This document shows, piece by piece, positions 1-64,000 of a DNA stretch of 64,000 nt (position 1 is the stretch's first letter; each line of letters starts with the position of its first letter). Location of the stretch: positions 3,927,249 through 3,991,248 of the forward strand of contig OZ025256.1 of NCBI GenBank assembly GCA_964019135.1. The letters are read 5' to 3'. The notes beneath the pieces are model-generated. The model was not told where the DNA came from. It ran no database searches and saw nothing but the letters and a program-made list of their open reading frames with translations. This DNA is from Arenicola marina. Its lineage: Eukaryota; Annelida; Polychaeta; Arenicolidae. Both the position numbers and the translations under genes were made by a program.

Positions 1-105
1 AATAAGCGCCCCGGGCGGTTATTTTTTTAGCATAGAATTGCCCGGGCGCTTATTCAAACGGGCGCTTATTCGAACAGGGGCGCTTAATAATTTTTTGCCA
101 CGATT
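1..105. repeat. GGGCGCTTATT inverted/direct repeats
   Basis: The first 54 bases form an imperfect hairpin (aataagcgcccc ... gggcgcttatt). The motif gggcgcttattcgaa then recurs directly at about 60-95. A diverged copy (gacgctcattcgaaatcg) lies near 552-570. Probably ends of a DNA-transposon relative. Confidence 0.5.
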
Positions 106-748
106 TTGACAAGATTTTTTTCGCGAGGTGAGGGGAGAATGCCAAGGGTCCCCACACCTTGTTCAGCCATGTGTGGGTCAGTGCCTCATTCCCCCGTTAT
201 CGACAGGCAGGTGTCTCGTCCATTGCCCCGATCTGTTGTAGTGCCAGCTGTAGCCTAATCCGTTTGCTGCGCACATACAGGAGACAGGGCAACACTCTTC
301 CCTCATCTGATTGCAAAGTGAAATTTACCAGATGATCCATGCAAACAACTGCATCTTTTATGTTACGGTAACAGATTGTTTCCTTTATCTGAGCGCGTCG
401 CTGCCCTGTTAGGAAGCCCTTCCATTGAGCAAACATCTCACCTAACACCTTAGTTGACGAACACAATCCCTCTTCCAAAGTTAACTTCCTGCCTGCCCCA
501 ACCTATACAAATCAGTAGATGCAAAGGTTTAAAATGCTAATTCAAGCCAGGACGCTCATTCGAAATCGTGGCTAGCGGTCACTTATTGGAAGCTACAGAC
601 AAGACGGAACATTCTGTAATTTCAAGGATAGACATTTGGGTATTATTTGAATCGGTAGAGCAGCGTCAGAGACCAGGCTGGTGGCTACCTTTAACAGTGT
701 GTTAGCAATAGGTTTCAATGTACACCGATTAGTGCATGGTGTGAGTTG
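106..748. other. No gene recognised
   Basis: A 93-codon open frame on the minus strand (197-478) lies between the two GGGCGCTTATT-type repeats and might be transposon-derived, but it matches no family I know. Otherwise nothing is seen. The stretch is upstream of, or intronic to, the PKD1-like gene. Confidence 0.45.
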
Positions 749-978
749 GAGGGTCTGGAAGGGGGGGGGGGGAAGTGTCCAGTGTCGATTTTTAAAATTC
801 TCAGTATCGAATGTCGATTGTTCACGACCTACAGTGTCGCTTTTTACTGTGTCGTTTTTTTTTCAAAAATCTGTGTTGATGTCGCTTTTTCAGATATATC
901 TTCAGTGTCGGAATTTGGGGGTCAATGTCGAAAGTCGTTTTTCAAATATGCCTGTATCGCCATTTACCCCTTTTAGAC
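749..978 (-). mobile_element. CGACA-type MITE copy, reverse orientation
   Basis: It begins gggtctggaaggg and a G run, continues agtgtccagtgtcgattttt and ends cgccatttacccctttt, the reverse of the copies at 6247-6487 and 8399-8678. Confidence 0.62.
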
Positions 979-2423
979 ACATACGTTTGTGCTGTAGCAT
1001 AGGCGAAGGAACCGGGGGCATCCGGGGCACGTGCACCCCCCCCCCCCACCCCCCGAACAAAATATCAATCAACTCCAATAATACGCATGTTGCTTTCCAA
1101 ACTAACACGTAATCATTTTCTTAGTTTTCCTCACGATAACGTCAAAACATCTTTGTATTGGTGCGTTATGTTAGATCATATTTAGAACCACCAATCAATG
1201 CAGTATTGCCGTTGCGGAGCAACTCGCATGCAACGTGGTGTTTTGAGCGAAAAATACACAACATAAAGCCAAAAGAGAAGCATTAAATCCCACGCTGCTC
1301 AATTTTGGGATGGTAATACAGCCGATGAAACCATTAACCTATAATCCCGACTCTTGTTATTGTTATTGCTTCATATCCGCTGATTTATTCCAGCTTTGCA
1401 TCAAATAGTGTAGATTTTCTGAAATGTGGGGTGGGGGCGGGGGGGCTAGGTTACTATAGATCTGGTGAGGATTGGCCAAATGAGAGTGGAGAGTGAGAAT
1501 CTTGGATCTGATAATCATGTTCATTGAGTTCAAGCTCAATGAACATGACAGTTTTATCAGTGCAGTTTGCTCTCAGTTGGGTATTCTTTAAGCATAATGA
1601 GTATAACAAGAACATTTGATCACAGACATTTGCTGCGTCTGATTCTCGACGTATAGTCATAATACTAATATGCACACAACTTGTCGTGCCTGGTTGTTAT
1701 AACCCCGGTCCCCACAGCAGCAGCAGCAGGGAAGACATTTTCTACTTTACTCCGACTAAAAACGTATCTCAGAAGTACAATGACACAGCAGGGGTTAAAA
1801 AATTGCCTGTTTTTGCGCATATTAAGAACAGAACAGACACAGAACAGACGTCCTTTGTGGCTGCCAATGAGAGTCGACTGCATGTTCCTTTGATAACAAA
1901 TCAGCGTAAGCATTTGGGATGTATAGGTTGTTGCCAAAGGATCATAAATGAGAGTCGCAGGAATGTCGAGTACTTTTTGTGGAACATGATACATGTACAT
2001 GTAGTAGATTAACATAATAATTACTGTTGTTACAGATGACACTGTCGGTATATAACAATTATGTGCATAAATAACGGTCGAATAAGTGATTTTATAATCT
2101 CATAATATATGAGGATGAAATACTCGCACTTTGCCTACGGGGATAGCTAGTATATGAATGCCATGACCTGTCCACCAGGTTCTATAAAAATTTATGTCGG
2201 AATAAAAGGCGAAAAGAACGTTTTTTAACCAGGCTATATCTTTCTAGCAATGCTGTAAAAGCCGACGTATGATACTCGCGTTCAAACACAACTGTCCTTA
2301 ATTGTCACTAACATTAGGCCTAATTCCCTGGAATCCGCAGAACCTAAAACTGCAATAAAGCCGTAGACTATATGCAAACCAGTGTTATTTTGGCGGGGTA
2401 TATCTCCATAAATAGCGTTATAT
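979..2423. other. No gene recognised
   Basis: It contains a C run near 1040, a perfect 14-bp-arm hairpin at 1515-1548 (tcatgttcattgag) and a short cagcagcagcagcag stretch near 1716. No splice-supported coding sequence is visible. Confidence 0.5.
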
Positions 2424-2960
2424 TCATGAGCATGTGCGTGTCCAGGATGGAGGGGGGGGGGGGAACAGGGGGAACGTGCCTCCCCTTTCAGACTCTAAGA
2501 TATATCTGTGCCCCCTCACCCTTTTCCATTCTGTCCCACCTGGCCATGGGTGGGGGAGGGCACGGGGGAGACGTACCCCCCCCCCCTTACCTTTCAGACC
2601 CCAAGATATACCTTACCCCCCTACCCTCCCCCTTTCAAATTGTGTGAACCACGGTCACCTACCTCAGGCTTTTTTTGAAATGTTATTGTGGAACAATTTA
2701 TTGTGCCCCTCCCCCCTTTCAAGAATTTCTATGGTGATTTAGCCACTTGCAGACTATGACCGAACGAAAAGTGTTCGACCACGTACGCATGGGCGTGTCG
2801 AGGGAGGCACATGATTAGGGGACACCTGCCCCCCTTTCGGATCTAGGATATACCTGTGCCCCCCTTCCTTTTCATATTATATACCCTCTGGCCTTTTGTG
2901 CCCCCCCCCCCCTTTGTGCCCCCACCCCCTTTCAAGAATTCATGCACACGCCCCTATTAC
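2424..2960. mobile_element. G/C-run elements with ccctttcaagaatt ends
   Basis: Two or three related blocks alternate G or C homopolymers with ccctttcagaccccaagata and similar, and end ccctttcaagaattcatg and cacacgcccct. The last mirrors a cgcatgggcgtgt start near 2786. They are probably MITE-like. Confidence 0.4.
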
Positions 2961-3047
2961 GTATTGGGTATGCCCCCCCCCCCAATCGCAACAATCTTCC
3001 TACGCCTATGTGTAGTAGAAATTAAATGATGTGCGTGTTGTTGCCAG

Positions 3048-3218
3048 GGGGTCGAGTGATGACCTTGACCTTCCCCGCCGGTACGCTGAAGGAGGACGCG
3101 GTCTACGAGTTGGCTTTGACAGAGGACATCGCGGGGGAGACCCAGCAACTCGCCAAACACACCCTCTACGTCAACGGGCCACCGCACGGAGGCACCTGCT
3201 CCATCACGCCACCCCGCG
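3048..3218 (+). CDS. PKD1-like exon 1 of window: REJ module part
   Basis: The acceptor is ttgttgccag and the donor is gtaaga; the exon starts and ends in phase 1. The translation runs GGRVMTLTFPAGTL to NGPPHGGTCSITPPR. The GG-x-C-x-(I/L)-x-P pattern is the REJ-module strand also found in human PKD1 (GGSCRLFPLG). Joined to the next exon it reads PPRGVALDVFHV without a break. Confidence 0.88.
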
Positions 3219-6200
3219 GTAAGAATAGAAACTAAATTAATAAGTATGGATGGCAATAGAGCTGGTGCCGCCACTCCTACTGGGCTGCGTACCGGAGCAC
3301 GATCGACCGCCGCGAACATTTTTGGTCTTTCGGAAGTTGCTACGGTACGACATTGGTCACATCGAACTATTACCATTTGTTGCGGGGATAACCAGCAAAT
3401 GATTCTACCTTACTTTGATATTAGCAGCAAAATATAAATGGTGTAAAATATTGATAAATACTTATCTAAGAAGACTCGTCGTTCAGAGTTTAATATTATC
3501 ATGCGGGACTGCTCTTGATCGCCGCGAACCATACCCCACTTCCGCTTCAAAATTGCACGCGTCCTTGACTAATCCGCCAAGTTCAATTCCTTATTTGCCG
3601 CACCGTAAGGAGTGCGATCGCGATCGATCGTGCTACGGTACGCAGCCCTGATACAAGTCAGGGAGCGAGGTTGGGCACCAGGCTAACGGGGAGGCGTTTG
3701 TACAATTCACCCCCGGTTGGCAGGTCCGGTTCCTCTATTTTTGCATTATTATGGGGGGTGCGGGGGCGGTCAGGACAAAAATAGCCTGGTTTCCGCGGCG
3801 CCAACATCGCTCGCTCTGTTTGTATGAGTATGAGCGGCGGTACCAGCTTAGGCCCCCAGGCGATGAGAATAAACACTAAATTAATCAGTAAGCGCGTCAT
3901 CAGGCTCAGTGGCGCCCCGCTGGCTGCTCCACCATGAATATCCTCAGTCACCCGTAGAACTCATATCGATAAATATAAACAGGCGTCTGGAAGGAGTTAA
4001 TGGCGACACGCGACACAGGCAAAACGACGGTTTATCGATGTGTCACTGTGGCAGTCTCCGCGGATCGGTAATAGACTGAGTCAGTCATATTGCGTCGCTA
4101 AGGCAAGCGTCGCGCAGTAAATCGAAATACTTAAATATGGAAGAGGCTTGCTTATTTTCAAATCATTGCCGAATTCCGTATCCCACATAGTAAATAGCGA
4201 TCTCCCGGCCCTGGGGCCAGTTTCACGAAGCCTTCGTACGTGAACGAACCTTCGTACGAAGATTGTGACCCGTAAATCCGGTTTCACGAAGCCTTCGTAC
4301 CTCTAATTAACGAAAGATACATCGTAGGTTCCTTCGTACATCTACGAGTGCCTCGACCCTATCGTACACCCTTCGTACCAGCATAAGGACACACATTTCT
4401 GTCTACGGTATCTGTGAAAGTTGGAATCGTTGCTACGTTACTTATAAGGTCAAAATCCATCCCACATATTCAGGACGTCACAATGCGAGTATCCTAGCAA
4501 CGGTCGCACGACTCCTTGGACATTATGAATGGATTGAAACTGCACAAATTATATACAAAAATGACGCGAATTATGATTATTACGAGTTGGTAGTCATGTT
4601 AACTAGTACAATAGCATTACATCTGAAGGCCGCTAAAATGTTGTATTCTCACCCGAACCGCCCTGCTGCCCATACAAACGACAATCGTTGTCATAGCGAC
4701 ACTGCATAGAACAATGAAACATGACGCCACGCACAAAAGAATTGTAGTTATAGCTTTAAATGGCCCGCTTACATGCCTGGTTGCCTAGTTGCACGTGCCA
4801 TGTTTCTTGGCAACGATATATATGGTATGAAAAGGCGACTAGCCAACTATATGTCGAAAGGCTTGCGACTTGCAGACAGTCCGTCCTAAAATGCTTTACT
4901 TTGGTCGTTGCATGCGGAAATTAAACCAAAGAAGCAGAGACAAGTCAACGCCTTAAATTTAGATTGAACTTGTAATAATAGTAATAGCGCGAGTTTTGCA
5001 TGGCGTTAGCAGCCCTTCATTTTCATTATCCGCCCTCGACCTAGCGGCCTCGGGCCGATAATGAAAATTGGCGGGCTGCTATACAGCTTGATGTCGGGCC
5101 AATAAAATTGCCTAACGCCCCGCAAACTCGCGCTATTGTCATATTGTTGGCAACGGCAAAAACACTAGATTTATGCAAAAGCTTACGTCAAAGGCCCTTC
5201 TTCGATTCGATTAAATGTTTTCATGGAAAATTTCAGGCATTTATCACATGCGCATTGGTACTTCTTTCACTTCCGGCGTCAAGAAATAAGGTACGAATGT
5301 TCGTACGATGGGCTTTAGCCATACAAAATACGAAGGAGGTACGAAGACTTCGTGAAACGCACGTACAGTTCTCGTACGAACCTTCGTATATGGGCTACGT
5401 GTAACGTACGGTACGAAGGTTTCGTGAAACTGGCCCCTGGGCGTTACGCTTGCGCCATAGTCCCTCTGCCCCACGTCAAATTTAACCATCAGAATTATCT
5501 TTCATACGCGAAAATTGAAATGAAGCTAATCGAAGATAAATTCGCTTGGAGAGATTGGAGATTGGAGATTTCCCACGCACAACGTCTGACAAGGGCCGCC
5601 TCGATAGCTCAGTGGGTTAGAGTGCTTGAGTGCTCTGCACGTGGATCGGTGGTTCGAGCCCCGCTGTGGCCATGTATGTGTGGTCGCAGGATAAAGATCC
5701 CATGTCCTTCTTCGCAATAAGTAGAGGGTTACCCCCGGGGACATGGCTCCACTCTCCCTTCCTTCTCCCAATGACACGATATGAACAAAAGTGGCTAAAT
5801 GGTCCGACTAAAGGCTCGCCCACTTGAGTAAGGAAAAATCCTTATTTCGTGAGTATGAAATTGATAATCATATCCGATGGTAGTTACAAGTGAGAAGTAC
5901 TCATCTCTAGAACTGACAAGAAAGTGACATGCTGCAATGTTTGTCGGCATGGGAACGCACGTGGAAGACCTGTTTTTTACCACATGATTAGATAAAAAGA
6001 ACAATGACGTCAATAAATTATTGACGGAAAGAAGTTTATTTCAAAGCAGCAATGAGCCTCGGCCCTCGTGTTGAAAAAATGCAATACACATAATGATTGA
6101 CAGACTGGGTCGGTCTATTGCACGTGGGCTGCACCATAACCATGATAACCTGTAACAGGCTTTTCAAGTATCTTCACTCGCCACACACACACACAACCTA

Positions 6201-9200
6201 TGCCGAACAATAATTTGTATGTTTTTTATCTCGCCGCGGTTCTATACCCGGGGTCTGGACGGGATAAATGGCGACAGGCGACCCAGGCATATTTGACAAA
6301 TCGAGATTTGACATTGACCCCCAAATTCCGACACTAAGGATCTGGAAAATAGTTGCATTTTAGGAAAAGCGATAAAGAAGTTAGTTAAATGGCGACCCGG
6401 AACGTCGTGAAAAATCGACATTCGACAGTGAGAATTTTGCAATATTGACACTAGACACTGAACCCACCCTTCCAGATCCCTTATAGCGAATACCAGTAAA
6501 TGTTTTACCAGCATAACCGGATCAGTGTTGGCATGTCCGGCGCCGACAGCAAACAGAAAATTGTTTGTTGTCGGCGTCGGTTATGAGGTTTAAAGTGAAG
6601 CCGTTCTTTTTTTGGTGAGTGCCAAACAGTGGGGAGAGGGGGTGGGGGAGGGGCGAGGAAGGGCAGATGTTTGCTTGGGGTTTGTTTTCCAGGACGTACC
6701 CGGAGGGGTCCCTCTGAACCCCATAGAAGATCACATAAATAATTTACCAGTGGTTGTCTCCATCTGGCGCCGGAGTAGACCCAGTTATATAAATAATGAA
6801 GAAAACAGGTAATTCAGCAGAGAATTTCTCCTACCGCTTTATCAGCATATCTTGTGAATAGCCGGGTGGTCGACAGATGTCGATACCCATGGTACGTTAT
6901 CACTGAAGGCTTGCAACTATATGTTTTGAATATTGTATTTCAATTTAAATATCAAGGATACGTCATCTTGAAGTTGTTGTACATGTTGGCATTCATGACC
7001 TTCATATTGTAAGTTAGCTGATATTGCTCCATGGATATATCCGGGGTTATGTTCGCCAAGCCCGAAGATTAGCTCACGAACCAAATCCGGAGCCGCCTTG
7101 ATAGCTCAGTGGGTTAGAGCGCTCGAGTGTTATGGCCACCTGAGAGCCTATCGGTACGTGGATCGGTGGTTCGCGCCCTACTGTGGCCATGTCTGTGTGG
7201 TCGCAGGATAAAGATACCAGGTCTTTCTTCGTAAAGAGTATGGGGGTTACTCCCGGGGACATGGATCGACTCCCCCTTCCTTCACCCATGGACGCGATAT
7301 GACTAAAAGTGGTTAAAGCGTCCTGAATCTACAACCAACCAACCAATCAAGCACCAAATCCAAGCAACTGGTGCTTGGTTCAGACCCTACCTGTGCAAAT
7401 GTCGATGCGGGATAATAATTCCTTTGCAAAGAGTAGGCGTTTACTTTCGGAGACATGGTTCCTCTCAACCTGGACCCTCCCCATTGTCACAACATGACCT
7501 ACATTCCCAAACCAATCTTTAATGTGATTAGTTTTCTCACCGTCATAGATACGAGGTTGTCTGAGTATGCAAGACATCGAGCGATAAGCGTGTGGGAGTT
7601 TGCACAGTATGACTGACATACAAGCCACTGTAACAACACATATAGGCACACTAAACGCTCACCGTGGTAACTTCCCAATTGTATTGAAAGTACACACCTT
7701 AAAGCTGCCCATACATCAATTTTCCACTTACATTACACTTTGTTTTACAGATTTATTGGACACTTTGTTGGATTTGATTCGTGTTAACTCTTTCAACGTG
7801 TATGTGTATTGGTATTGTTCTCCACGGTAACAGGCTCACTATGGTAGCGATCTACATCGAGGACCAAAACACATCCTGTATAAAAACACATCCTATAATG
7901 TAAACGCTTCAAACGTTTCTTAGGGGCACGGGTGGCGGGGTGGAGGGGGGGGGGGACTGGGGGTGTTGCTGAATGAGCAACTTTACACAAACCAACATAA
8001 AATATTGGAGCTTTAGGCCAAGTGTGATGTGTACATGCACCCACACGTGGCTAATCTGGGCTAAGAAATCTCAGGGGACAATGACATGGGGCCGAATGTA
8101 GGGTACGCCAGGCGCCGGTGCCAGGGCGCGAACCCACGACCTGTTGTTCTGCAGCTCAACCTGCGTACCAACTGAGCTAAGGGTATTCCGAACGATCCCA
8201 TTGTTAATTTATGGTTAGTGACAACGCGCATTGATTAGCATGTTCTATAGAGCTCCACCCTCAACTAATGTCAGGAGGAGATACAAAAAGATAGGGGAGA
8301 AACATGTCTGAACGGTACACTGGCAGCTTAATCAGACACTGTAATCAAGTTCATGACGGGGCATCAGAGACCCTGCCTTTAAGTGTAGTCCCAATAAACA
8401 GGGGTCTGGATGGCTATGAATGGCGACACGCGACACAGACATAGTTGACATATCGACATGCGATATTGACCCCCGAATTTTAACACTGAGGATCTGAAAA
8501 ATCGACATCGACACAGATTTTTGAGAAAAAAAGCGACACTGAAATTAGCCCAAAAGCGACACGGAACGTCGTGAAAAAGCGACATTCGACACTGAGAATT
8601 TTGAAAAATCGACACTGGACACTTGACCGCCACCCCCCCCCCCCCCCCCCCCGCGCCCAACTCCCTTACAGACCCCTATAAACAGTGAGGACGTCCATTG
8701 GTCTGGTTTTCATTCACCAGGTGTCGCTTTGGATGTCTTCCACGTGTCCTGCAATGGCTGGGAGGATGACGGTGATCAACTACCGCCATCTAGCGGCGCA
8801 GACAATGCGGCGGAGATTGCTTACAGCTTTGAATACATGTTGCACGGCGAGTCCACCGCATTCTACACCACGACACCCATGCTACCACCAGGGGACGCCA
8901 ACAACGATTACACTCTGGTCGTCAAGGTCACCGTTGCGGATGTTTACAACACGGCGACGTCTGTGACGATAACTGTGCAGGTAAAAACGGACATGACCTT
9001 GGTGTAAGTAGGTCAAGCAATGACCTTGGTGTAAGTAGGTCCAGCAATGACCTTGGTGTAAGTAGGTCAAGCAATGATATTGGTATAATGACGTCATGCG
9101 CATGATCTTGATATAAGCGGAGCAAGCACATGCCCATTGTGTAAGTAGGTCTAACACTTGACATTGGTCAAAGTCATTCGCATGACCTTGCTTTAGGAAG

Positions 9201-12200
9201 GTCAAACGCATGACCTTGCTTTAGGACCAAGCTGGTGCAACTCATGTGTGCAAGTGTGGTTGTCCAGATAATGACGGAGGCCGCACTGCTATATGACACA
9301 GGGTTATCCATACCATACCGGGGTCCTCCCTGGTGTAGCGATAACAGTACGTCATGAACATTGGGGCATTGCTGCCGTCATTTGCCGCTATATATCGTGT
9401 ATCATATCTATGAAATATCTATTTCGTAGTTGACATAATGTACCTAAGATATTTCTTCAAAAGATTTCAAACCGCAGATGGAAAATTGTTGTACGATCAG
9501 CTTTAAATACATTTCGGGGTCAAACTGGCAATGCCCCAGGGTGTCAAACAACGCGTGGAACTGAATATAAGTGGATTTCGTCGAGCAAGAAACCGGAAGT
9601 CAATTTACGATCGACGGATACATAATCGACATATGTGTATATACATTTTAATTCATCATCAGTATGTCATTGCCCGTCAATAATACTATATGCTAAGTTT
9701 TTTAATATCAAATAAAATTATATAAAATAACCATATCTTATCACAAATCGCCCAAAACACCAATTAATGTCAATTCTCACCTTATGAGGGTGTTTGGCAG
9801 TCATTATCTCAATATCTTAATAATGTCGATCGTTATTCGGACAGATTGATCCAGCCACGAAAGACCTGTCGGATATGGTGTCTGGGTTTCTTGACCTTGA
9901 CCCCGCTCAGGCACTGCTCAGGTTTCTTGACCTTGACCCCGCTCAGGCACTGCTCAACCTGGACGATACCTTGGACTTTGTGACGGCCACCAGTAACGCC
10001 GTGACGTCACCGGAGCAGACGGAGACGGTGTGTTGGGGGAAGGTTGGGTGGGGGGGTGGGGGGGAGATGCCATGATGACCACGCGTTTGTATTGTACAGG
10101 TGTGGTCGGCCATGATGACCACGCGTTTGTATTGTACAGGTGTGGTCGGCCATGATGACCACGTGTTTGTATTGTACAGGTGTGGTCGGCCATGATGACC
10201 ACGTGTTTGTATTGTACAGGTGTCGGCCATGATTATCACGTGTTTGTATTGTACAGGTGTCGGCCATGATTATTACGTGTTTGTATTGTACAGGTGTGGT
10301 CGGCCATGATGACCGCGTGTTTGTATTGTACAGGTGTTGTTGGCCATGATGACCACGTGTTTGTATTGTACAGGTGTTGGGGCCCATGCTGGCCAAGATC
10401 GTCAGCATATCCACGGGGGTCACAAGTGTGTCATCACGGCTCAAACTAATGAGCACAGTGGACACAATTGTGCAGCGACTCGATCCGACGGTGGGATCTT
10501 TTGGAACTAAGGTAACGCCAGGGGCGGATCTAGTGGGAGGGGCGGGGGGGGGGGGGGGGAGGTGAACTCGAGCATACACTATAAAAGTCGGGTTTGCAAC
10601 CCTCTGGCGGACCCACCCCACTCAAGCAAGGTAATATTAGGATGTTTTTTTTTAGCTCAAAGTTAACTTCTATGGAAAATAAACAAATAAGAATGTGTTC
10701 CCATAGGAGGTTACAGATTCCTTCCACGAAATCACTTCTAAGGCGTTCGTCAAAGTACATGTGTGTGTATCCCCATTTGAGGTCACTTTCCTCGCTCACA
10801 GAATTTAAATTGGTAGGTGCGAAAATCATTTAAAGTTGTTTGAAGTTGAAATGTTTTCAATGACCCTTATTGAGGAAGAATACTGTTTTTCAAGACCACC
10901 TCCCACCCCCCCCCCCCCCAGTTTAAAAAGAAACATTAGTGGACCCCCGCGGTCATTTTCACCCCCCCCCCTCCCTTCCACCACGGGCCCCATGACATAT
11001 TTTTAGCGAGCAGAGGCCTGTCCGTCGCAACCCCTCCCTTTCCAGAGGCACTGACTAAACGTGCCATTTCTGTTTAGATATGATAATCTTAGCAATAGAT
11101 ATGACATAAATGCAATGGTCACGACTTCAGCAACCGTATCATCGGCCTGGCATTTTACCGTCTATTAAACGCCATCACTGGTGGCGAAATCTTGGTGCAT
11201 CCTACGACTCGCCCCCTTCCTCCCCCCCCCCATCTCAGCCCCCCCCCCTACCCTCTGACCCTCCCTCACTCACTAGCCCGGCGTTCTCCTGTTTCCGCCG
11301 CTCCAGGTCTTGGAGCATCCGACCACCCCCCACCCACCTCCCTGCCTCCCACCCCCTCACTCACCATATACTGAAACAATGCTTCACTTGCAGTCGACGA
11401 CTTTGACCTTTGTGTCTGACATGGTGGACCGCATGAATATCTCGGACTTGGATCCCAATACGCAAGTTGATTATGGCAACCGTGAGCCAACAGTTGATTA
11501 TGGCAACCGTGAGCCAACAATTGTTTCTTGGCTAGGTCATCTTCGCCTTTTATAAATTTAAATTTAAAATTTTCTGAAACGTCAATGTAATATTTACGAA
11601 CGGCAAGTATCTATCTCGTACCGATTTGAACTAGTAAAATTTATATTCCAACCTTCATCGGTAATTACCTAATGTATCTAAGTATCTTGATTTAAAATAA
11701 GGAAATGGCGATGGCTTTAGTTTGATGACGTAGGACACAAGAACGTCACAGTTTGATGACGTAGGACACAAGAACGTCACAGTTTGATGACGTAGGACAC
11801 AAGAACGTCACAGTTTGATGACGTAGGACACAGTCTGACATGTTGTCATGTCATACGAGTGAGATAAAGAGTGGCGCACAGGACGAATCCAAGACACGCC
11901 GTGTGCAGAAGTTGTGTAAAAAAAAAGTAAATAGTTAGGAATAGTGTATGAGTTGTTCATTCGGTTGACTGTATCGTTGTTTCCCTCACTCCCCAGAGGT
12001 ACTGGCGCTGCAGTCTTCCATCATAGGTCTGACGCAGGATGGAAGAGTTACAGGTAAGGCAAAGCGATTATACAAACCTATCAACGAGACGAGCCTAGAC
12101 GAGACCTTGACGAGACGAGCCTAGACGAAACCTTGATGAGACGAGCCTAGACGAGACCTTGATGAGATAAACGAGACGCAACGAGACGAGACGAGACCTT

Positions 12201-15200
12201 GATGAGACCAGACGTGATTAAAGAGACGAGACTGGACGAGATATGGTTGGACGAGACTAGACGAGACCTTGACGAATGAGACGAGACCAGACTGGACGTG
12301 ATATCGATGTCACGAGAGTAGACGAGACCTAGATGAATAAGACGAGACTAGACGAGTCTAGACTAGACGAGACGAGATTATTGTATAGTGGGTGTCTGGA
12401 TCTGACCGGCTGGCTGTGTTCGTAGCGGCGATCCAGAAGGCCGCGGAGGCTGAGCTGGACCAGGATGTCCCGGTGTCAGAGGAGGAGGAGACCCGGATGC
12501 ACCAAGACCTGGAGCGGCGGAAACAGGAGCAGGCCGAGCTGGTGAGTGAGGGGTGGGGGGGGGCAGAGTGGGGGGGGGAGGGATTCGGATGCACCAAGAC
12601 CTGGAGCCCCGGAAACAGGAGCAGGCCGAGCTGGTAAGTGACTTTGATTTTTGTGTTGGCATCGTCATAGCAACGATAAAATACTGACAGACAGGGTACC
12701 ACATATTGGCGAGGACACCTTCACGATGTGTAGAATTTGATTTATATTGCAGGGCGGTGCGCTGATATCTACGTGCATACAGGGTACACACCAATAGGTC
12801 GTGCGGCGTAGACAAGTATATGCCGTCAAGTAGTGTTTAAAATACGGTCGTTTATCAGTGTTATATAGTTATCAGTTATTAATTTCCTTATATAATTGTT
12901 TCTTTCACTAATGTTTGACCAGCGGAAGTTACGGGTGCGTGGTTCGTTCCACCTCATCATATGCTGACTCATTGGGTGTCTCATGCGCGGCGGGTTGCGC
13001 TAAGAGGGCGGGGGGGGTCATACTATGGGCTGCCGGTAAAAATATAGCACGTCAACCTAATAGTATGTTTTGCTTGTTTACAAATGAATTTGGATGCTTG
13101 CTCATAATTTATCATTGTTCACGTGGTCCAACATGGGCGCCGATTTTTCTCCTTTCTCCTTTAAGGTTCGGAAGACTCTGCAAACGTTTGAAAATATGCT
13201 GAAGAAGCTCCCAGATGAAATGTCAGACTCTCTTGTCGAGAAGTCCTCAGTAACCATGGGCAACGAAGACCTGAGTGTTACACTGGACAAAGGCAAGGTA
13301 GGCATGCTGGCAACCACCACAGGTTGACATGCTGGCAACCCACACAGGTAAGCATGCTGGCAACCCGAACAGGTGACTAAGCTGGCAACCCGAACAGGTG
13401 GGTAAGCTGGCAACCCGAACAGGTAGGCATGCTGGTAACCCACACATGTAGGTAAGCATGATGGCAACCCACACATGTAGGCATGCTGGCAACCAACACA
13501 GGTTAGCATGCTCGCAACCCACACATGTAGGCATGCGGGCAACCAACACAGGTTAGCATGCTGGCAACCCACACATGTAGGCATGCTGGCAACCCACACA
13601 GGTAGGCATGTTGGCAACCAACACAGGTAGACATGCTGGCAACCCACACAGGTAGGCATGCTGGCAACCCACACAGGTAGGCATGTTGGCAACCAACACA
13701 GATAAGCATGCTGGCAACCCACACAGGTAGGCATGTTGGCAACCAACACAGATAAGCATGCTGGCAACCCACACAGGTAGGCATGCTGACAACCTACACA
13801 GCTGGACATACTGGCAACCCGAACAGGTGGGTAAGCTGGTAACCCACACAGATAGGCATGCTGCCAACCCACACATTTCAAACTGTTCATTTTGTTCTAC
13901 CAGGCAAAGGATCTGGATGGGGCATCCTACAGCACGTCGAGGTCATCCGTCGTTCTGCCCAAGGTCACCGACGCTCTGCTCAATAGCGCCCAAGACGCCG
14001 GCGAGGCGGACGAGGCCCTTGTCGTCCAGGTACACGCGTTTTGACATTTAAGCTATGGAACGCCGTTTGGGTCATTCGCCTTAACATGTTCGTGTTTCTT
14101 GCCTTCTCTTCTCCTTTTCTTGTTGGAGCGGGGAAGGGGTGGGGGGCCTTGACGAAAATTGCGACCGGGGATCCAACAAGTCTTGGTGGGGGGTGGGGGG
14201 GGGGGGCGGGTTCATGCCACAGATGGCCTGAATTTTGTATGAAAAAACAGAATTCTTCCTCAAAAAAGTTGGAAGGGGGGGAGGGGGCGGGGCCCCCCCC
14301 TGGATCTGCCCCTGACTTATGCCACAGTATCTATGACGTTATTATCCAGGTCGCATATTCCGCAATCAACATGTTTTCATTGGATGAGACTGCGAACGAC
14401 GTCACTTCCGGCGTAACCCAAGTCATGCTGATTTCTCAACAAGACGCAATCCTCGAACTGGACAACTTCAATGTACGTGGGTGAATCCGCAATCATCGCT
14501 TTCTATATATGTACAGTGGAACCCCGCTTTAAGACCACCCCGGTAATGGGGCCACCCCGCCATTAAGGCTTTCTTCCAGTCCCGAATTTTTGCCTATGCT
14601 TCAACATTGGCCTGAATCCCGCTAATGCGGCCACCTCGCTACTCCGGCATTGTGTCGACCAAGACCAGACCCAACGAATCAATTTCAATGGAATTCAACA
14701 CCGCCAAAGCGACCACCGGAGTTTCGATGATGTTTTACTGTTATTATTGGGGAAGTGTCGCTAATGAGATCCCCCCGCTAATGACATAACTTTTGCTCCG
14801 TCCCGTAGGTGGTCTTAATAGAGGGGTTCTACTGTATATATATTCACGGTAAAAAGAAACGCCCCATTTTTACTTGTAAATGTAAAATATTGTTATTCAA
14901 ACAATATCGCTTGAAATTTCGCAAAACAACCGTTGAGGTCTTGGGGATAATTGCCGAACGCATAGTTTTTCTTAAAATGTTATTTGTTTTCATATATCTT
15001 TAATTGTGGGATTATATGTGTCAAGTTTTATGACCAGACCTCTGTTGTCAAATATAAACAGAATATAACTTCTGTAACAAGTGGTTCGTTCCTGACGTAG
15101 AACACCACATATAGTGACGTAGAACGCCACATATAGTGACGCCACATTGGCCTGTAGTGGCGCAGAAAGCCACGCATAGTGACGTAGAGCTCCACATATA

Positions 15201-18200
15201 GTGACGTAGAGCTCCACATATAGCGACGTAGAGCGCCACGAGCAATTACGTCAGATCTTCCCGCCATGCCTTGCGAGAGGAGAAGTGATTGTGAGGGTGC
15301 TGTGTTTGTCCGCCAGATGGCGGTGGCTGTGGACCAGGTGGGGGGAGAGGAGGACGCCGCGGTGAACATGACGAACGCCACGGTGGACGACAACACAGGG
15401 ATGGTCTACCTCCACGTGGGGGTGGAGACTGTCGGCGACGCCTTCATGATGATTCTGCGGCCGGGGGAGGCAGAGGATCCCGGACTGGGGTTCCAGGTGT
15501 GGAAATGAATTAATAACATCATCGTTAATTATAATAAAACATATAACAAAACTGTGGAATCCATTGACGATCTAGGTACAGCGTAACTTTATTATTAAGT
15601 GCCACAAAGCGAATGCATTGCAATAAATGTTGCAATAATTGCAATAGATGTTGCATTCATTGCAATAAATGTTGCATTCATTGCAATAAATGTTGCATTC
15701 ATTGCAATAAATGTTGCATTCATTGCAATAAATGTTGCATCATTGCAATAAATGTTGCATTCATTGCAATCAATGTTTTTATTATTAATTACAAGAAATA
15801 CTTCCTTTATTACTGTCACTTTCTCTGACGAGTCTCTGTGAAAAGTAGTGCCCAAGGCACAATATTGGACTAATACGGCTCTTATATATATCCCCTTGAC
15901 AGGTCTATTTGAAGATTCCTCCCGTGAACTCGGTTTACCTTTATTCCCGCCACCCCCGCTGACATGGTCAATTACGGCCGATGCTGCTCTTACCTTTCTT
16001 CCCGCCACTCCCCCTGACAGATCAGTTGAGGCATATATACAGTTCTTACCTTTATTCCAGTCACCCCCACTGACAGATCCATTAGGGCATATATATACGG
16101 CTCTTATCGTTATTACCGCCCCTCCCCCTGACAGATCAATTAAGGCATATATACGGCTGCTACCTTTTTCCCGTCACACCCCCTGACAGGTCAATTAAAG
16201 CACATATGCGGTTCTTACCGTTATCCCCGCCCCTCCCCCTGACAGGTTTATTAAGGCATATATACGGCTCTCACCGTTATTCCCGCCCCTCCCCCTGACA
16301 TGTCAATTAGCTCATATATGCGGCTCTTACCTTTATTCCTGCCCCTCCCCCCGACAGGTCTATGTGAAGATGGGGGCCGAAGACGCAGTTCTGGACAAGC
16401 CAAACGTCACCTTCCATGACTACATGCAGATGTTCCCGAACTATTCCCGGACGGATCCATGGCAGCTGGTGATTCCTGGAGACACGATAAGCCCGCCCGG
16501 GATGTACCTGGGCATCCTTCCCGTCTGTGAGTTCCGGATCAGCAGGATCCGCACCTTGTATACACACTCCGGTGTAACACAACCATGCACTCGAACAAGA
16601 CAGAATCAGTGATTAAGCATATTTTTGTCGTCAGTGACCATGCAATCGAAAAAGAAAGGACCAGTAAATTAAGCATATTATCGCCAAAAAACATGCAATC
16701 GAGAAAGGAAAGAAGCTGTAACGATCAGTTATAAGACATATCATCACCAAGTAATGACCATGCAATCGAAACAGAAAAGAAACTGCTAGGACTATTTATA
16801 AGCCATATTATTACCAATGACCATGCAATCGAAACAGAAACTGGTACGGCTAGTGATTAGACATATTATTATATCACCAATGACTTTAGAATAGCGTCTA
16901 TGCAACCATCTGGAAAGAGTGCTGGTATTTGAGGTTACTTGGCGCACGGCACGGCGCGGTGGAACATGCCGCGATAAAGGCAAAATGTGTGAAGCTGCCA
17001 ACAGAAAAAAAGAGGGGGGGGGGGGGTGGCTCCTTAACTTAATTGGCTGACCAGCAGATCAACAGGTCGTGGGTTCGCGCCCTGGCAACTGTATCTTGTG
17101 GACACGCTTCATCCAACCCTGGCGGTCACGTGACCCAAATTAGACTTCATATGTGTTCCGATATATATCGCATGATTGACATGAACGTTATGACGGAATG
17201 GTAATGATAACTGGGTCAGACGAAATAGGTCGGGTCAAGGGGTCAAGTGTGGAAGGTTACGTCAGAGTGGTAGGGCCCTTGAGGGGGGGTTAGACATGTC
17301 GCATTCGATTTTAAGAAGCGGTTCATGTCGCATGTCGACTTTAAAAAGAGGGGCATGTCCCATGTCGATTTGAAAAAAAGGTCCATGTCGCGTGTCGCTA
17401 AGGCTTATGTCCAGGCCATGAACGTCGATTTTAAGGCAGCCCCAGCGTTTGCATAACATCAGGCAAACTTGCCAGATAACGTCCTGGGAACGTTTTCCTA
17501 GCTCTGGGCGAGGTTCACCTAAAATTCCACGAAGGTTATTTCGTTTGCTGGATTGTGGCGACAGACGGTGCTCGGGAGGCTGGAAGCGTGAGTCATACGT
17601 GAGCTATATTGACACAATATACTTGTGGCGACAGACGGTGATCCGGAGGCTGGGGGCGTGAGTCCTACGTGAGCTATGTTAAAAGCAATGTACTTGTGCC
17701 GACAGACGGTGATTCGGAGGCTGGGGGCGGGCGTCGCCGGCGAGCGCTGGGCGCAGAGGAGGCCGCCGTCCGGACCAACGGGACGTCCGCCAATGGCTCC
17801 ACCGACATCCCTGCCTTCGGGTTCAGTGCGGCTTTCAGCCGATGTCGGGCGTGGGACGAGAGCAGAGACATGTGGGAGGGCGACACATGCAAGGTGAGTG
17901 CAGCTCATTTTATTATAGCTGCTCATGCTTTAAGATTTCAAGAAATACGTAAAATTCACTGGTGACGTCCCTCCATTGTTCTATCATGACATGATTTTTC
18001 CGTAGTGTTTTTGAATCATAAAGACTTGTAAGTTTACATAACTTAATGTCCTCGCAAAACGACATTACCGGATAACAACGGGTCCCAGGGCTTTGCCCTC
18101 GGGCTCCATTATTATCCGATATTGTAGACTATTAGACTTCTCCCCACTAAAAGTCAAGGTACTTGTGAGAATGTATGCAATAGGTACAATCTCGTCTACA

Positions 18201-21200
18201 AATTTTTCGCTTAGAGTCATCACAAAAACAGCGTGCGCAATATTTTTTCCACGAAACAATAAATTGAATACTCCAAGAGAAAAACCTATAACTGACCGGA
18301 TTATAAGCTGTTGGTGATTGGGATTGTTAACCTCTTTCTAGACGCTACGATTTTAGATCACACCTATGAGTCATGACCTATAAGAAAATCTTACCGCTTA
18401 TACATGGGCTGGGACAAACTCATCGGCGAGTTTATGACTGGTAGGTCTGGCCGGGTGAAATAGAACATGCTCTTTTTCGCTAGGTCAAACAGACGCCTCA
18501 TAAAATCGTTGGCCAATCAGTGCATGTCTTTCTGTCACGTGATAGAAGCTGAATCATTTGATTGGGTAACAAGGAAATGACCGTGTGTAAAGTGATGTCT
18601 TATAGCCAAAAGACACACAGGAAAAACTGATGGGGCAGACCTACAGTCTAGCTATAGACAGATCGTCTAGACCGGGATAAAGCCCGTCGATGGTTTGTCC
18701 TTCTTGGAATCCCATCAACGCCATCAACATGTACGTTTCCCTTTTTCCTCGGCCACCAACACATACGGGTATTCCTTAAGACAAACAAACCATTAAATGA
18801 GAAATCAATCTCTCGCGTCAGGTCTCCGAGTCCTCAACACTGAACCAGACGGTTTGCGACTGTTCGCGCATGTCGCAGGCGGTGCACTCATACGCCAGTG
18901 GCTTCCAAGTGCCGACCGTCAACCCTATCGACTTCAACTACATCTTCGCCAACTTCAGCGACCTGCTGATGCAGAACCCGACTGTGCTGAGCACACTGCT
19001 GGCTATCCTGCTGGTCTACCTGCTGCTGGCCGTCTGGGCGCGGCGGGCCGACCGCCGGGACGTCGAGAAGGTCAGTGCGTCATGGAGACAACACGGGAAC
19101 AAACGGGAGCTGGGTCAGATAATGACGTAAAGTGGTCAGATAATGACGTAAAGCGGTCAGATAATGACGTAAAGTGGTCAAATAATGACTAAAGCGGTCA
19201 GATAATGACGTAAAGTGGTCAGATAATGATGTAAAGGGGTCAAATAATGACGTAAAATTTGTCAGATAATGATGTGCGATCTCCCGGCAGAGGGCGTTAC
19301 GCTTACGCCATAAGCGTCCCTCTGCCCCACCTCAAATTTAACCATCAAAATTATCCTTCATACGCGAAAATAAAAATGAATCTAATCGAACATAGATTCG
19401 CAGTTTGCCATTAAATACACCACTGTTTAGCATTTACGGTGCTACTGGTACCGTATGGGACGAATTCATTCGAGTTTGATTAATTAGAAGTCATGTTACT
19501 TTTGTACTATATTTTCGAGTTAGATTGAGGTCAAAGGCGTGAAGCGTTTTGAATTCTGACCCCGTGTTATTTAAAAGAAAAAAATTGGCTTAACTCTTCC
19601 ATTGTGATCATTCAACAACGAAATGTTCATATCTGTCAAATTCTGTGACAAAAATACAATATTCGATAAAAACAACCGTCTAAAACCATCCGTGACCCCA
19701 ACACCGTTGAGGTCAACCGTGAGCTGGGCGGCGGCGTGGGGCAGAGGTGATATGAGGAACGAGCGCCCTCTGCAGGCAGTGAATGATGTGGTCAGATAAT
19801 GACGTCAAGTGGTGAGATAATGATGCAAAGTGGTCAAACAGCCATATCATGTTGTCAGAGAGTTGTATAATCTTGTTAGCATATTCGTTTTGCAACTTTT
19901 TATAACTTTTTTTATCGCATTATCTACAGATATATGACATATTTTGGCGAATATATTTTACATTTGAGCCCGTTCATTAAACATTAGGTTTTGATATATG
20001 TTTTGCAGTGGGGAGTGACCCCCCTGATCGGCAATCTGGCGGCGCACCGGGCTTACTACAAGGTGTCAGTATACACCGGACTGAGGAAGCACGCCGGCAC
20101 CAAGTCCAAAGTCTTCTTCATTCTCGGTGGGAAGTACGGCGACACAGGGGTCCGGGCCATGGACGACGGCAAGAACAAGGTTGGAGGAGGTGGGGGGGGG
20201 GGGGCAACACGGGGTCCGGGCCATGGACCATGGAAAGAGCAAGGTAAGGGGGGATGGGTGGAGGTGGGGGGGGGAGACACGGGGGTCCGGGCCATGGACG
20301 ACGGCAAGAGCAAGGTGAGAAGGAGGTGGGGGGGGGGGGTGGGGGCGAGGGGGCAACACGGGGTCCGGGCCATGGACCATGGAAAGAGCAATGTAAGGGG
20401 GGAGGGGTGGAGGTGGGGGGGGGAGACACGGGGGTCAGGGCCATGGACGACGGCAAGAACAAGGTAAGGGGGAGGGGTGGATGTGGCGGAGGGGGGAGAC
20501 ACAGGGGTCCGGGCCATGGACGACGGCAAGAACAAGGTAAGGGGGAGGGGTGGAGGTGGGGGGGGCGGGGTACGGGGGTCCGGGCCATGGACGACGGCAA
20601 AAGCAAGGTAAGGGGGGAGGGGTGGAGGGGGGGGGGCGGAGAGACACGGGGGTCCAGGCCAAGGACGACGGCAAGCAGAAGGTCAGAGGGGTTGGGGTGC
20701 AGGTGGGGGGGGAGACATAGGGGTCCGGGCCATGGAAGACGGCAAGTACAAGGTGAGGGGGGGGGGGGGTGGAGGTGGGGGGGGGCGGAGACACTGGGTT
20801 CCGGACCATGGACGACGGCAAGGTGAGAGTGAGAGGGGGGGTGGGGGTGGAGGAGGGAACACGGGGTCCGGGCCATGAATGACGGCATGAACAAGGTGAG
20901 GGGGGTGGGGGGGTGGAGAAGGGTTGGGAGGAGTGGGGGGGGGGAGGGGTGCGGGGCAGACTGGGTTCCTGTCGACTTGCTACATACGTGCGCCCGAAAC
21001 TTTTTATCATTATCCAATCACGTCGCGTTGCAGCATTTTCCGCGGGCATCCATCCGGGTGTTCATCTTGTCCACGGAGCGCCCTCTGGGGACCCTCAGCT
21101 TTATAAGGCTGTGGCACGACGACTCCGGGAAGAGTGCACACGCGGGGTGGTTCCTGGATAAAGTGGTCTTCGAGGACCTCACCAACCATAACAAGTAAAA

Positions 21201-24200
21201 AATCCTCATCGTCTTAGGTCGTTGTTCTGCCCTGCAGTCTGGTTTTTTTGCTGAGATACAGTCAGTCTCTTCTGTGCATCGAATACCATAACCTGTTATT
21301 TCGTTATTAGGTTTTTTAACCTCAATATTTATAATGTATTATTGTGCAAATAGCAATTTCTCTTATTGTGTTTTACTGGAGCTTTTGGCTTCGGAATTTT
21401 GTATTTTTGCGACCATGTCTAATTGTGCCTCAGTCTCTCAATTTGTTAAAGATGCATGTGGAGTTGTTTCGCTGTTTTTGAATGCCAAATTTGCGTATAA
21501 GAACACAAACCTAAGGCCTTAAGGTTCATAACAGACAATAAACACCTACCATATCGCTCACCAATTATCTGCCAATGAGCAAAACATTTCAAATTCATGA
21601 ATTGTCCGCCACAAAAATGAAAACTTGTGCTGATTTGAAACGTCATAAACGTGTGTACACCGGTGCCACCGACAGGGGGCCCAAGCGCTAAATTATATGA
21701 GACAATAGAAGCATCCGGAGCGCCACTTTTTCTTTGGCGGTGGCCGTTGACACTGCTTGTGGTCAAAGGTAACATTTCCTGCTTGAGTTTATATTGGTAC
21801 AGCCGTTGCAACGGTCAGCTCCACATGTAGCTTTAAGTCTACATATGTTACAGCTTGATGTCCATCTTGTCTTTTACCCCCTCCTCCTCTCCCTCCAGGT
21901 ACTTTTTCCTGTGCAGCCGCTGGCTGGCCTTGGACGAGGATGACGGACAGGTGGACCGCCTCCTACCGGTCGGCAACACGGACGAGGTCCTGAGCTTCAA
22001 CCACCTGTTCTTCACCAAGGCGCGCCACAAGCTCTTCGACGACCACCTGTGGCTGTCGGTGGCCGCGCGGCCCTCCAAGAGCTCCTTCACCCGCCTCCAG
22101 CGCCTCACATGCATCGTCACCCTGCTCTTCAGCACCATGGTCGTCAACGCCATGTTCTACCGCGAGGAAGGGGAATCCACGGAGGGCGACGTGTCCATCC
22201 ACATCGGCCCCATCATCCTCAGCGCCCAGACCCTCCTATTGTCCGTCTTCAGCGCCCTCATCGTCGTCCCCATCAATACCGTCATCGTGACAATCTTCCG
22301 CAAGGCGGCGCCCAAGGGCTGGATGGACGACGCCGACCTTGCGGGAGAACCGCAACAGATGCGACGCCTGGCGGAGAAGGATGAAACCATGGTCTCTGGT
22401 CAAGGACGGCCTGAGCCTCAGGTGGGTGGGTCCAGCCGCAAGGGGGCGCTGGGTGGAATGGACGCCGCCGCACTGGCCAATGAGAAGCGGGGCAAGACGA
22501 AGAAGCGCTGGTGGAAGAAGAAGTATTGGTTGCCCTGGTGGATGATCTACGTGGCCTGGACCGTGGCCCTGGCCACCACGGCCGTCTCTGCCGCCTTCAT
22601 CCTCTTCTACGGCCTGCAGTGGGGCAAGGAGCTCTCCGAGAAATGGCTGTCCTCCCTCTTTCTGGCCACTGCGGAGTCCATCCTAGTCATACAGCCAGTC
22701 AAGGTACACCACTAGCGCCACAATCCAACGTTTCCCATCTTCGATCTTTGGTGTTTTGTTTTATAGATGACCTTAAAGTGTTGGTGTCACGCCAAAACAA
22801 CTTTAGCTCATATTAATCTTCTGTGTGTCCGCGCTTATATTATCGAGCTGTAACGCCCCAAATAGTAGAAGGGCATATTTTTTCCACTTGTTTTCGCACT
22901 TACCAATTTAACTTCTGCGAGCGAGGAAAGTGACGTCAAAGGGGAATACAAACGCATGTGCTTTTATATTAAGACTCAGATTCTGTCTGCTCATTGGCTT
23001 GAACTGAACGAAACGCACTCAACCATGAAAATACACGTCCGCGACCATAGATGTCTACGCACTGCATCAAAGCTCACCTGTCAATCTTGTGACATCATTG
23101 GGGAATTTTCAAATAACGCTCAGATGCAATGCTCCCAGAAATAAGCCCGCCTGCCCTCACTTTTGCTACTTTAACGAACCCGTTTATAGTGATATCGTGG
23201 AATAAAAACTGTAAACTCCCATTAAAACAAATTGTTTATTTTCCCTAAACCAAGTTAACTCTGAGCAAGACAAAATCGTGGCACGAACACTTTAATCAGT
23301 CAATAGTCAACACTGTTGTGGAGTCAATCCTATTCATACAGTCAGCCAACGTACCTCGTGGCACCCCCTTCCCCTAATCCCTCCCTCCTCCCTCCACTTC
23401 CAGTTTCACCTGAGAAAAACACGCAGCCCATATACCGTGGTATTATTGCAGCCCTCTGCTAGCTGATGGGGGGACGGCCCTGGCTCTATTATTAAACAGG
23501 CTTAGCGACAGATCAACAGGTCGGGGTTAGGAACTCTGGCACCCGAATCTGGGGCAAGTTTCATCCTGTCCTATGCCATAGTCTCGAGAGCGTTCTTAGC
23601 CGAATTGTACTTCTTCTACTGGCCAAGCCATTCGAAGTCACCCCATGCACTGCCATACCGTTGTCGGGCATGGGTGATCGCTTCTCGAAGTTATTGGGGG
23701 GGGGGGGGGGGGTGGGGGAGGCACATATATTTAGGTACATGTATCTACAATTTCTGTGCCCGTCTGAGACGGTCTGTTTTTTTTCGTCAAAATTGCAGTT
23801 CTTGACTATGTAGTCCAGTTTATATTGAAACTGATCAAATAATTATCACCCATACACGTTGTCATGAATGCCATTGCCAATTTAGGTGCTTTTTGTAACA
23901 ACAATTTTTTGTAGGTGTCTATTTTAGATGCCTTTTTAACCAACAATTTCTGTCAGTGTCTATTTTAGATACCTGTTCAAACCAAAAATTCTCTCTTCAT
24001 GACAAAAATACAAAAATGACGCACTTCTCTCGCTCTCCAAAAGCTCTCTACTGCATCCCGCCACAATAGTAATGTAGCCCCCCCACCCCCCCCCCCCTCC
24101 CACGGGTCCCTCGTTTGGTGCATGCGATTTCTACGGCATTCCTGTATTCCTGTATCGAATTATCGGCCTCCGATGGGGGCTCAGAATGGCGGGCTGTCAC

Positions 24201-27200
24201 AGATTGATTCATTCAGGCCAGTAAGAGCTAGTTATTATACAGTGCAATGGCACGACGGCTGTTCCACTGCGTCATGACGTGTGTTCCACTGCGTCATGGC
24301 GTCTTGACGTCGCACCGTGATGACGTGTCTTTCATCGTGTAGGGATAACTTCTAAAGGATAATAATCATTGCGTCATAATATCGCCCTGTCATGACGTCT
24401 GTTCCACTGCGCCATGACGTCTGTTTCACTGCGTCATGACGTCATGACGTCGCACCGTGATGACGTGTCTTTCATCGTGTAAGAATTACTTCTAGAGGAT
24501 AATAATCATTGCGTCATAATATCGCCCTGTCATGACGTCTGTTCCACTGCGCCATGACGTCTGTTTCACTGCGTCATGACGTCATGACGTCGCACCGTGA
24601 TGACGTGTCTTTCATCGTGTAAGAATTACTTCTAGAGGATAATAATCATTGCGTCATAATATCGCCCTGTCATGACGTCTGTTCCACTGCGCCATGACGT
24701 CTGTTTCACTGCGTCATGACGTCATGACGTCGCACCGTGATGACGTGTCTTTCATCGTGTAAGAGTTACTTCTAAAGGATAATAATCATTGCGTCATGAT
24801 ATCGCCCTGTCATGACGTCATGCTATTGCTTCAGGTGGTGATGGTGGCTGTCGCCATGGCGATCCTTTTCAAGACCCTGGAGGATGACGACGATGACGCC
24901 GACGCCGCCAAGAACGCGACGCCAGCCGCTGATGAGGAGATGCTGGAGGACGAACTGCCCCGCATCGGTCAGTGCCCCCTACCCCTCCACCCCTCCATTG
25001 GAGCCGGCCCGGTAGCTCAGTGGGTTAAAATGCTCCCACCTGAGAGCCTAACGGCACGTGGATCGGTGGTTCGAGCCCCGATGTGGCCATGTACCTCTGT
25101 GTGGTCGCAGGATAAAGATCCCATGTGCTTCTTCGCAAAAAGCAGGAGGTTATCCCCGGGGAAATAGCTCCACTCTCACTTCCTTCTCCTATTGACGTGA
25201 TATGACCAAAAGTGGTTAAAACGTCCTGAATATACAACCAACCCATCCCCTCCATTCACTGTGTGAGATCACCTAGTTCACATCTCAGGCAACCAACGTC
25301 TTTGTCCCGTGATCCAGAGCACATGTCCTTTATGTGGAGCGAGATCCCCTGTTGTATATTTGTAAAAAAAACAAGTACCACGTTATTGTTATTGTCTGTT
25401 CCACTGCGTCATGACGTTTGTTCCACTGCGTCATGACGTTTGTTCCACTGCGTCAAGACGTTTGTTCCACTGCGTCATGACGTTTGTTCCACTGCGTCAC
25501 GACGTTTGTTCCACTGCGTCACGACGTTTGTTCCACTGCGTCACGACGTCTTTTCAACTACGTCACAACCTTTGTTCCACTGCGTCATGACGTTTGTTCC
25601 ACTGCGTCATGACGTTTGTTCCACTGCGTCACGACGTTTGTTCCACTGCGTCACGACGTTTGTTCCACTGCGTCATGACGTTTGTTCCACTGCGTCATGA
25701 CGTTTGTTCCACTGCGTCACGACGTCTTTTCAACTACGTCACAACCTTTGTTCCACTGCGTCATGACGTTTGTTCTACTGCGTCATGACGTTAGTTCCAC
25801 TGCGTCACGACGTTTGTTCCACTGCGTCACGACGTTTGTTCCACTGCGTCACGAAGTCTTTTCAACTACGTCACAACCTTTGTTCCACTGCGTCATGACG
25901 TTTGTTCCACTGCGTCATGACGTTTGTTCCACTGCGTCACGACGTTTGTTCCACTGCGTCGTGACGTTTGTTTCACTGCGTCATGACGTTTGTTCCACTG
26001 CGTCACGACGTTTGTTCCACTGCGTCACGACGTTTGTTTCACTGCGTCATGACGTTTGTTCCACTGCGTCACGACATTTGTTCCACTGCGTCATGACGTT
26101 TGTTCCACTGCGTCATGACGTTTGTTCCACTGCGTCACGACGTCTTTTCAACTACGTCACAACCTTTGTTCCACTGCGTCATGACGTTTGTTCCACTGCG
26201 TCACGACCTTTGTTCCACTGCGTCACGACGTTTGTTCCACTGCGTCACGACGTTTGTTTCACTGCGTCATGACGTTTGTTCCACTGCGTCACGACATTTG
26301 TTCCACTGCGTCATGACGTTTGTTCCACTGCGTCATGACGTTTGTTCCACTGCGTCACGACGTCTTTTCAACTACGTCACAACCTTTGTTCCACTGCGTC
26401 ATGACGTTTGTTCCACTGCGTCACGACCTTTGTTCCACTGCGTCACGACGTTTGTTCCACTGCGTCACGACGTCTTTTCAACTACGTCACAACCTTTGTT
26501 CCACTGCGTCATGACGTTTGTTCCACTGCGTCACGATGTTTGTTCCACTGCGTCACGACGTTTGTTTCACTGCGTCATGACATTTGTTCCACTGCGTCAC
26601 GACGTTTGTTCCACTGCGTCATGACGTTTGTTCCACTGCGTCATGACGTTTGTTCCAGTGCTCCATGACGTTTGCTCCACTGCGTCATGACGTTTGTTCC
26701 ACTACGTCATGACGTTTGTTCCACTGCGTCACGACGTTTGTTACATTGTGTCACGACATTTGTTCCGCTGCGTCATATCGTCTGCGACCTTGTCCCTGCG
26801 TATTACGTTAACAGAAGCCAGGTTGTTATTATTGTTAACGTATATCAAGTTCCTCTCCTTGTCAACAGAAACCACCTTGTTGTTTTTCGTAATATGTACT
26901 AGCTTGTTGTTCTGGTTAACATAAACCAATTTACTGTTCTTGTTAACAAAAATCAGGGTGCTTCTGTCGTATAGGTTCTATTATTTGATAACATTTATTG
27001 TCCTATTATTATGCCAACAGACCTCGGTTCAGCGCTTTCCGGCAGCAGTCTCGCCCCGCCTTCTACGAAGTCTCTGGAGAAGTCTCGCCAGAAGCGAGTG
27101 TACGAGAGACGTATGTGGAGCATGCTGCTGGAGGTGGCCTTCTACTTCCTCTTCCTGCTCCTTATCTGCTTCATTGCCTGGGGCAGCAAGAGGGGCTCGC

Positions 27201-30200
27201 TCTACGGTATGAACCAGTCCATCAGCGACCTCGTGGCAGGCGGCTCCTCTGACGTCATCAAAGATAAGGTACGGAGTAACGGGCACACAGTGGTTTGATT
27301 CGTTTATTATAGTAACATATATCAGCTTTTGTCGTATAAATATTTGAACAGGATACATTGTATCCAGCCCTTGGATTGGCTTTCATGTGCAGGGCCGAAT
27401 CCAGGAATTTGAAAAAAAGGAGGGGAGGGGGGGATCCAAAATTGCAAAGCTCTGAACAAAATTGCGACCGGAGCATCCACCAATTTCGGACGACCGGCGG
27501 GGGGGGTCTTCTGAAAACTTGCGACGGGGGGGGGGGGGGGGCAGGGGTCCACGCCGAATAAGATAGCGTTCTTTCTCCGCCCTTTCATGTGACTTTAAGT
27601 CAAGAGTGGATATAACATAGAAACGAGATCATAGACACCGGTATTCCAATCTGTATTCATGATGATCCGTAATTTGCGCTTAATATTCATATGTACCATT
27701 ATAAAGCGGAAGTCACATGCTGGCGCAAGTGTTCCTAGTTACTCTTCGATTCGCTCCAGCTTAAAACTATTTCATTCAATTTTTCGAACGAACACGCCAC
27801 CAATTAACAAAAACGCTCATACGAAAAACACTGACGGATGCAAGTAATATAGACGTGTATGAACTATCACATTCTAAAGACATGAAATTGCCATTTCGAG
27901 AAAATTCCTGTAGCTCTATATTTCCAATGAAGGAGAAGTGTTTGTCAAGTGTTCCATCTTTCGACTCGGTGACTCGACCAACGATCACACGGCTAATCGG
28001 GGAATGTTAACATCATTCCCTTCAATGTTTAATGAGCTTCCCTATGTCGGGTTAGCCATTATGCATTGTAGACAGGTGGCCTGCAACTCTAAAGTATTCT
28101 TTGTCTATTTATGCCGTTGCCAGACACACAGTGGGTTCACTGTCTGGGCCTGGCTGCAGGAGAAGGCCATCCCAGCCGTTTTCTTCATGTTCCACTACAA
28201 CGGGGCCCCCACCACCAAGCGACAGCGGGCGTACCTGGGGGACGCCACCAACTACCGCGTGGGACCCCTCAGGCTGAGGCAGCTCCGGGTGAAGCCAGGT
28301 GAGTCTGATGGCCAAGAGACCGAGTGCAGCCAGGTGAGTTTGGTGGCCAAAAGACCGAGTGAAGCCAGGTGAGTGGGGTGGCCAAGAGACCGAGTGAAGC
28401 CAGGTGAGTGTGGTGGCCAAGAGACCCCTCAGGCTGAGGCGGCTCCGGGTGAAACCAGGTGAGTGTGGTGGCCAAGAGACCCCTCAGGCTGAGGCGGCTC
28501 CGGGTGAAACCAGGTGAGTGTGGTGGCCAAGAAACCCCACAAGCTGAGGCGGCTCCGGGTGAAACCAGGTGAGTGTGGTGGCCAAGAGACTCCTCATGCT
28601 GAGGCGGCTCCGGGTGAAACCAGGTGAGGTGGGTGGCCAAGAGACCGAGTGAAGCCAGGTGAGTGTGGTGGCCAAGAGACCGAGTGAAGCCAGGTGAGTG
28701 TGGTGGCCAAGAGACCCCTCAGGCCGAAGCAGCTCCGGGTGAAGCCAGGTGAGTGTGGTGGCCAGGAGACCGAATGAAGCCAGGTGAGTGGTGGCCAAGA
28801 GACCGAGTGAAGCCAGGTGAGTGGTGGCCAAGAGACCCTCAGGGTCTGTCGAACAGAAAGTACATGTTAAATCGTATTTAACCCTCTTCCAGACAGCTGC
28901 GATACGGTGAGCGCGATGCAGAAGTACATCATCCAGTGTAACGAGGACTACAGCCTGTTCACGGAAGAAGACCGGAACTACACGACAGACTGGTCCCTTG
29001 AACCGACCGCCAACTACACGGCCGAGCAACTGACGGGCCTGGAGAAGGCCTATAAGTACCACAGCTTCTTAGACCTGCGCGGGATCCCGTACTGGGGGAA
29101 GCTGGGTACCTATGGCGGCGGGGGCTACGTGGCGGACCTAGGGACGACTAGAAGCCAGGCCCTGAATATGATCAACCAGCTGATTGAACACAACTGGCTG
29201 GATAATTACACCAGGGCCGTGTTTCTCGAATTCACCACCTATAACCCGGCCAACGAGCTCTTCGCACAGGTCAGTGTAATCTGCGGTATTCTTCCCCACC
29301 TCCATCCGCCGCCATCGTTACTACGGTTTCTAATTTTGCTTCTAAATGGAAAGGCCAATGACTTTAGGTATTTAGGCTTTAGGAGTCCGGTAGACAAATA
29401 TGTTGTGGTAAGTTTTATTGCAGAAAGTTAAGGAATAGTCTGGCATTTATATTTAGGTATAGACCCTTCTCAATCAGACTGTTCATAATGAATGTGCAAA
29501 CTCCTCTCTGGATGACAGGCATGTACGGCTGCATTTTCAATTTAAAACTGTTATTCAGTGAGGGAAATGGCTGGGATTTTTTCTTTCATTTGCTTGATGG
29601 CCTGTTAGCCTATGCATTGTGCTCTGTTTGTTGTTCGTGAGATCACTGTTGATGGTGACAGGATTCGTAGTCTCTCACATCCAAATATACATCTCGACGC
29701 CGTATATGGCAATATGGCATATTCTTTCTTTTCATCCGCCACCTCCCAAGATAATTCATACCACACGCTACCGGCAACGATGAAATAACTACATCTGGGC
29801 CACGACAATATGCTCGCCCAAAGCCGCCCAATCTTTCCTTACGGACAGTATGTCGAATTATAGATGTTGACAAATCTATCCGCTAGGTGGAGTACCTGTT
29901 CGAGTTTCCGGCCATCGGCGGCGTGTTCCTCTTCCCTCGCGTGACGTCATTCGTGCTGTACACGAGTCTGGGCGGCATGAACACCATGGTGGTCATCGCG
30001 CAGCTGGTCTACGTGGGTCTCATCGTCTACTTCCTGGTGCGAGAGACCCTGGCCTTCAGGCGGGAACGCAAAGCGTACATGGCAGACCCCTGGAACTACC
30101 TGGAGATCAGCCTCATAGGGGTCTCCATCGGCGCCATCTCCATGTTCGCTCTCCGAGAGGGCATCGGGAGAATGGTTCTCGGGGACCTAGCGGAAGATCC

Positions 30201-33200
30201 CAGTAAGTTACGTCACTGTCGTTTTTGTGTAATTTTTGTGTAAAATTTCCATTGGTCTAAAACGATGTTTTGCATTTATATTAAGGTTACTCGTGCATCA
30301 ATATTTTCTCTCCGAAATGTCGAAATATATTTTTGAATGATGTATTTAGGTTAGTAGTGTATAATTATTACATGTGTACGTACGATATGCATTAAGTACC
30401 AGGGCATTTGGATAAGGTACTTGATTCAAATGTTATTCATCTAAGACAATGTTTTCCATTTATTTTAAGGAAATTTGAAATATATCTTGAAAGGAAATAA
30501 TGTACCTTGGCTCTTAGTGTTTAAGTGTGCATGTATATAATGCAATATATACCAGGGCATGTGCATAGGGTATTGGTATCTAAATTCAACAACATTCGGA
30601 TATCGCTAACGTTTTTGCCATTTAACAAACAATAAAACACCAATCACAGGATGTATCCAATGCGCTGCAAAAGATGTTGAAAATCAGACAGGTGCTGCAT
30701 GAGCAACTTGAGTTCATAATACTGAGAATTAAGGATTGAGAAGAGAATTTTTTTTTCGCTTTTTTATTTAATTTAATCGTCATTCAAATGTATTTGAACA
30801 CATAATGCCAATACAACAATCATATTCTACAATAACAAAATAAACATAGTCGAGTTTAGTTTTGTACTTAGAGCACTTCCGTGGCTGCGAAAATGTGTGC
30901 TTATAACATATTAATTACAATCGAAATTAGTTGCCAACATGTTTTGCCGTAATTAATGCTACAACAGGTGTGATGTTTAAGTCGCTAAACGTTTGTAATG
31001 ATTTTATGCTGGATTACTGAAATCATTCGCAAACCGCAAAAAAGATATTCGACTGTCTACCGAACAACCCCCATCAATTGATAGTAATACACTATATGAA
31101 CGTTTGTTTTTCGGTCATGAACATTTAGTTTCCTGGTCAATATAATAAGCTGTCCACACCCCAGGTTTTAACTCGGACCCGAGTACTTAATAAAATCTGG
31201 GTTATGTTCCTCCTTTATCGTCCACTGAGGTTTCCCAATTTAGTCCACGTGTGCTTAAACCACCTTTCATTACGTTTTAAAAAAATAATTAATTTTCCAC
31301 TTCCAGCTAAATACACGAACTTCATGGCCTTCTCAGCCTACGATGAGGTATACAGCTACTTGATTGGCACCATTGTCTTCATCGCCAACGTCAAGTTCCT
31401 GAGACTGCTGAGGTTCAACAAGCACGTGAACCACTTCGCCAGCACACTGCGCCTCTGTCGAAAAGAGCTGTGCTACTTCGGCATCACCGTCTTGATCATG
31501 TGCGCCGCGTTTGGCATCTTCGCCAACCAGGTGTTTGGCCGGACGATGGCTGATTTCGACACCATGGTCCACACGTTGGAATCGCTGTATGCCATGATGC
31601 TGGGGCGCTTCAACTTCCACATCATGGAGGGCACTGAGAGGTGATGTGGCTATTTGTGTAGAGGTCTACAAGGGGTACATGGCGGCATGGCGACACAGGC
31701 ATATTTCAAAAGTCGACATTCGACTTTGACCCCCAAATTCCGACATTGAGGATCTGAAAAAACGACATCGACACAGATAGTAGCATTTTACACCAAAAAA
31801 ACCGACATTCGACAAGGAGAATTTTGAAAAGTCGACACTGGACACTGGACACTTCCAGACCCCTATTTGTCAATGACTAGCTATCAATATATTATGCGTA
31901 ACAACATAAGCGTACCCCTCCCCTTCCTCGCGAATTGGTAACACCTGTTTTCCTCTAAAAAGAAGTAATATATATCAGTTATACACGCACACCATGGCGT
32001 ATTCTGGTAAGTATAATCATGAAATGCATGCTAAATAAAACTACAACAGGACGCGATGCTATCTCTCTCATAGCTGCTCATACCGGACCTACTTATATAT
32101 ATGTATTTTCACCCATATATAAATTATTCTACTCATTTATTGGACGCATTGTCTGATCTTATTAGTGCTAACTGTAATAAATGTATGTGTATTGAAATGT
32201 TTCGAATATTGGTAACAGGCAAAAAATGGGTGTCAGAATTTTGATGACGTAATGCGCAGACTTTATTTTGCATCATGCGAAAAAATGTTATATGAGTAAC
32301 TTAAAACTCTGTTTCGATAAAGTGTCACTTTTGCCTGACATAGAATGCGAAAATGGGGTGACATCGTGATATAATATGTATGCTACTTGCTGTCCATTAC
32401 AGAAATCTGGGTGCTCCGTTCTTCATGGTCTTCGTGTTCCTCGTGTACTTCACCACGGTCAACCTGTTCCTGGGCATCATCGGCACCGCTTACCACGACG
32501 TACGGCAAGCATACATTTCGTGTTGTAGCGTGTGTACAACACGTGTACAGTTTATACATGTACAGTGACTTTAAAGCACGTATTGAACATTCACATCATA
32601 TACTCCATCTGGACAGGCTATATATACAGAGCGAATGTAAAGCACGCATTGAACATTCACATCATATACTCCATGTATGCAGGCTATACATACAGAGCGA
32701 ATGCAAAGCACGCATTGAACATTCACATCATATACTCCATGTGGACAGGCTATACATACAGAGCGAATGTAAAGCACGCACTGAACATTCACATCATCAA
32801 CTCCTTGTGGACAGGCTATACATGCAGAGCGAATGTAAAGCATGCATTGAACATTCACATCATATACTCCATGTGGACAGGTTATACATACAGAGCGAAT
32901 GTAAAACACGCATTGAACATTCACATCATATACTCCATGTGGACAGGTTATACATACAGAGCGAATGTAAAACACGCATTGAACATTCACATAATATACT
33001 CCATGTGGGCAGGTTATACATACAGAGCGAATGTAAAGCACGTATTGAACATTCACATTATAAACTCCATGTGGACAAGCTATACATACAGAGCGAATGT
33101 AAAGCACGCATTGAACATTCACATCATATACTCCATGTGTACAGGCTATACATACAGGGCGAATGTAAAGCACGCATTGAACATTCACATCATATACTCC

Positions 33201-35258
33201 ATGTGGACAGGTTATACATACAGGGCGAATGTAAAGCACACATTGAACATTCACATCATATACTCCATGTGGACAGGTTATACATACAGAGCGAATGTAA
33301 AGCACACATTGAACATTCACATCATATACTCCATGTGGACAGGTTATACATACAGAGCGAATGTAAAGCACGCATTGAACATTCACATCATATACTCCAT
33401 GTGGACAGGCTATACATACAGGGCGAATGTAAAGCACACATTGAACATTCACATCATATACTCCATGTGGACAGGTTATACATACAGAGCGAATGTAAAG
33501 CACGCATTGAACATTCACATCATATACTCCATGTATACAGGCTATAAATACAGAGCGAATGTAAAGCACGTATTGAACATTCACATCATATACTCCATGT
33601 GGAGAGGCTATACATACAGAGCGAATGTAAAGCACGCATTGAACATTCACATCATATACTCCATGTGGACAGGCTATACATACAGAGCGAATGTAAAGCA
33701 CGCATTGAACATTCACATCATATACTCCATGTGTACAGGCCATACATACAGAGCGAATGTAAAGCACGCATTGAACATTCACATCATAAACTCCATCTGG
33801 ACAGGCTATACATACAGAGCGAATGTAAAGCACGCATTGAACATTCACATCATATACTCCATGTGGACAGACTATACATACAGAGCGAATGTAAAGCACG
33901 CATTGAACATTCACAACATACTTCATGCATACAACATGTGTGCAGCCTATATATGTACAGTGCATTTTAAGTACATATTGAGCATCCACAAATTGCTTTA
34001 ATTGTACAAACCAGTACGTGTACGAATATTGGATACTGTCAACGTCATTTAACGGTTCGAGATATTTTGTTCTTCCATGTTAATTTTTTGTAATTTGGGA
34101 TAAATCATGATGATTAAAAGGTTGGTTGGCTTTAATGGGGAGGCTTTCACCTGAGCAGGTCATATTTGCACAGGGAGGATAAGACCCACGCGCCTAGCTG
34201 CCGCTTGGGCTTACATAACAGAACACACTCGGAAATATCCAAACGCGCGGCCCTAGAGCGCTCGCTTTGAGTGCTCTGGCCACCTGAGAGCCTAACGGCA
34301 CGTGGATTGGTGGTTCGAGCCCCGATGTGGCCATGTACCTCTGTGTGGTCGCAGGATAAAGATCTCATGTCCTTCTTCGCAAAGAGTAGGAGGTTATCCC
34401 CGGAGACATGGCTCCGCTCTCCCTTCCTTCTCCCATTGACGCGATATGACCAAAAGTGGTTGAAGCGTTCTGAGTATACAACCAAACAGCCGACCACGCG
34501 CTGCCAACTAGGCCACATTGCGACTCAGTATTGATGACGTGTTCTTCCTCTCTAGATCCGGATGAAACCAGATCTCCAGAGCGACGAGTACCGGATCCTC
34601 GACTTCCTGATCCAGAAAGCCAAACAGTGGTTGAGTCCGCGTCGGCAGGACAAAGGTCATAACTTACAAGGTCATAACTTACAAGGACATAACTTGCAAG
34701 GTCATAACTTACAAGGTCATAACTTACAAGGTCATAACTTACGAGGTCATAATTTACAAGGTCATAACTTACAAGGTCATCACTTACAAGGTCATGACTT
34801 ACAAGGTCATAATTTACAAGGTCATAACTTACAAGTTGGATTTGCTCTCCATATTCAAGTTCAGTTTAGAGTTCATTTGTATATATGTATCTATACCATA
34901 AAAACGGGAAGGTATTTTGTAAGTTAAGATACTCAACTCATGATGTAGACCGGCTGCGTCAATCTGGTATATTATAGGCCTACATGCGTATGTATCAGTT
35001 GTCATTGTTTTTTTGTGTGGAAACAGTGCTCTCTTCTCTGAAAGAACTATTGTTACTGTCATTTTCAACGTTTCTTTCCGTATTTTAGGGCCGGGCGAAG
35101 ATCGTAATCTTGCTGGTGCCGGTCGCCATAATTCTCGACCGTGCCTTCCCCTGGTGGCGGACGAGATGACACAGTGCTCAGCGAAAGATCGTATCGACCT
35201 CTGCGATGAACTGAACTTGCGCATTGCCGCGCTCGACCGCATGCTGTCACTGCAGTAG
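3048..35258 (+). CDS. Polycystin-1-family receptor/channel gene, 26 exons, 5' part outside window
   Basis: This is a polycystin-1-like membrane protein (PKD1/PKD1L/PKDREJ/suREJ group), expected at the plasma or ciliary membrane and often partnered with a PKD2-type channel. The joined exons give 5,267 nt, which after the initial split codon is 1,754 codons plus TAG. Every junction is phase-compatible with GT/AG ends. Domain order: end of REJ module (exons 1-2), linker (exons 3-12), GRRRRAL plus GPS cysteines (exons 13-14), TM1 (exon 14), PLAT (exons 15-16), TM2-5 (exons 17-18), TM6 (exon 19), polycystin domain with WLDNYTRAVFLEFT (exons 20-21), channel core (exons 22-24) and tail (exons 25-26). 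Exon 1 starts inside a codon, so the N-terminus is upstream. Colinearity with human PKD1 from GPS to pore is clear by eye. The exact orthology (PKD1, PKD1L1, L2, L3 or a lineage-specific copy) is not resolved. Confidence 0.93.
4213..5437. mobile_element. Non-autonomous DNA transposon with GGGGCCAGTTTCACGAA ends
   Basis: Perfect inverted ends GGGGCCAGTTTCACGAA sit 1,225 bp apart, with many subterminal cttcgtacga blocks at both ends and no transposase frame. It interrupts another repeat: the flanks gcgatctcccgg and gggcgttacgcttgcgcc are adjacent in the uninterrupted copy at 19276. The target duplication is short (about 3 bp, CCT). Confidence 0.85.
4983..5137. mobile_element. Short inverted-repeat element inside the 1.2-kb transposon
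   Basis: The outer arms aatagcgcgagttttgc and gcaaactcgcgctatt, and inner arms ttcattttcattatc and gataatgaaaatt, form a compact MITE-like fold. Confidence 0.6.
5438..5545. mobile_element. Right half of the interrupted GATCTCCCGG MITE
   Basis: gggcgttacgcttgcgccat, cctctgccccacgtcaaatt and the following sequence match 19287-19390 closely. The left end is at about 4199-4212. The rest of the element is missing. Confidence 0.72.
5597..5811 (+). mobile_element. Family A SINE
   Basis: The head is gccgcctcgatagctcagtg, with B box ggttcgagccccg and body tcgcaggataaagatcccat, followed by a decayed tail. Part of the region between A and B boxes is missing compared with the copy at 50058. Confidence 0.85.
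6247..6487 (+). mobile_element. CGACA-type MITE copy
   Basis: It starts cggggtctggacgggataaa and ends cacccttccagatccctta, with internal runs of gacattgacccccaaattcc. Similar ends are inverted. Confidence 0.62.
7089..7352 (+). mobile_element. Family A SINE with 9-bp target duplication
   Basis: The head is agccgccttgatagctcagt, with the B-box region ggttcgcgccc and tail cctgaatctacaacc followed by (aacc)n. It is flanked by ACCAAATCC at 7080-7088 and 7353-7361. Confidence 0.88.
7390..7500 (+). mobile_element. Family A SINE body fragment
   Basis: Diverged sequence (gcaaagagtaggcgtttact, ggagacatggttcctctcaa) matches the body of family A without the tRNA head. Confidence 0.5.
8055..8190 (-). 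mobile_element. tRNA-derived SINE (family B)
   Basis: On the minus strand: cttagctcagttggtacgca (A box) and caggtcgtgggttcgcgccc (B box). The acceptor stem does not pair as in a functional tRNA. Confidence 0.7.
8399..8678. mobile_element. CGACA-type MITE, best copy
   Basis: The ends ggggtctgg and cagacccc are inverted repeats. The interior alternates gcgacacgcgacacagacat, cgacattcgacactgagaat and similar phased CGACA motifs, then a C run. No coding potential. Confidence 0.7.
8721..8980 (+). CDS. PKD1-like exon 2: REJ module part
   Basis: The acceptor is cattcaccag and the donor is gtaaaa; start phase 1, end phase 0. It contains VSCNGWEDDG, corresponding to the ECTGWHDAED stretch of human PKD1, then PPGDANNDYTLVVKVTV and TSVTITVQ, the closing beta-strands of the REJ/FN3-like fold. 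No frame break. Confidence 0.9.
8983..9230 (+). repeat. Minisatellite just inside intron 2
   Basis: The unit is about 27 bp, built on tgaccttggtgtaagtagg, with three close copies followed by diverged ones. It starts within a few bases of the exon 2 donor, and each close copy carries a donor-like GTAAGT. Confidence 0.8.
9845..10027 (+). CDS. PKD1-like exon 3: linker with internal 36-bp duplication
   Basis: The acceptor is ttattcggacag and the donor gtgtgt; phase 0 at both ends. It encodes IDPATKDLSDMVSGF, then two adjacent copies of the 12-residue block FLDLDPAQALL(R/N). The DNA copies at 9886-9921 and 9922-9957 are nearly identical. This linker lies between REJ and GPS. Confidence 0.82.
10066..10373 (+). 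repeat. Minisatellite carrying copies of the exon 4 acceptor
   Basis: The unit is about 40 bp, with seven copies ending at the true exon 4 boundary. Each copy includes ttgtattgtacag, the same acceptor used by exon 4, followed by gtgtggtcggccatgatg. That resembles the first 20 bases of exon 4 (gtgttggggcccatgctg). Confidence 0.9.
10374..10511 (+). CDS. PKD1-like exon 4: linker
   Basis: The acceptor is ttgtattgtacag and the donor gtaacg; phase 0 at both ends. It encodes VLGPMLAKIVSISTGV to LDPTVGSFGTK, part of the helical linker preceding the GPS in polycystin-1 proteins. Confidence 0.82.
10518..10620. mobile_element. G-rich MITE-like fragment
   Basis: It begins with CAGGGGCGGATCTAG and continues into a long G run. 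Similar sequence with a matching inverted end is present at 38683-38853. Only one clear end is visible here. Confidence 0.4.
11394..11481 (+). CDS. PKD1-like exon 5: linker, donor duplicated
   Basis: The acceptor is gcttcacttgcag. It encodes STTLTFVSDMVDRMNIS and ends at AACC|GTGAGC in phase 1, joining exon 6 as a Gln codon. A 27-bp tandem copy gives a second identical donor after 11508, also in phase 1. Its use would add nine residues. Confidence 0.75.
11465..11518 (+). repeat. 27-bp tandem duplication spanning the exon 5 donor
   Basis: Two adjacent identical copies occupy 11465-11491 and 11492-11518, each containing AACCGTGAGC. The length is a multiple of three, so either donor keeps the frame. 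Confidence 0.9.
11723..11835 (+). repeat. 31-bp minisatellite with TGACGTAGG
   Basis: There are three full copies plus a partial copy of a unit containing cagtttgatgacgtagg and aagaacgt, inside intron 5. The TGACGT core is shared with other arrays in the window. Confidence 0.9.
11997..12053 (+). CDS. PKD1-like exon 6: short linker exon
   Basis: This 57-bp exon has acceptor ccctcactccccag and donor gtaagg, phase 1 at both ends. It encodes VLALQSSIIGLTQDGRVT. It is accepted because it keeps the frame between exons 5 and 7. Confidence 0.75.
12085..12376 (+). repeat. GACGAG-type pentameric satellite
   Basis: Degenerate repeats of gacga/gacta/gacct motifs (agacgagacc) fill nearly all of intron 6. 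Confidence 0.88.
12426..12541 (+). CDS. PKD1-like exon 7: charged linker
   Basis: The acceptor is gctgtgttcgtag, chosen because it gives phase 1 to match exon 6. An earlier tatag at 12388 would give phase 0. The donor is gtgagt. The exon encodes AIQKAAEAELDQDVPV and an acidic/basic stretch ending ERRKQEQAEL, likely helical. Confidence 0.75.
12585..12640 (+). repeat. Partial copy of exon 7 3' end with its donor
   Basis: About 50 bp matching exon 7 bases 12492-12541 (ggatgcaccaagacctggag and following) recurs 93 bp downstream and ends in CTG|GTAAGT. That donor is a better consensus match than the original GTGAGT. Confidence 0.88.
13166..13297 (+). CDS. PKD1-like exon 8: linker
   Basis: The acceptor is ttctcctttaag and the donor gtaggc; phase 0 at both ends. 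It encodes VRKTLQTFENMLKKLPDEM to LSVTLDKGK. The donor is immediately followed by a minisatellite that repeats it. Confidence 0.82.
13298..13885 (+). repeat. 25-bp minisatellite made from the exon 8 donor
   Basis: About 22 copies of ggcatgctggcaaccc plus acacaggta. The array begins exactly at the exon 8 donor (gtaggcatgctgg), and nearly every unit carries CACACAG|GTAGG or a GTAAGC variant, so each unit resembles both an acceptor and a donor. Confidence 0.93.
13904..14029 (+). CDS. PKD1-like exon 9: linker
   Basis: The acceptor is tttgttctaccag and the donor gtacac; phase 0, 42 codons. It encodes AKDLDGASYSTSRSSVV, then KVTDALLNSAQDAGEAD and ALVVQ. Confidence 0.85.
14150..14330. mobile_element. 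G-rich MITE-like fragment in intron 9
   Basis: A long G/C-run element ends with CTGGATCTGCCCCTG, the inverse of the CAGGGGCGGATC end found elsewhere. It lies about 20 bp before exon 10. Confidence 0.4.
14350..14472 (+). CDS. PKD1-like exon 10: linker
   Basis: The acceptor is acgttattatccag and the donor gtacgt; phase 0, 41 codons. It encodes VAYSAINMFSLDET to DAILELDNFN. Confidence 0.85.
14514..14834. mobile_element. pogo/Tigger-like MITE with TA target duplication
   Basis: The inverted ends are CAGTGGAACCCCGCTTTAAG at the left and AATAGAGGGGTTCTACTG at the right, flanked by TA on both sides. It is 321 bp with no transposase frame. The TIR style and TA duplication fit the pogo/Tigger group of Tc1/mariner. 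Confidence 0.78.
15095..15250 (+). repeat. 22-bp minisatellite with AGTGACGTAGA
   Basis: About six copies of tagtgacgtagagctccaca lie in intron 10 just upstream of exon 11. The unit carries a TGACGT core. Confidence 0.9.
15317..15496 (+). CDS. PKD1-like exon 11: beta-rich linker before GPS
   Basis: The acceptor is gtttgtccgccag and the donor gtgtgg; phase 0, 60 codons. It encodes MAVAVDQVGGEED, NMTNATVDDNTGMVYLHV and ILRPGEAEDPGLGFQ. Two N-glycosylation sequons (NMT, NAT) agree with an extracellular location. Confidence 0.86.
15612..15778 (+). repeat. 21-bp minisatellite in intron 11
   Basis: About seven copies of ttgcattcattgcaataaat. Confidence 0.92.
15885..16357 (+). repeat. Array of exon 12 acceptor copies
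   Basis: About eight units of 55-65 bp precede the true acceptor. Each has a pyrimidine-rich cccgcccctccccctgacag or a close variant. The first unit continues with GTCTATTTGAAGAT, a near copy of the exon 12 start GTCTATGTGAAGAT. Confidence 0.92.
16358..16526 (+). CDS. PKD1-like exon 12: extracellular segment before GPS
   Basis: The acceptor is cccccgacag and the donor gtgagt; start phase 0, end phase 1. It encodes VYVKMGAEDAVLDKPNV, FPNYSRTDPWQLVIPGD and PPGMYLGILPV. Segments of this kind directly precede the GPS in polycystin-1 proteins. It also has NYS and NVT sequons. Confidence 0.88.
16560..16885 (+). repeat. Degenerate tandem repeat, about 60 bp unit
   Basis: Five diverged copies contain ccatgcaatcgaaacagaaa and an agacatattatcaccaatga tail, in intron 12. 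Confidence 0.75.
17030..17130 (+). mobile_element. tRNA-derived SINE fragment (family B)
   Basis: A B-box-like sequence (caggtcgtgggttcgcgccc) follows a degraded A-box region. The same family is seen in reverse at 8055-8190. Confidence 0.55.
17255..17455. mobile_element. GGGCCC-ended MITE
   Basis: It starts at gggccctt and has internal alternating blocks of catgtcgcatgtcga and A-rich spacers. It is related to the better preserved copy at 57388-57608. Confidence 0.5.
17555..17705 (+). repeat. Three tandem copies of the exon 13 acceptor
   Basis: Three 70-71 bp copies of tgtggcgacagacggtgat plus cggaggctgggggcgtgagt occur with acag acceptors at 17564, 17634 and 17705. The third is the real exon 13 start. 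The copies include about 25 bases of exon 13 coding sequence. Confidence 0.92.
17706..17893 (+). CDS. PKD1-like exon 13: tetrabasic site and GPS first half
   Basis: The acceptor is tgtgccgacag and the donor gtgagt; start phase 1, end phase 0. It encodes DSEAGGGRRRRALGAEE, a furin-like tetrabasic site, then PAFGFSAAFSRCRAWDE and DMWEGDTCK. These hold the first GPS cysteines and tryptophans (C-x-x-W, W, C). NGT and NGS sequons are present. Confidence 0.9.
18822..19070 (+). CDS. PKD1-like exon 14: GPS second half and TM1
   Basis: The acceptor is ctctcgcgtcag and the donor gtcagt; phase 0, 83 codons. It encodes VSESSTLNQTVCDCSRMS, the GPS C-x-C pair. Human PKD1 has CLCNHLT here, so the cleavage tripeptide reads R-M-S instead of H-L-T. 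The first membrane helix LLAILLVYLLLAVW follows, then a basic cytoplasmic stop (ARRADRRDVEK). Confidence 0.92.
19115..19840 (+). repeat. 21-bp TGACGTAA minisatellite, split by a MITE
   Basis: About eight copies of agtggtcagataatgacgta run to 19275 and resume at 19782-19840 after an inserted MITE. The core TGACGTAA is an ATF/CREB-type site sequence. Confidence 0.88.
19276..19781. mobile_element. GCGATCTCCCGGCAGAGGGCG MITE with 8-bp target duplication
   Basis: This 506-bp element starts at gcgatctcccggcagagg and ends cgccctctgcaggcagtg, an imperfect inverted end. It is flanked by AATGATGT at 19268-19275 and 19782-19789. The duplicated 8 bp belongs to the minisatellite it landed in. Eight-bp duplications are typical of hAT elements. 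There is no transposase frame. Confidence 0.82.
20009..20179 (+). CDS. PKD1-like exon 15: PLAT domain first half
   Basis: The acceptor is atatatgttttgcag; phase 0, 57 codons. It encodes YYKVSVYTGLRKHAGTKS, KVFFILGGKYGDTGVRAM and DDGKNK, matching the start of the PLAT/LH2 sandwich (YEILVKTGW...GTTAHVGI in human PKD1). The exon-proximal donor GTTGGA is weak. Many better copies follow in the adjacent array. Confidence 0.92.
20130..20905 (+). repeat. Tandem copies of the exon 15 3' end and its donor
   Basis: Some eleven units of about 70 bp each hold gtccgggccatggacgacgg plus caagaacaag and a donor (GTAAGG, GTGAGA, GTGAGG or GTCAGA), separated by G-rich spacer. The exon part is the last 40-45 bases of exon 15. 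Confidence 0.95.
21034..21194 (+). CDS. PKD1-like exon 16: PLAT domain second half
   Basis: The acceptor is cgtcgcgttgcag and the donor gtaaaa; start phase 0, end phase 2. It encodes ASIRVFILSTERPLGTLSF, IRLWHDDSGKSAHAGWFL and DKVVFEDL, matching human PKD1 IRVWHDNKG...AWFLQHVIVRDL. Confidence 0.94.
21899..22703 (+). CDS. PKD1-like exon 17: post-PLAT region and TM2-TM5
   Basis: This is the largest exon (805 bp), with acceptor ccctcctcctctccctccag and donor gtacac; start phase 2, end phase 0. YFFLCSRWLALDEDDGQVD matches the end of PLAT. HLWLSVAARPSKSSFTRLQR matches human HIWLSIWDRPPRSRFTRIQR. Membrane helices: CIVTLLFSTMVVNAMFY, a paired LLLSVFSALIVVPINTVIV, WWMIYVAWTVALATTAVS, and the start of LFLATAESILVIQPVK. 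A loop between them (about 90 residues) ends in a basic KKRWWKKK. Confidence 0.95.
22704..24240 (+). other. Intron 17 first part, no gene recognised
   Basis: No splice-supported coding sequence. It contains G and C homopolymers near 23695 and 24080 and a short direct duplication around ttttgtaggtgtctatttta (23900-23970). Confidence 0.5.
23505..23590 (+). mobile_element. Family B SINE fragment
   Basis: Decayed tRNA-like head (cagatcaacaggtcggggtt) and body (aagtttcatcctgtcctatg). Confidence 0.4.
24241..24815 (+). repeat. 140-bp higher-order TGACGT repeat before exon 18
   Basis: Four copies of a 140-bp unit (landmark aataatcattgcgtcataat at 24361, 24501, 24641 and 24781) are themselves built from ctgttccactgcgtcatgac monomers. 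They include the full palindrome TGACGTCA and end 20 bp before the exon 18 acceptor. Confidence 0.92.
24835..24967 (+). CDS. PKD1-like exon 18: end of TM5 and acidic loop
   Basis: The acceptor is catgctattgcttcag and the donor gtcagt; start phase 0, end phase 1. VVMVAVAMAILFKTLE continues the helix from exon 17 (QPVK). An acidic loop follows (EDDDDDADAAKNATPAADEE). In human PKD1 the equivalent ends PDEDDTLVE. Confidence 0.88.
25000..25246 (+). mobile_element. tRNA-derived SINE (family A) with 10-bp target duplication
   Basis: The tRNA-like head has an A box (gtagctcagtgggtta) and a B box (ggttcgagccccg), followed by the family body and a tail ending cctgaatatacaacc. It is flanked by CCCCTCCATT at 24990-24999 and 25247-25256. 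It is inserted 33 bp after exon 18. Confidence 0.9.
25394..26775 (+). repeat. 22-bp TGACGTTT satellite after exon 18
   Basis: About 60 copies of tttgttccactgcgtcatga plus cg. A recurrent variant (tcttttcaactacgtcacaa) marks higher-order units. The monomer is the same as in the array on the other side of exon 18. All + frames stay open because of the repeat, which is not coding evidence. Confidence 0.95.
27021..27268 (+). CDS. PKD1-like exon 19: cytoplasmic segment and TM6
   Basis: The acceptor is attatgccaacag and the donor gtacgg; start phase 1, end phase 0. SLEKSRQKRVYERRMW precedes the helix LLEVAFYFLFLLLICFIAW, then GSLYGMNQSISDLV. This equals human PKD1 KEEARKVKRLHGMLRSLLVYMLF... leading into the TOP domain. 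Confidence 0.92.
27391..27560. mobile_element. G-rich MITE-like element in intron 19
   Basis: Begins cagggccgaatccaggaatt, followed by G runs and internal aaaattgcgaccggagcatc. It is similar to elements near 14150 and 38683. Confidence 0.4.
28124..28298 (+). CDS. PKD1-like exon 20: start of polycystin (TOP) domain
   Basis: The acceptor is atgccgttgccag and the donor gtgagt; start phase 0, end phase 1. It encodes FTVWAWLQEKAIPAVFF, then YLGDATNYRVGPLRLRQL and RVKP. The GPLRLRQLRVKP segment matches human PKD1 GPPRLRQVRLQE, the first strand of the TOP domain. Confidence 0.93.
28268..28850 (+). repeat. Tandem copies of the exon 20 3' end and donor
   Basis: More than ten units repeat gaagccag|gtgagtgtgg, several preceded by ctcaggctgaggcggctccg, which is the last 30 bases of exon 20. 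Almost every unit keeps the CAG|GTGAGT donor. Confidence 0.95.
28893..29269 (+). CDS. PKD1-like exon 21: polycystin (TOP) domain core
   Basis: The acceptor is taaccctcttccag and the donor gtcagt; start phase 1, end phase 0. It includes YGGGGYVADLGTTRSQAL and EHNWLDNYTRAVFLEFTTYN, matching human PKD1 YDSGGYVQELG...LHNWLDNRSRAVFLELTRYS. Cysteines (SCDT, IIQCNED) and N-glycosylation sequons are present. Confidence 0.96.
29887..30202 (+). CDS. PKD1-like exon 22: end of TOP domain and first channel helices
   Basis: The acceptor is atctatccgctag and the donor gtaagt; start phase 0, end phase 1. VEYLFEFPAIGGVFLFPRV corresponds to the LEFPAAGRAL / LVEFPATGG motif of PKD1 and PKD2. The helix VVIAQLVYVGLIVYFLV follows, then RKAYMADPWNYLEISLIG, where the W-N/D beginning S2-S3 is typical of polycystins. 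Confidence 0.95.
30203..31306 (+). other. Intron 22, AT-rich, with a partial internal duplication
   Basis: No gene is seen. Two diverged copies of a segment around taccagggcat (near 30400 and 30550) suggest an old tandem duplication of about 155 bp. Confidence 0.6.
31307..31640 (+). CDS. PKD1-like exon 23: S4-S5 and pore
   Basis: The acceptor is attttccacttccag and the donor gtgatg; start phase 1, end phase 2. It encodes TNFMAFSAYDEVYSYLIG, VKFLRLLRFNKHVNHFAS and TLRLCRKELCYFGITVLIM, matching PKD2 KLFKFINFNRTMSQLSTTM. The pore segment is SLYAMMLGRFNFHIM, where PKD2 has ILGDINF: Arg replaces the filter Asp. Confidence 0.95.
31664..31866. mobile_element. CGACA-type MITE copy in intron 23
   Basis: It has internal cgacattcgactttgacccc and gaggatctgaaaaaacgaca, ending cttccagaccccta. 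Same family as 8399-8678. Confidence 0.6.
32403..32499 (+). CDS. PKD1-like exon 24: S6 helix
   Basis: The acceptor is tgtccattacag and the donor gtacgg; start phase 2, end phase 0. It encodes NLGAPFFMVFVFLVYFTT, then VNLFLGIIGTAYHD, the pore-lining helix (PKD2 LLNMFLAIINDTYSEV). Confidence 0.94.
32555..33965 (+). repeat. 66-bp minisatellite in intron 24
   Basis: About 21 copies of a 66-bp unit containing gcgaatgtaaagcacgcatt and catatactccatgtggacag. As 66 is divisible by three, long open frames (up to 489 codons) arise on both strands by chance of the unit. Confidence 0.96.
34250..34486 (+). mobile_element. Family A SINE, 5'-truncated, in intron 24
   Basis: It contains cacctgagagcctaacggca, the B box ggttcgagccccg and the tail ttctgagtatacaacc. 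The A-box end is missing. Confidence 0.82.
34556..34655 (+). CDS. PKD1-like exon 25: cytoplasmic tail
   Basis: The acceptor is ttcttcctctctag; start phase 0, end phase 1 at CAAAG|GTCATA. It encodes IRMKPDLQSDEYRILDF and LIQKAKQWLSPRRQDK. AYHD|IRMKPDL aligns with the post-S6 region of PKD1/PKD2 (TYSEVKSDL). Confidence 0.85.
34641..34838 (+). repeat. 15-bp repeat starting on the exon 25 donor
   Basis: About thirteen copies of aaggtcataacttac start exactly at the exon 25 boundary AAAG|GTCAT. Each unit therefore carries another AAG|GTCAT. Confidence 0.93.
35089..35258 (+). CDS. PKD1-like exon 26: C-terminus and stop
   Basis: The acceptor is tttccgtattttag, entering in phase 1 and ending at TAG. 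It encodes GPGEDRNLAGAGRHN, then AKDRIDLCDELNLRIAALD and RMLSLQ. The last 25 residues have heptad-like hydrophobics, consistent with a short coiled coil as in the tails of polycystins. Confidence 0.83.
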
Positions 35259-35600
35259 AAGCAGCCATTCTTCCCTCGGCGACTTCGCAAACCTGGGGGA
35301 CAATCTCCAAAGGGGACCAGACTGGGGCCCGCTAAGGGACCCTTCTATCCGGAGAGGCGATCAAGTTCCGTTAGCGGGAGAAGCTACGGTTGCTTATACG
35401 CAATCACAGAACAGTGTGTAAAACAAACTTTAAGTTGCACAAGACCGGCCGGTCTTGTTAGACAGCAAATACACTCGACCGGATGTGGTATCACTCGACC
35501 AGATGTGGGCAAGCAGAGTGAAGACCCCCCCCCCCCCGCCTCACACACACACATAGCAAAAACTTAAGCAATTACCTGCCTTATGTAGGACATCAACTGA
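35259..35600 (+). other. Probable 3' UTR of the PKD1-like gene
   Basis: It follows the TAG. It includes a perfect 20-bp palindrome, acaagaccgg plus ccggtcttgt, at 35439-35458. No clear AATAAA is seen; an ATTAAA lies near 35670. Confidence 0.4.
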
Positions 35601-36080
35601 TCTGTGCACGTAAAAAGAATGGTTGTGAAGGTGTATATATTAATGGTCTTCCCCAATGTAATGCAGTTAATATTAAATTTGCAGTGATACTGTGAAAGGA
35701 AGGAACACTGTTGGTCGAATGCAGATATTGTTGAATGTTGAAAGGATTTAAATATCGACAATTTCTACAAGTAGTACCATATTACAAATATCTGGGTATT
35801 TTATTCTGTTCGAGGTTGGTCTGGGTGAAGCCCAAGGGGACCCTCGCATCACAGTTAGGTAAAGCGATCAGACTTATAAAGCAGATTATTGAGAGTGGTG
35901 AAGGGTTTAGACGTTAAGCAATATTTTGAACTTTTTGGAAAGATGATGAAGCCAATATTAACTTATGGAACATAGTTCTGGGGATATGATGTTAGAGATC
36001 GTATTGAAATGGTTCATACTAAATATTGTAGATATGTTCTGAGCGTACCAATGCCTGATGATCTCGGAGGGGGACTGTTA
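35600..36080 (+). mobile_element. LINE reverse-transcriptase remnant
   Basis: Broken frames read VVPYYKYLGILFCSRLVW, LASQLGKAIRLIKQI and MMKPILTYG, then DRIEMVHTKYCRYVL. These match the YLG and post-RT ILTYG...VQ.KF motifs of non-LTR retrotransposons. In-frame stops and a frame change show that it is dead and 5'-truncated. Confidence 0.75.
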
Positions 36081-36224
36081 TACGAATCTGGTGGGGGGCT
36101 ATGGTTCCGTGGGTGCCTCTTGATGCCTGAGGGAGCAGACATTCGTGATGAAAAAGATACCCTTATAGAGCGAATATTTGAAAACTTACGACCGCGGGGG
36201 GGGGGGGGGGGAGGGGCTGGTGTG

Positions 36225-36425
36225 ACAATACCGTCACAGTTGCTTACAGAATATATAAATTTTGCCATAATACTGGTATTGTTGCTTATAGAATATATAA
36301 CTGGTGTCATAACACACGTAATGTTGCTTATATAATATATATAACCTGGTGTCAAAATACTGTTATTGTTGCTTATATAATATATAACTGGTGCCAAAAT
36401 ACTGGTACTGTTGCTTTTAGCATAT
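36225..36425 (+). repeat. 47-bp tandem repeat
   Basis: About four copies of ttgcttatagaatatataac with tggtgtcataatactg. Confidence 0.85.
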
Positions 36426-36734
36426 CGCCGCTTTTTTTGTATTTAAAACACTTTTAAACATGATTTATTTAACGAGATTCCCCTGAAAGGGATTGCCATC
36501 TGGCAGGGTCGCCGATTGCGTCATAGGTTGCCTATGATATATTGTGTATAATACGTACGGGCGCTTATATATAGCTATAACTGGTGTTGAAAACGTTACG
36601 ACGTCGACTCGCGCGGCAACATATACTACTAGGCAGCGCGGAATCAAGAGGATGATTTGAACGGAAACTATCTGCATGTTTCTTATGGAAGACGATCGAA
36701 GCCAAAATTCGACATGCTTCATCGTACACTACAT

Positions 36735-37180
36735 TAATTTGTAACTTATGGATTAAACATTCGAGCATTCTATTCACATCTGTTTTGTAATTTGTTGATT
36801 CAACATTCTAGTATTACACACTTAATTTGTAACTGATGGATTCAATACTCAAGTATTCTACACTGCATTTGTAACTTGTTGATTCAACATTCCAGTATTC
36901 CACGCTTGGTTTGTATCTTGTCGATTCAACATTGTTTCAGGCTTAATTTGTAAGTTATTGATGCAACATTGCAGAGCTCTACACTTAAGTTGTCATTTGC
37001 TGATGCAATATTCCAGTATTCCACGCTTAATTTGACTTGTTGATTAAACATTCCGTTATTCCACACTTAATGTGTAACTTATGGATTCAACATTGCAGTA
37101 GTCCACACTTCATTTGTAACTTATTAATTTAACATTCCGGTGTTCCACGCCTTATTTGCAACTTTCTTGATTTTGCAATT
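36735..37180 (+). repeat. Degenerate tandem repeat, about 46 bp
   Basis: Around nine diverged copies of acttaatttgtaacttgttg and attcaacattccagtattcc. Confidence 0.82.
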
Positions 37181-38040
37181 CAAGTATGTATACTTTGCCG
37201 AATACATTAACTGCTTATCCGATCATGTGTCATATTTATTATAAAGCGATAATATGGGCTGGTGTATACTACATCGTTTCAATGGGAATCAGAGCGCACG
37301 CAATGATTTTTTGTTCTGTGAATAACAATACCATTAAGCCCAAACTACTCCTGACCTCCTTTTTTTGCAACTGATTCAAGTATAGAAAACTATAAAATTA
37401 CATGACAAATTATATTGTAGGTCCTGAAACGCGATTTATGGTGTGCTACAAGATTACATCGTCAAATAGGACGAAATTTTGCAAACTCGGGCCAAAATAC
37501 TATGACATACGTTAACGAATATTGTGGCATGTTTTAGCAATATTATAATATGCTCCAACATTGATGACATTGATTTGTCTTCAGCAATTTTACGCGTGAC
37601 TGCATAACCCCTAAATAAAACCTTTTGTTGTCATAGCGATGCTATACTATGGTATACCCAAAGACCTTGCTGTCATAGCAAGGTCTTCGGGTATGCTATA
37701 ACTTTTACGAAATACTGCGTAATGCATTAGCAATTGGTTAGGACATCGATGACTGTAACAAGCTCCGTCGGTCTCGGATTAAGGTACAAATTCGCCGTTT
37801 AACATCGACAGATGGACACCAACGATGCGATTTCGATAGGGAAGGCGCTATCAGTAATGAAAATGGTATGGCTCGCGATAGAAATGTGCAGTAAATGCAG
37901 CGGTATGCCATCAGAGCGACGGTTTGCGCTCCGCCAGTATAGTGTGCGTTTGTATGCTAGTCAGACCATTACCATGATACACTACAATATGATTCATTGC
38001 ATATTTTGGTATTGCATACCCTAACTATGATGTTAAACTA
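37181..38040. other. No gene; hairpin included
   Basis: No coding sequence is recognised. At 37654-37694 there are 18-bp arms (ataccc[a/g]aagaccttgct) with one mismatch around a 5-base loop. Confidence 0.6.
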
Positions 38041-38600
38041 CTATTTATTACGGTTCACTAAACAATTTAAATGACGAAACTATTGTAGTATACTGAATAG
38101 TACATGGTCTTAATTGGGAAATTTTTAGCATTCTTTTATGAAAATACCATGGCATATTATATAGTTCCATGGCAAGTGTCATTAGTATTTTCGCGCGGGA
38201 CTGATTGCGCAATCTTTCACCAAACACTGTAATGTCTTACACTGCAGTAATATCTAAACTATAATATGGCATGCTACAATATTTAGATAAGAAAAATTAC
38301 TGGGGTATACTAGAACATTGTGTTAATTGGCAAGATTTGCGTAATTTGATGAAAATACTATGGCATTTAAAAAAAATATATAGCACATTCTATCGTATGC
38401 CATCAGTATTTTCGCGCGGGACGGATTGCGTAATCTTTCACCAATTTAAGTCACTATGATGTTATATACGTAGTATACAGGCGTAGTATGGCATACCACG
38501 GAGTTTAAATGATGACACTACTGAGGTATACTAAAACCAAAACGGTATATCCACCATCAGCATTTTCGTGCAGGACGGCTTTTTGTCGAATGTGCCAAAC
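38041..38600 (+). repeat. Diverged long tandem repeat, about 230 bp
   Basis: Landmark agtattttcgcgcgggac plus ggattgcg recurs near 38190, 38410 and 38570, with flanking actaatatggcatg and gaaaataccatggcat blocks. Confidence 0.7.
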
Positions 38601-38611
38601 ATTCGGTGGGC

Positions 38612-38900
38612 GGTTCGAATCCCACTTGTGCAAATATCTGTCTTGGTGTAGGATAGATATCTCATGTCTTTCTTCCGAGTCCAGGGGCGGATCTAGGAAT
38701 TTGCCAAGGGGGGGGGGTTGCTCTGAAAACTTGGGACCGGGGGGTGGTGGGGGGGGGGGGGTGCTCGGAGAAGCGGACTTTAACAGTGTATGTTCAGGTT
38801 CCCAAGGGGGGGGGGGGCAACCCCCGTAACCCCCCCCCCTTAGATCCGCCCCTGCCGGAGACATGGGTCATCTCTACTTTGACCCGAAGAACTTACGGAA
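38612..38900 (+). mobile_element. SINE interrupted by a CAGGGGCGGATC MITE
   Basis: A tRNA-like B box (cggttcgaatcccacttg) and family A-like body (ggatagatatctcatgtctt) stop at 38682 and resume at 38854 (ccggagacatgggtcatctc). The insert at 38683-38853 has inverted ends CAGGGGCGGATCTAG and TTAGATCCGCCCCTG, a hAT-like end style, with long G and C runs inside. Confidence 0.68.
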
Positions 38901-39154
38901 AAGTCTTTATGGGCCGCCGTGATCGTCAAAAATACAAACATGCAATGACTTAATGAAAGTAAAAATCAAATAGACAACAATCACCAAGCCAAACATACTA
39001 TTTCGGGATCAAGTATGGTAACTTCAAATGAAACAGACATCATTTACCAAGCAATGTGTACAATAAAGTAACGGACGAGTCGACGATGAATTGGAGAGGT
39101 AAGGTTACATGTCGTCTAATGTATTTTCATTTGAACAATTATCGAATTGCCAAT

Positions 39155-39640
39155 CAATCAAAGCTACTTTCAAACCAAAGAGGGAAAACCATATCCAAGG
39201 AGGGTGGAACGGGTCCCTGCCACTTGAGAGGCCCGGGAGACCCCCAACATCTGAGAGTGGGTGCGGAACATCTTTGGCAGGAACACCAACCCGGTCCAGG
39301 AGAGGGACGGTGCGAGCCGGTGAGTAGAAGGATATGTGCGCACCCCTCCGCCCCCCCCCCCCCCCACTCCCCCCACTCCCCAAAAAAAAAAAAAAAAAAC
39401 GCAGCTCGCAGCGCCCTCTGTTGTCTACTCGAAGTTAGCCTGTTTCACTTGGAGGTTTGATCGTCTGGTTGGTGTTCGCTTGGAAAACGACGTTATGATT
39501 AGCGCGTCGCTCGCTCATTCGGCGTTTGCCTACTTCGTGTGGCATGCGATGACTGTATGATTTGGGTTTGCGTGAAATGGTTTGGGAACTGTATTGTTGG
39601 ATATGGTTTTCCCTCGTTGGTTTGAAAGTAGCTTTGATTG
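39155..39640. mobile_element. Element with 41-bp inverted ends
   Basis: Arms at 39158-39198 and 39597-39637 (tcaaagctactttcaaacca and gagggaaaaccatatccaa) match 40 of 41. Inside is a unique segment including a GTGAGT donor-like site near 39320 and an A18 run. No coding frame is recognised. Confidence 0.7.
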
Positions 39641-40019
39641 TATGCCTAAAGAACAGTTTTACCTGTGTAAGGATTGGTAAAGTTATTTAAATGCAGTATT
39701 TGATCCAGTAATGTTAGCTTCATGGATTTCTACTAGCAAAGAGTATTGAACAATAGTCAATTTTCTTTCTTACAGAAGTATTAGATATTACGTAGTAATA
39801 AAATGAATAACATTCGCATTTAAATGGTCCTACAATACTTTAGGGCCCTGTATGCTGATTTCTTTACAACGGTCCTTATAAATATCAAACTCAAATTTTT
39901 GTTAGACGTTTTCTTCGCCGCACAAACAACAATGGTGCCATGCATCTGACCACAACCTTTGACGATCGCCAACGGCCATGTTTGTCAAGAAATGTACCCA
40001 TCCAACCACATCATAGAGT
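39641..40019. other. No feature recognised
   Basis: AT-rich unique sequence with no supported gene. Confidence 0.5.
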
Positions 40020-40393
40020 AAGTCGTAAAAGCAATGATAGATACCAGCCTACTGTCAAGAGCGAAAGTCATATATGTCAAGTTCCTGAGATGCATCCCTC
40101 CATACTCAGCATGGATTGAGTCATATCAGTAATGGTAGATACCAGCCCATGATGGAGAGCGAAAGCCGTTGATGTCAAGATATGTAGCCGTCCATACTCA
40201 GCAAACAGCAGGGGCGGGATCCAGAGTCATATAGCCGTTGATGTCAAGATATGTAGCCGTCCATACTCAGCATACAGCAGGGGCGGGATCCAGAGTCATA
40301 TATATATTGGTAGAGCCTACGGTCAAGATACAAATCATTTATGTCAAGAAATGTACCCGTCCATACTCAGCATACAGAGAGTCTTATAAGTAA
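40020..40393 (+). repeat. Approximately 100-bp imperfect tandem repeat
   Basis: Four imperfect copies with tgtcaagatatgtagccgtc and catactcagca lead directly into the GATA array. Confidence 0.75.
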
Positions 40394-40669
<276 letters not shown>

Positions 40670-41149
40670 CAGCCTAGGTTAACAGAACATCTATACGTGA
40701 ATGTCAAAAAAAGGCCTGCCTCCAAACTCAACCGCGTAGAATGATCCATATAAGGATAAGATGGCTTGTACACAAGACACAATAATGACAGAAATACGTG
40801 CATACACAAAATGGGTAGATACCCAAATACGAAAATACATGTACGAAAATCGGTAAATGCGTAAATGCACAGATACTAAAAACATGGATACGTAGATACA
40901 CAGGCAAATAAAGGCTTTAATACCGGGTCATTCTACGATAAGTGAATAATTAAGGTCCTGCCTAGGAAATCAAGATAAAAAATCGTATTTGGGCCTGATA
41001 GTTTCATTTTGTTGGCCAATTAAATCAAGGTCATCAACAGCATATGTTTTATTCTGGCCAGAAATCTCCGGGTTATATATTATTCGGAATGAAAGAGTCA
41101 TATATGGCCAATAATGACCTGTCCCAGAAGTTCCAGTGGCCCTGACGTC

Positions 41150-44100
41150 ACCGTGACGGCACCATCCCGCGGGCGCCTGCAGTGGGTCTGACGTCATTAT
41201 GACGGCGCCGCCCCGCTGACGCCTGCAGTGGGTCTGACGTCATCATGACGGCGAGGTCTCGTTGACGTCTGCAGTGGGTATGACGTCATAATGACGGGGC
41301 CATCCTGCTAACGCCTGCAGTGGGTCTGACGTCATTATGACGGGTCCATCCCAATGACGCCTGCAGTGGGTATGACGTCATAATGACGGGGCCATCCTGC
41401 TGACACCTGCAGTGGGTGTGACGTCACCATGACGGCGAGGTCTCGTTGACGTCTGCAGTGGGTCTGACGTCATCATGACGGGGCCATCCTGCTGACGCCT
41501 GCAGTAGGTCTGACGTCATCATGACGGGGCCATCCCGATGACGCCTGCAGTGGGTATGACGTCATCATAACGACGCGGTCTCGTTGACGCCTGCAGTGGG
41601 TCTCACGTCGGCATGACGGCGCGGTCTCGTTGACGCCTGCAGTGGGTATGACGTCATCATGACGGCGCGGTCTCGTTGACGCCTGCAGTGGGTCTGACGT
41701 CGCCATGACGGCGCGGTCTCGTTGACGCCTGCAGTGGGTCTGACGTCGCCATGACGGCGCGGTCTCGTTGACGCCTGCAGTGGGTATGACGTCATCATGA
41801 CGGCGCGGTCTCGTTGACGCCTGCAGTGGGTCTGACGTCGCCATGACGGCGCGGTCTCGTTGACGCCTGCAGTGGGTCTGACGTCACCATGACGGCGCCA
41901 TCTCGGTGACGCCTGCAGTGGGTCTGACGTCACCATGACGGCGCCATCTCGGTGACGCCTGCAGTGGGTATGACGTCACCATGACGGGGCCATCCCGCTG
42001 ACGCCTGCAGTGGGTCTGACGTCACCATGACGGCGCCATCTCGTTGACGCCTGCAGTGGGTATGACGTCACCATGACGGGGCCATCCCGATGACGCTTGC
42101 AGAGGGTCTGACGACATCATGACGGGGCGGTCTCGATGACGCCTGCAGTGGGTCTGACGTCGCCATGACGGCGCGGTCTCGTTAACGCCTGCAGTGGGTA
42201 TGACGTCATCATGACGGCGCGGTCTCGATGACGCCTGCAGTGGGTCTGACGTCGCCATGGCGGCGCGGTCTCGTTGACGCCTGCAGTGGGTCTGACGTCA
42301 CCATGACGGCGCGGTCTCGATGACGCCTGCAGTGGGTCTGACGACATCATGACGGCGCGGTCTCGTTGACGCCTGCAGTGGGTCTGACGTCACCATGACG
42401 GCGCGGTCTCGATGACGCCTGCAGTGGGTCTGACGACATCATGACGGCGCGGTCTCGTTGACGCCTGCAGTGGGTCTGACGTCGCCATGACGGCGCCATC
42501 TCGGTGACGCCTGCAGTGGGTCTGACGTCACCATGACGGCGCCATCTCGGTGACGCCTGCAGTGGGTATGACGTCACCATGACGGGGCCATCCCGCTGAC
42601 GCCTGCAGTGGGTCTGACGTCACCATGACGGCGCCATCTCGGTGACGCCTGCAGTGGGTCTGACGTCACCATGACGGCGCCATCTCGGTGACGCCTGCAG
42701 TGGGTATGACGTCACCATGACGGGGCCATCCCGCTGACGCCTGCAGTGGGTCTGACGTCACCATGACGGCGCCATCTCGTTGACGCCTGCAGTGGGTATG
42801 ACGTCACCATGACGGGGCCATCCCGCTGACGCCTGCAGTGGGTCTGACGTCACCATGACGGCGCCATCTCGTTGACGCCTGCAGTGGGTATGACGTCACC
42901 ATGACGGGGCCATCCCGATGACGCTTGCAGAGGGTCTGACGTGACCATGACGGAGCCATCCCGCTGACGCCTGCAGTGGGTGTGACGTCACCATGACGGC
43001 GCGGTCTCGTTGACGCCTGCAGTGGGTCTGACGTCACCATGACGGCGCCATCCTGCTGACGCCTGCAGTAGATCTGACGTCATCATGACGGGGCCATCCC
43101 GATGACGCCTGCAGTGGGTATGACGTCATCATGACGGCGCGGTCTCGATGACGCCTGCAGTGGGTCTGACGTCGCCATGACGGCGCGGTCTCGTTAACGC
43201 CGGCAGTGGGTCTGACGTCACCATGACGGCGCCATCTCGCTGACGCCTGCAGTGGGGGTCTGACGTCACCATGACGGGGCCATCCTGCTGACGCCTGCAT
43301 TGGGTCTGACGTCATCATGACGGCGCGGTCTCGTTGACACCTGCAGTGGGTGTGACGTCATCATGACGGCGCGGTCTCGTTGACACCTGCAGTGGGTCTG
43401 ACGTCGCCATTACGGCGCGGTCTCGTTGACGCCTGCAGTGGGTCTGAGGTCACCGTGACGGAGCCATCCTGCTGACGCCTGAAGTGGGTATGACGTCACC
43501 ATGACGGTGCCATCTCGTTGACGCCTGCAGTGGGTATGACGTCATCATGACGGGGCCATCCCGATGACGCCTGCAGTGGGTATGACGTCACCATGACGGC
43601 GCCATCCTGCTGACGCCTGCAGTATGTCTGACGTCATCATGACGGGGCCATCCCGATGACGCCTGCAGTGGGTATGACGTCATCATGACGGCGCGGTCTC
43701 GATGACGCCTGCAGTGGGTCTGACGTCGCCATGACGGCGCGGTCTCGTTAACGCCTGCAGTGGGTATGACGTCATCATGACGGCGCGGTCTCGATGACGC
43801 CTGCAGTGGGTCTGACGTCACCATGACGGCGCCATCTCGTTGACGCCTGCAGCGGGTATGACGTCACCATGACGGGGCCATCCCGATGACGCTTGCAGAG
43901 GGTCTGACGTCACCATGACGGGGCCATCCCGATGACGCTTGCAGAGGGTCTGACGTCACCATGACGGGGCCATCCCGATGACGCCTGCAGTGGGTATGAC
44001 GTCACCATGACGGAGCCATCCCGATGACGCCTGCAGTATGTCTGACGTCGCCATGACGGCGCCATCCTGCTGACGCCTGCAGTAGATCTGACGTCATCAT

Positions 44101-45115
44101 GACGGGGCCATCCCGATGACGCCTGCAGTGGGTATGACGTCATCATGACGGCGCGGTCTCGATGACGCCTGCAGTGGGTCTGACGTCGCCATGACGGCGC
44201 GGTCTCGTTGACCCCTGCAGTGGGTATGACGTCATCATGACGGCGCGGTCTCGTTGACGCCTGCAGTAGATCTGACGTCATCATGACGGGGCCATCCCGA
44301 TGACGCCTGCAGTGGGTATGACGTCACCATGACGGCGCCATCCTGCTGACGCCTGCAGTAGATCTGACGTCATCATGACGGGGCCATCCCGATGACGCCT
44401 GCAGTGGGTATGACGTCATCATGACGGCGCGGTCTCGATGACGCCTGCAGTGGGTCTGACGTCGCCATGACGGCGCGGTCTCGTTGACCCCTGCAGTGGG
44501 TATGACGTCATCATGACGGCGCGGTCTCGTTGACGCCTGCAGTAGATCTGACCTCATCATGACGGGGCCATCCCGATGACGCCTGCAGTGGGTTTGACGT
44601 CACCATGACGGCGCCATCCTGCTGACGCCTGCAGTAGATCTGACGTCATCATGACGGGGCCATCCCGATGACGCCTGCAGTGGGTATGACGTCGTCATGA
44701 CGGCGCGGTCTCGATGACGCCTGCAGTGGGTCTGACGTCACCATGACGGCGCCATCTCGCTGACGCCTGCAGTGGGGGTCTGACGTCACCATGACGGGGC
44801 CATCCTGCTGACGCCTGCATTGGGTCTGACGTCACCATGACGGGGCCATCCCGCTGACGCCTGCAGTGGGTGTGACGTCATCATGACGGCGCGGTCTCGT
44901 TGACACCTGCAGTGGGTCTGACGTCGCCATTACGGCGCGGTCTCGTTGACGCCTGCAGTGGGTCTGAGGTCACCGTGACGGAGCCATCCTGCTGACGCCT
45001 GAAGTGGGTATGACGTCACCATGACGGTGCCGTTCCGCTGACGACTGAAGTGGGTCTGACGTCATCATGAGGGCGCGGTCTCGTTGACGCATGCGATGGG
45101 TGTGAGGTCATCCTG
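41150..45115 (+). repeat. 46-bp satellite with TGACGTCA, about 85 copies
   Basis: The unit is gacgcctgcagtgggtctga, cgtcaccatgacggcgcggt and ctcgtt (46 bp). Variants of the last third (gcggtctcgtt, gccatctcggt, gccatcccgct) alternate. Many units carry the full palindrome TGACGTCA and a nearby ATGACGG. Three units make 138 nt, so the minus strand shows repeated short open frames. Confidence 0.97.
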
Positions 45116-45152
45116 TAAGTAATGTAAGCCAATAGCTACTGTTCAATTTTTA

Positions 45153-45247
45153 AGTAATATAATAATTTTGGCACGACCATCGTACCCATTAGATATTAAC
45201 TGGAGTCCTAATGGGTACGATGGTCATGCCAAAATTATTATATTACT
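45153..45247. repeat. Long near-perfect palindrome (40-bp arms)
   Basis: Arms at 45153-45192 and 45208-45247 (agtaatataataattttggc ... gtacccattag) pair at 39 of 40 positions around a 15-bp spacer. Confidence 0.92.
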
Positions 45248-46920
45248 CTCAAGTCATCAAAGCGGGCACGAAATACTCCCAACACCCATATGTCAATTCT
45301 ACCCCACCCTCTGCACGCCATTTTCTATTCCTGGCCACGCTTCTATGCGCTATGGTAACGCATAAAATAACGCTTAATTAAGATAACTTATCTCGAGATA
45401 AGAGGTCATAATTAAACTAAGGCGATCCGATTTTTTCGGTAACGAAGGTACTATTGATGAAACTACGTTTAGGGTTACAATTCAAGTCTAATGGCCAAAG
45501 TCTATGTGGCGCAGAGAGAGTGCAGCGCTGGCGGAACACCGAAGAATTCGAGGGGTCGATAAGGTGGGAGGGGTGGGGGGCGGGGTGGTGACCCATGCAG
45601 TGGTCTAGTCGGAAGCGTGTCCGGCTATTGCCGAGTGTGCTCTGGCCCTCGGGTTTGAGTCTAATCCCTGTACAAATTAGTCTGAGAGACTATGTACAAA
45701 TAATGGCTATACATACATAAATTCAGAATGAGATGCCATATCTTTCTTCGCGAAGTGCAGTGGGTTACTCCCAGAGCTCACCTTGCACGACCCCGCTCTC
45801 TGGCCAACATTATTGGAGGATCCTGTAGTTTAAGTGAGGGATATAGGGACGTAATAACGATGGATGCTTAGATCTGACGATCCTCAAGGCTCTGCCGAGT
45901 CTACTCAATGCTCGTTCCTTTGCCAGGACAAGACGTCATCATCTTGTATGCGCTCTCAGAAAGACTTAGCCAATGAGGTGCGAGCAGAGACGGACCAAAT
46001 AATCCCAAGACATGGGGGAGAGGGAGGGGGGGTGTGGGGAGGGGGGGTCGTGCACCTATGTCTCTGACCTCCCCCGCCTTCCCCACTAGCCCTGTGTGCA
46101 CTCGACGGTTTCTTCTCCTCGCGCCGTTGCAATATCGTTACCAAGTTGCACACTAGATGGCAGCACAGTTCATCAGTTTATGACGACACACGTCCTTCTC
46201 TTGCGGGAAACGTTATTTCTTGTATAAATGTGTTGACCCATGTGCTTGTGAGTAACGAACATTTGGCAAGCTACCGGAGGTCCAACTGCCCGCGCGAAGG
46301 ATTATTGTTAGCAAGCTATAACTTGTGGATTCAGGTAAGTCAGCAGCCTAATATATTTCGGATATATCTATTAATGATTGTTGTAAATGTACATTTGTCA
46401 AATTCGGAGACATGCAAAAGAAGACCGTCGTCAATAACCAATAATTATTTATAAGAAGACATTGCCATGTCGGCACGAGGATAGACTGGGCCGCAATGCG
46501 TTCCCCAGTCTGTGGTGCGCGGCCTCACGCTTGCCAGGTGACTCCGGGCGGACGGACGCCTGGGGAAGAGACTAGGCGTTCCCTAGCTCTAGCCCTAGCC
46601 CCGCAATCCCCACCCCACCACCCTCGCGCACCCAGTTTGGTGAGTGAGTGCTCAGGGGGAGGGCACTACATTAATTACTACAGTGATTGGGGTGATATCA
46701 CCCTGTTGAGCCTGATACTACGAACGTCTGCACCACCACCCCACCCACCCCCTTGAACTCAATTCTAGATTAGTCCTTGCGGTTCCCGTTCGGCCATTTA
46801 GGTGATTTAGTGCATAATCACCATTTAATAACGTAACATAATATAGATACCGCCAAACTGATGCTCATATCGCCCCATATAGTGCCCTATATAAGTTCGT
46901 ACCCCCCCCCCCGTCCAGAC
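45248..46920. other. No gene recognised; SINE-like fragment
   Basis: A tRNA-like head (gtggtctagtcgg and ctcgggtttgagtctaatcc) near 45600-45670, followed by a family A-like body to about 45790, suggests an old SINE. C and G runs lie near 46030 and 46900. No supported exons. Confidence 0.45.
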
Positions 46921-47119
46921 AGACTGTCACCTGGGGGGGGGGGGTCGTGTTCCCAAGTCATGAAGGGTAAATTTCTCTATTCCCAGGCCACGAGGAATTA
47001 AATGGAGCACTGCCCGCATACAATGAAAGGGGTGGATATGTGATATAAATTTGCCAATTCACGGTTATTTAATATTAAAATTCAACAAAAATTCTTGATC
47101 ACGACGGTCAGCTAATATC

Positions 47120-47282
47120 CTACCTATTCCCAGTTCACGAAGAATTATTTTCCTCATTACCAGTTCACGAAAAATTATTTTCCTCATTACCAGTTCACGA
47201 AAAATTATTTTCCTCATTACCAGTTCACGAAAAATTATTTTTCATTATTCCGAGTTCACGAAAAATTATTTTCCTCATCACG
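47120..47282 (+). repeat. 30-bp minisatellite
   Basis: Five copies of accagttcacgaaaaattat plus tttcctcatt. Confidence 0.93.
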
Positions 47283-48110
47283 TTGAAATGAAAAGCCCAT
47301 TCCCGAGCAACGGAAATACACCCCCCCCCCTGCCCCCTTCCCCCACACCCCTTAATGTATACATCCAGGGTCTTTAGGGCCGCGAAGAAGCATCTAGGAT
47401 CCACGTGGACATGTTTCCGTGCGGCATGGGGAAGATTCCCTTGGAATGGTTCCCCCACGGCTTGGCACGAGCCGGCCCAGAGGTAACACCGACTCGTGCC
47501 TGGACCAATACATGTGGGAGGCTGCCTTGAACATGAGGTGAGCGCCTGATCGATGCACCGTCGACCAGGAACACTACTATAGGCTGGTACCAGGAAATCA
47601 CATTCAGCGAGGAGTCGGGAGCAAGGCCTTAATTTATAGTTAGCAGAAGCCTTCGTGTTTTTGTGTGTGCTGTAGGCTTCCGCCTTCCCTTCGTGGGCGG
47701 TTAACCGGAAAATTCCCGTTGTCCTTCCGAAGAACCTTTAAAAAAACAAAGCAAGTTATGTTCTAAACCGCCAACATCAAATCTTGATATATATACGAAC
47801 CGGCGACTAACGCTGAATAATTGCTTCGCGGTACATGTATGCCCTTCCCGTTCTACCCGCTGTTGCGAAAGAGCATCGACCTATAAAACCGCTGTGTTGT
47901 ATGACAGGCTGATTGGTGAAGTGTAAAGCATAGCACGTGGCGTGGGCGGGTAACTCTGGAGCCACACTCGTGGCATCCACAGTATCACTGTCTGGGTCAC
48001 TCGCACCGATAGCATATGGGCGCACTGAGTAACCTGTAGTGAAAGCAAGAGTTTTCTGGTCAAGTAAGCGATAAATGTATATATTTATTATAATATATAG
48101 ATTATATTAT
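47283..48110. other. No gene recognised
   Basis: Unique sequence with a C run near 47325 and a short AT-rich hairpin near 48075-48112. Open frames here have no recognisable protein similarity. Confidence 0.45.
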
Positions 48111-48149
48111 AATTGCTGCCACTGAGGCTGGCGTCCCAACCTGGTCGGT

Positions 48150-48402
48150 TGTATATTCAGGCTTTAACCAATGCCGGTCATATCGCGTCAATGGGAGAAG
48201 GAAGGGCAAAGCGGCTCCAGCCATGTCCCGGGGGTAATCCCCTAATCTTTGCTATAAAGGACATGGGATCTTTATCCTGCGACCACACAGACATGACCAC
48301 AGAGGGACTCGAACCACCGATCCACGTGCCGTTAGGCTCTCGGGTGGCCAGAGCACTCAAGGCGAGCGCTCTAAATATAACCCACTGAGCTATCGGAACG
48401 TC
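48150..48402 (-). mobile_element. Family A SINE, reverse orientation
   Basis: Read on the minus strand it has the A-box region gatagctcagtgggtta, cctaacggcacgtggatcgg, the B box ggttcgagtccc and the body tcgcaggataaagatcccat. Confidence 0.87.
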
Positions 48403-48454
48403 TCTGGTTCCGTGGCGGTACAACAGTTTGCACACTCACGGTGAGGGGTGTGTC

Positions 48455-49980
48455 TATCTCACTCTCGAGCTACACTCAATCACACTCTCGAGCTACACTC
48501 AATGTCACTCTCGAGCTACACTCAATGTCACTCTCGAGCTACACTCAATGTCACTCGAGCTACACTCAATCACACTCTCGAGCTACACTCAATGTCACTC
48601 TCGAGCTACACTCAATGTCACTCTCGAGCTACACTCAATCACACTCTCGAGCTACACTCAATGTCACTCTCGAGCTACACTCAATGTCACTCTCGAGCTA
48701 CACTCAATGTCACTCTCGAGCTACACTCAATGTCACTCGAGCTACACTCAATCACACTCTCGAGCTACACTCAATGGCACTCTCGAGCTACACTCAATGT
48801 CACTCTCGAGCTACACTCAATCACACTCTCGAGCTACACTCAATGTCACTCTCGAGCTACACTCAATCACACTCTCGAGCTACACTCAATGTCACTCTCG
48901 AGCCTCACTCAATGTCACTCTCGAGCTACACTCAATGTCACTCTCGGGCTACACTCAATCACACTCTCGAGCTACACCCAATGTCACTCGGGCTACACTC
49001 AATGTCACTCTCGAACTACACTCAATCTTACTCTCGAGCTACACTCAATGTCACTCTCGAGCTAAACTGAATGTCACTCTCGAGCTACACTCAATGTCAC
49101 TCTCGAGCTACACTCAATGTCACTATCGAGCTACACTCAATCACACTCTCGAGCTACACTCAATGTCACTCGAGCTACACTCAGTGTCACTCTCGAGCTA
49201 CACTCAATCACACTCTCGAGCTACACTCAATGTCACTCTCGAGCTACACTCAATGTCACTCTCGAGCTACACTCAATCACACTCTCGAGCTACACTCAAT
49301 GTCACTCTCGAGCTACACTCAATGTCACTCTCGAGCTACACTCAATGTCACTCTCGAGCTACACTCAATGTCACTCTCGAACTACACTCAATCTTACTCT
49401 CGAGCTACACTCAATGTCACTCTCGAGCTAAACTGAATGTCACTCTCGAGCTACACTCAATGTCACTATCGAGCTACACTCAATCACACTCTCGAGCTAC
49501 ACTCAATGTCACTCGAGCTACACTCAGTGTCACTCTCGAGCTACACTCAATCACACTCTCGAGCTACACTCAATGTCACTCTCGAGCTACACTCAATGTC
49601 ACTCTCGAGCTACACTCAATCACACTCTCGAGCTACACTCAATGTCACTCTCGAGCTACACTCAATGTCACTCTCGAGCTACACTCAATGTCACTCTCGA
49701 GCTACACTCAATGTCACTCTCGAACTACACTCAATCTTACTCTCGAGCTACACTCAATGTCGCTCTCGAGCTAAACTGAATGTCACTCTCGAGCTACACT
49801 CAATGTCACTCTCGAGCTACACTCAATGTCACTATCGAGCTACACTCAATGTCACTCTCGAGCTACGCTCAATGTCACCCTGGAGCTACACTCAATGTCA
49901 CTCTCGAGTGAAACTCAATGTCAATCTCGAGCCAGACTCGATCTCATTCTTGAGCTAAATTCAATCTCACTCTAGTCGAG
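48455..49980 (+). repeat. 23-bp satellite, about 66 copies
   Basis: The unit is tcactctcgagctacactca plus atg, with a cacactctcgagctacactc variant at regular intervals (higher-order structure). All three + frames are open through most of it because of the unit, giving a false 448-codon frame. Confidence 0.97.
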
Positions 49981-50057
49981 CTATGCCCACAATATCGTTA
50001 TCGCTCCTGAAGACATGGTTATTCTCTGCGTTGTCTCTTCTCTTCCCATTGTCCAGT

Positions 50058-50313
50058 GGGCCGCCTCGATAGCTCAGCGGGTTCGAGCGCTCGCCTCGAG
50101 TGCTCTGGCCACCTGAGAGCCTAGCGTCACGTGAATGGGTGGTTCGAACCCCGCTGTGGCCATGTCTATGGGGTCTCAGGATAAAGATCCCAAGTTCTTC
50201 TTCGCAAAGAGTAGGGGGTTGCTACCGGGGACATGGCTCCTTTCTCCTTTCCTTCTCCCATTGACGCGATATGACCAAAAGTTGTTAAAGCGTCCTGACT
50301 ATACAACCTACAA
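50058..50313 (+). mobile_element. Family A SINE, long copy
   Basis: Complete head gccgcctcgatagctcagcg, middle gctctggccacctgagagcc, B box ggttcgaaccccg, body and tail cctgactatacaacc. Confidence 0.88.
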
Positions 50314-52180
50314 CCTACCCATGGTCGCGATATGACATTCAAAGGTCATTAATGTGTTCAGGGTTCCTATGGCCTATGGCAAATCAAATCAAACGTTATG
50401 CTGGTATCAGTGGCGGATCCAGGATTTTGCCAAGGGGGGGCGAGGAGGGGGGGGGGGTAGGTTTGAAAAAGGGGGTGCACGCGTCAAGTAAACGTCTACA
50501 TACCGCCGAAAATGGACGAAATTGGGTTGTTGTGCCGTTATTGTTACGCCGTGAGAGCGGGGGCACGTACATACCCTCCTTGCCCACCAGTGGCATGGAT
50601 CCGTCGCTGCACGGGAAGAAACTAGCTCACGGTCGTCATCTTCCGAAGGTCAAACCGGTCGTGAATCATGACGTTATAGTTCGCAGTGACGCACCACGAG
50701 TGCAATGCATTATGGATATTACTTTTGATGCAACATTTGTCGGAATGGCGTCATCGCAAGATAACCAATATGGCTATAGGCCTATAGGGCGTAGGCCTAT
50801 CGACTTAGACAATTCTACATTAATCATCATGCATTAAACTGAAGTATAGGGATTTATAGTATAAGTTAGACAGTTGGCTTTATTAAAGTTATCCATTATA
50901 TGCCATTACTCTGGGAATATTGGATTATAACAATCAAACCTAATACTACAAAAAATTCTTTGCGTCAGCCAAACTTTTCTCGGGGTGGGGGCTCTAGCGG
51001 ATTGAATCTGAGGCCGAACGTGACACTGTGGCGAATTTCACTGACGCAGGTTAGTCGGCTATACGAGCTTAGTCGGCTATTTAGTTAAATTACCATGCAA
51101 ATGATGGGCGATTTCAGCCGACTAAGCCCCGCAGCCGGCTAAATTATGTAGAACCTACGTGAAAATTGAATAGGCCACGGAACATCTGGAGTGTTGTTAT
51201 AGTGACCAAAAGCGGTGATGTCCGCGTTTAGTTTTGAGGCTTTATAACCGCTGTTCTTCAGCGACGTTAAAATGTTGCCCGGGGAGCCGTCTCCTTAATA
51301 ATGTATGTCCCCTATGGGTCCCCGCACCACCCCCCATCAGAAACTAAAAACTTACCCTCAATAAACGGAGTTATAGTTGGCAAGTAGAGAGTGGATCCTC
51401 TAAGGCACACAACAGTTTGGGCTTAAATCTATATAAGACTTTTAAATAATAATATTAAATAATAAAAACATTTCGTTATTATAGAGCTTGGGCGAAACCC
51501 ATTTGCCATAAAAATCATAATTAGTAGATTGTTTAGGGTTTTTTAGTTCAACAATTATAAAGCGGGGGGGGGGGGGGATGAGGGGGCGAGGTGCGAACTG
51601 GCACGGCTATATGTTTTCCCCTTCAAATTAAATGCATTGTGTGTGGGGGGCCTTGTGTGACCCCCGTGAAGCATATGTGGCGAAAATGTCTTAATTATGC
51701 CATGAAGTACTTTATGACTCACCCATCTTTTGTGTGGTATAGCTATAGGAACAATTAAGGCGTTGAAAAACACATCGTGCGCCAGGTACCGCATTGTGCC
51801 TATATTAACTATTGGATTTATCAGTTCAATGTGGATATAGAGTAGGCTTTGAAAGACTGATAATCGCGGTTGGCAACAAAGCAGCGTAGCTTGCGCAGGG
51901 CCACCCCACCCAACGAATAGAGGCACAGGCGCCGCAGATCGACTGACACAGGCAGGGAGGGGAGTGGGAGGGGGGGGGGCACCAGACTTGTTCTATGCAG
52001 TTCTAATGCTCGTGGAGCTGGGTAAACAACTGTGCATGGCTTCAGTCACATCAAAGCAAGAAATCTAGCGCAGACTGGTTTGGTAGCACGTGTTCTCATC
52101 ATGACAGCCTCGTTTTGACACCGCCTTGCACGCGGTTGGTTGTCGGGAGGCCGTTGGTGCATTGTGATTGGTTAAAATAT
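50314..52180. other. No gene recognised
   Basis: A partial G-rich MITE (ggcggatccaggattttgcc) sits near 50412-50480. G runs lie near 51565 and 51970. No supported exons. Confidence 0.45.
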
Positions 52181-52309
52181 TGACGATATTTGCATATATA
52201 TTTGTCACGGCTTATCAGTGTTCATTCTCTGAGAAAGCTTAGGAGCGGACAAATGCTTTTGTGACAATTACTGAATTCAAGCCGCCTTTAGGCAACCATT
52301 TCCATCAAG
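52140..52309 (+). promoter_or_regulatory. Probable promoter and non-coding exon 1 of the small gene
   Basis: A CCAAT-type box (gtgattggtt) near 52164 and a TATA-like tttgcatatatatttg near 52190 precede a segment that ends tccatcaag|gtaagc at 52309, a strong donor. The first exon is inferred as about 52215-52309 and has no long frame, so it is read as 5' UTR. Transcription start not proven. Confidence 0.55.
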
Positions 52310-53847
52310 GTAAGCCTCGAATTTAACATTGTTTTATTCCTTGTCTCTTGCTGCATATTTTGATGGTTTTCTTGACGTTATTCAACCCTCGTGGATGGGC
52401 AAAAGACTGGGTTTTCTCTGACAGGTATCGGAAGTGGCGGAGGCAGGAGCCGTTCGCCATGGCATATTCAGATGGACTCCAAAACGATGCTGTCCTGCGA
52501 AATAGCTCACGAGTGTTCAGGCACAGACATTAACTTATGGATGGTGCATGTCTTGTTGGGCACGTTGAGATCGACCTGCCCCCCTGAAAATTTCGAAAAA
52601 TGTTCTGTCTGTCGTCCTACCACGTTGAGAAAAAACAACGTTTAAGTCTTATAAACAACCATGAAACAGATTACTTGTAAGGTCTGTGTTAATATATCAG
52701 TGATTTTGATAGGTAAGCTTACGAGTCCCGCGTCATTTGTCGCACAAAATTTTCAAATGCCTCCTTTCTATTGACCATTGTAAATATATAGATGAGCAGT
52801 AGATCTATTTCATTTCAATTAAAGTTGCTTATCGAGTTGTTTCCTGCCAAAACTAAAGAGGTTAAAATACAAATAAGCTTAAACGTCCTATTTTTTTGCA
52901 CTTTGTAATGCTTATAAATGGCAGTGTTAGTTCTGCAGTGTCTCTTGATATACCTGTTTGCCATATCACAGCCTGAACAGCGATCTTTATTAGGTTTTTG
53001 AATTGATAGAATGAAACAAAATTTTCTGCAAATTGTGATATAGGTCTATATGTCACCTGGGTTTAGACCTGGGAGAATATCTTGACTAGCAGCTTTAATT
53101 AATGTCCTATCATTTTATAGAGCTCTGGGACAAATTACTTATTATATATTCTAAAACTCCAGTCAAGTATTTATAAATATATCTAAATACTTTTTATCCT
53201 TATACCATGAAGTGAGAACCAAGTGTCTTTTGGTCAATCATTTGCAGAAATCTACTTTGTTGCAACTACGAGCCATAAAGTCTGGTTGATTAACATAGGC
53301 TGCGCAGGCAACTCTATAGGAGATTAACAGACAGTATTTGAGCAGTTGTATACTTCATGACCTTGTTCAAAGGTTCACCAGCATTCCATTTAAACATGTA
53401 TAATCTGATAATCAAACTTGATCGATTAAGAGCCCATTCAAAGCTGATAAAGGATAATAATTTAATATTCATTAAATTGTGATGCCATTGTATCCCACAT
53501 TTTCAGCATTTATACATATACAACAATTTTACATTCTGGCTATTTACTCTCACACAAGAATAGTCAACAAATTAATGTGCAGCATTAGGGTTAAATATGT
53601 CCTTTGTTGTAACATCTTTTTACTTTTAGATGTTTTGATCTGGATCACATCAATATTGGTGTATTCTGTTTAGACTGGATTTCAAATATATATATTAGTT
53701 TAAATAGATCTCTGCTTGAAAATAGGTTTTTGGTGACTGGATGTGACAAGCTGTAGCTGATCCATGAATACAGATTCTTTCTTTGCTATTCTGTAGGAAA
53801 ATTATAGTCATTTTACTTATGGCAGTTTTGGCCTTTTTATTTTTCAG

Positions 53848-54967
53848 CTTTATACGATGGAGAGCAGAGTGGTGAAGGTGCAATCCAGTCCAGGCCAGAG
53901 CGCAGTAGTTGCAGTCCAGCAAGAGAGCGGAAGCAGTTTCCCAGAGGCATCAGCTATGCTGCAGTTGGCATGCCTTGTAGCCTTTGATGTCCCATAATGT
54001 TTGTCATTGTGCGTTCTGTTTCCAGAGCAATGGCGTCCATACCATGTGCGGCCTACCAGGCCAGTCATATTCATGCCCAGCTGCGCAAGCAGAGTTACCG
54101 ATCTCGCCACAGTTCAGGGGCCAGTGTTTCTAGTCAGGATCAGGATGGCTCTGAGTCTGGTAGCCCTTCGGTCATCCACGATGCTAGTAGATCTGGTAAG
54201 GACTTTTTTTTTTAAGCATGCTGAAAACTCATTTATCCATTTGGTGAATAATTTTCTGATTAAGTCAACTTGCAAGTTGTAGTAATTAAGAAAAAAGATC
54301 TGCTTGATTTACATTTATCTGAAGTGAGCTTTATGTAAAGTCAATTTTCGTTAATTGGTATATACATATAGGGCTGTAAAGTCATAACTGCCAATATTGT
54401 GAACCACACTCTAATATACAATTGCCCTTTTTATTGGTTTTAAAAAACAGTAAACCACCAGCATTTTCTTAATGACATAATGTTTTTTCTTCTTCCAGTG
54501 TTTCTTCCTAACATGAAGACCAAGGTGATCTCTGTGTCCGAGTGGCTGGGTCTGGGATGGAAGAAGATCAACGCCAATGTGCATCTGCAGGATGCCGAGC
54601 TCAAGTAAGAACGATGCATCATGCCAAGAATGTGTCTGAATCACTGTAATTTGCCTCGAACGGTTAATTTTCCCGATCCTTTGTGTTCATAACTTAACAT
54701 TATGTAGTGATGAACTACTGGTAATATTGTACAATCTTATTTACAATAACCAAATTGGTGGCTGGCGTTGTGTGGCAAAGCAGTGGGTGGTAACCTGTAA
54801 AGTGGCAAGACAGATGGCCTGACAGTTTGCATTTAGTCTAATGTAGCCCTTGCCTCTTTACTTACAGGGCAGCAGGGGTGACAGGCTCTGTTTCAGATGC
54901 CTCCGTTACTGGCAGCATTACATCAGCTGCTAGTTCCACCACTGCAAGCGCCATGGTGAAGTCCTAA
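53848..54967 (+). CDS. Small multi-exon gene, Ser/Thr/Ala-rich protein, unrecognised
   Basis: I do not recognise this protein. The coding exons are 54026-54195 (ends phase 1), 54499-54604 (phase 2) and 54868-54967 (stop TAA), each with clean pyrimidine-tract acceptors and GTAAG donors. The frame is uninterrupted for 123 residues from the ATG at 54030 (MASIPCAAYQASHIHAQLRK). The middle exon encodes NMKTKVISVSEWLGLGWKKI, the only segment with a folded look. The C-terminus is AAGVTGSVSDASVTGSITSA and ends MVKS. Acceptor tttatttttcag at 53847 marks a further upstream exon with ATG at 53857 (MESRVVKVQSSPGQ). It reaches the main frame only through a weak 62-bp intron (GTTGGC at 53964), giving 160 residues. 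Otherwise it is a short upstream frame. Probably intracellular: no signal peptide or membrane segment. Confidence 0.7.
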
Positions 54968-56440
54968 TGTTGGGAGTGCCAAGTTGAAGCCGACGTCGGT
55001 GGCCGGCACTGCAGGCCGGCCCGTTCGAACCACAGGGTTGTAGCATAGATACGGATTGAACAATATTCTGTACTTAAAGACCACCCATTTGCTATACGGT
55101 TTCGTAGTAGGCGTTACCACCTAGACGAGATCTCAAGGGCTTAGTAGCCACTGAAGTATTTACGCAAGTACTTAATTACTTGTCCATGTAACCCAAAAGC
55201 ATCATACAATGAGACCACAGTATGACTGCATCCTTCTTTCGAACGTTAACTGCTATTGTGATGATTACTAGGTTGTGAGAAATATTCTATTTGTCTGAAA
55301 GTAAAACCGATATATGAGAATAGAGATTATTAACGTAATTTTAGTTTTTTTAAGTAAATTTATGTGCTGTTAAAATAGTTTATTGTTTATAATTCAATAT
55401 CCAATGTGTATGTTGGCACTTATTTATTATTGGGCATTTGTTTTATCGTATTTTTTAAGTGAATCACTCGTTGCTACATTATGATTATCAATCTTAATTT
55501 GAACTGAACATTTTCACTTGTCAGTTACATTCTAAAAATGATCTAAATAATCGTATGTATTGATGACAACAGGCGTGGACAACAAGCTGGATGGCCGTCG
55601 TCATAAACTTGATTACATCAGGGATTCTATTTGAAATTGGTGTTTGAGGAATGTGTGGAAATATTGAAAGTGTTTCACTTCTATAATTGAAATGAGAGTG
55701 AAAGGATCCTTTTTATATAACATTTCGATGCAAGGATTTATTTATGGTTTTTCTATACGTTTTATACTGAAACAGAAATTTACGGGTTTGTTCGTGTTCT
55801 GGCTGGTTCAGGTTAGGTATCTATCGTCTTCTGGCTGGTTCAGGGTTGAGACATGTACACAATTTGACGAGAAAACTTTAATTTTAGTGTTCAGTTGGGT
55901 GATTTAGGACGTGGATCAGTTGACATTGACGTATGAACAAACTTTGTTGGGACACGCATGTTACCTTCCAAGCGTGCATTCATCCTAAATGGCTACTTCT
56001 CCAGCGGGTTCATCAAAAACCCACTTCAGTTTTATGTCTGTGCAACGGCGCAAGTCTTGAAATCCCTAATAAAAAAAATCATTCGGCATCGCTTTCTTCG
56101 CCTTTGTGTGCCTCTTACGGCCTCCAATCCGCCTTCATTTGCGCAAAAACTCTGTTATTACTATCTATCTCATCCCAGTTCCGAAAAAAAAATCCATGCA
56201 CCTCCATCCTCTGGAGGGGTCTGTACGGGGGTGGAGACACGAATTGACAGCGATCCGGAAGTAGTTAGTCAATTTAAAGGGAAAGCCAAGACCAGCGGTG
56301 AATGGAGTTCATTCTCAGAAGGACCTGTTTTTTTATGAATCTGATTATGGTTAAAAAAAACAAACTCCCCGGCCGTCAATCGTATTGGCTTCCAGGAATT
56401 TAGGATGTATGGTTAATGTTCTCACAATTAAGCCTATGGG
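54968..56440. other. 3' flank of the small gene and intergenic sequence
   Basis: AT-rich, no exons recognised. A tandem duplication of about 28 bp (ttctggctggttcagg, near 55797-55845) is visible. An AATAAA lies near 56068. Confidence 0.5.
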
Positions 56441-56444
56441 CTAG

Positions 56445-56950
56445 ATCGCGTAACGTTTCGCTTAAGTTATATAGTCCCTCTGCCCCACGTAAAATTTAAC
56501 TATCAGAATTATCCTTCATACGCAAAACTTGAAATGAGTATAATCGAAGATACATTCGCAGTTTGGCATAAAAAGCACCACTATTTAGCATTTACTGTGC
56601 TACTGGCACGGTACCGGACGAATTGATTCGATTTTGGTTAAAAGCCATGTTGCTTTCTAACTATGTTTTCGAGTTCGATCGAGGTCAAAGGCGTGAAGCG
56701 CTTTAAACTTACGACCCCGTGTTATTTTGAAATATGTTTTTGTTTAGCCTTTCCATATTAATCGTACGACAACGGAATGTCTAAATCGAAAATACAAAAC
56801 TTAACCTAAAAAACCCTCTAAAACCATTCGTGACCCCAGCACCGTTGAGGTCGATCCAGAGGTCAACCGTGAGTTTAATTGGCGGTTACGTGCGGCAGAT
56901 GTGATGTGAGGAACGAGCTCCCTCTGCTGGCAGAGTGGGCCTTAACGTTG
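56445..56950. mobile_element. GATCTCCCGG-family MITE, diverged copy
   Basis: It shares cctctgccccacgtaaaatt, aattatccttcatacgcaaa and the end gaacgagctccctctgctgg with the element at 19276-19781. Confidence 0.72.
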
Positions 56951-57297
56951 CTCGACGGTTGTAAACCTGAGGCATGAAGACAGATACAGCGCCAAGCAGT
57001 CTGTTTGCTCCCCTTTTTTTGCGTTACATACGACCGCTCCGAGGCTCTCTCTCTATATTTATAGTTGTCCGGCTTTTATAACATTTTGGGGTTCAACGTA
57101 CGCACGTGCGAACAATAATTGTGGGCAAATAAGTATTCAGTGTTAAACATCTCCACGTGGCATCTGTGATGTACAGAGATACGACAGTGATTTGAAACGC
57201 ACCTGTTTATGACTATAGCTTGTTGCCGGCTTGAGAACACAGGGTACACCGGGCCGAGATCTGGGCCGTGAACACCCCGGGATCCCTGACCTGCAGC

Positions 57298-57372
57298 TGC
57301 ACTCTGCCAGCAGAGGGCGCTCGTTCCTCACATGGCGCAAGCGTAACGCCCTCTTGCCGGAGATCACTGCAG
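57298..57372 (-). mobile_element. Short deletion derivative of the GATCTCCCGG MITE
   Basis: ctgccagcagagggcgctcg and gcgcaagcgtaacgccctct are the two ends of the family brought together, in reverse orientation. Confidence 0.62.
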
Positions 57373-57381
57373 CTGCATATA

Positions 57382-57612
57382 TAGGGCCCCATTCAGAGGG
57401 GCTTTTTCGACACGGCGATTTTTAAAATCGACAACGCGACATTGGGGTTGTCTTAGAATCGACATGCGACATAAGACTTAGCGACACGCGACATGGAACT
57501 TTTCTTAAAATCGACACGCGACATGGACCTTTTCTTAAAATCGAAACACGACATGGACCTTTTCTTTAAATCGACACGCGACATGGCCACCCCCCCCCCC
57601 CCCGGGGCCCTA
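57382..57612. mobile_element. GGGCCC-ended MITE, best copy
   Basis: Inverted ends tatagggcccc and ggggccctata enclose phased repeats of tcgacacgcgacatgg with A/T-rich spacers and a C run. No coding potential. Confidence 0.75.
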
Positions 57613-57623
57613 TATATATATGC

Positions 57624-57695
57624 GACCTCCCGGCAGAGGGCGTTCTGCTTAAGCTGGTGATGTGAGGAACGAGCGATCTGTGCTGGCAGATCGAG
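57624..57695 (+). mobile_element. Second short GATCTCCCGG MITE derivative
   Basis: gcgacctcccggcagagggc joins directly to gatgtgaggaacgagcgatc, again only the two element ends. Confidence 0.6.
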
Positions 57696-59155
57696 TGCTG
57701 CAGCTATTGAGACATGGTCCACTTTTCAACCTTTGAGTGACCCATCCGGTACAAGTCTGACATCCAGATAGATTATGTATGCTATATGCACATATGCCAT
57801 GGTATGACCAGATGACCGGAAACGCGGGGGGGGGGGAGGCATCCCCACCTGTCTTGGCGCCCTAGGTGTGCGGGGATGGGAGATGTCATATTTCACCTGA
57901 GCTGGAGGGAAAGCTATGTAACCTTCACAGCCGCCTCAGCCTCGGTGGGTACGGTGTAAACGGGTGCGACTTGAGGTCAAGAAACACGATTGCTATATAC
58001 TGCTGTTTGTTCCTCAGTGACTCCAGGCTATACCAATATATAGGCCTATGTCTCTGGCTAACTGCCGGGTAGTCTGAAAGTTCAGACGATATACAACATT
58101 GACAATGTGTTCTTATGCCAGTCATACGAATTCATGGTGTACCGTCTGCACTTTAAGGCTAACTGCCGGGTGATTACAGGACGTCGGAAAACAACAACAG
58201 CGGTATAAGCACAAGGCCATTAAACCTCCCAGTTATTGCATTGTGTAGTTGCTATACAAATAAATATCATGTTGAGCAGTTTTAGTTCTATCTATATACA
58301 TGTATATTGATCGAGTTAAAAGTGGCGGGAACCGTATATCCTCGCTAGGCTATCGATCGTTGACGTTTCCTTTTACGCAGCAGGTTTATTGGCAGGTATG
58401 TCTACCCATGGTCATTGACGAATATCCAATACTAAAACACCTTCGTTTCAGACTGCGGAAAATCTCTGGGTGTGTGACACCTGTGCGAGCTGCGCAAACA
58501 GATGGAGGTTTAATTATCTTAGGGAAAGGTTTGCGACCCCTGGCTCAGATAGGCCGCGGCGTTCGGTGTTCGGTGGCAACAAGGAAATGACAGTATGACA
58601 GTATTCCTATAAGCATAAGACCGAATTTCAGTTTTTAGAACTGAAAAAAAAAACGTGGGAGGCCGGATTGCGAGATATCGATTTTAGGGACACACACAGG
58701 GTCGATCTGACGGCAGAGAGTGTTAATCGCAGTGACACAGGCTGGGTTCCCAGGCGTAGTAGATTTACCTAGTGCGTAGTAAAGACATGTTTATGGGCCT
58801 GGAAGGGGTTAATGCGTGGCCAAAAAGCGACACGTACAGAACGTTGTGAAAAATCGCCATTCGCCACCTAGAATGGATATACCGATCGACTGATTAGTTT
58901 CAATCAACGATAAATTAATTGTATATGCAACAGGCTATGGAAATAACATATGCCCCAAATAGCATGCCAACGTTAACGTCACGTTAGCAGTAGACCATTT
59001 AGTCGTCCAACAGTAAACGAATGTCTAACGGTAGTCATCGGCAAAACTCGGCCTAATTCGTGTCGCTTTACTCCCTGTGTCACTGCGTTTTTCCCGAAAA
59101 GGGTGGTCCCAGGTTGGTCACCATTGGCACCAGTGTCACTGTGGTAGTTCAATTA
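57696..59155. other. Intergenic; CGACA-type MITE fragment only
   Basis: 58790-58876 holds a partial copy (gcgacacgtacagaacgttg). aactgccgggt recurs near 58060 and 58160. No gene recognised. Confidence 0.45.
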
Positions 59156-59160
59156 TAGGA

Positions 59161-59252
59161 GTCCGAAAGTTCGTGCCCGCACGGTCGGGGATTGAACCCC
59201 GGTCGTGAGATTACACAGCACGCACGCCAACCACTGCGCTACCAAAGCAGAC
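59161..59252 (-). mobile_element. tRNA-like SINE head (family C)
   Basis: On the minus strand: ggtagcgcagtggttggcg (A box) and ccggggttcaatccccgacc (B box and T arm). The acceptor stem halves do not pair, so it is not called a tRNA gene. Confidence 0.55.
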
Positions 59253-59499
59253 TTTATATTAGACCTGTACCAAATGGCTTAAATAAATATAAAGGCAAAC
59301 TTAATTTTATGTGACATAACCCCCAAATTTTTGTTCAAAAAGTATTACTGAAATGAATCTTACTTTATTTTTCTATATGTCTTAAATTTCGATCACGTTT
59401 TGGGTGCGACTTTAGGTCTTTTGTAAACGTTTTTCTAATTTTTAATCCAAGTTGCTGGAAACCATATCAACCATGCAAACCACAACCTAACTTTACATC

Positions 59500-59590
59500 C
59501 TGGGGGAGGGGGTGGTGGGTATCCTGGGGTAGGGGAATCCTGGGGGGGGGGGGGGGGTATCTTGGTGCAGGGGGTATCCTGGGGTAAATT
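59500..59590 (+). repeat. Short (tatcctgggg)n G-rich repeat
   Basis: Irregular copies of gggggtatcctgggg include a G17 run. Confidence 0.6.
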
Positions 59591-59644
59591 TGGAAATAGT
59601 TAAATCCTATTGCAGGATGAATCCAAACCAGCCCTACATCACTG

Positions 59645-59790
59645 GCTGGCTAACTGGCTGGCCCAAAGAACTTCTCGGGACAATGAAATGGAGTTGACGG
59701 AAAAAGGACACAGATTCAGGTGATAGAAAGAGCTTCGAACCTAGCATCAGTTATTCTTCACCCCAAGCAGCTTAACAACTGAACTAGGAT
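59645..59790 (-). mobile_element. Family B SINE, diverged
   Basis: It shares gggacaatgaaatgg, cttcgaacc and ctgaactaggatt positions with the copy at 8055-8190. Confidence 0.5.
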
Positions 59791-62140
59791 TAAACTAGCA
59801 TGTAGTTTATAGCTAAGTAATGCCGATTTAGAGTATAATAAATACGACGATGAAAACAGTCAGTGTGGGTGGGCGTTTAAGTACAGACAAGATAACATAC
59901 ATATACTGATTATGGCCACAGTCATTTTTCAGATAATGCTGATAAGAACGCCTTATCTAAGGGGGTCGGCACACCAAGTTATGTAATTACGCCTTGTAAA
60001 CAAAACAAGGAGGAGACACAGGAATGTGGGAAACGGACTTTATTCTAAGTAAGACAAATAATATCATTATTATGACCATCAGGAGGCATCTTTCACTGCA
60101 CATATACTCTACACGAACCCCCGCAAACAAGCTCAGCTCAGACACAGTTTTTCGGTAAAGGGAGGCGCTAACTGCGAACCACTTATTGTGGTCAGATGTT
60201 TAAATATATGCGTCATTGCGGACACGAGGACGGCTACTACTTCGCAGACGTAAAAATAGTTCTTATCTGGAGTAATTCGAATCAGGGTCCCAGTGAGAGA
60301 TCCAGGGTAACTAAGTCGGCGCCCAGAGTTTTGTGCCGTAATTGAGTTTCCAAGAGTAGTGACCCATATCACTACACGGTTTTCCGTTACCCTTCGTCAC
60401 CGCATCGCCTACGACTACCAGATCTGGGTTATGGTAAACACACAAGATAAACAGGGCAGCTCAGTGTCGGGTTATTTAACATACATACAGACGTGGTAAT
60501 GCATCCATATAATGAAAGCCTTAGCTCCTTTCCTCGTCTTTCGCCGCACGACAGAACACGTTTCTCATGTTAGCGAGTTAATCTATTACATGTACAGATG
60601 CTTAATTGGCAGGGCAGGGATCGACATGGAGCTAGTTAAGCACGTCGTAGGCTCTCACGCCCCCCTAGCGGTAGCATTCAGAATCACAATGGACTAAAAC
60701 GTTGAAACGTTCCTCTTTCTAAAACTGTTTTTGGTGTCAGGTATTGTTCCGTTGTTAGCCCAGAAAGACAAGTTCGAACCATGCACGCACCTGCCGCCTG
60801 AGCTGGTCTAGCGGAGGACATCGGAAATTATCCAAGCGCGATACCCACTAGGCTACAAGGTGACCCCGCATACGTCAAAGTTTGATTCTAACACTTACTT
60901 TATACATTTAAGTTAGTACTTGTCAAATCCCGGATCGTGAAAATAATATAATCGAAGTTGGCGATTATTCACCTGTTCTTTATCATGGATATCCCGCCAT
61001 TTTCTGAAGACATTGTGTTTCGTGATCTACACGCTTTTATAATCCAACAAGACCCTATATAAACATGCGTTTCAGTGCCGCCTCCTATTAGGAGAGCGTT
61101 CACAGGAGATTAGTTGTAAAATAGGTTTCTTGCATACATATGTAAGTTCGTTGTTACAACTGATCCTTAATAAATCAGAACTGTATATTAATCCTCAAAC
61201 ATGATATGTAGTTTTCATAACACACATATTGCCAGAGATATATAGTTTAACCAACGAAAAAGCTGTTGAGGGGAAGTCAACTTGTCGTGCAATGTGCATG
61301 CTTATTATATGACACAGTCAAAGCACCTTTAACGGAAAATCGAGTGTTGCTTTCTGGTATCAGTTGTGCGCATGCGTTCCACTAGTTCTGGAATGTCCAT
61401 AATATTGTTCGTGAAACTCAGAACTGTGCTTACCACAGAGTGGGCAGTTTGAAACTGGCTCAAATAGGTTATGTTACATTGGAAATAATTATTTATTATT
61501 TGAGCAAGATATGGTCTTAAGGTCTATAAAAAATAAGACGTTAAGGAAATAAGTTACTGTAAATAATTACCTCTACCTGAATGACTGACGTCTGTAACGA
61601 AAGATGCCTTTTCTACCCAGTCACCTTGGATACTCATCAGCATGTGCTATCGCGCTGACACTCCACGCATGCGCACTTTCGACACATGCCAACATCAGTT
61701 TTTCCGAGATTTGTTTTTCAAGTCTGACGACGTGTGTGGTCCTTTAAGGTAGATTTGATTGGGTATCGCGGAATCAACATGTCCATTTAGTGCTGTTTTA
61801 GTACAAAACAAATGGTGAGTGCAAGAACAGTTTTCAATTCTACGGGTCATTCCTTACAACCCGCAACAAGTTATTCTTATATTTCTATAAGCACATGCTA
61901 TGCTTACATTAGGTAGGCGTGGTTCACTGGTGCTAAACAAGCAGGGCTCATATGTAAACATTTAATGGAAAAGAAACTTCAACGTTAATGAGCTAGTTCA
62001 TGTAGAAAATACATCCAGAAGATTCAACAGTACCCGAGCTACCTATCATGAATACATCAATGTCAAGCCCTTAAACCAATGAGAATAACATAAACCTTAT
62101 TGATTTAATTCTAGTTTCCTTTCATAAATACTGCTTTGTT
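59791..62140. other. Intergenic, no gene recognised
   Basis: No splice-supported frame on either strand. A decayed tRNA-like stretch (ccaagcgcgatacccactag) lies near 60832. Confidence 0.45.
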
Positions 62141-62142
62141 TT

Positions 62143-62148
62143 TTTATT
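62143..62148 (-). terminator. Candidate polyadenylation signal for PREP
   Basis: AATAAA on the minus strand, about 110 bp past the more distal PREP stop. Position fits but is unproven. Confidence 0.4.
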
Positions 62149-62259
62149 GCCACTACACTAAAGGTTTGCTCCCAAGTTTTCATTATCGGCGATATCATTT
62201 ACAACTGAGCTGTGAGCAAGAGGCGAGTGCGTCTTAATGAATCTATAATCTCACTCCAA

Positions 62260-62346
62260 CTATAGTTTGTGTGTTAGTCGTTCGTCCCACCACATCAGAC
62301 CTTGAGTTATCGACATGAAGCTGATCATGTCCACCATCTCCTCGAC
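62260..62346 (-). CDS. PREP: PREP terminal exon, distal version
   Basis: The acceptor is gggtgtctttcag; 28 codons plus TAG. It encodes [20 protein letters not shown] and DERLTHKL. It is homologous in position and sequence to the proximal terminal exon but clearly diverged. It could replace that exon by alternative splicing or be a decaying copy. Confidence 0.78.
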   Translation of the reverse strand, partial: VEEMVDMISFMSITQGLMWWDERLTHKL

Positions 62347-63361
62347 CTGAAAGACACCCACACCGGGCACCATCCATGAGACAGCCAATGGAAAAAAAAC
62401 TCTTAACAGCTAAAGGGGGGAGTGAAATGGAACAGCTGTCTCTTGCGATATCATATACGGGCTTCAATGCTCTTCCGGCGTGTTGTTCTCCTCCCGCCAC
62501 GTTAGGTTCATGTTGAGGGTGATGAAGCAGTAAATCTCAGTGACTTCCTCGATCTGAAATGGAACACGGACCCAGCGGGCAGACTTTGTACAAAGCATGG
62601 CGACGAATGTGGGTCACATCTCTCAGTCGTTGACACAATACCCTGGATCATTGGTCAAATGTTTTTTTTGTAAGGAGACTGCAGTAAATGGGTTGCTGCA
62701 TTATTCCACCTGTGGTTCGCTGGGCCAAGCCGCTTGCCGGTATAGATAAACAACTGATATGTAAAAGTCACATTATCAGATACCGGCCTTCGGGTTCGAA
62801 CGAATGTCTATCTGAACCGCAAACGACCCAGGAAGGTTCCCCATAGTACACGATCGCCCGATGATAACCGCCGTCAAGCTTGTGTCGTACACGGCGCCAC
62901 CCCTGCTGCTAGACAACAACCGACGCATGGCCCTGTCGCCATAGTTACGGGTATTATATAACTTTACTTCCAGAACTCCATAGAACGTGCAGCAAGTGCA
63001 TGGCCGCCTCTATAAATTAAGCATGACCCATTTAGTGGCAATTTAATTGATACATAGGATAGCTAACAAATATTAATTATAAACTCTGATCACAATAAAT
63101 CATCTACTCATTATGATATAGCAGTGAAAAAAAAATATTACGCCTCACGTCAGCACTTCACCCATCCCGCTGCAGATTGCTCAAGAACGTATAGCAGTTT
63201 ATAGGCGGTGTAAACTTCAGAGCTAACAAAACAAGTTCAAGGCATGGTTACATATACGGTATAGTGAAAACCCGTTGTTAAGGCCACATACGGGACTGAG
63301 CATGGATGGTCTCGTCAGCAAAACTTCCCCAATTCCGACATGTCTTTAACAACAGAGTTGC

Positions 63362-63417
<56 letters not shown>

Positions 63418-63991
63418 TAATTACGTGACCAAAGATTAAAATGTAGGCCTGCTTACCACTTTGGTCGTGGGTTTCCCCGCTCCGTGGCCAGATTTCGTGT
63501 CCACTCGAACCATGAGGGGGTTCGTCTGTAACATGGGTTTTGTCACCACTTAGAAACGTCGTGTCCTCAGAACATAAGATTTTAAAAAACTTAGATCACT
63601 GGCTTTAAAAAAAAAATTACCCGGTAGTACATGTGGTATTTGTTTTTTTGTTTTACTTCTGGAAAAAGAGACCTGACAACACAAGAAATAGCTGCAATAA
63701 TGTCAGGTCTGAGCATGTAGTGAATCGGCCATACATTTTCACAACGCACTACTAGAGTTCGGCAATCAGGTAGCTGACCTGCTGCTGCACAACGCATACC
63801 TTCTACTGAGTTCGGCAATAGGCTTGCTTACCTGTGTTGGCTCAACGCCCACTTTTTTCTGCAGTTCGGCAATAAACTTGAGAGAGTGAAGGGGGACAAC
63901 TCGGTCGTCATGGTCACCAGTCAACAACAGCGTGGCTGGATACTGAACACCCGGAGCCTGAGGAACCCGGATGTTGTGTAAGGGCGAGTAC
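62260..63991 (-). CDS. PREP: Prolyl oligopeptidase (prolyl endopeptidase), 3' end
   Basis: PREP is a cytosolic serine peptidase (family S9A) cleaving after proline in short peptides. The minus-strand exons read [38 protein letters not shown], then [19 protein letters not shown] and TTKV. Human PREP has [27 protein letters not shown] and [20 protein letters not shown]. The catalytic Asp (in DHDDRV) and His (in SGHGAGKP) are both present. The Ser, the beta-propeller and the N-terminus lie beyond the window's right end. Two alternative terminal exons follow the His exon; both start in phase 0. Confidence 0.95.
62464..62553 (-). CDS. PREP: PREP terminal exon, proximal version
   Basis: The acceptor is ttccatttcag; 29 codons plus TGA. 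It encodes [19 protein letters not shown] and [14 protein letters not shown] and LNMNLTW match human [20 protein letters not shown] well. The tail runs ten residues past the usual end. Confidence 0.85.
   Translation of the reverse strand: MEEVTEIYCFITLNMNLTWREENNTPEEH
62554..63456 (-). other. PREP intron
   Basis: No coding sequence. It contains the (TA)n tract at 63367-63414. Confidence 0.6.
63367..63414. repeat. (TA)n microsatellite
   Basis: About 24 uninterrupted TA dinucleotides in the PREP intron. Confidence 0.98.
63457..63525 (-). CDS. PREP: PREP exon with catalytic His
   Basis: The acceptor is cccatgttacag and the donor gtaagc; 23 codons, phase 0 at both ends. [16 protein letters not shown] holds the active-site His in its invariant context. 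Confidence 0.95.
63832..63991 (-). CDS. PREP: PREP exon with catalytic Asp
   Basis: On the minus strand the acceptor is ctttggcag and the donor gtaagc. It enters in phase 2 (one base completes a codon) and continues 53 codons to VGVEPTQ, ending in phase 0. It contains the TGDHDDRV Asp loop. Confidence 0.93.
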
Positions 63992-64000
63992 CTGCCAAAG

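Follow-up and report, generated by a model that had tools for sequence, protein, structure and literature searches.

Why should so many exon-intron boundaries of one gene be copied in tandem, and does the pattern tell us about splice sites or about the genome around them? We address this question in a window of 64,000 nucleotides, the whole stretch of DNA analysed here, which lies at C9:3927249-3991248 of an 867 Mb assembly in 762 contigs. The first-pass annotation of the window had described a single gene with at least nine such boundaries, read the arrays as centred on splice sites by some mechanism, and named the "mirages" of amphioxus as a parallel.

The gene, its paralogue and the host

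The gene is of the polycystin-1/REJ type, a relative of the human kidney-disease gene PKD1. We assembled the 26 exons present in the window (Table 1) from splice signals and one continuous frame. In this model the introns are GT-AG, a single open frame runs throughout, and the spliced product has Pfam matches to REJ, PLAT, Polycystin_dom and PKD_channel. Because the match enters the REJ profile midway, the gene must start before the exon numbered 1 here, its 5' end lying outside the window on the upstream side. For exon 5, the donor has to be the one at 11481/11482, because the alternative GT at 11466 puts a stop in the frame of exon 6.

The exons can be aligned to an intact paralogue on the same chromosome, 36 Mb away, in which all 26 exons are recognisable and exons 19 and 20 are fused. 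Along 1,480 aligned residues the two proteins are 71% identical, and differences are seen at 151 of 551 four-fold sites, both comparisons being made without exons 3, 19, 20 and 26 and with exon 6 mis-phased. A spliced-aligner check on part of the paralogue returned the junctions of our manual exons 1-13 (exon 6 having been placed only approximately by hand) plus one small doubtful exon.

Several other features of these loci deserve mention. Exon 3 contains a perfect 36-bp duplication (window 9885-9956) that doubles 12 amino acids in frame, and its second copy is missing from the aligned exon of the paralogue. Exon 22 (29887-30202) has 95.6% DNA identity to the paralogue, compared with about 72-89% for the other aligned exon pieces; local gene conversion is a possible cause. 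A dispersed repeat of ~240 bp, common to the paralogue region, occurs at window positions 5593-5805, 7100-7342, 25007-25245, 34254-34488 and 50058-50311; its start resembles a tRNA by eye, and ARAGORN found no tRNA in the window. Elsewhere in the assembly (G000:C11:28484371-28698593, L015-L020), three near-identical segments at ~100 kb spacing carry two polycystin-domain matches each; comparison of 3.4-kb pieces gives about 96-99.8% identity.

The lineage of the host was read from contig C762 (15,942 bp), which is mitochondrial. In its COX1, AGA stands at positions typical of serine and ATA at positions typical of methionine, and the gene order is F-E-P-T-nad4L-nad4-C-M-rrnS-V-rrnL-L-A-S-L-nad1-I-K-nad3-S-nad2-cox1-N-cox2-D-atp8-Y-G. 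We derived this order by tRNA calling and translation in two pieces, with the rRNA genes and atp8 placed by gaps only and two extra tRNA candidates (inside nad4L and in the rrnL gap) discounted. A position of nad3 between nad1 and nad2 is described as seemingly limited to annelids and their kin (PMC2639372), and a leech mitochondrion is reported with the same cox1-N-cox2-D-atp8-Y-G run (PMC9957428). Judged by its mitochondrial gene order, the host is most likely an annelid. The same order rules out an amphioxus host, and a search for an amphioxus-type fluorescent protein came back empty, which is weak evidence by itself.

Tandem copies at nine junctions

All nine junctions named in the first-pass annotation (at exons 4, 5, 7, 8, 12, 13, 15, 20 and 25) are indeed duplicated in tandem, with 2-23 copies each (Table 1). 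Copies were counted by a mismatch search in register with each junction, the authentic copy included. Of the 82 copies, 75 retain GT or AG, bearing out the earlier observation that splice consensus is kept. TRF called eight of the nine arrays and missed the exon 7 duplication. At 9/9 junctions, the open frame and the alignment with the paralogue place the authentic site at the first donor copy or the last acceptor copy. Introns 8, 15 and 20 consist mostly of array sequence, the exon 8 donor array alone occupying almost the whole of intron 8. Each added copy of the exon 25 unit would insert about GHNLQ, and because the array keeps an open frame, use of a later donor could lengthen the protein tail.

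Table 1. Position of the gene, its nine duplicated junctions and other arrays in the window
Feature	Positions	Strand	Unit and copies	Remarks
Polycystin-1/REJ-type gene	3048..35258	+		26 exons in window; stop at 35258; 1,754 aa
Exon 4 acceptor array	10069..10377	+	40 bp, 8 copies	Authentic junction 10373/10374 = last copy
Exon 5 donor duplication	11465..11523	+	27 bp, 2 copies	Junction 11481/11482 = first copy
Exon 7 end and donor	12494..12639	+	2 copies, 92 bp apart	Junction 12541/12542; by eye and mismatch search, no TRF call
Exon 8 donor array	13296..13875	+	25 bp, 23 copies	Junction 13297/13298
Exon 12 acceptor array	15935..16357	+	56 bp, 8 copies	Junction 16357/16358 = last copy
Exon 13 acceptor array	17553..17729	+	70 bp, 3 copies	Junction 17705/17706 = last copy
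Exon 15 end and donor array	20141..20918	+	About 71 bp, G-rich, 11 copies	Junction 20179/20180 = first copy
Exon 20 end and donor array	28285..28843	+	35 and 55 bp, 13 copies	Junction 28298/28299 = first copy
Exon 25 donor array	34653..34835	+	15 bp, 12 copies	In frame, open
27-bp array	8993..9151	+	27 bp	Begins 13 bp past exon 2 donor; junction not inside
21-bp array	19112..19272	+	21 bp	Begins 42 bp past exon 14 donor; also in paralogue (7.6 vs 19.6 copies)
140-bp array	24254..24819	+	140 bp	Stops 15 bp short of exon 18 acceptor
22-bp array	25397..26775	+	22 bp, 63 copies	Within intron 18, not near a junction
66-bp array	32572..33920	+	66 bp, 20 copies	Within intron 24; donor 73 bp away
46-bp array	41134..45110	.	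46 bp, 86 copies	Behind gene; arrays not confined to gene

Arrays are also common away from these junctions. By TRF, arrays make up 29% of intron sequence in the gene, 4% of exon sequence and 24% of the 28.7 kb that follow it, and there are 0.95 arrays per kb of non-array DNA in the gene versus 0.46 behind it (n=23 and 10). Separately, the hexamer TGACGT occurs 263 times in the window, compared with 31.8 expected; it is present in 8 of 35 arrays with different units, and 41 copies lie outside arrays.

Junction arrays in other genes

The earlier description of a single gene proved too narrow, since junctions are arrayed in the paralogue and in unrelated myosin genes as well. The paralogue has 19 copies at the exon 4 acceptor, 3 at the exon 5 acceptor, 3 at the exon 9 acceptor, 4 at the exon 15 donor and 5, partly dispersed, at the exon 17 donor. 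Only at exon 4 and exon 15 is the same junction arrayed in both genes. Units of the exon 4 array share 86% identity across the two genes, compared with 89-90% inside either one. Among the nine junctions, TRF placed an array in the paralogue over that of exon 4 only; at exons 7, 13 and 15 its arrays lie 4, 24 and 5 bp from the junction. Intron 24 of the paralogue (L007-L014) contains a 13.8-kb array with 15-16-bp units.

Genes with a myosin head served as an independent sample. This sample is not random: at least 77 matches (from 65 of 168 candidates scored) were grouped into 18 clusters, and stretches from 8 of the 18, chosen for their closely spaced exons, were used. The spliced aligner placed 72 introns and 65 were kept, those dropped having a donor score <3, a length <60 bp or adjoining masked bases. 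Eight of the 39 arrays in the myosin introns span a junction, seven of them at donors, with 2 to 83 copies. The large donor arrays have 83 copies of a 28-bp unit, 35 of 42 bp, 12 of 32 bp and 7 of 37 bp, and units range over 19-124 bp in the myosin junction arrays as a whole, compared with 15-92 bp in the window gene. Two further donor arrays were seen by eye and not counted, both with nine copies: one on C11, which continues up to the end of the stretch examined, and one on C1, at an exon missed by the aligner. One of the two has a 33-bp unit and one a 36-bp unit.

The density of junction arrays differs greatly between genes. The 29 introns of other polycystin loci, sampled as 3-kb pieces that favour short introns and with duplicate or overlapping loci removed, contain 2 arrays, none at a junction. 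Likewise, 15 kept introns of a muscle-type myosin contain five small arrays, none at a junction. This gene, assigned to the muscle type by sequence (L048-L049, C4:367001-386000), has two sets of four near-identical exons and is nearly array-free.

Are junctions preferred?

The answer depends on the expectation used. Of the 23 TRF arrays in the window gene, 7 strictly enclose a junction (the exon 12 array ends exactly at its junction), where 1.8 would be expected from random seed units (P 0.001), 1.9 from random placement in intron space (P 0.002) and 4.6 if each array is re-dropped within its own intron (P 0.11). The paralogue has 3 of 28 against 3.0, 1.8 and 3.0 expected, respectively. Arrays within 30 bp of a junction, or touching it, number 10 of 23 in the window gene (3.3 expected in intron space, P 0.001; 7.6 in the own intron, P 0.11) and 8 of 28 in the paralogue (2.9, P 0.006; 5.4, P 0.14). 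The suggestion that arrays crowd within 30 bp of junctions thus holds in the two polycystin genes against the intron-space null but not against the own-intron null.

One rule applied to the pooled samples gives 18 junction-spanning arrays among 90, versus 9.7 expected (P 0.004), leaving 72 that span none. Donors account for 12 (4.8 expected, P 0.002) and acceptors for 6 (4.8 expected, P 0.35); the paralogue contributes 3 of 28 against 3.5 expected. All counts exclude arrays with a unit <10 bp, two of the 23 window arrays that are wholly exonic were left out of the pooled count, and the start of paralogue exon 6 is one base off (43446; correct 43445) in it and in the test that follows. As the window gene was noticed for its arrays, the fair test omits it, and 11 of 69 arrays then span a junction versus 7.7 expected (P 0.13), with 7 at donors versus 3.9 (P 0.08). 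Restricting this test to arrays of at least 100, 200 or 300 bp, on either side, gives uncorrected P values of 0.055, 0.016 and 0.09.

We also looked for duplication at the level of single bases. A near copy within 1.5 kb exists for 24% of the window gene's intronic 30-mers, 3.5% of the exonic ones and 9-10% of those in junction-adjacent bins, so that duplication slopes toward the junctions without peaking there. The first myosin set shows duplication of 5 among 30 30-mers centred on a junction, compared with 27% of intron bases. Nor do junction arrays differ clearly from others in copy number (median 5.65 vs 3.75, P 0.36).

A two-fold preference for donors is therefore possible but not proven, and the birth of arrays targeted to splice sites is unproven. 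The earlier argument that arrays centred on splice sites imply a mechanism is only weakly supported: introns are rich in arrays throughout, junction 30-mers are duplicated less often than intron interiors, and significance is lost without the discovery gene.

Origin of the arrays

The arrays are probably mirage-type minisatellites that are tolerated as by-products of a minisatellite-rich genome, some of which catch an exon edge. The genome would readily make and expand short tandem duplications in non-coding DNA, and an exon edge would occasionally be included. Such a duplication should be tolerated when one intact edge stays beside the exon, extra donors landing downstream and extra acceptors upstream, in the intron. 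The spliceosome would keep using the exon-adjacent site (the first donor or the last acceptor) and the message would stay intact. Slippage or unequal exchange could then expand the copies until they fill introns such as 8, 15 and 20. If acceptor duplications are less well tolerated, a donor bias would arise without splice-targeted mutation. The donor excess may reflect such a difference in tolerance or a mutational preference, and the counts fit both alike. This reading draws on the arrays and their copies, on the paralogue and myosin cases, and on introns and DNA behind the gene that are similarly rich in arrays.

Alternatively, splice sites themselves, mainly 5' and less so 3', might seed duplications, for example through R-loop breaks, stalled complexes at the boundary or microhomology between donor-like motifs. 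The pooled donor excess, next to an acceptor count close to expectation, points this way, as do the excess within 30 bp in both polycystin genes (against one of two nulls) and the big donor arrays of unrelated myosin genes, with up to 83 copies. We nevertheless consider junction-targeted birth unlikely: the excess is not significant once the discovery gene is omitted, even at donors; bases at the junctions of the window gene show no peak; the paralogue has no more spanning arrays than expected; and neither of the 2 arrays in 29 other polycystin introns lies at a junction. It seems quite unlikely, too, that minisatellites of this annelid lineage arise preferentially at 5' splice sites by way of transcription or splicing, with the arrays growing and setting intron length and in-frame copies at exon 25 (and exon 5) able to vary the protein.

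The copies might instead be kept by selection for redundant splice sites, buffering mutation or serving alternative splicing. The intact GT/AG of most copies would fit this idea, as would the units at exons 5 and 25, which are multiples of three and keep the frame, that of exon 25 being open as well. However, one extra unit of 40, 25, 35/55, 56, 70, 71 or 92 bp would cause a frameshift, and the in-place donor of exon 15 scores below all ten downstream copies. Useful redundancy should make the splice motif persist longer than the remainder of the unit. We ranked conservation inside the 11 arrays with at least four copies, on a scale from 0 for the strongest conservation, with 0.5 for no effect; exon 15, with its varying period, was mis-registered, and exon 12, with three copies, was left out. 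The mean rank is 0.38 for the 9-base splice window, slightly better than neutral (significance not tested), and 0.57 for GT/AG, which is conserved no better than the other bases of the unit. Because splice motifs rank so near neutral, the retained consensus is largely a matter of the general similarity of copies. Conservation within the arrays thus gives no clear support to the selection proposed in the first-pass annotation, which we regard as very improbable.

The age of the introns bears on a further possibility. Introns are reportedly born by tandem duplication of AGGT-type exon segments (a Rogers-type model), and the arrays could then be the remains of new introns. That introns 8, 15 and 20 are largely array would agree with this, and potato offers a precedent, a tandem duplication across an intron-exon boundary (PMC4974935). 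Yet all nine introns are also present in the paralogue, where a TRF array covers the exon 4 junction only, and 6 of 10 further polycystin loci have an intron at residue 1290-1291, where intron 20 lies. Because the introns are shared in this way, the arrays are younger than the nine introns and did not create them. On the evidence of the paralogue, this mode of intron birth is rejected for the nine introns, and we give it hardly any credence. Intron 19 (window 27269-28123) has a different history: it is missing from the paralogue and was probably lost there, since L018 carries an intron at that place (residue 1230).

It is very unlikely that the repeat copies are an artefact, collapsed or inflated by the assembly, on which the exact copy numbers do rest, as copies differ from one another in most arrays and the diverged paralogue has the same exon 4 unit in a different copy number (19 vs 8, from one haplotype).

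Implications and comparison with known systems

Such structures at high density would mean that splicing tolerates dozens of near-exact donor copies and that introns are open to rapid remodelling. If the few genes sampled are a guide, the genome should hold numerous natural experiments on the choice that the spliceosome makes between almost identical sites lying side by side, and on a possible contribution of these arrays to intron gain.

Related duplications are known from other organisms. In the potato case, a new intron is described as having arisen (PMC4974935), whereas the introns of the window gene are older than their arrays. Within annelids, minisatellites are reported in intron 1 of earthworm metallothionein (PMC12783039). 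These resemble the present arrays in being large, intronic and different between duplicates; they are described inside intron 1, and the portion of that account consulted mentions none that span a junction (PMC12783039). We found no report of junction-spanning arrays in annelids in the open-licence PMC literature, which does not prove their absence.

The closest parallel is with the amphioxus mirages, described in Adh3, the globins BflGb6 and BflGb9, troponin C and PGBD5 (PMC3087553, PMC3902484), with units given as 10-72 bp in Adh3 and about 150-160 bp in the globins (PMC3087553). The comparison was apt as to structure, if not as to host. As far as the published descriptions go, both are minisatellite-like, span the exon-intron boundary at donors and acceptors, and keep AG/GT in many, not all, copies; the unit lengths found here also fit. 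Amphioxus splicing was judged from RT-PCR which, together with the Adh3 data, suggests that mirages leave it undisturbed (PMC3087553, PMC3902484), whereas for the annelid arrays the open frame that runs across all junctions supports undisturbed splicing only indirectly. Unlike in amphioxus, the host is an annelid, nine arrays occur in one gene with more in unrelated genes, and copies reach 83 at one donor. The novelty here lies in the phylum, in how densely the arrays occur and in how many copies they hold. Mirage-like arrays look like a feature of a second phylum rather than a one-gene peculiarity, and their density in an annelid would mean that any genome rich in intronic minisatellites can give rise to them.
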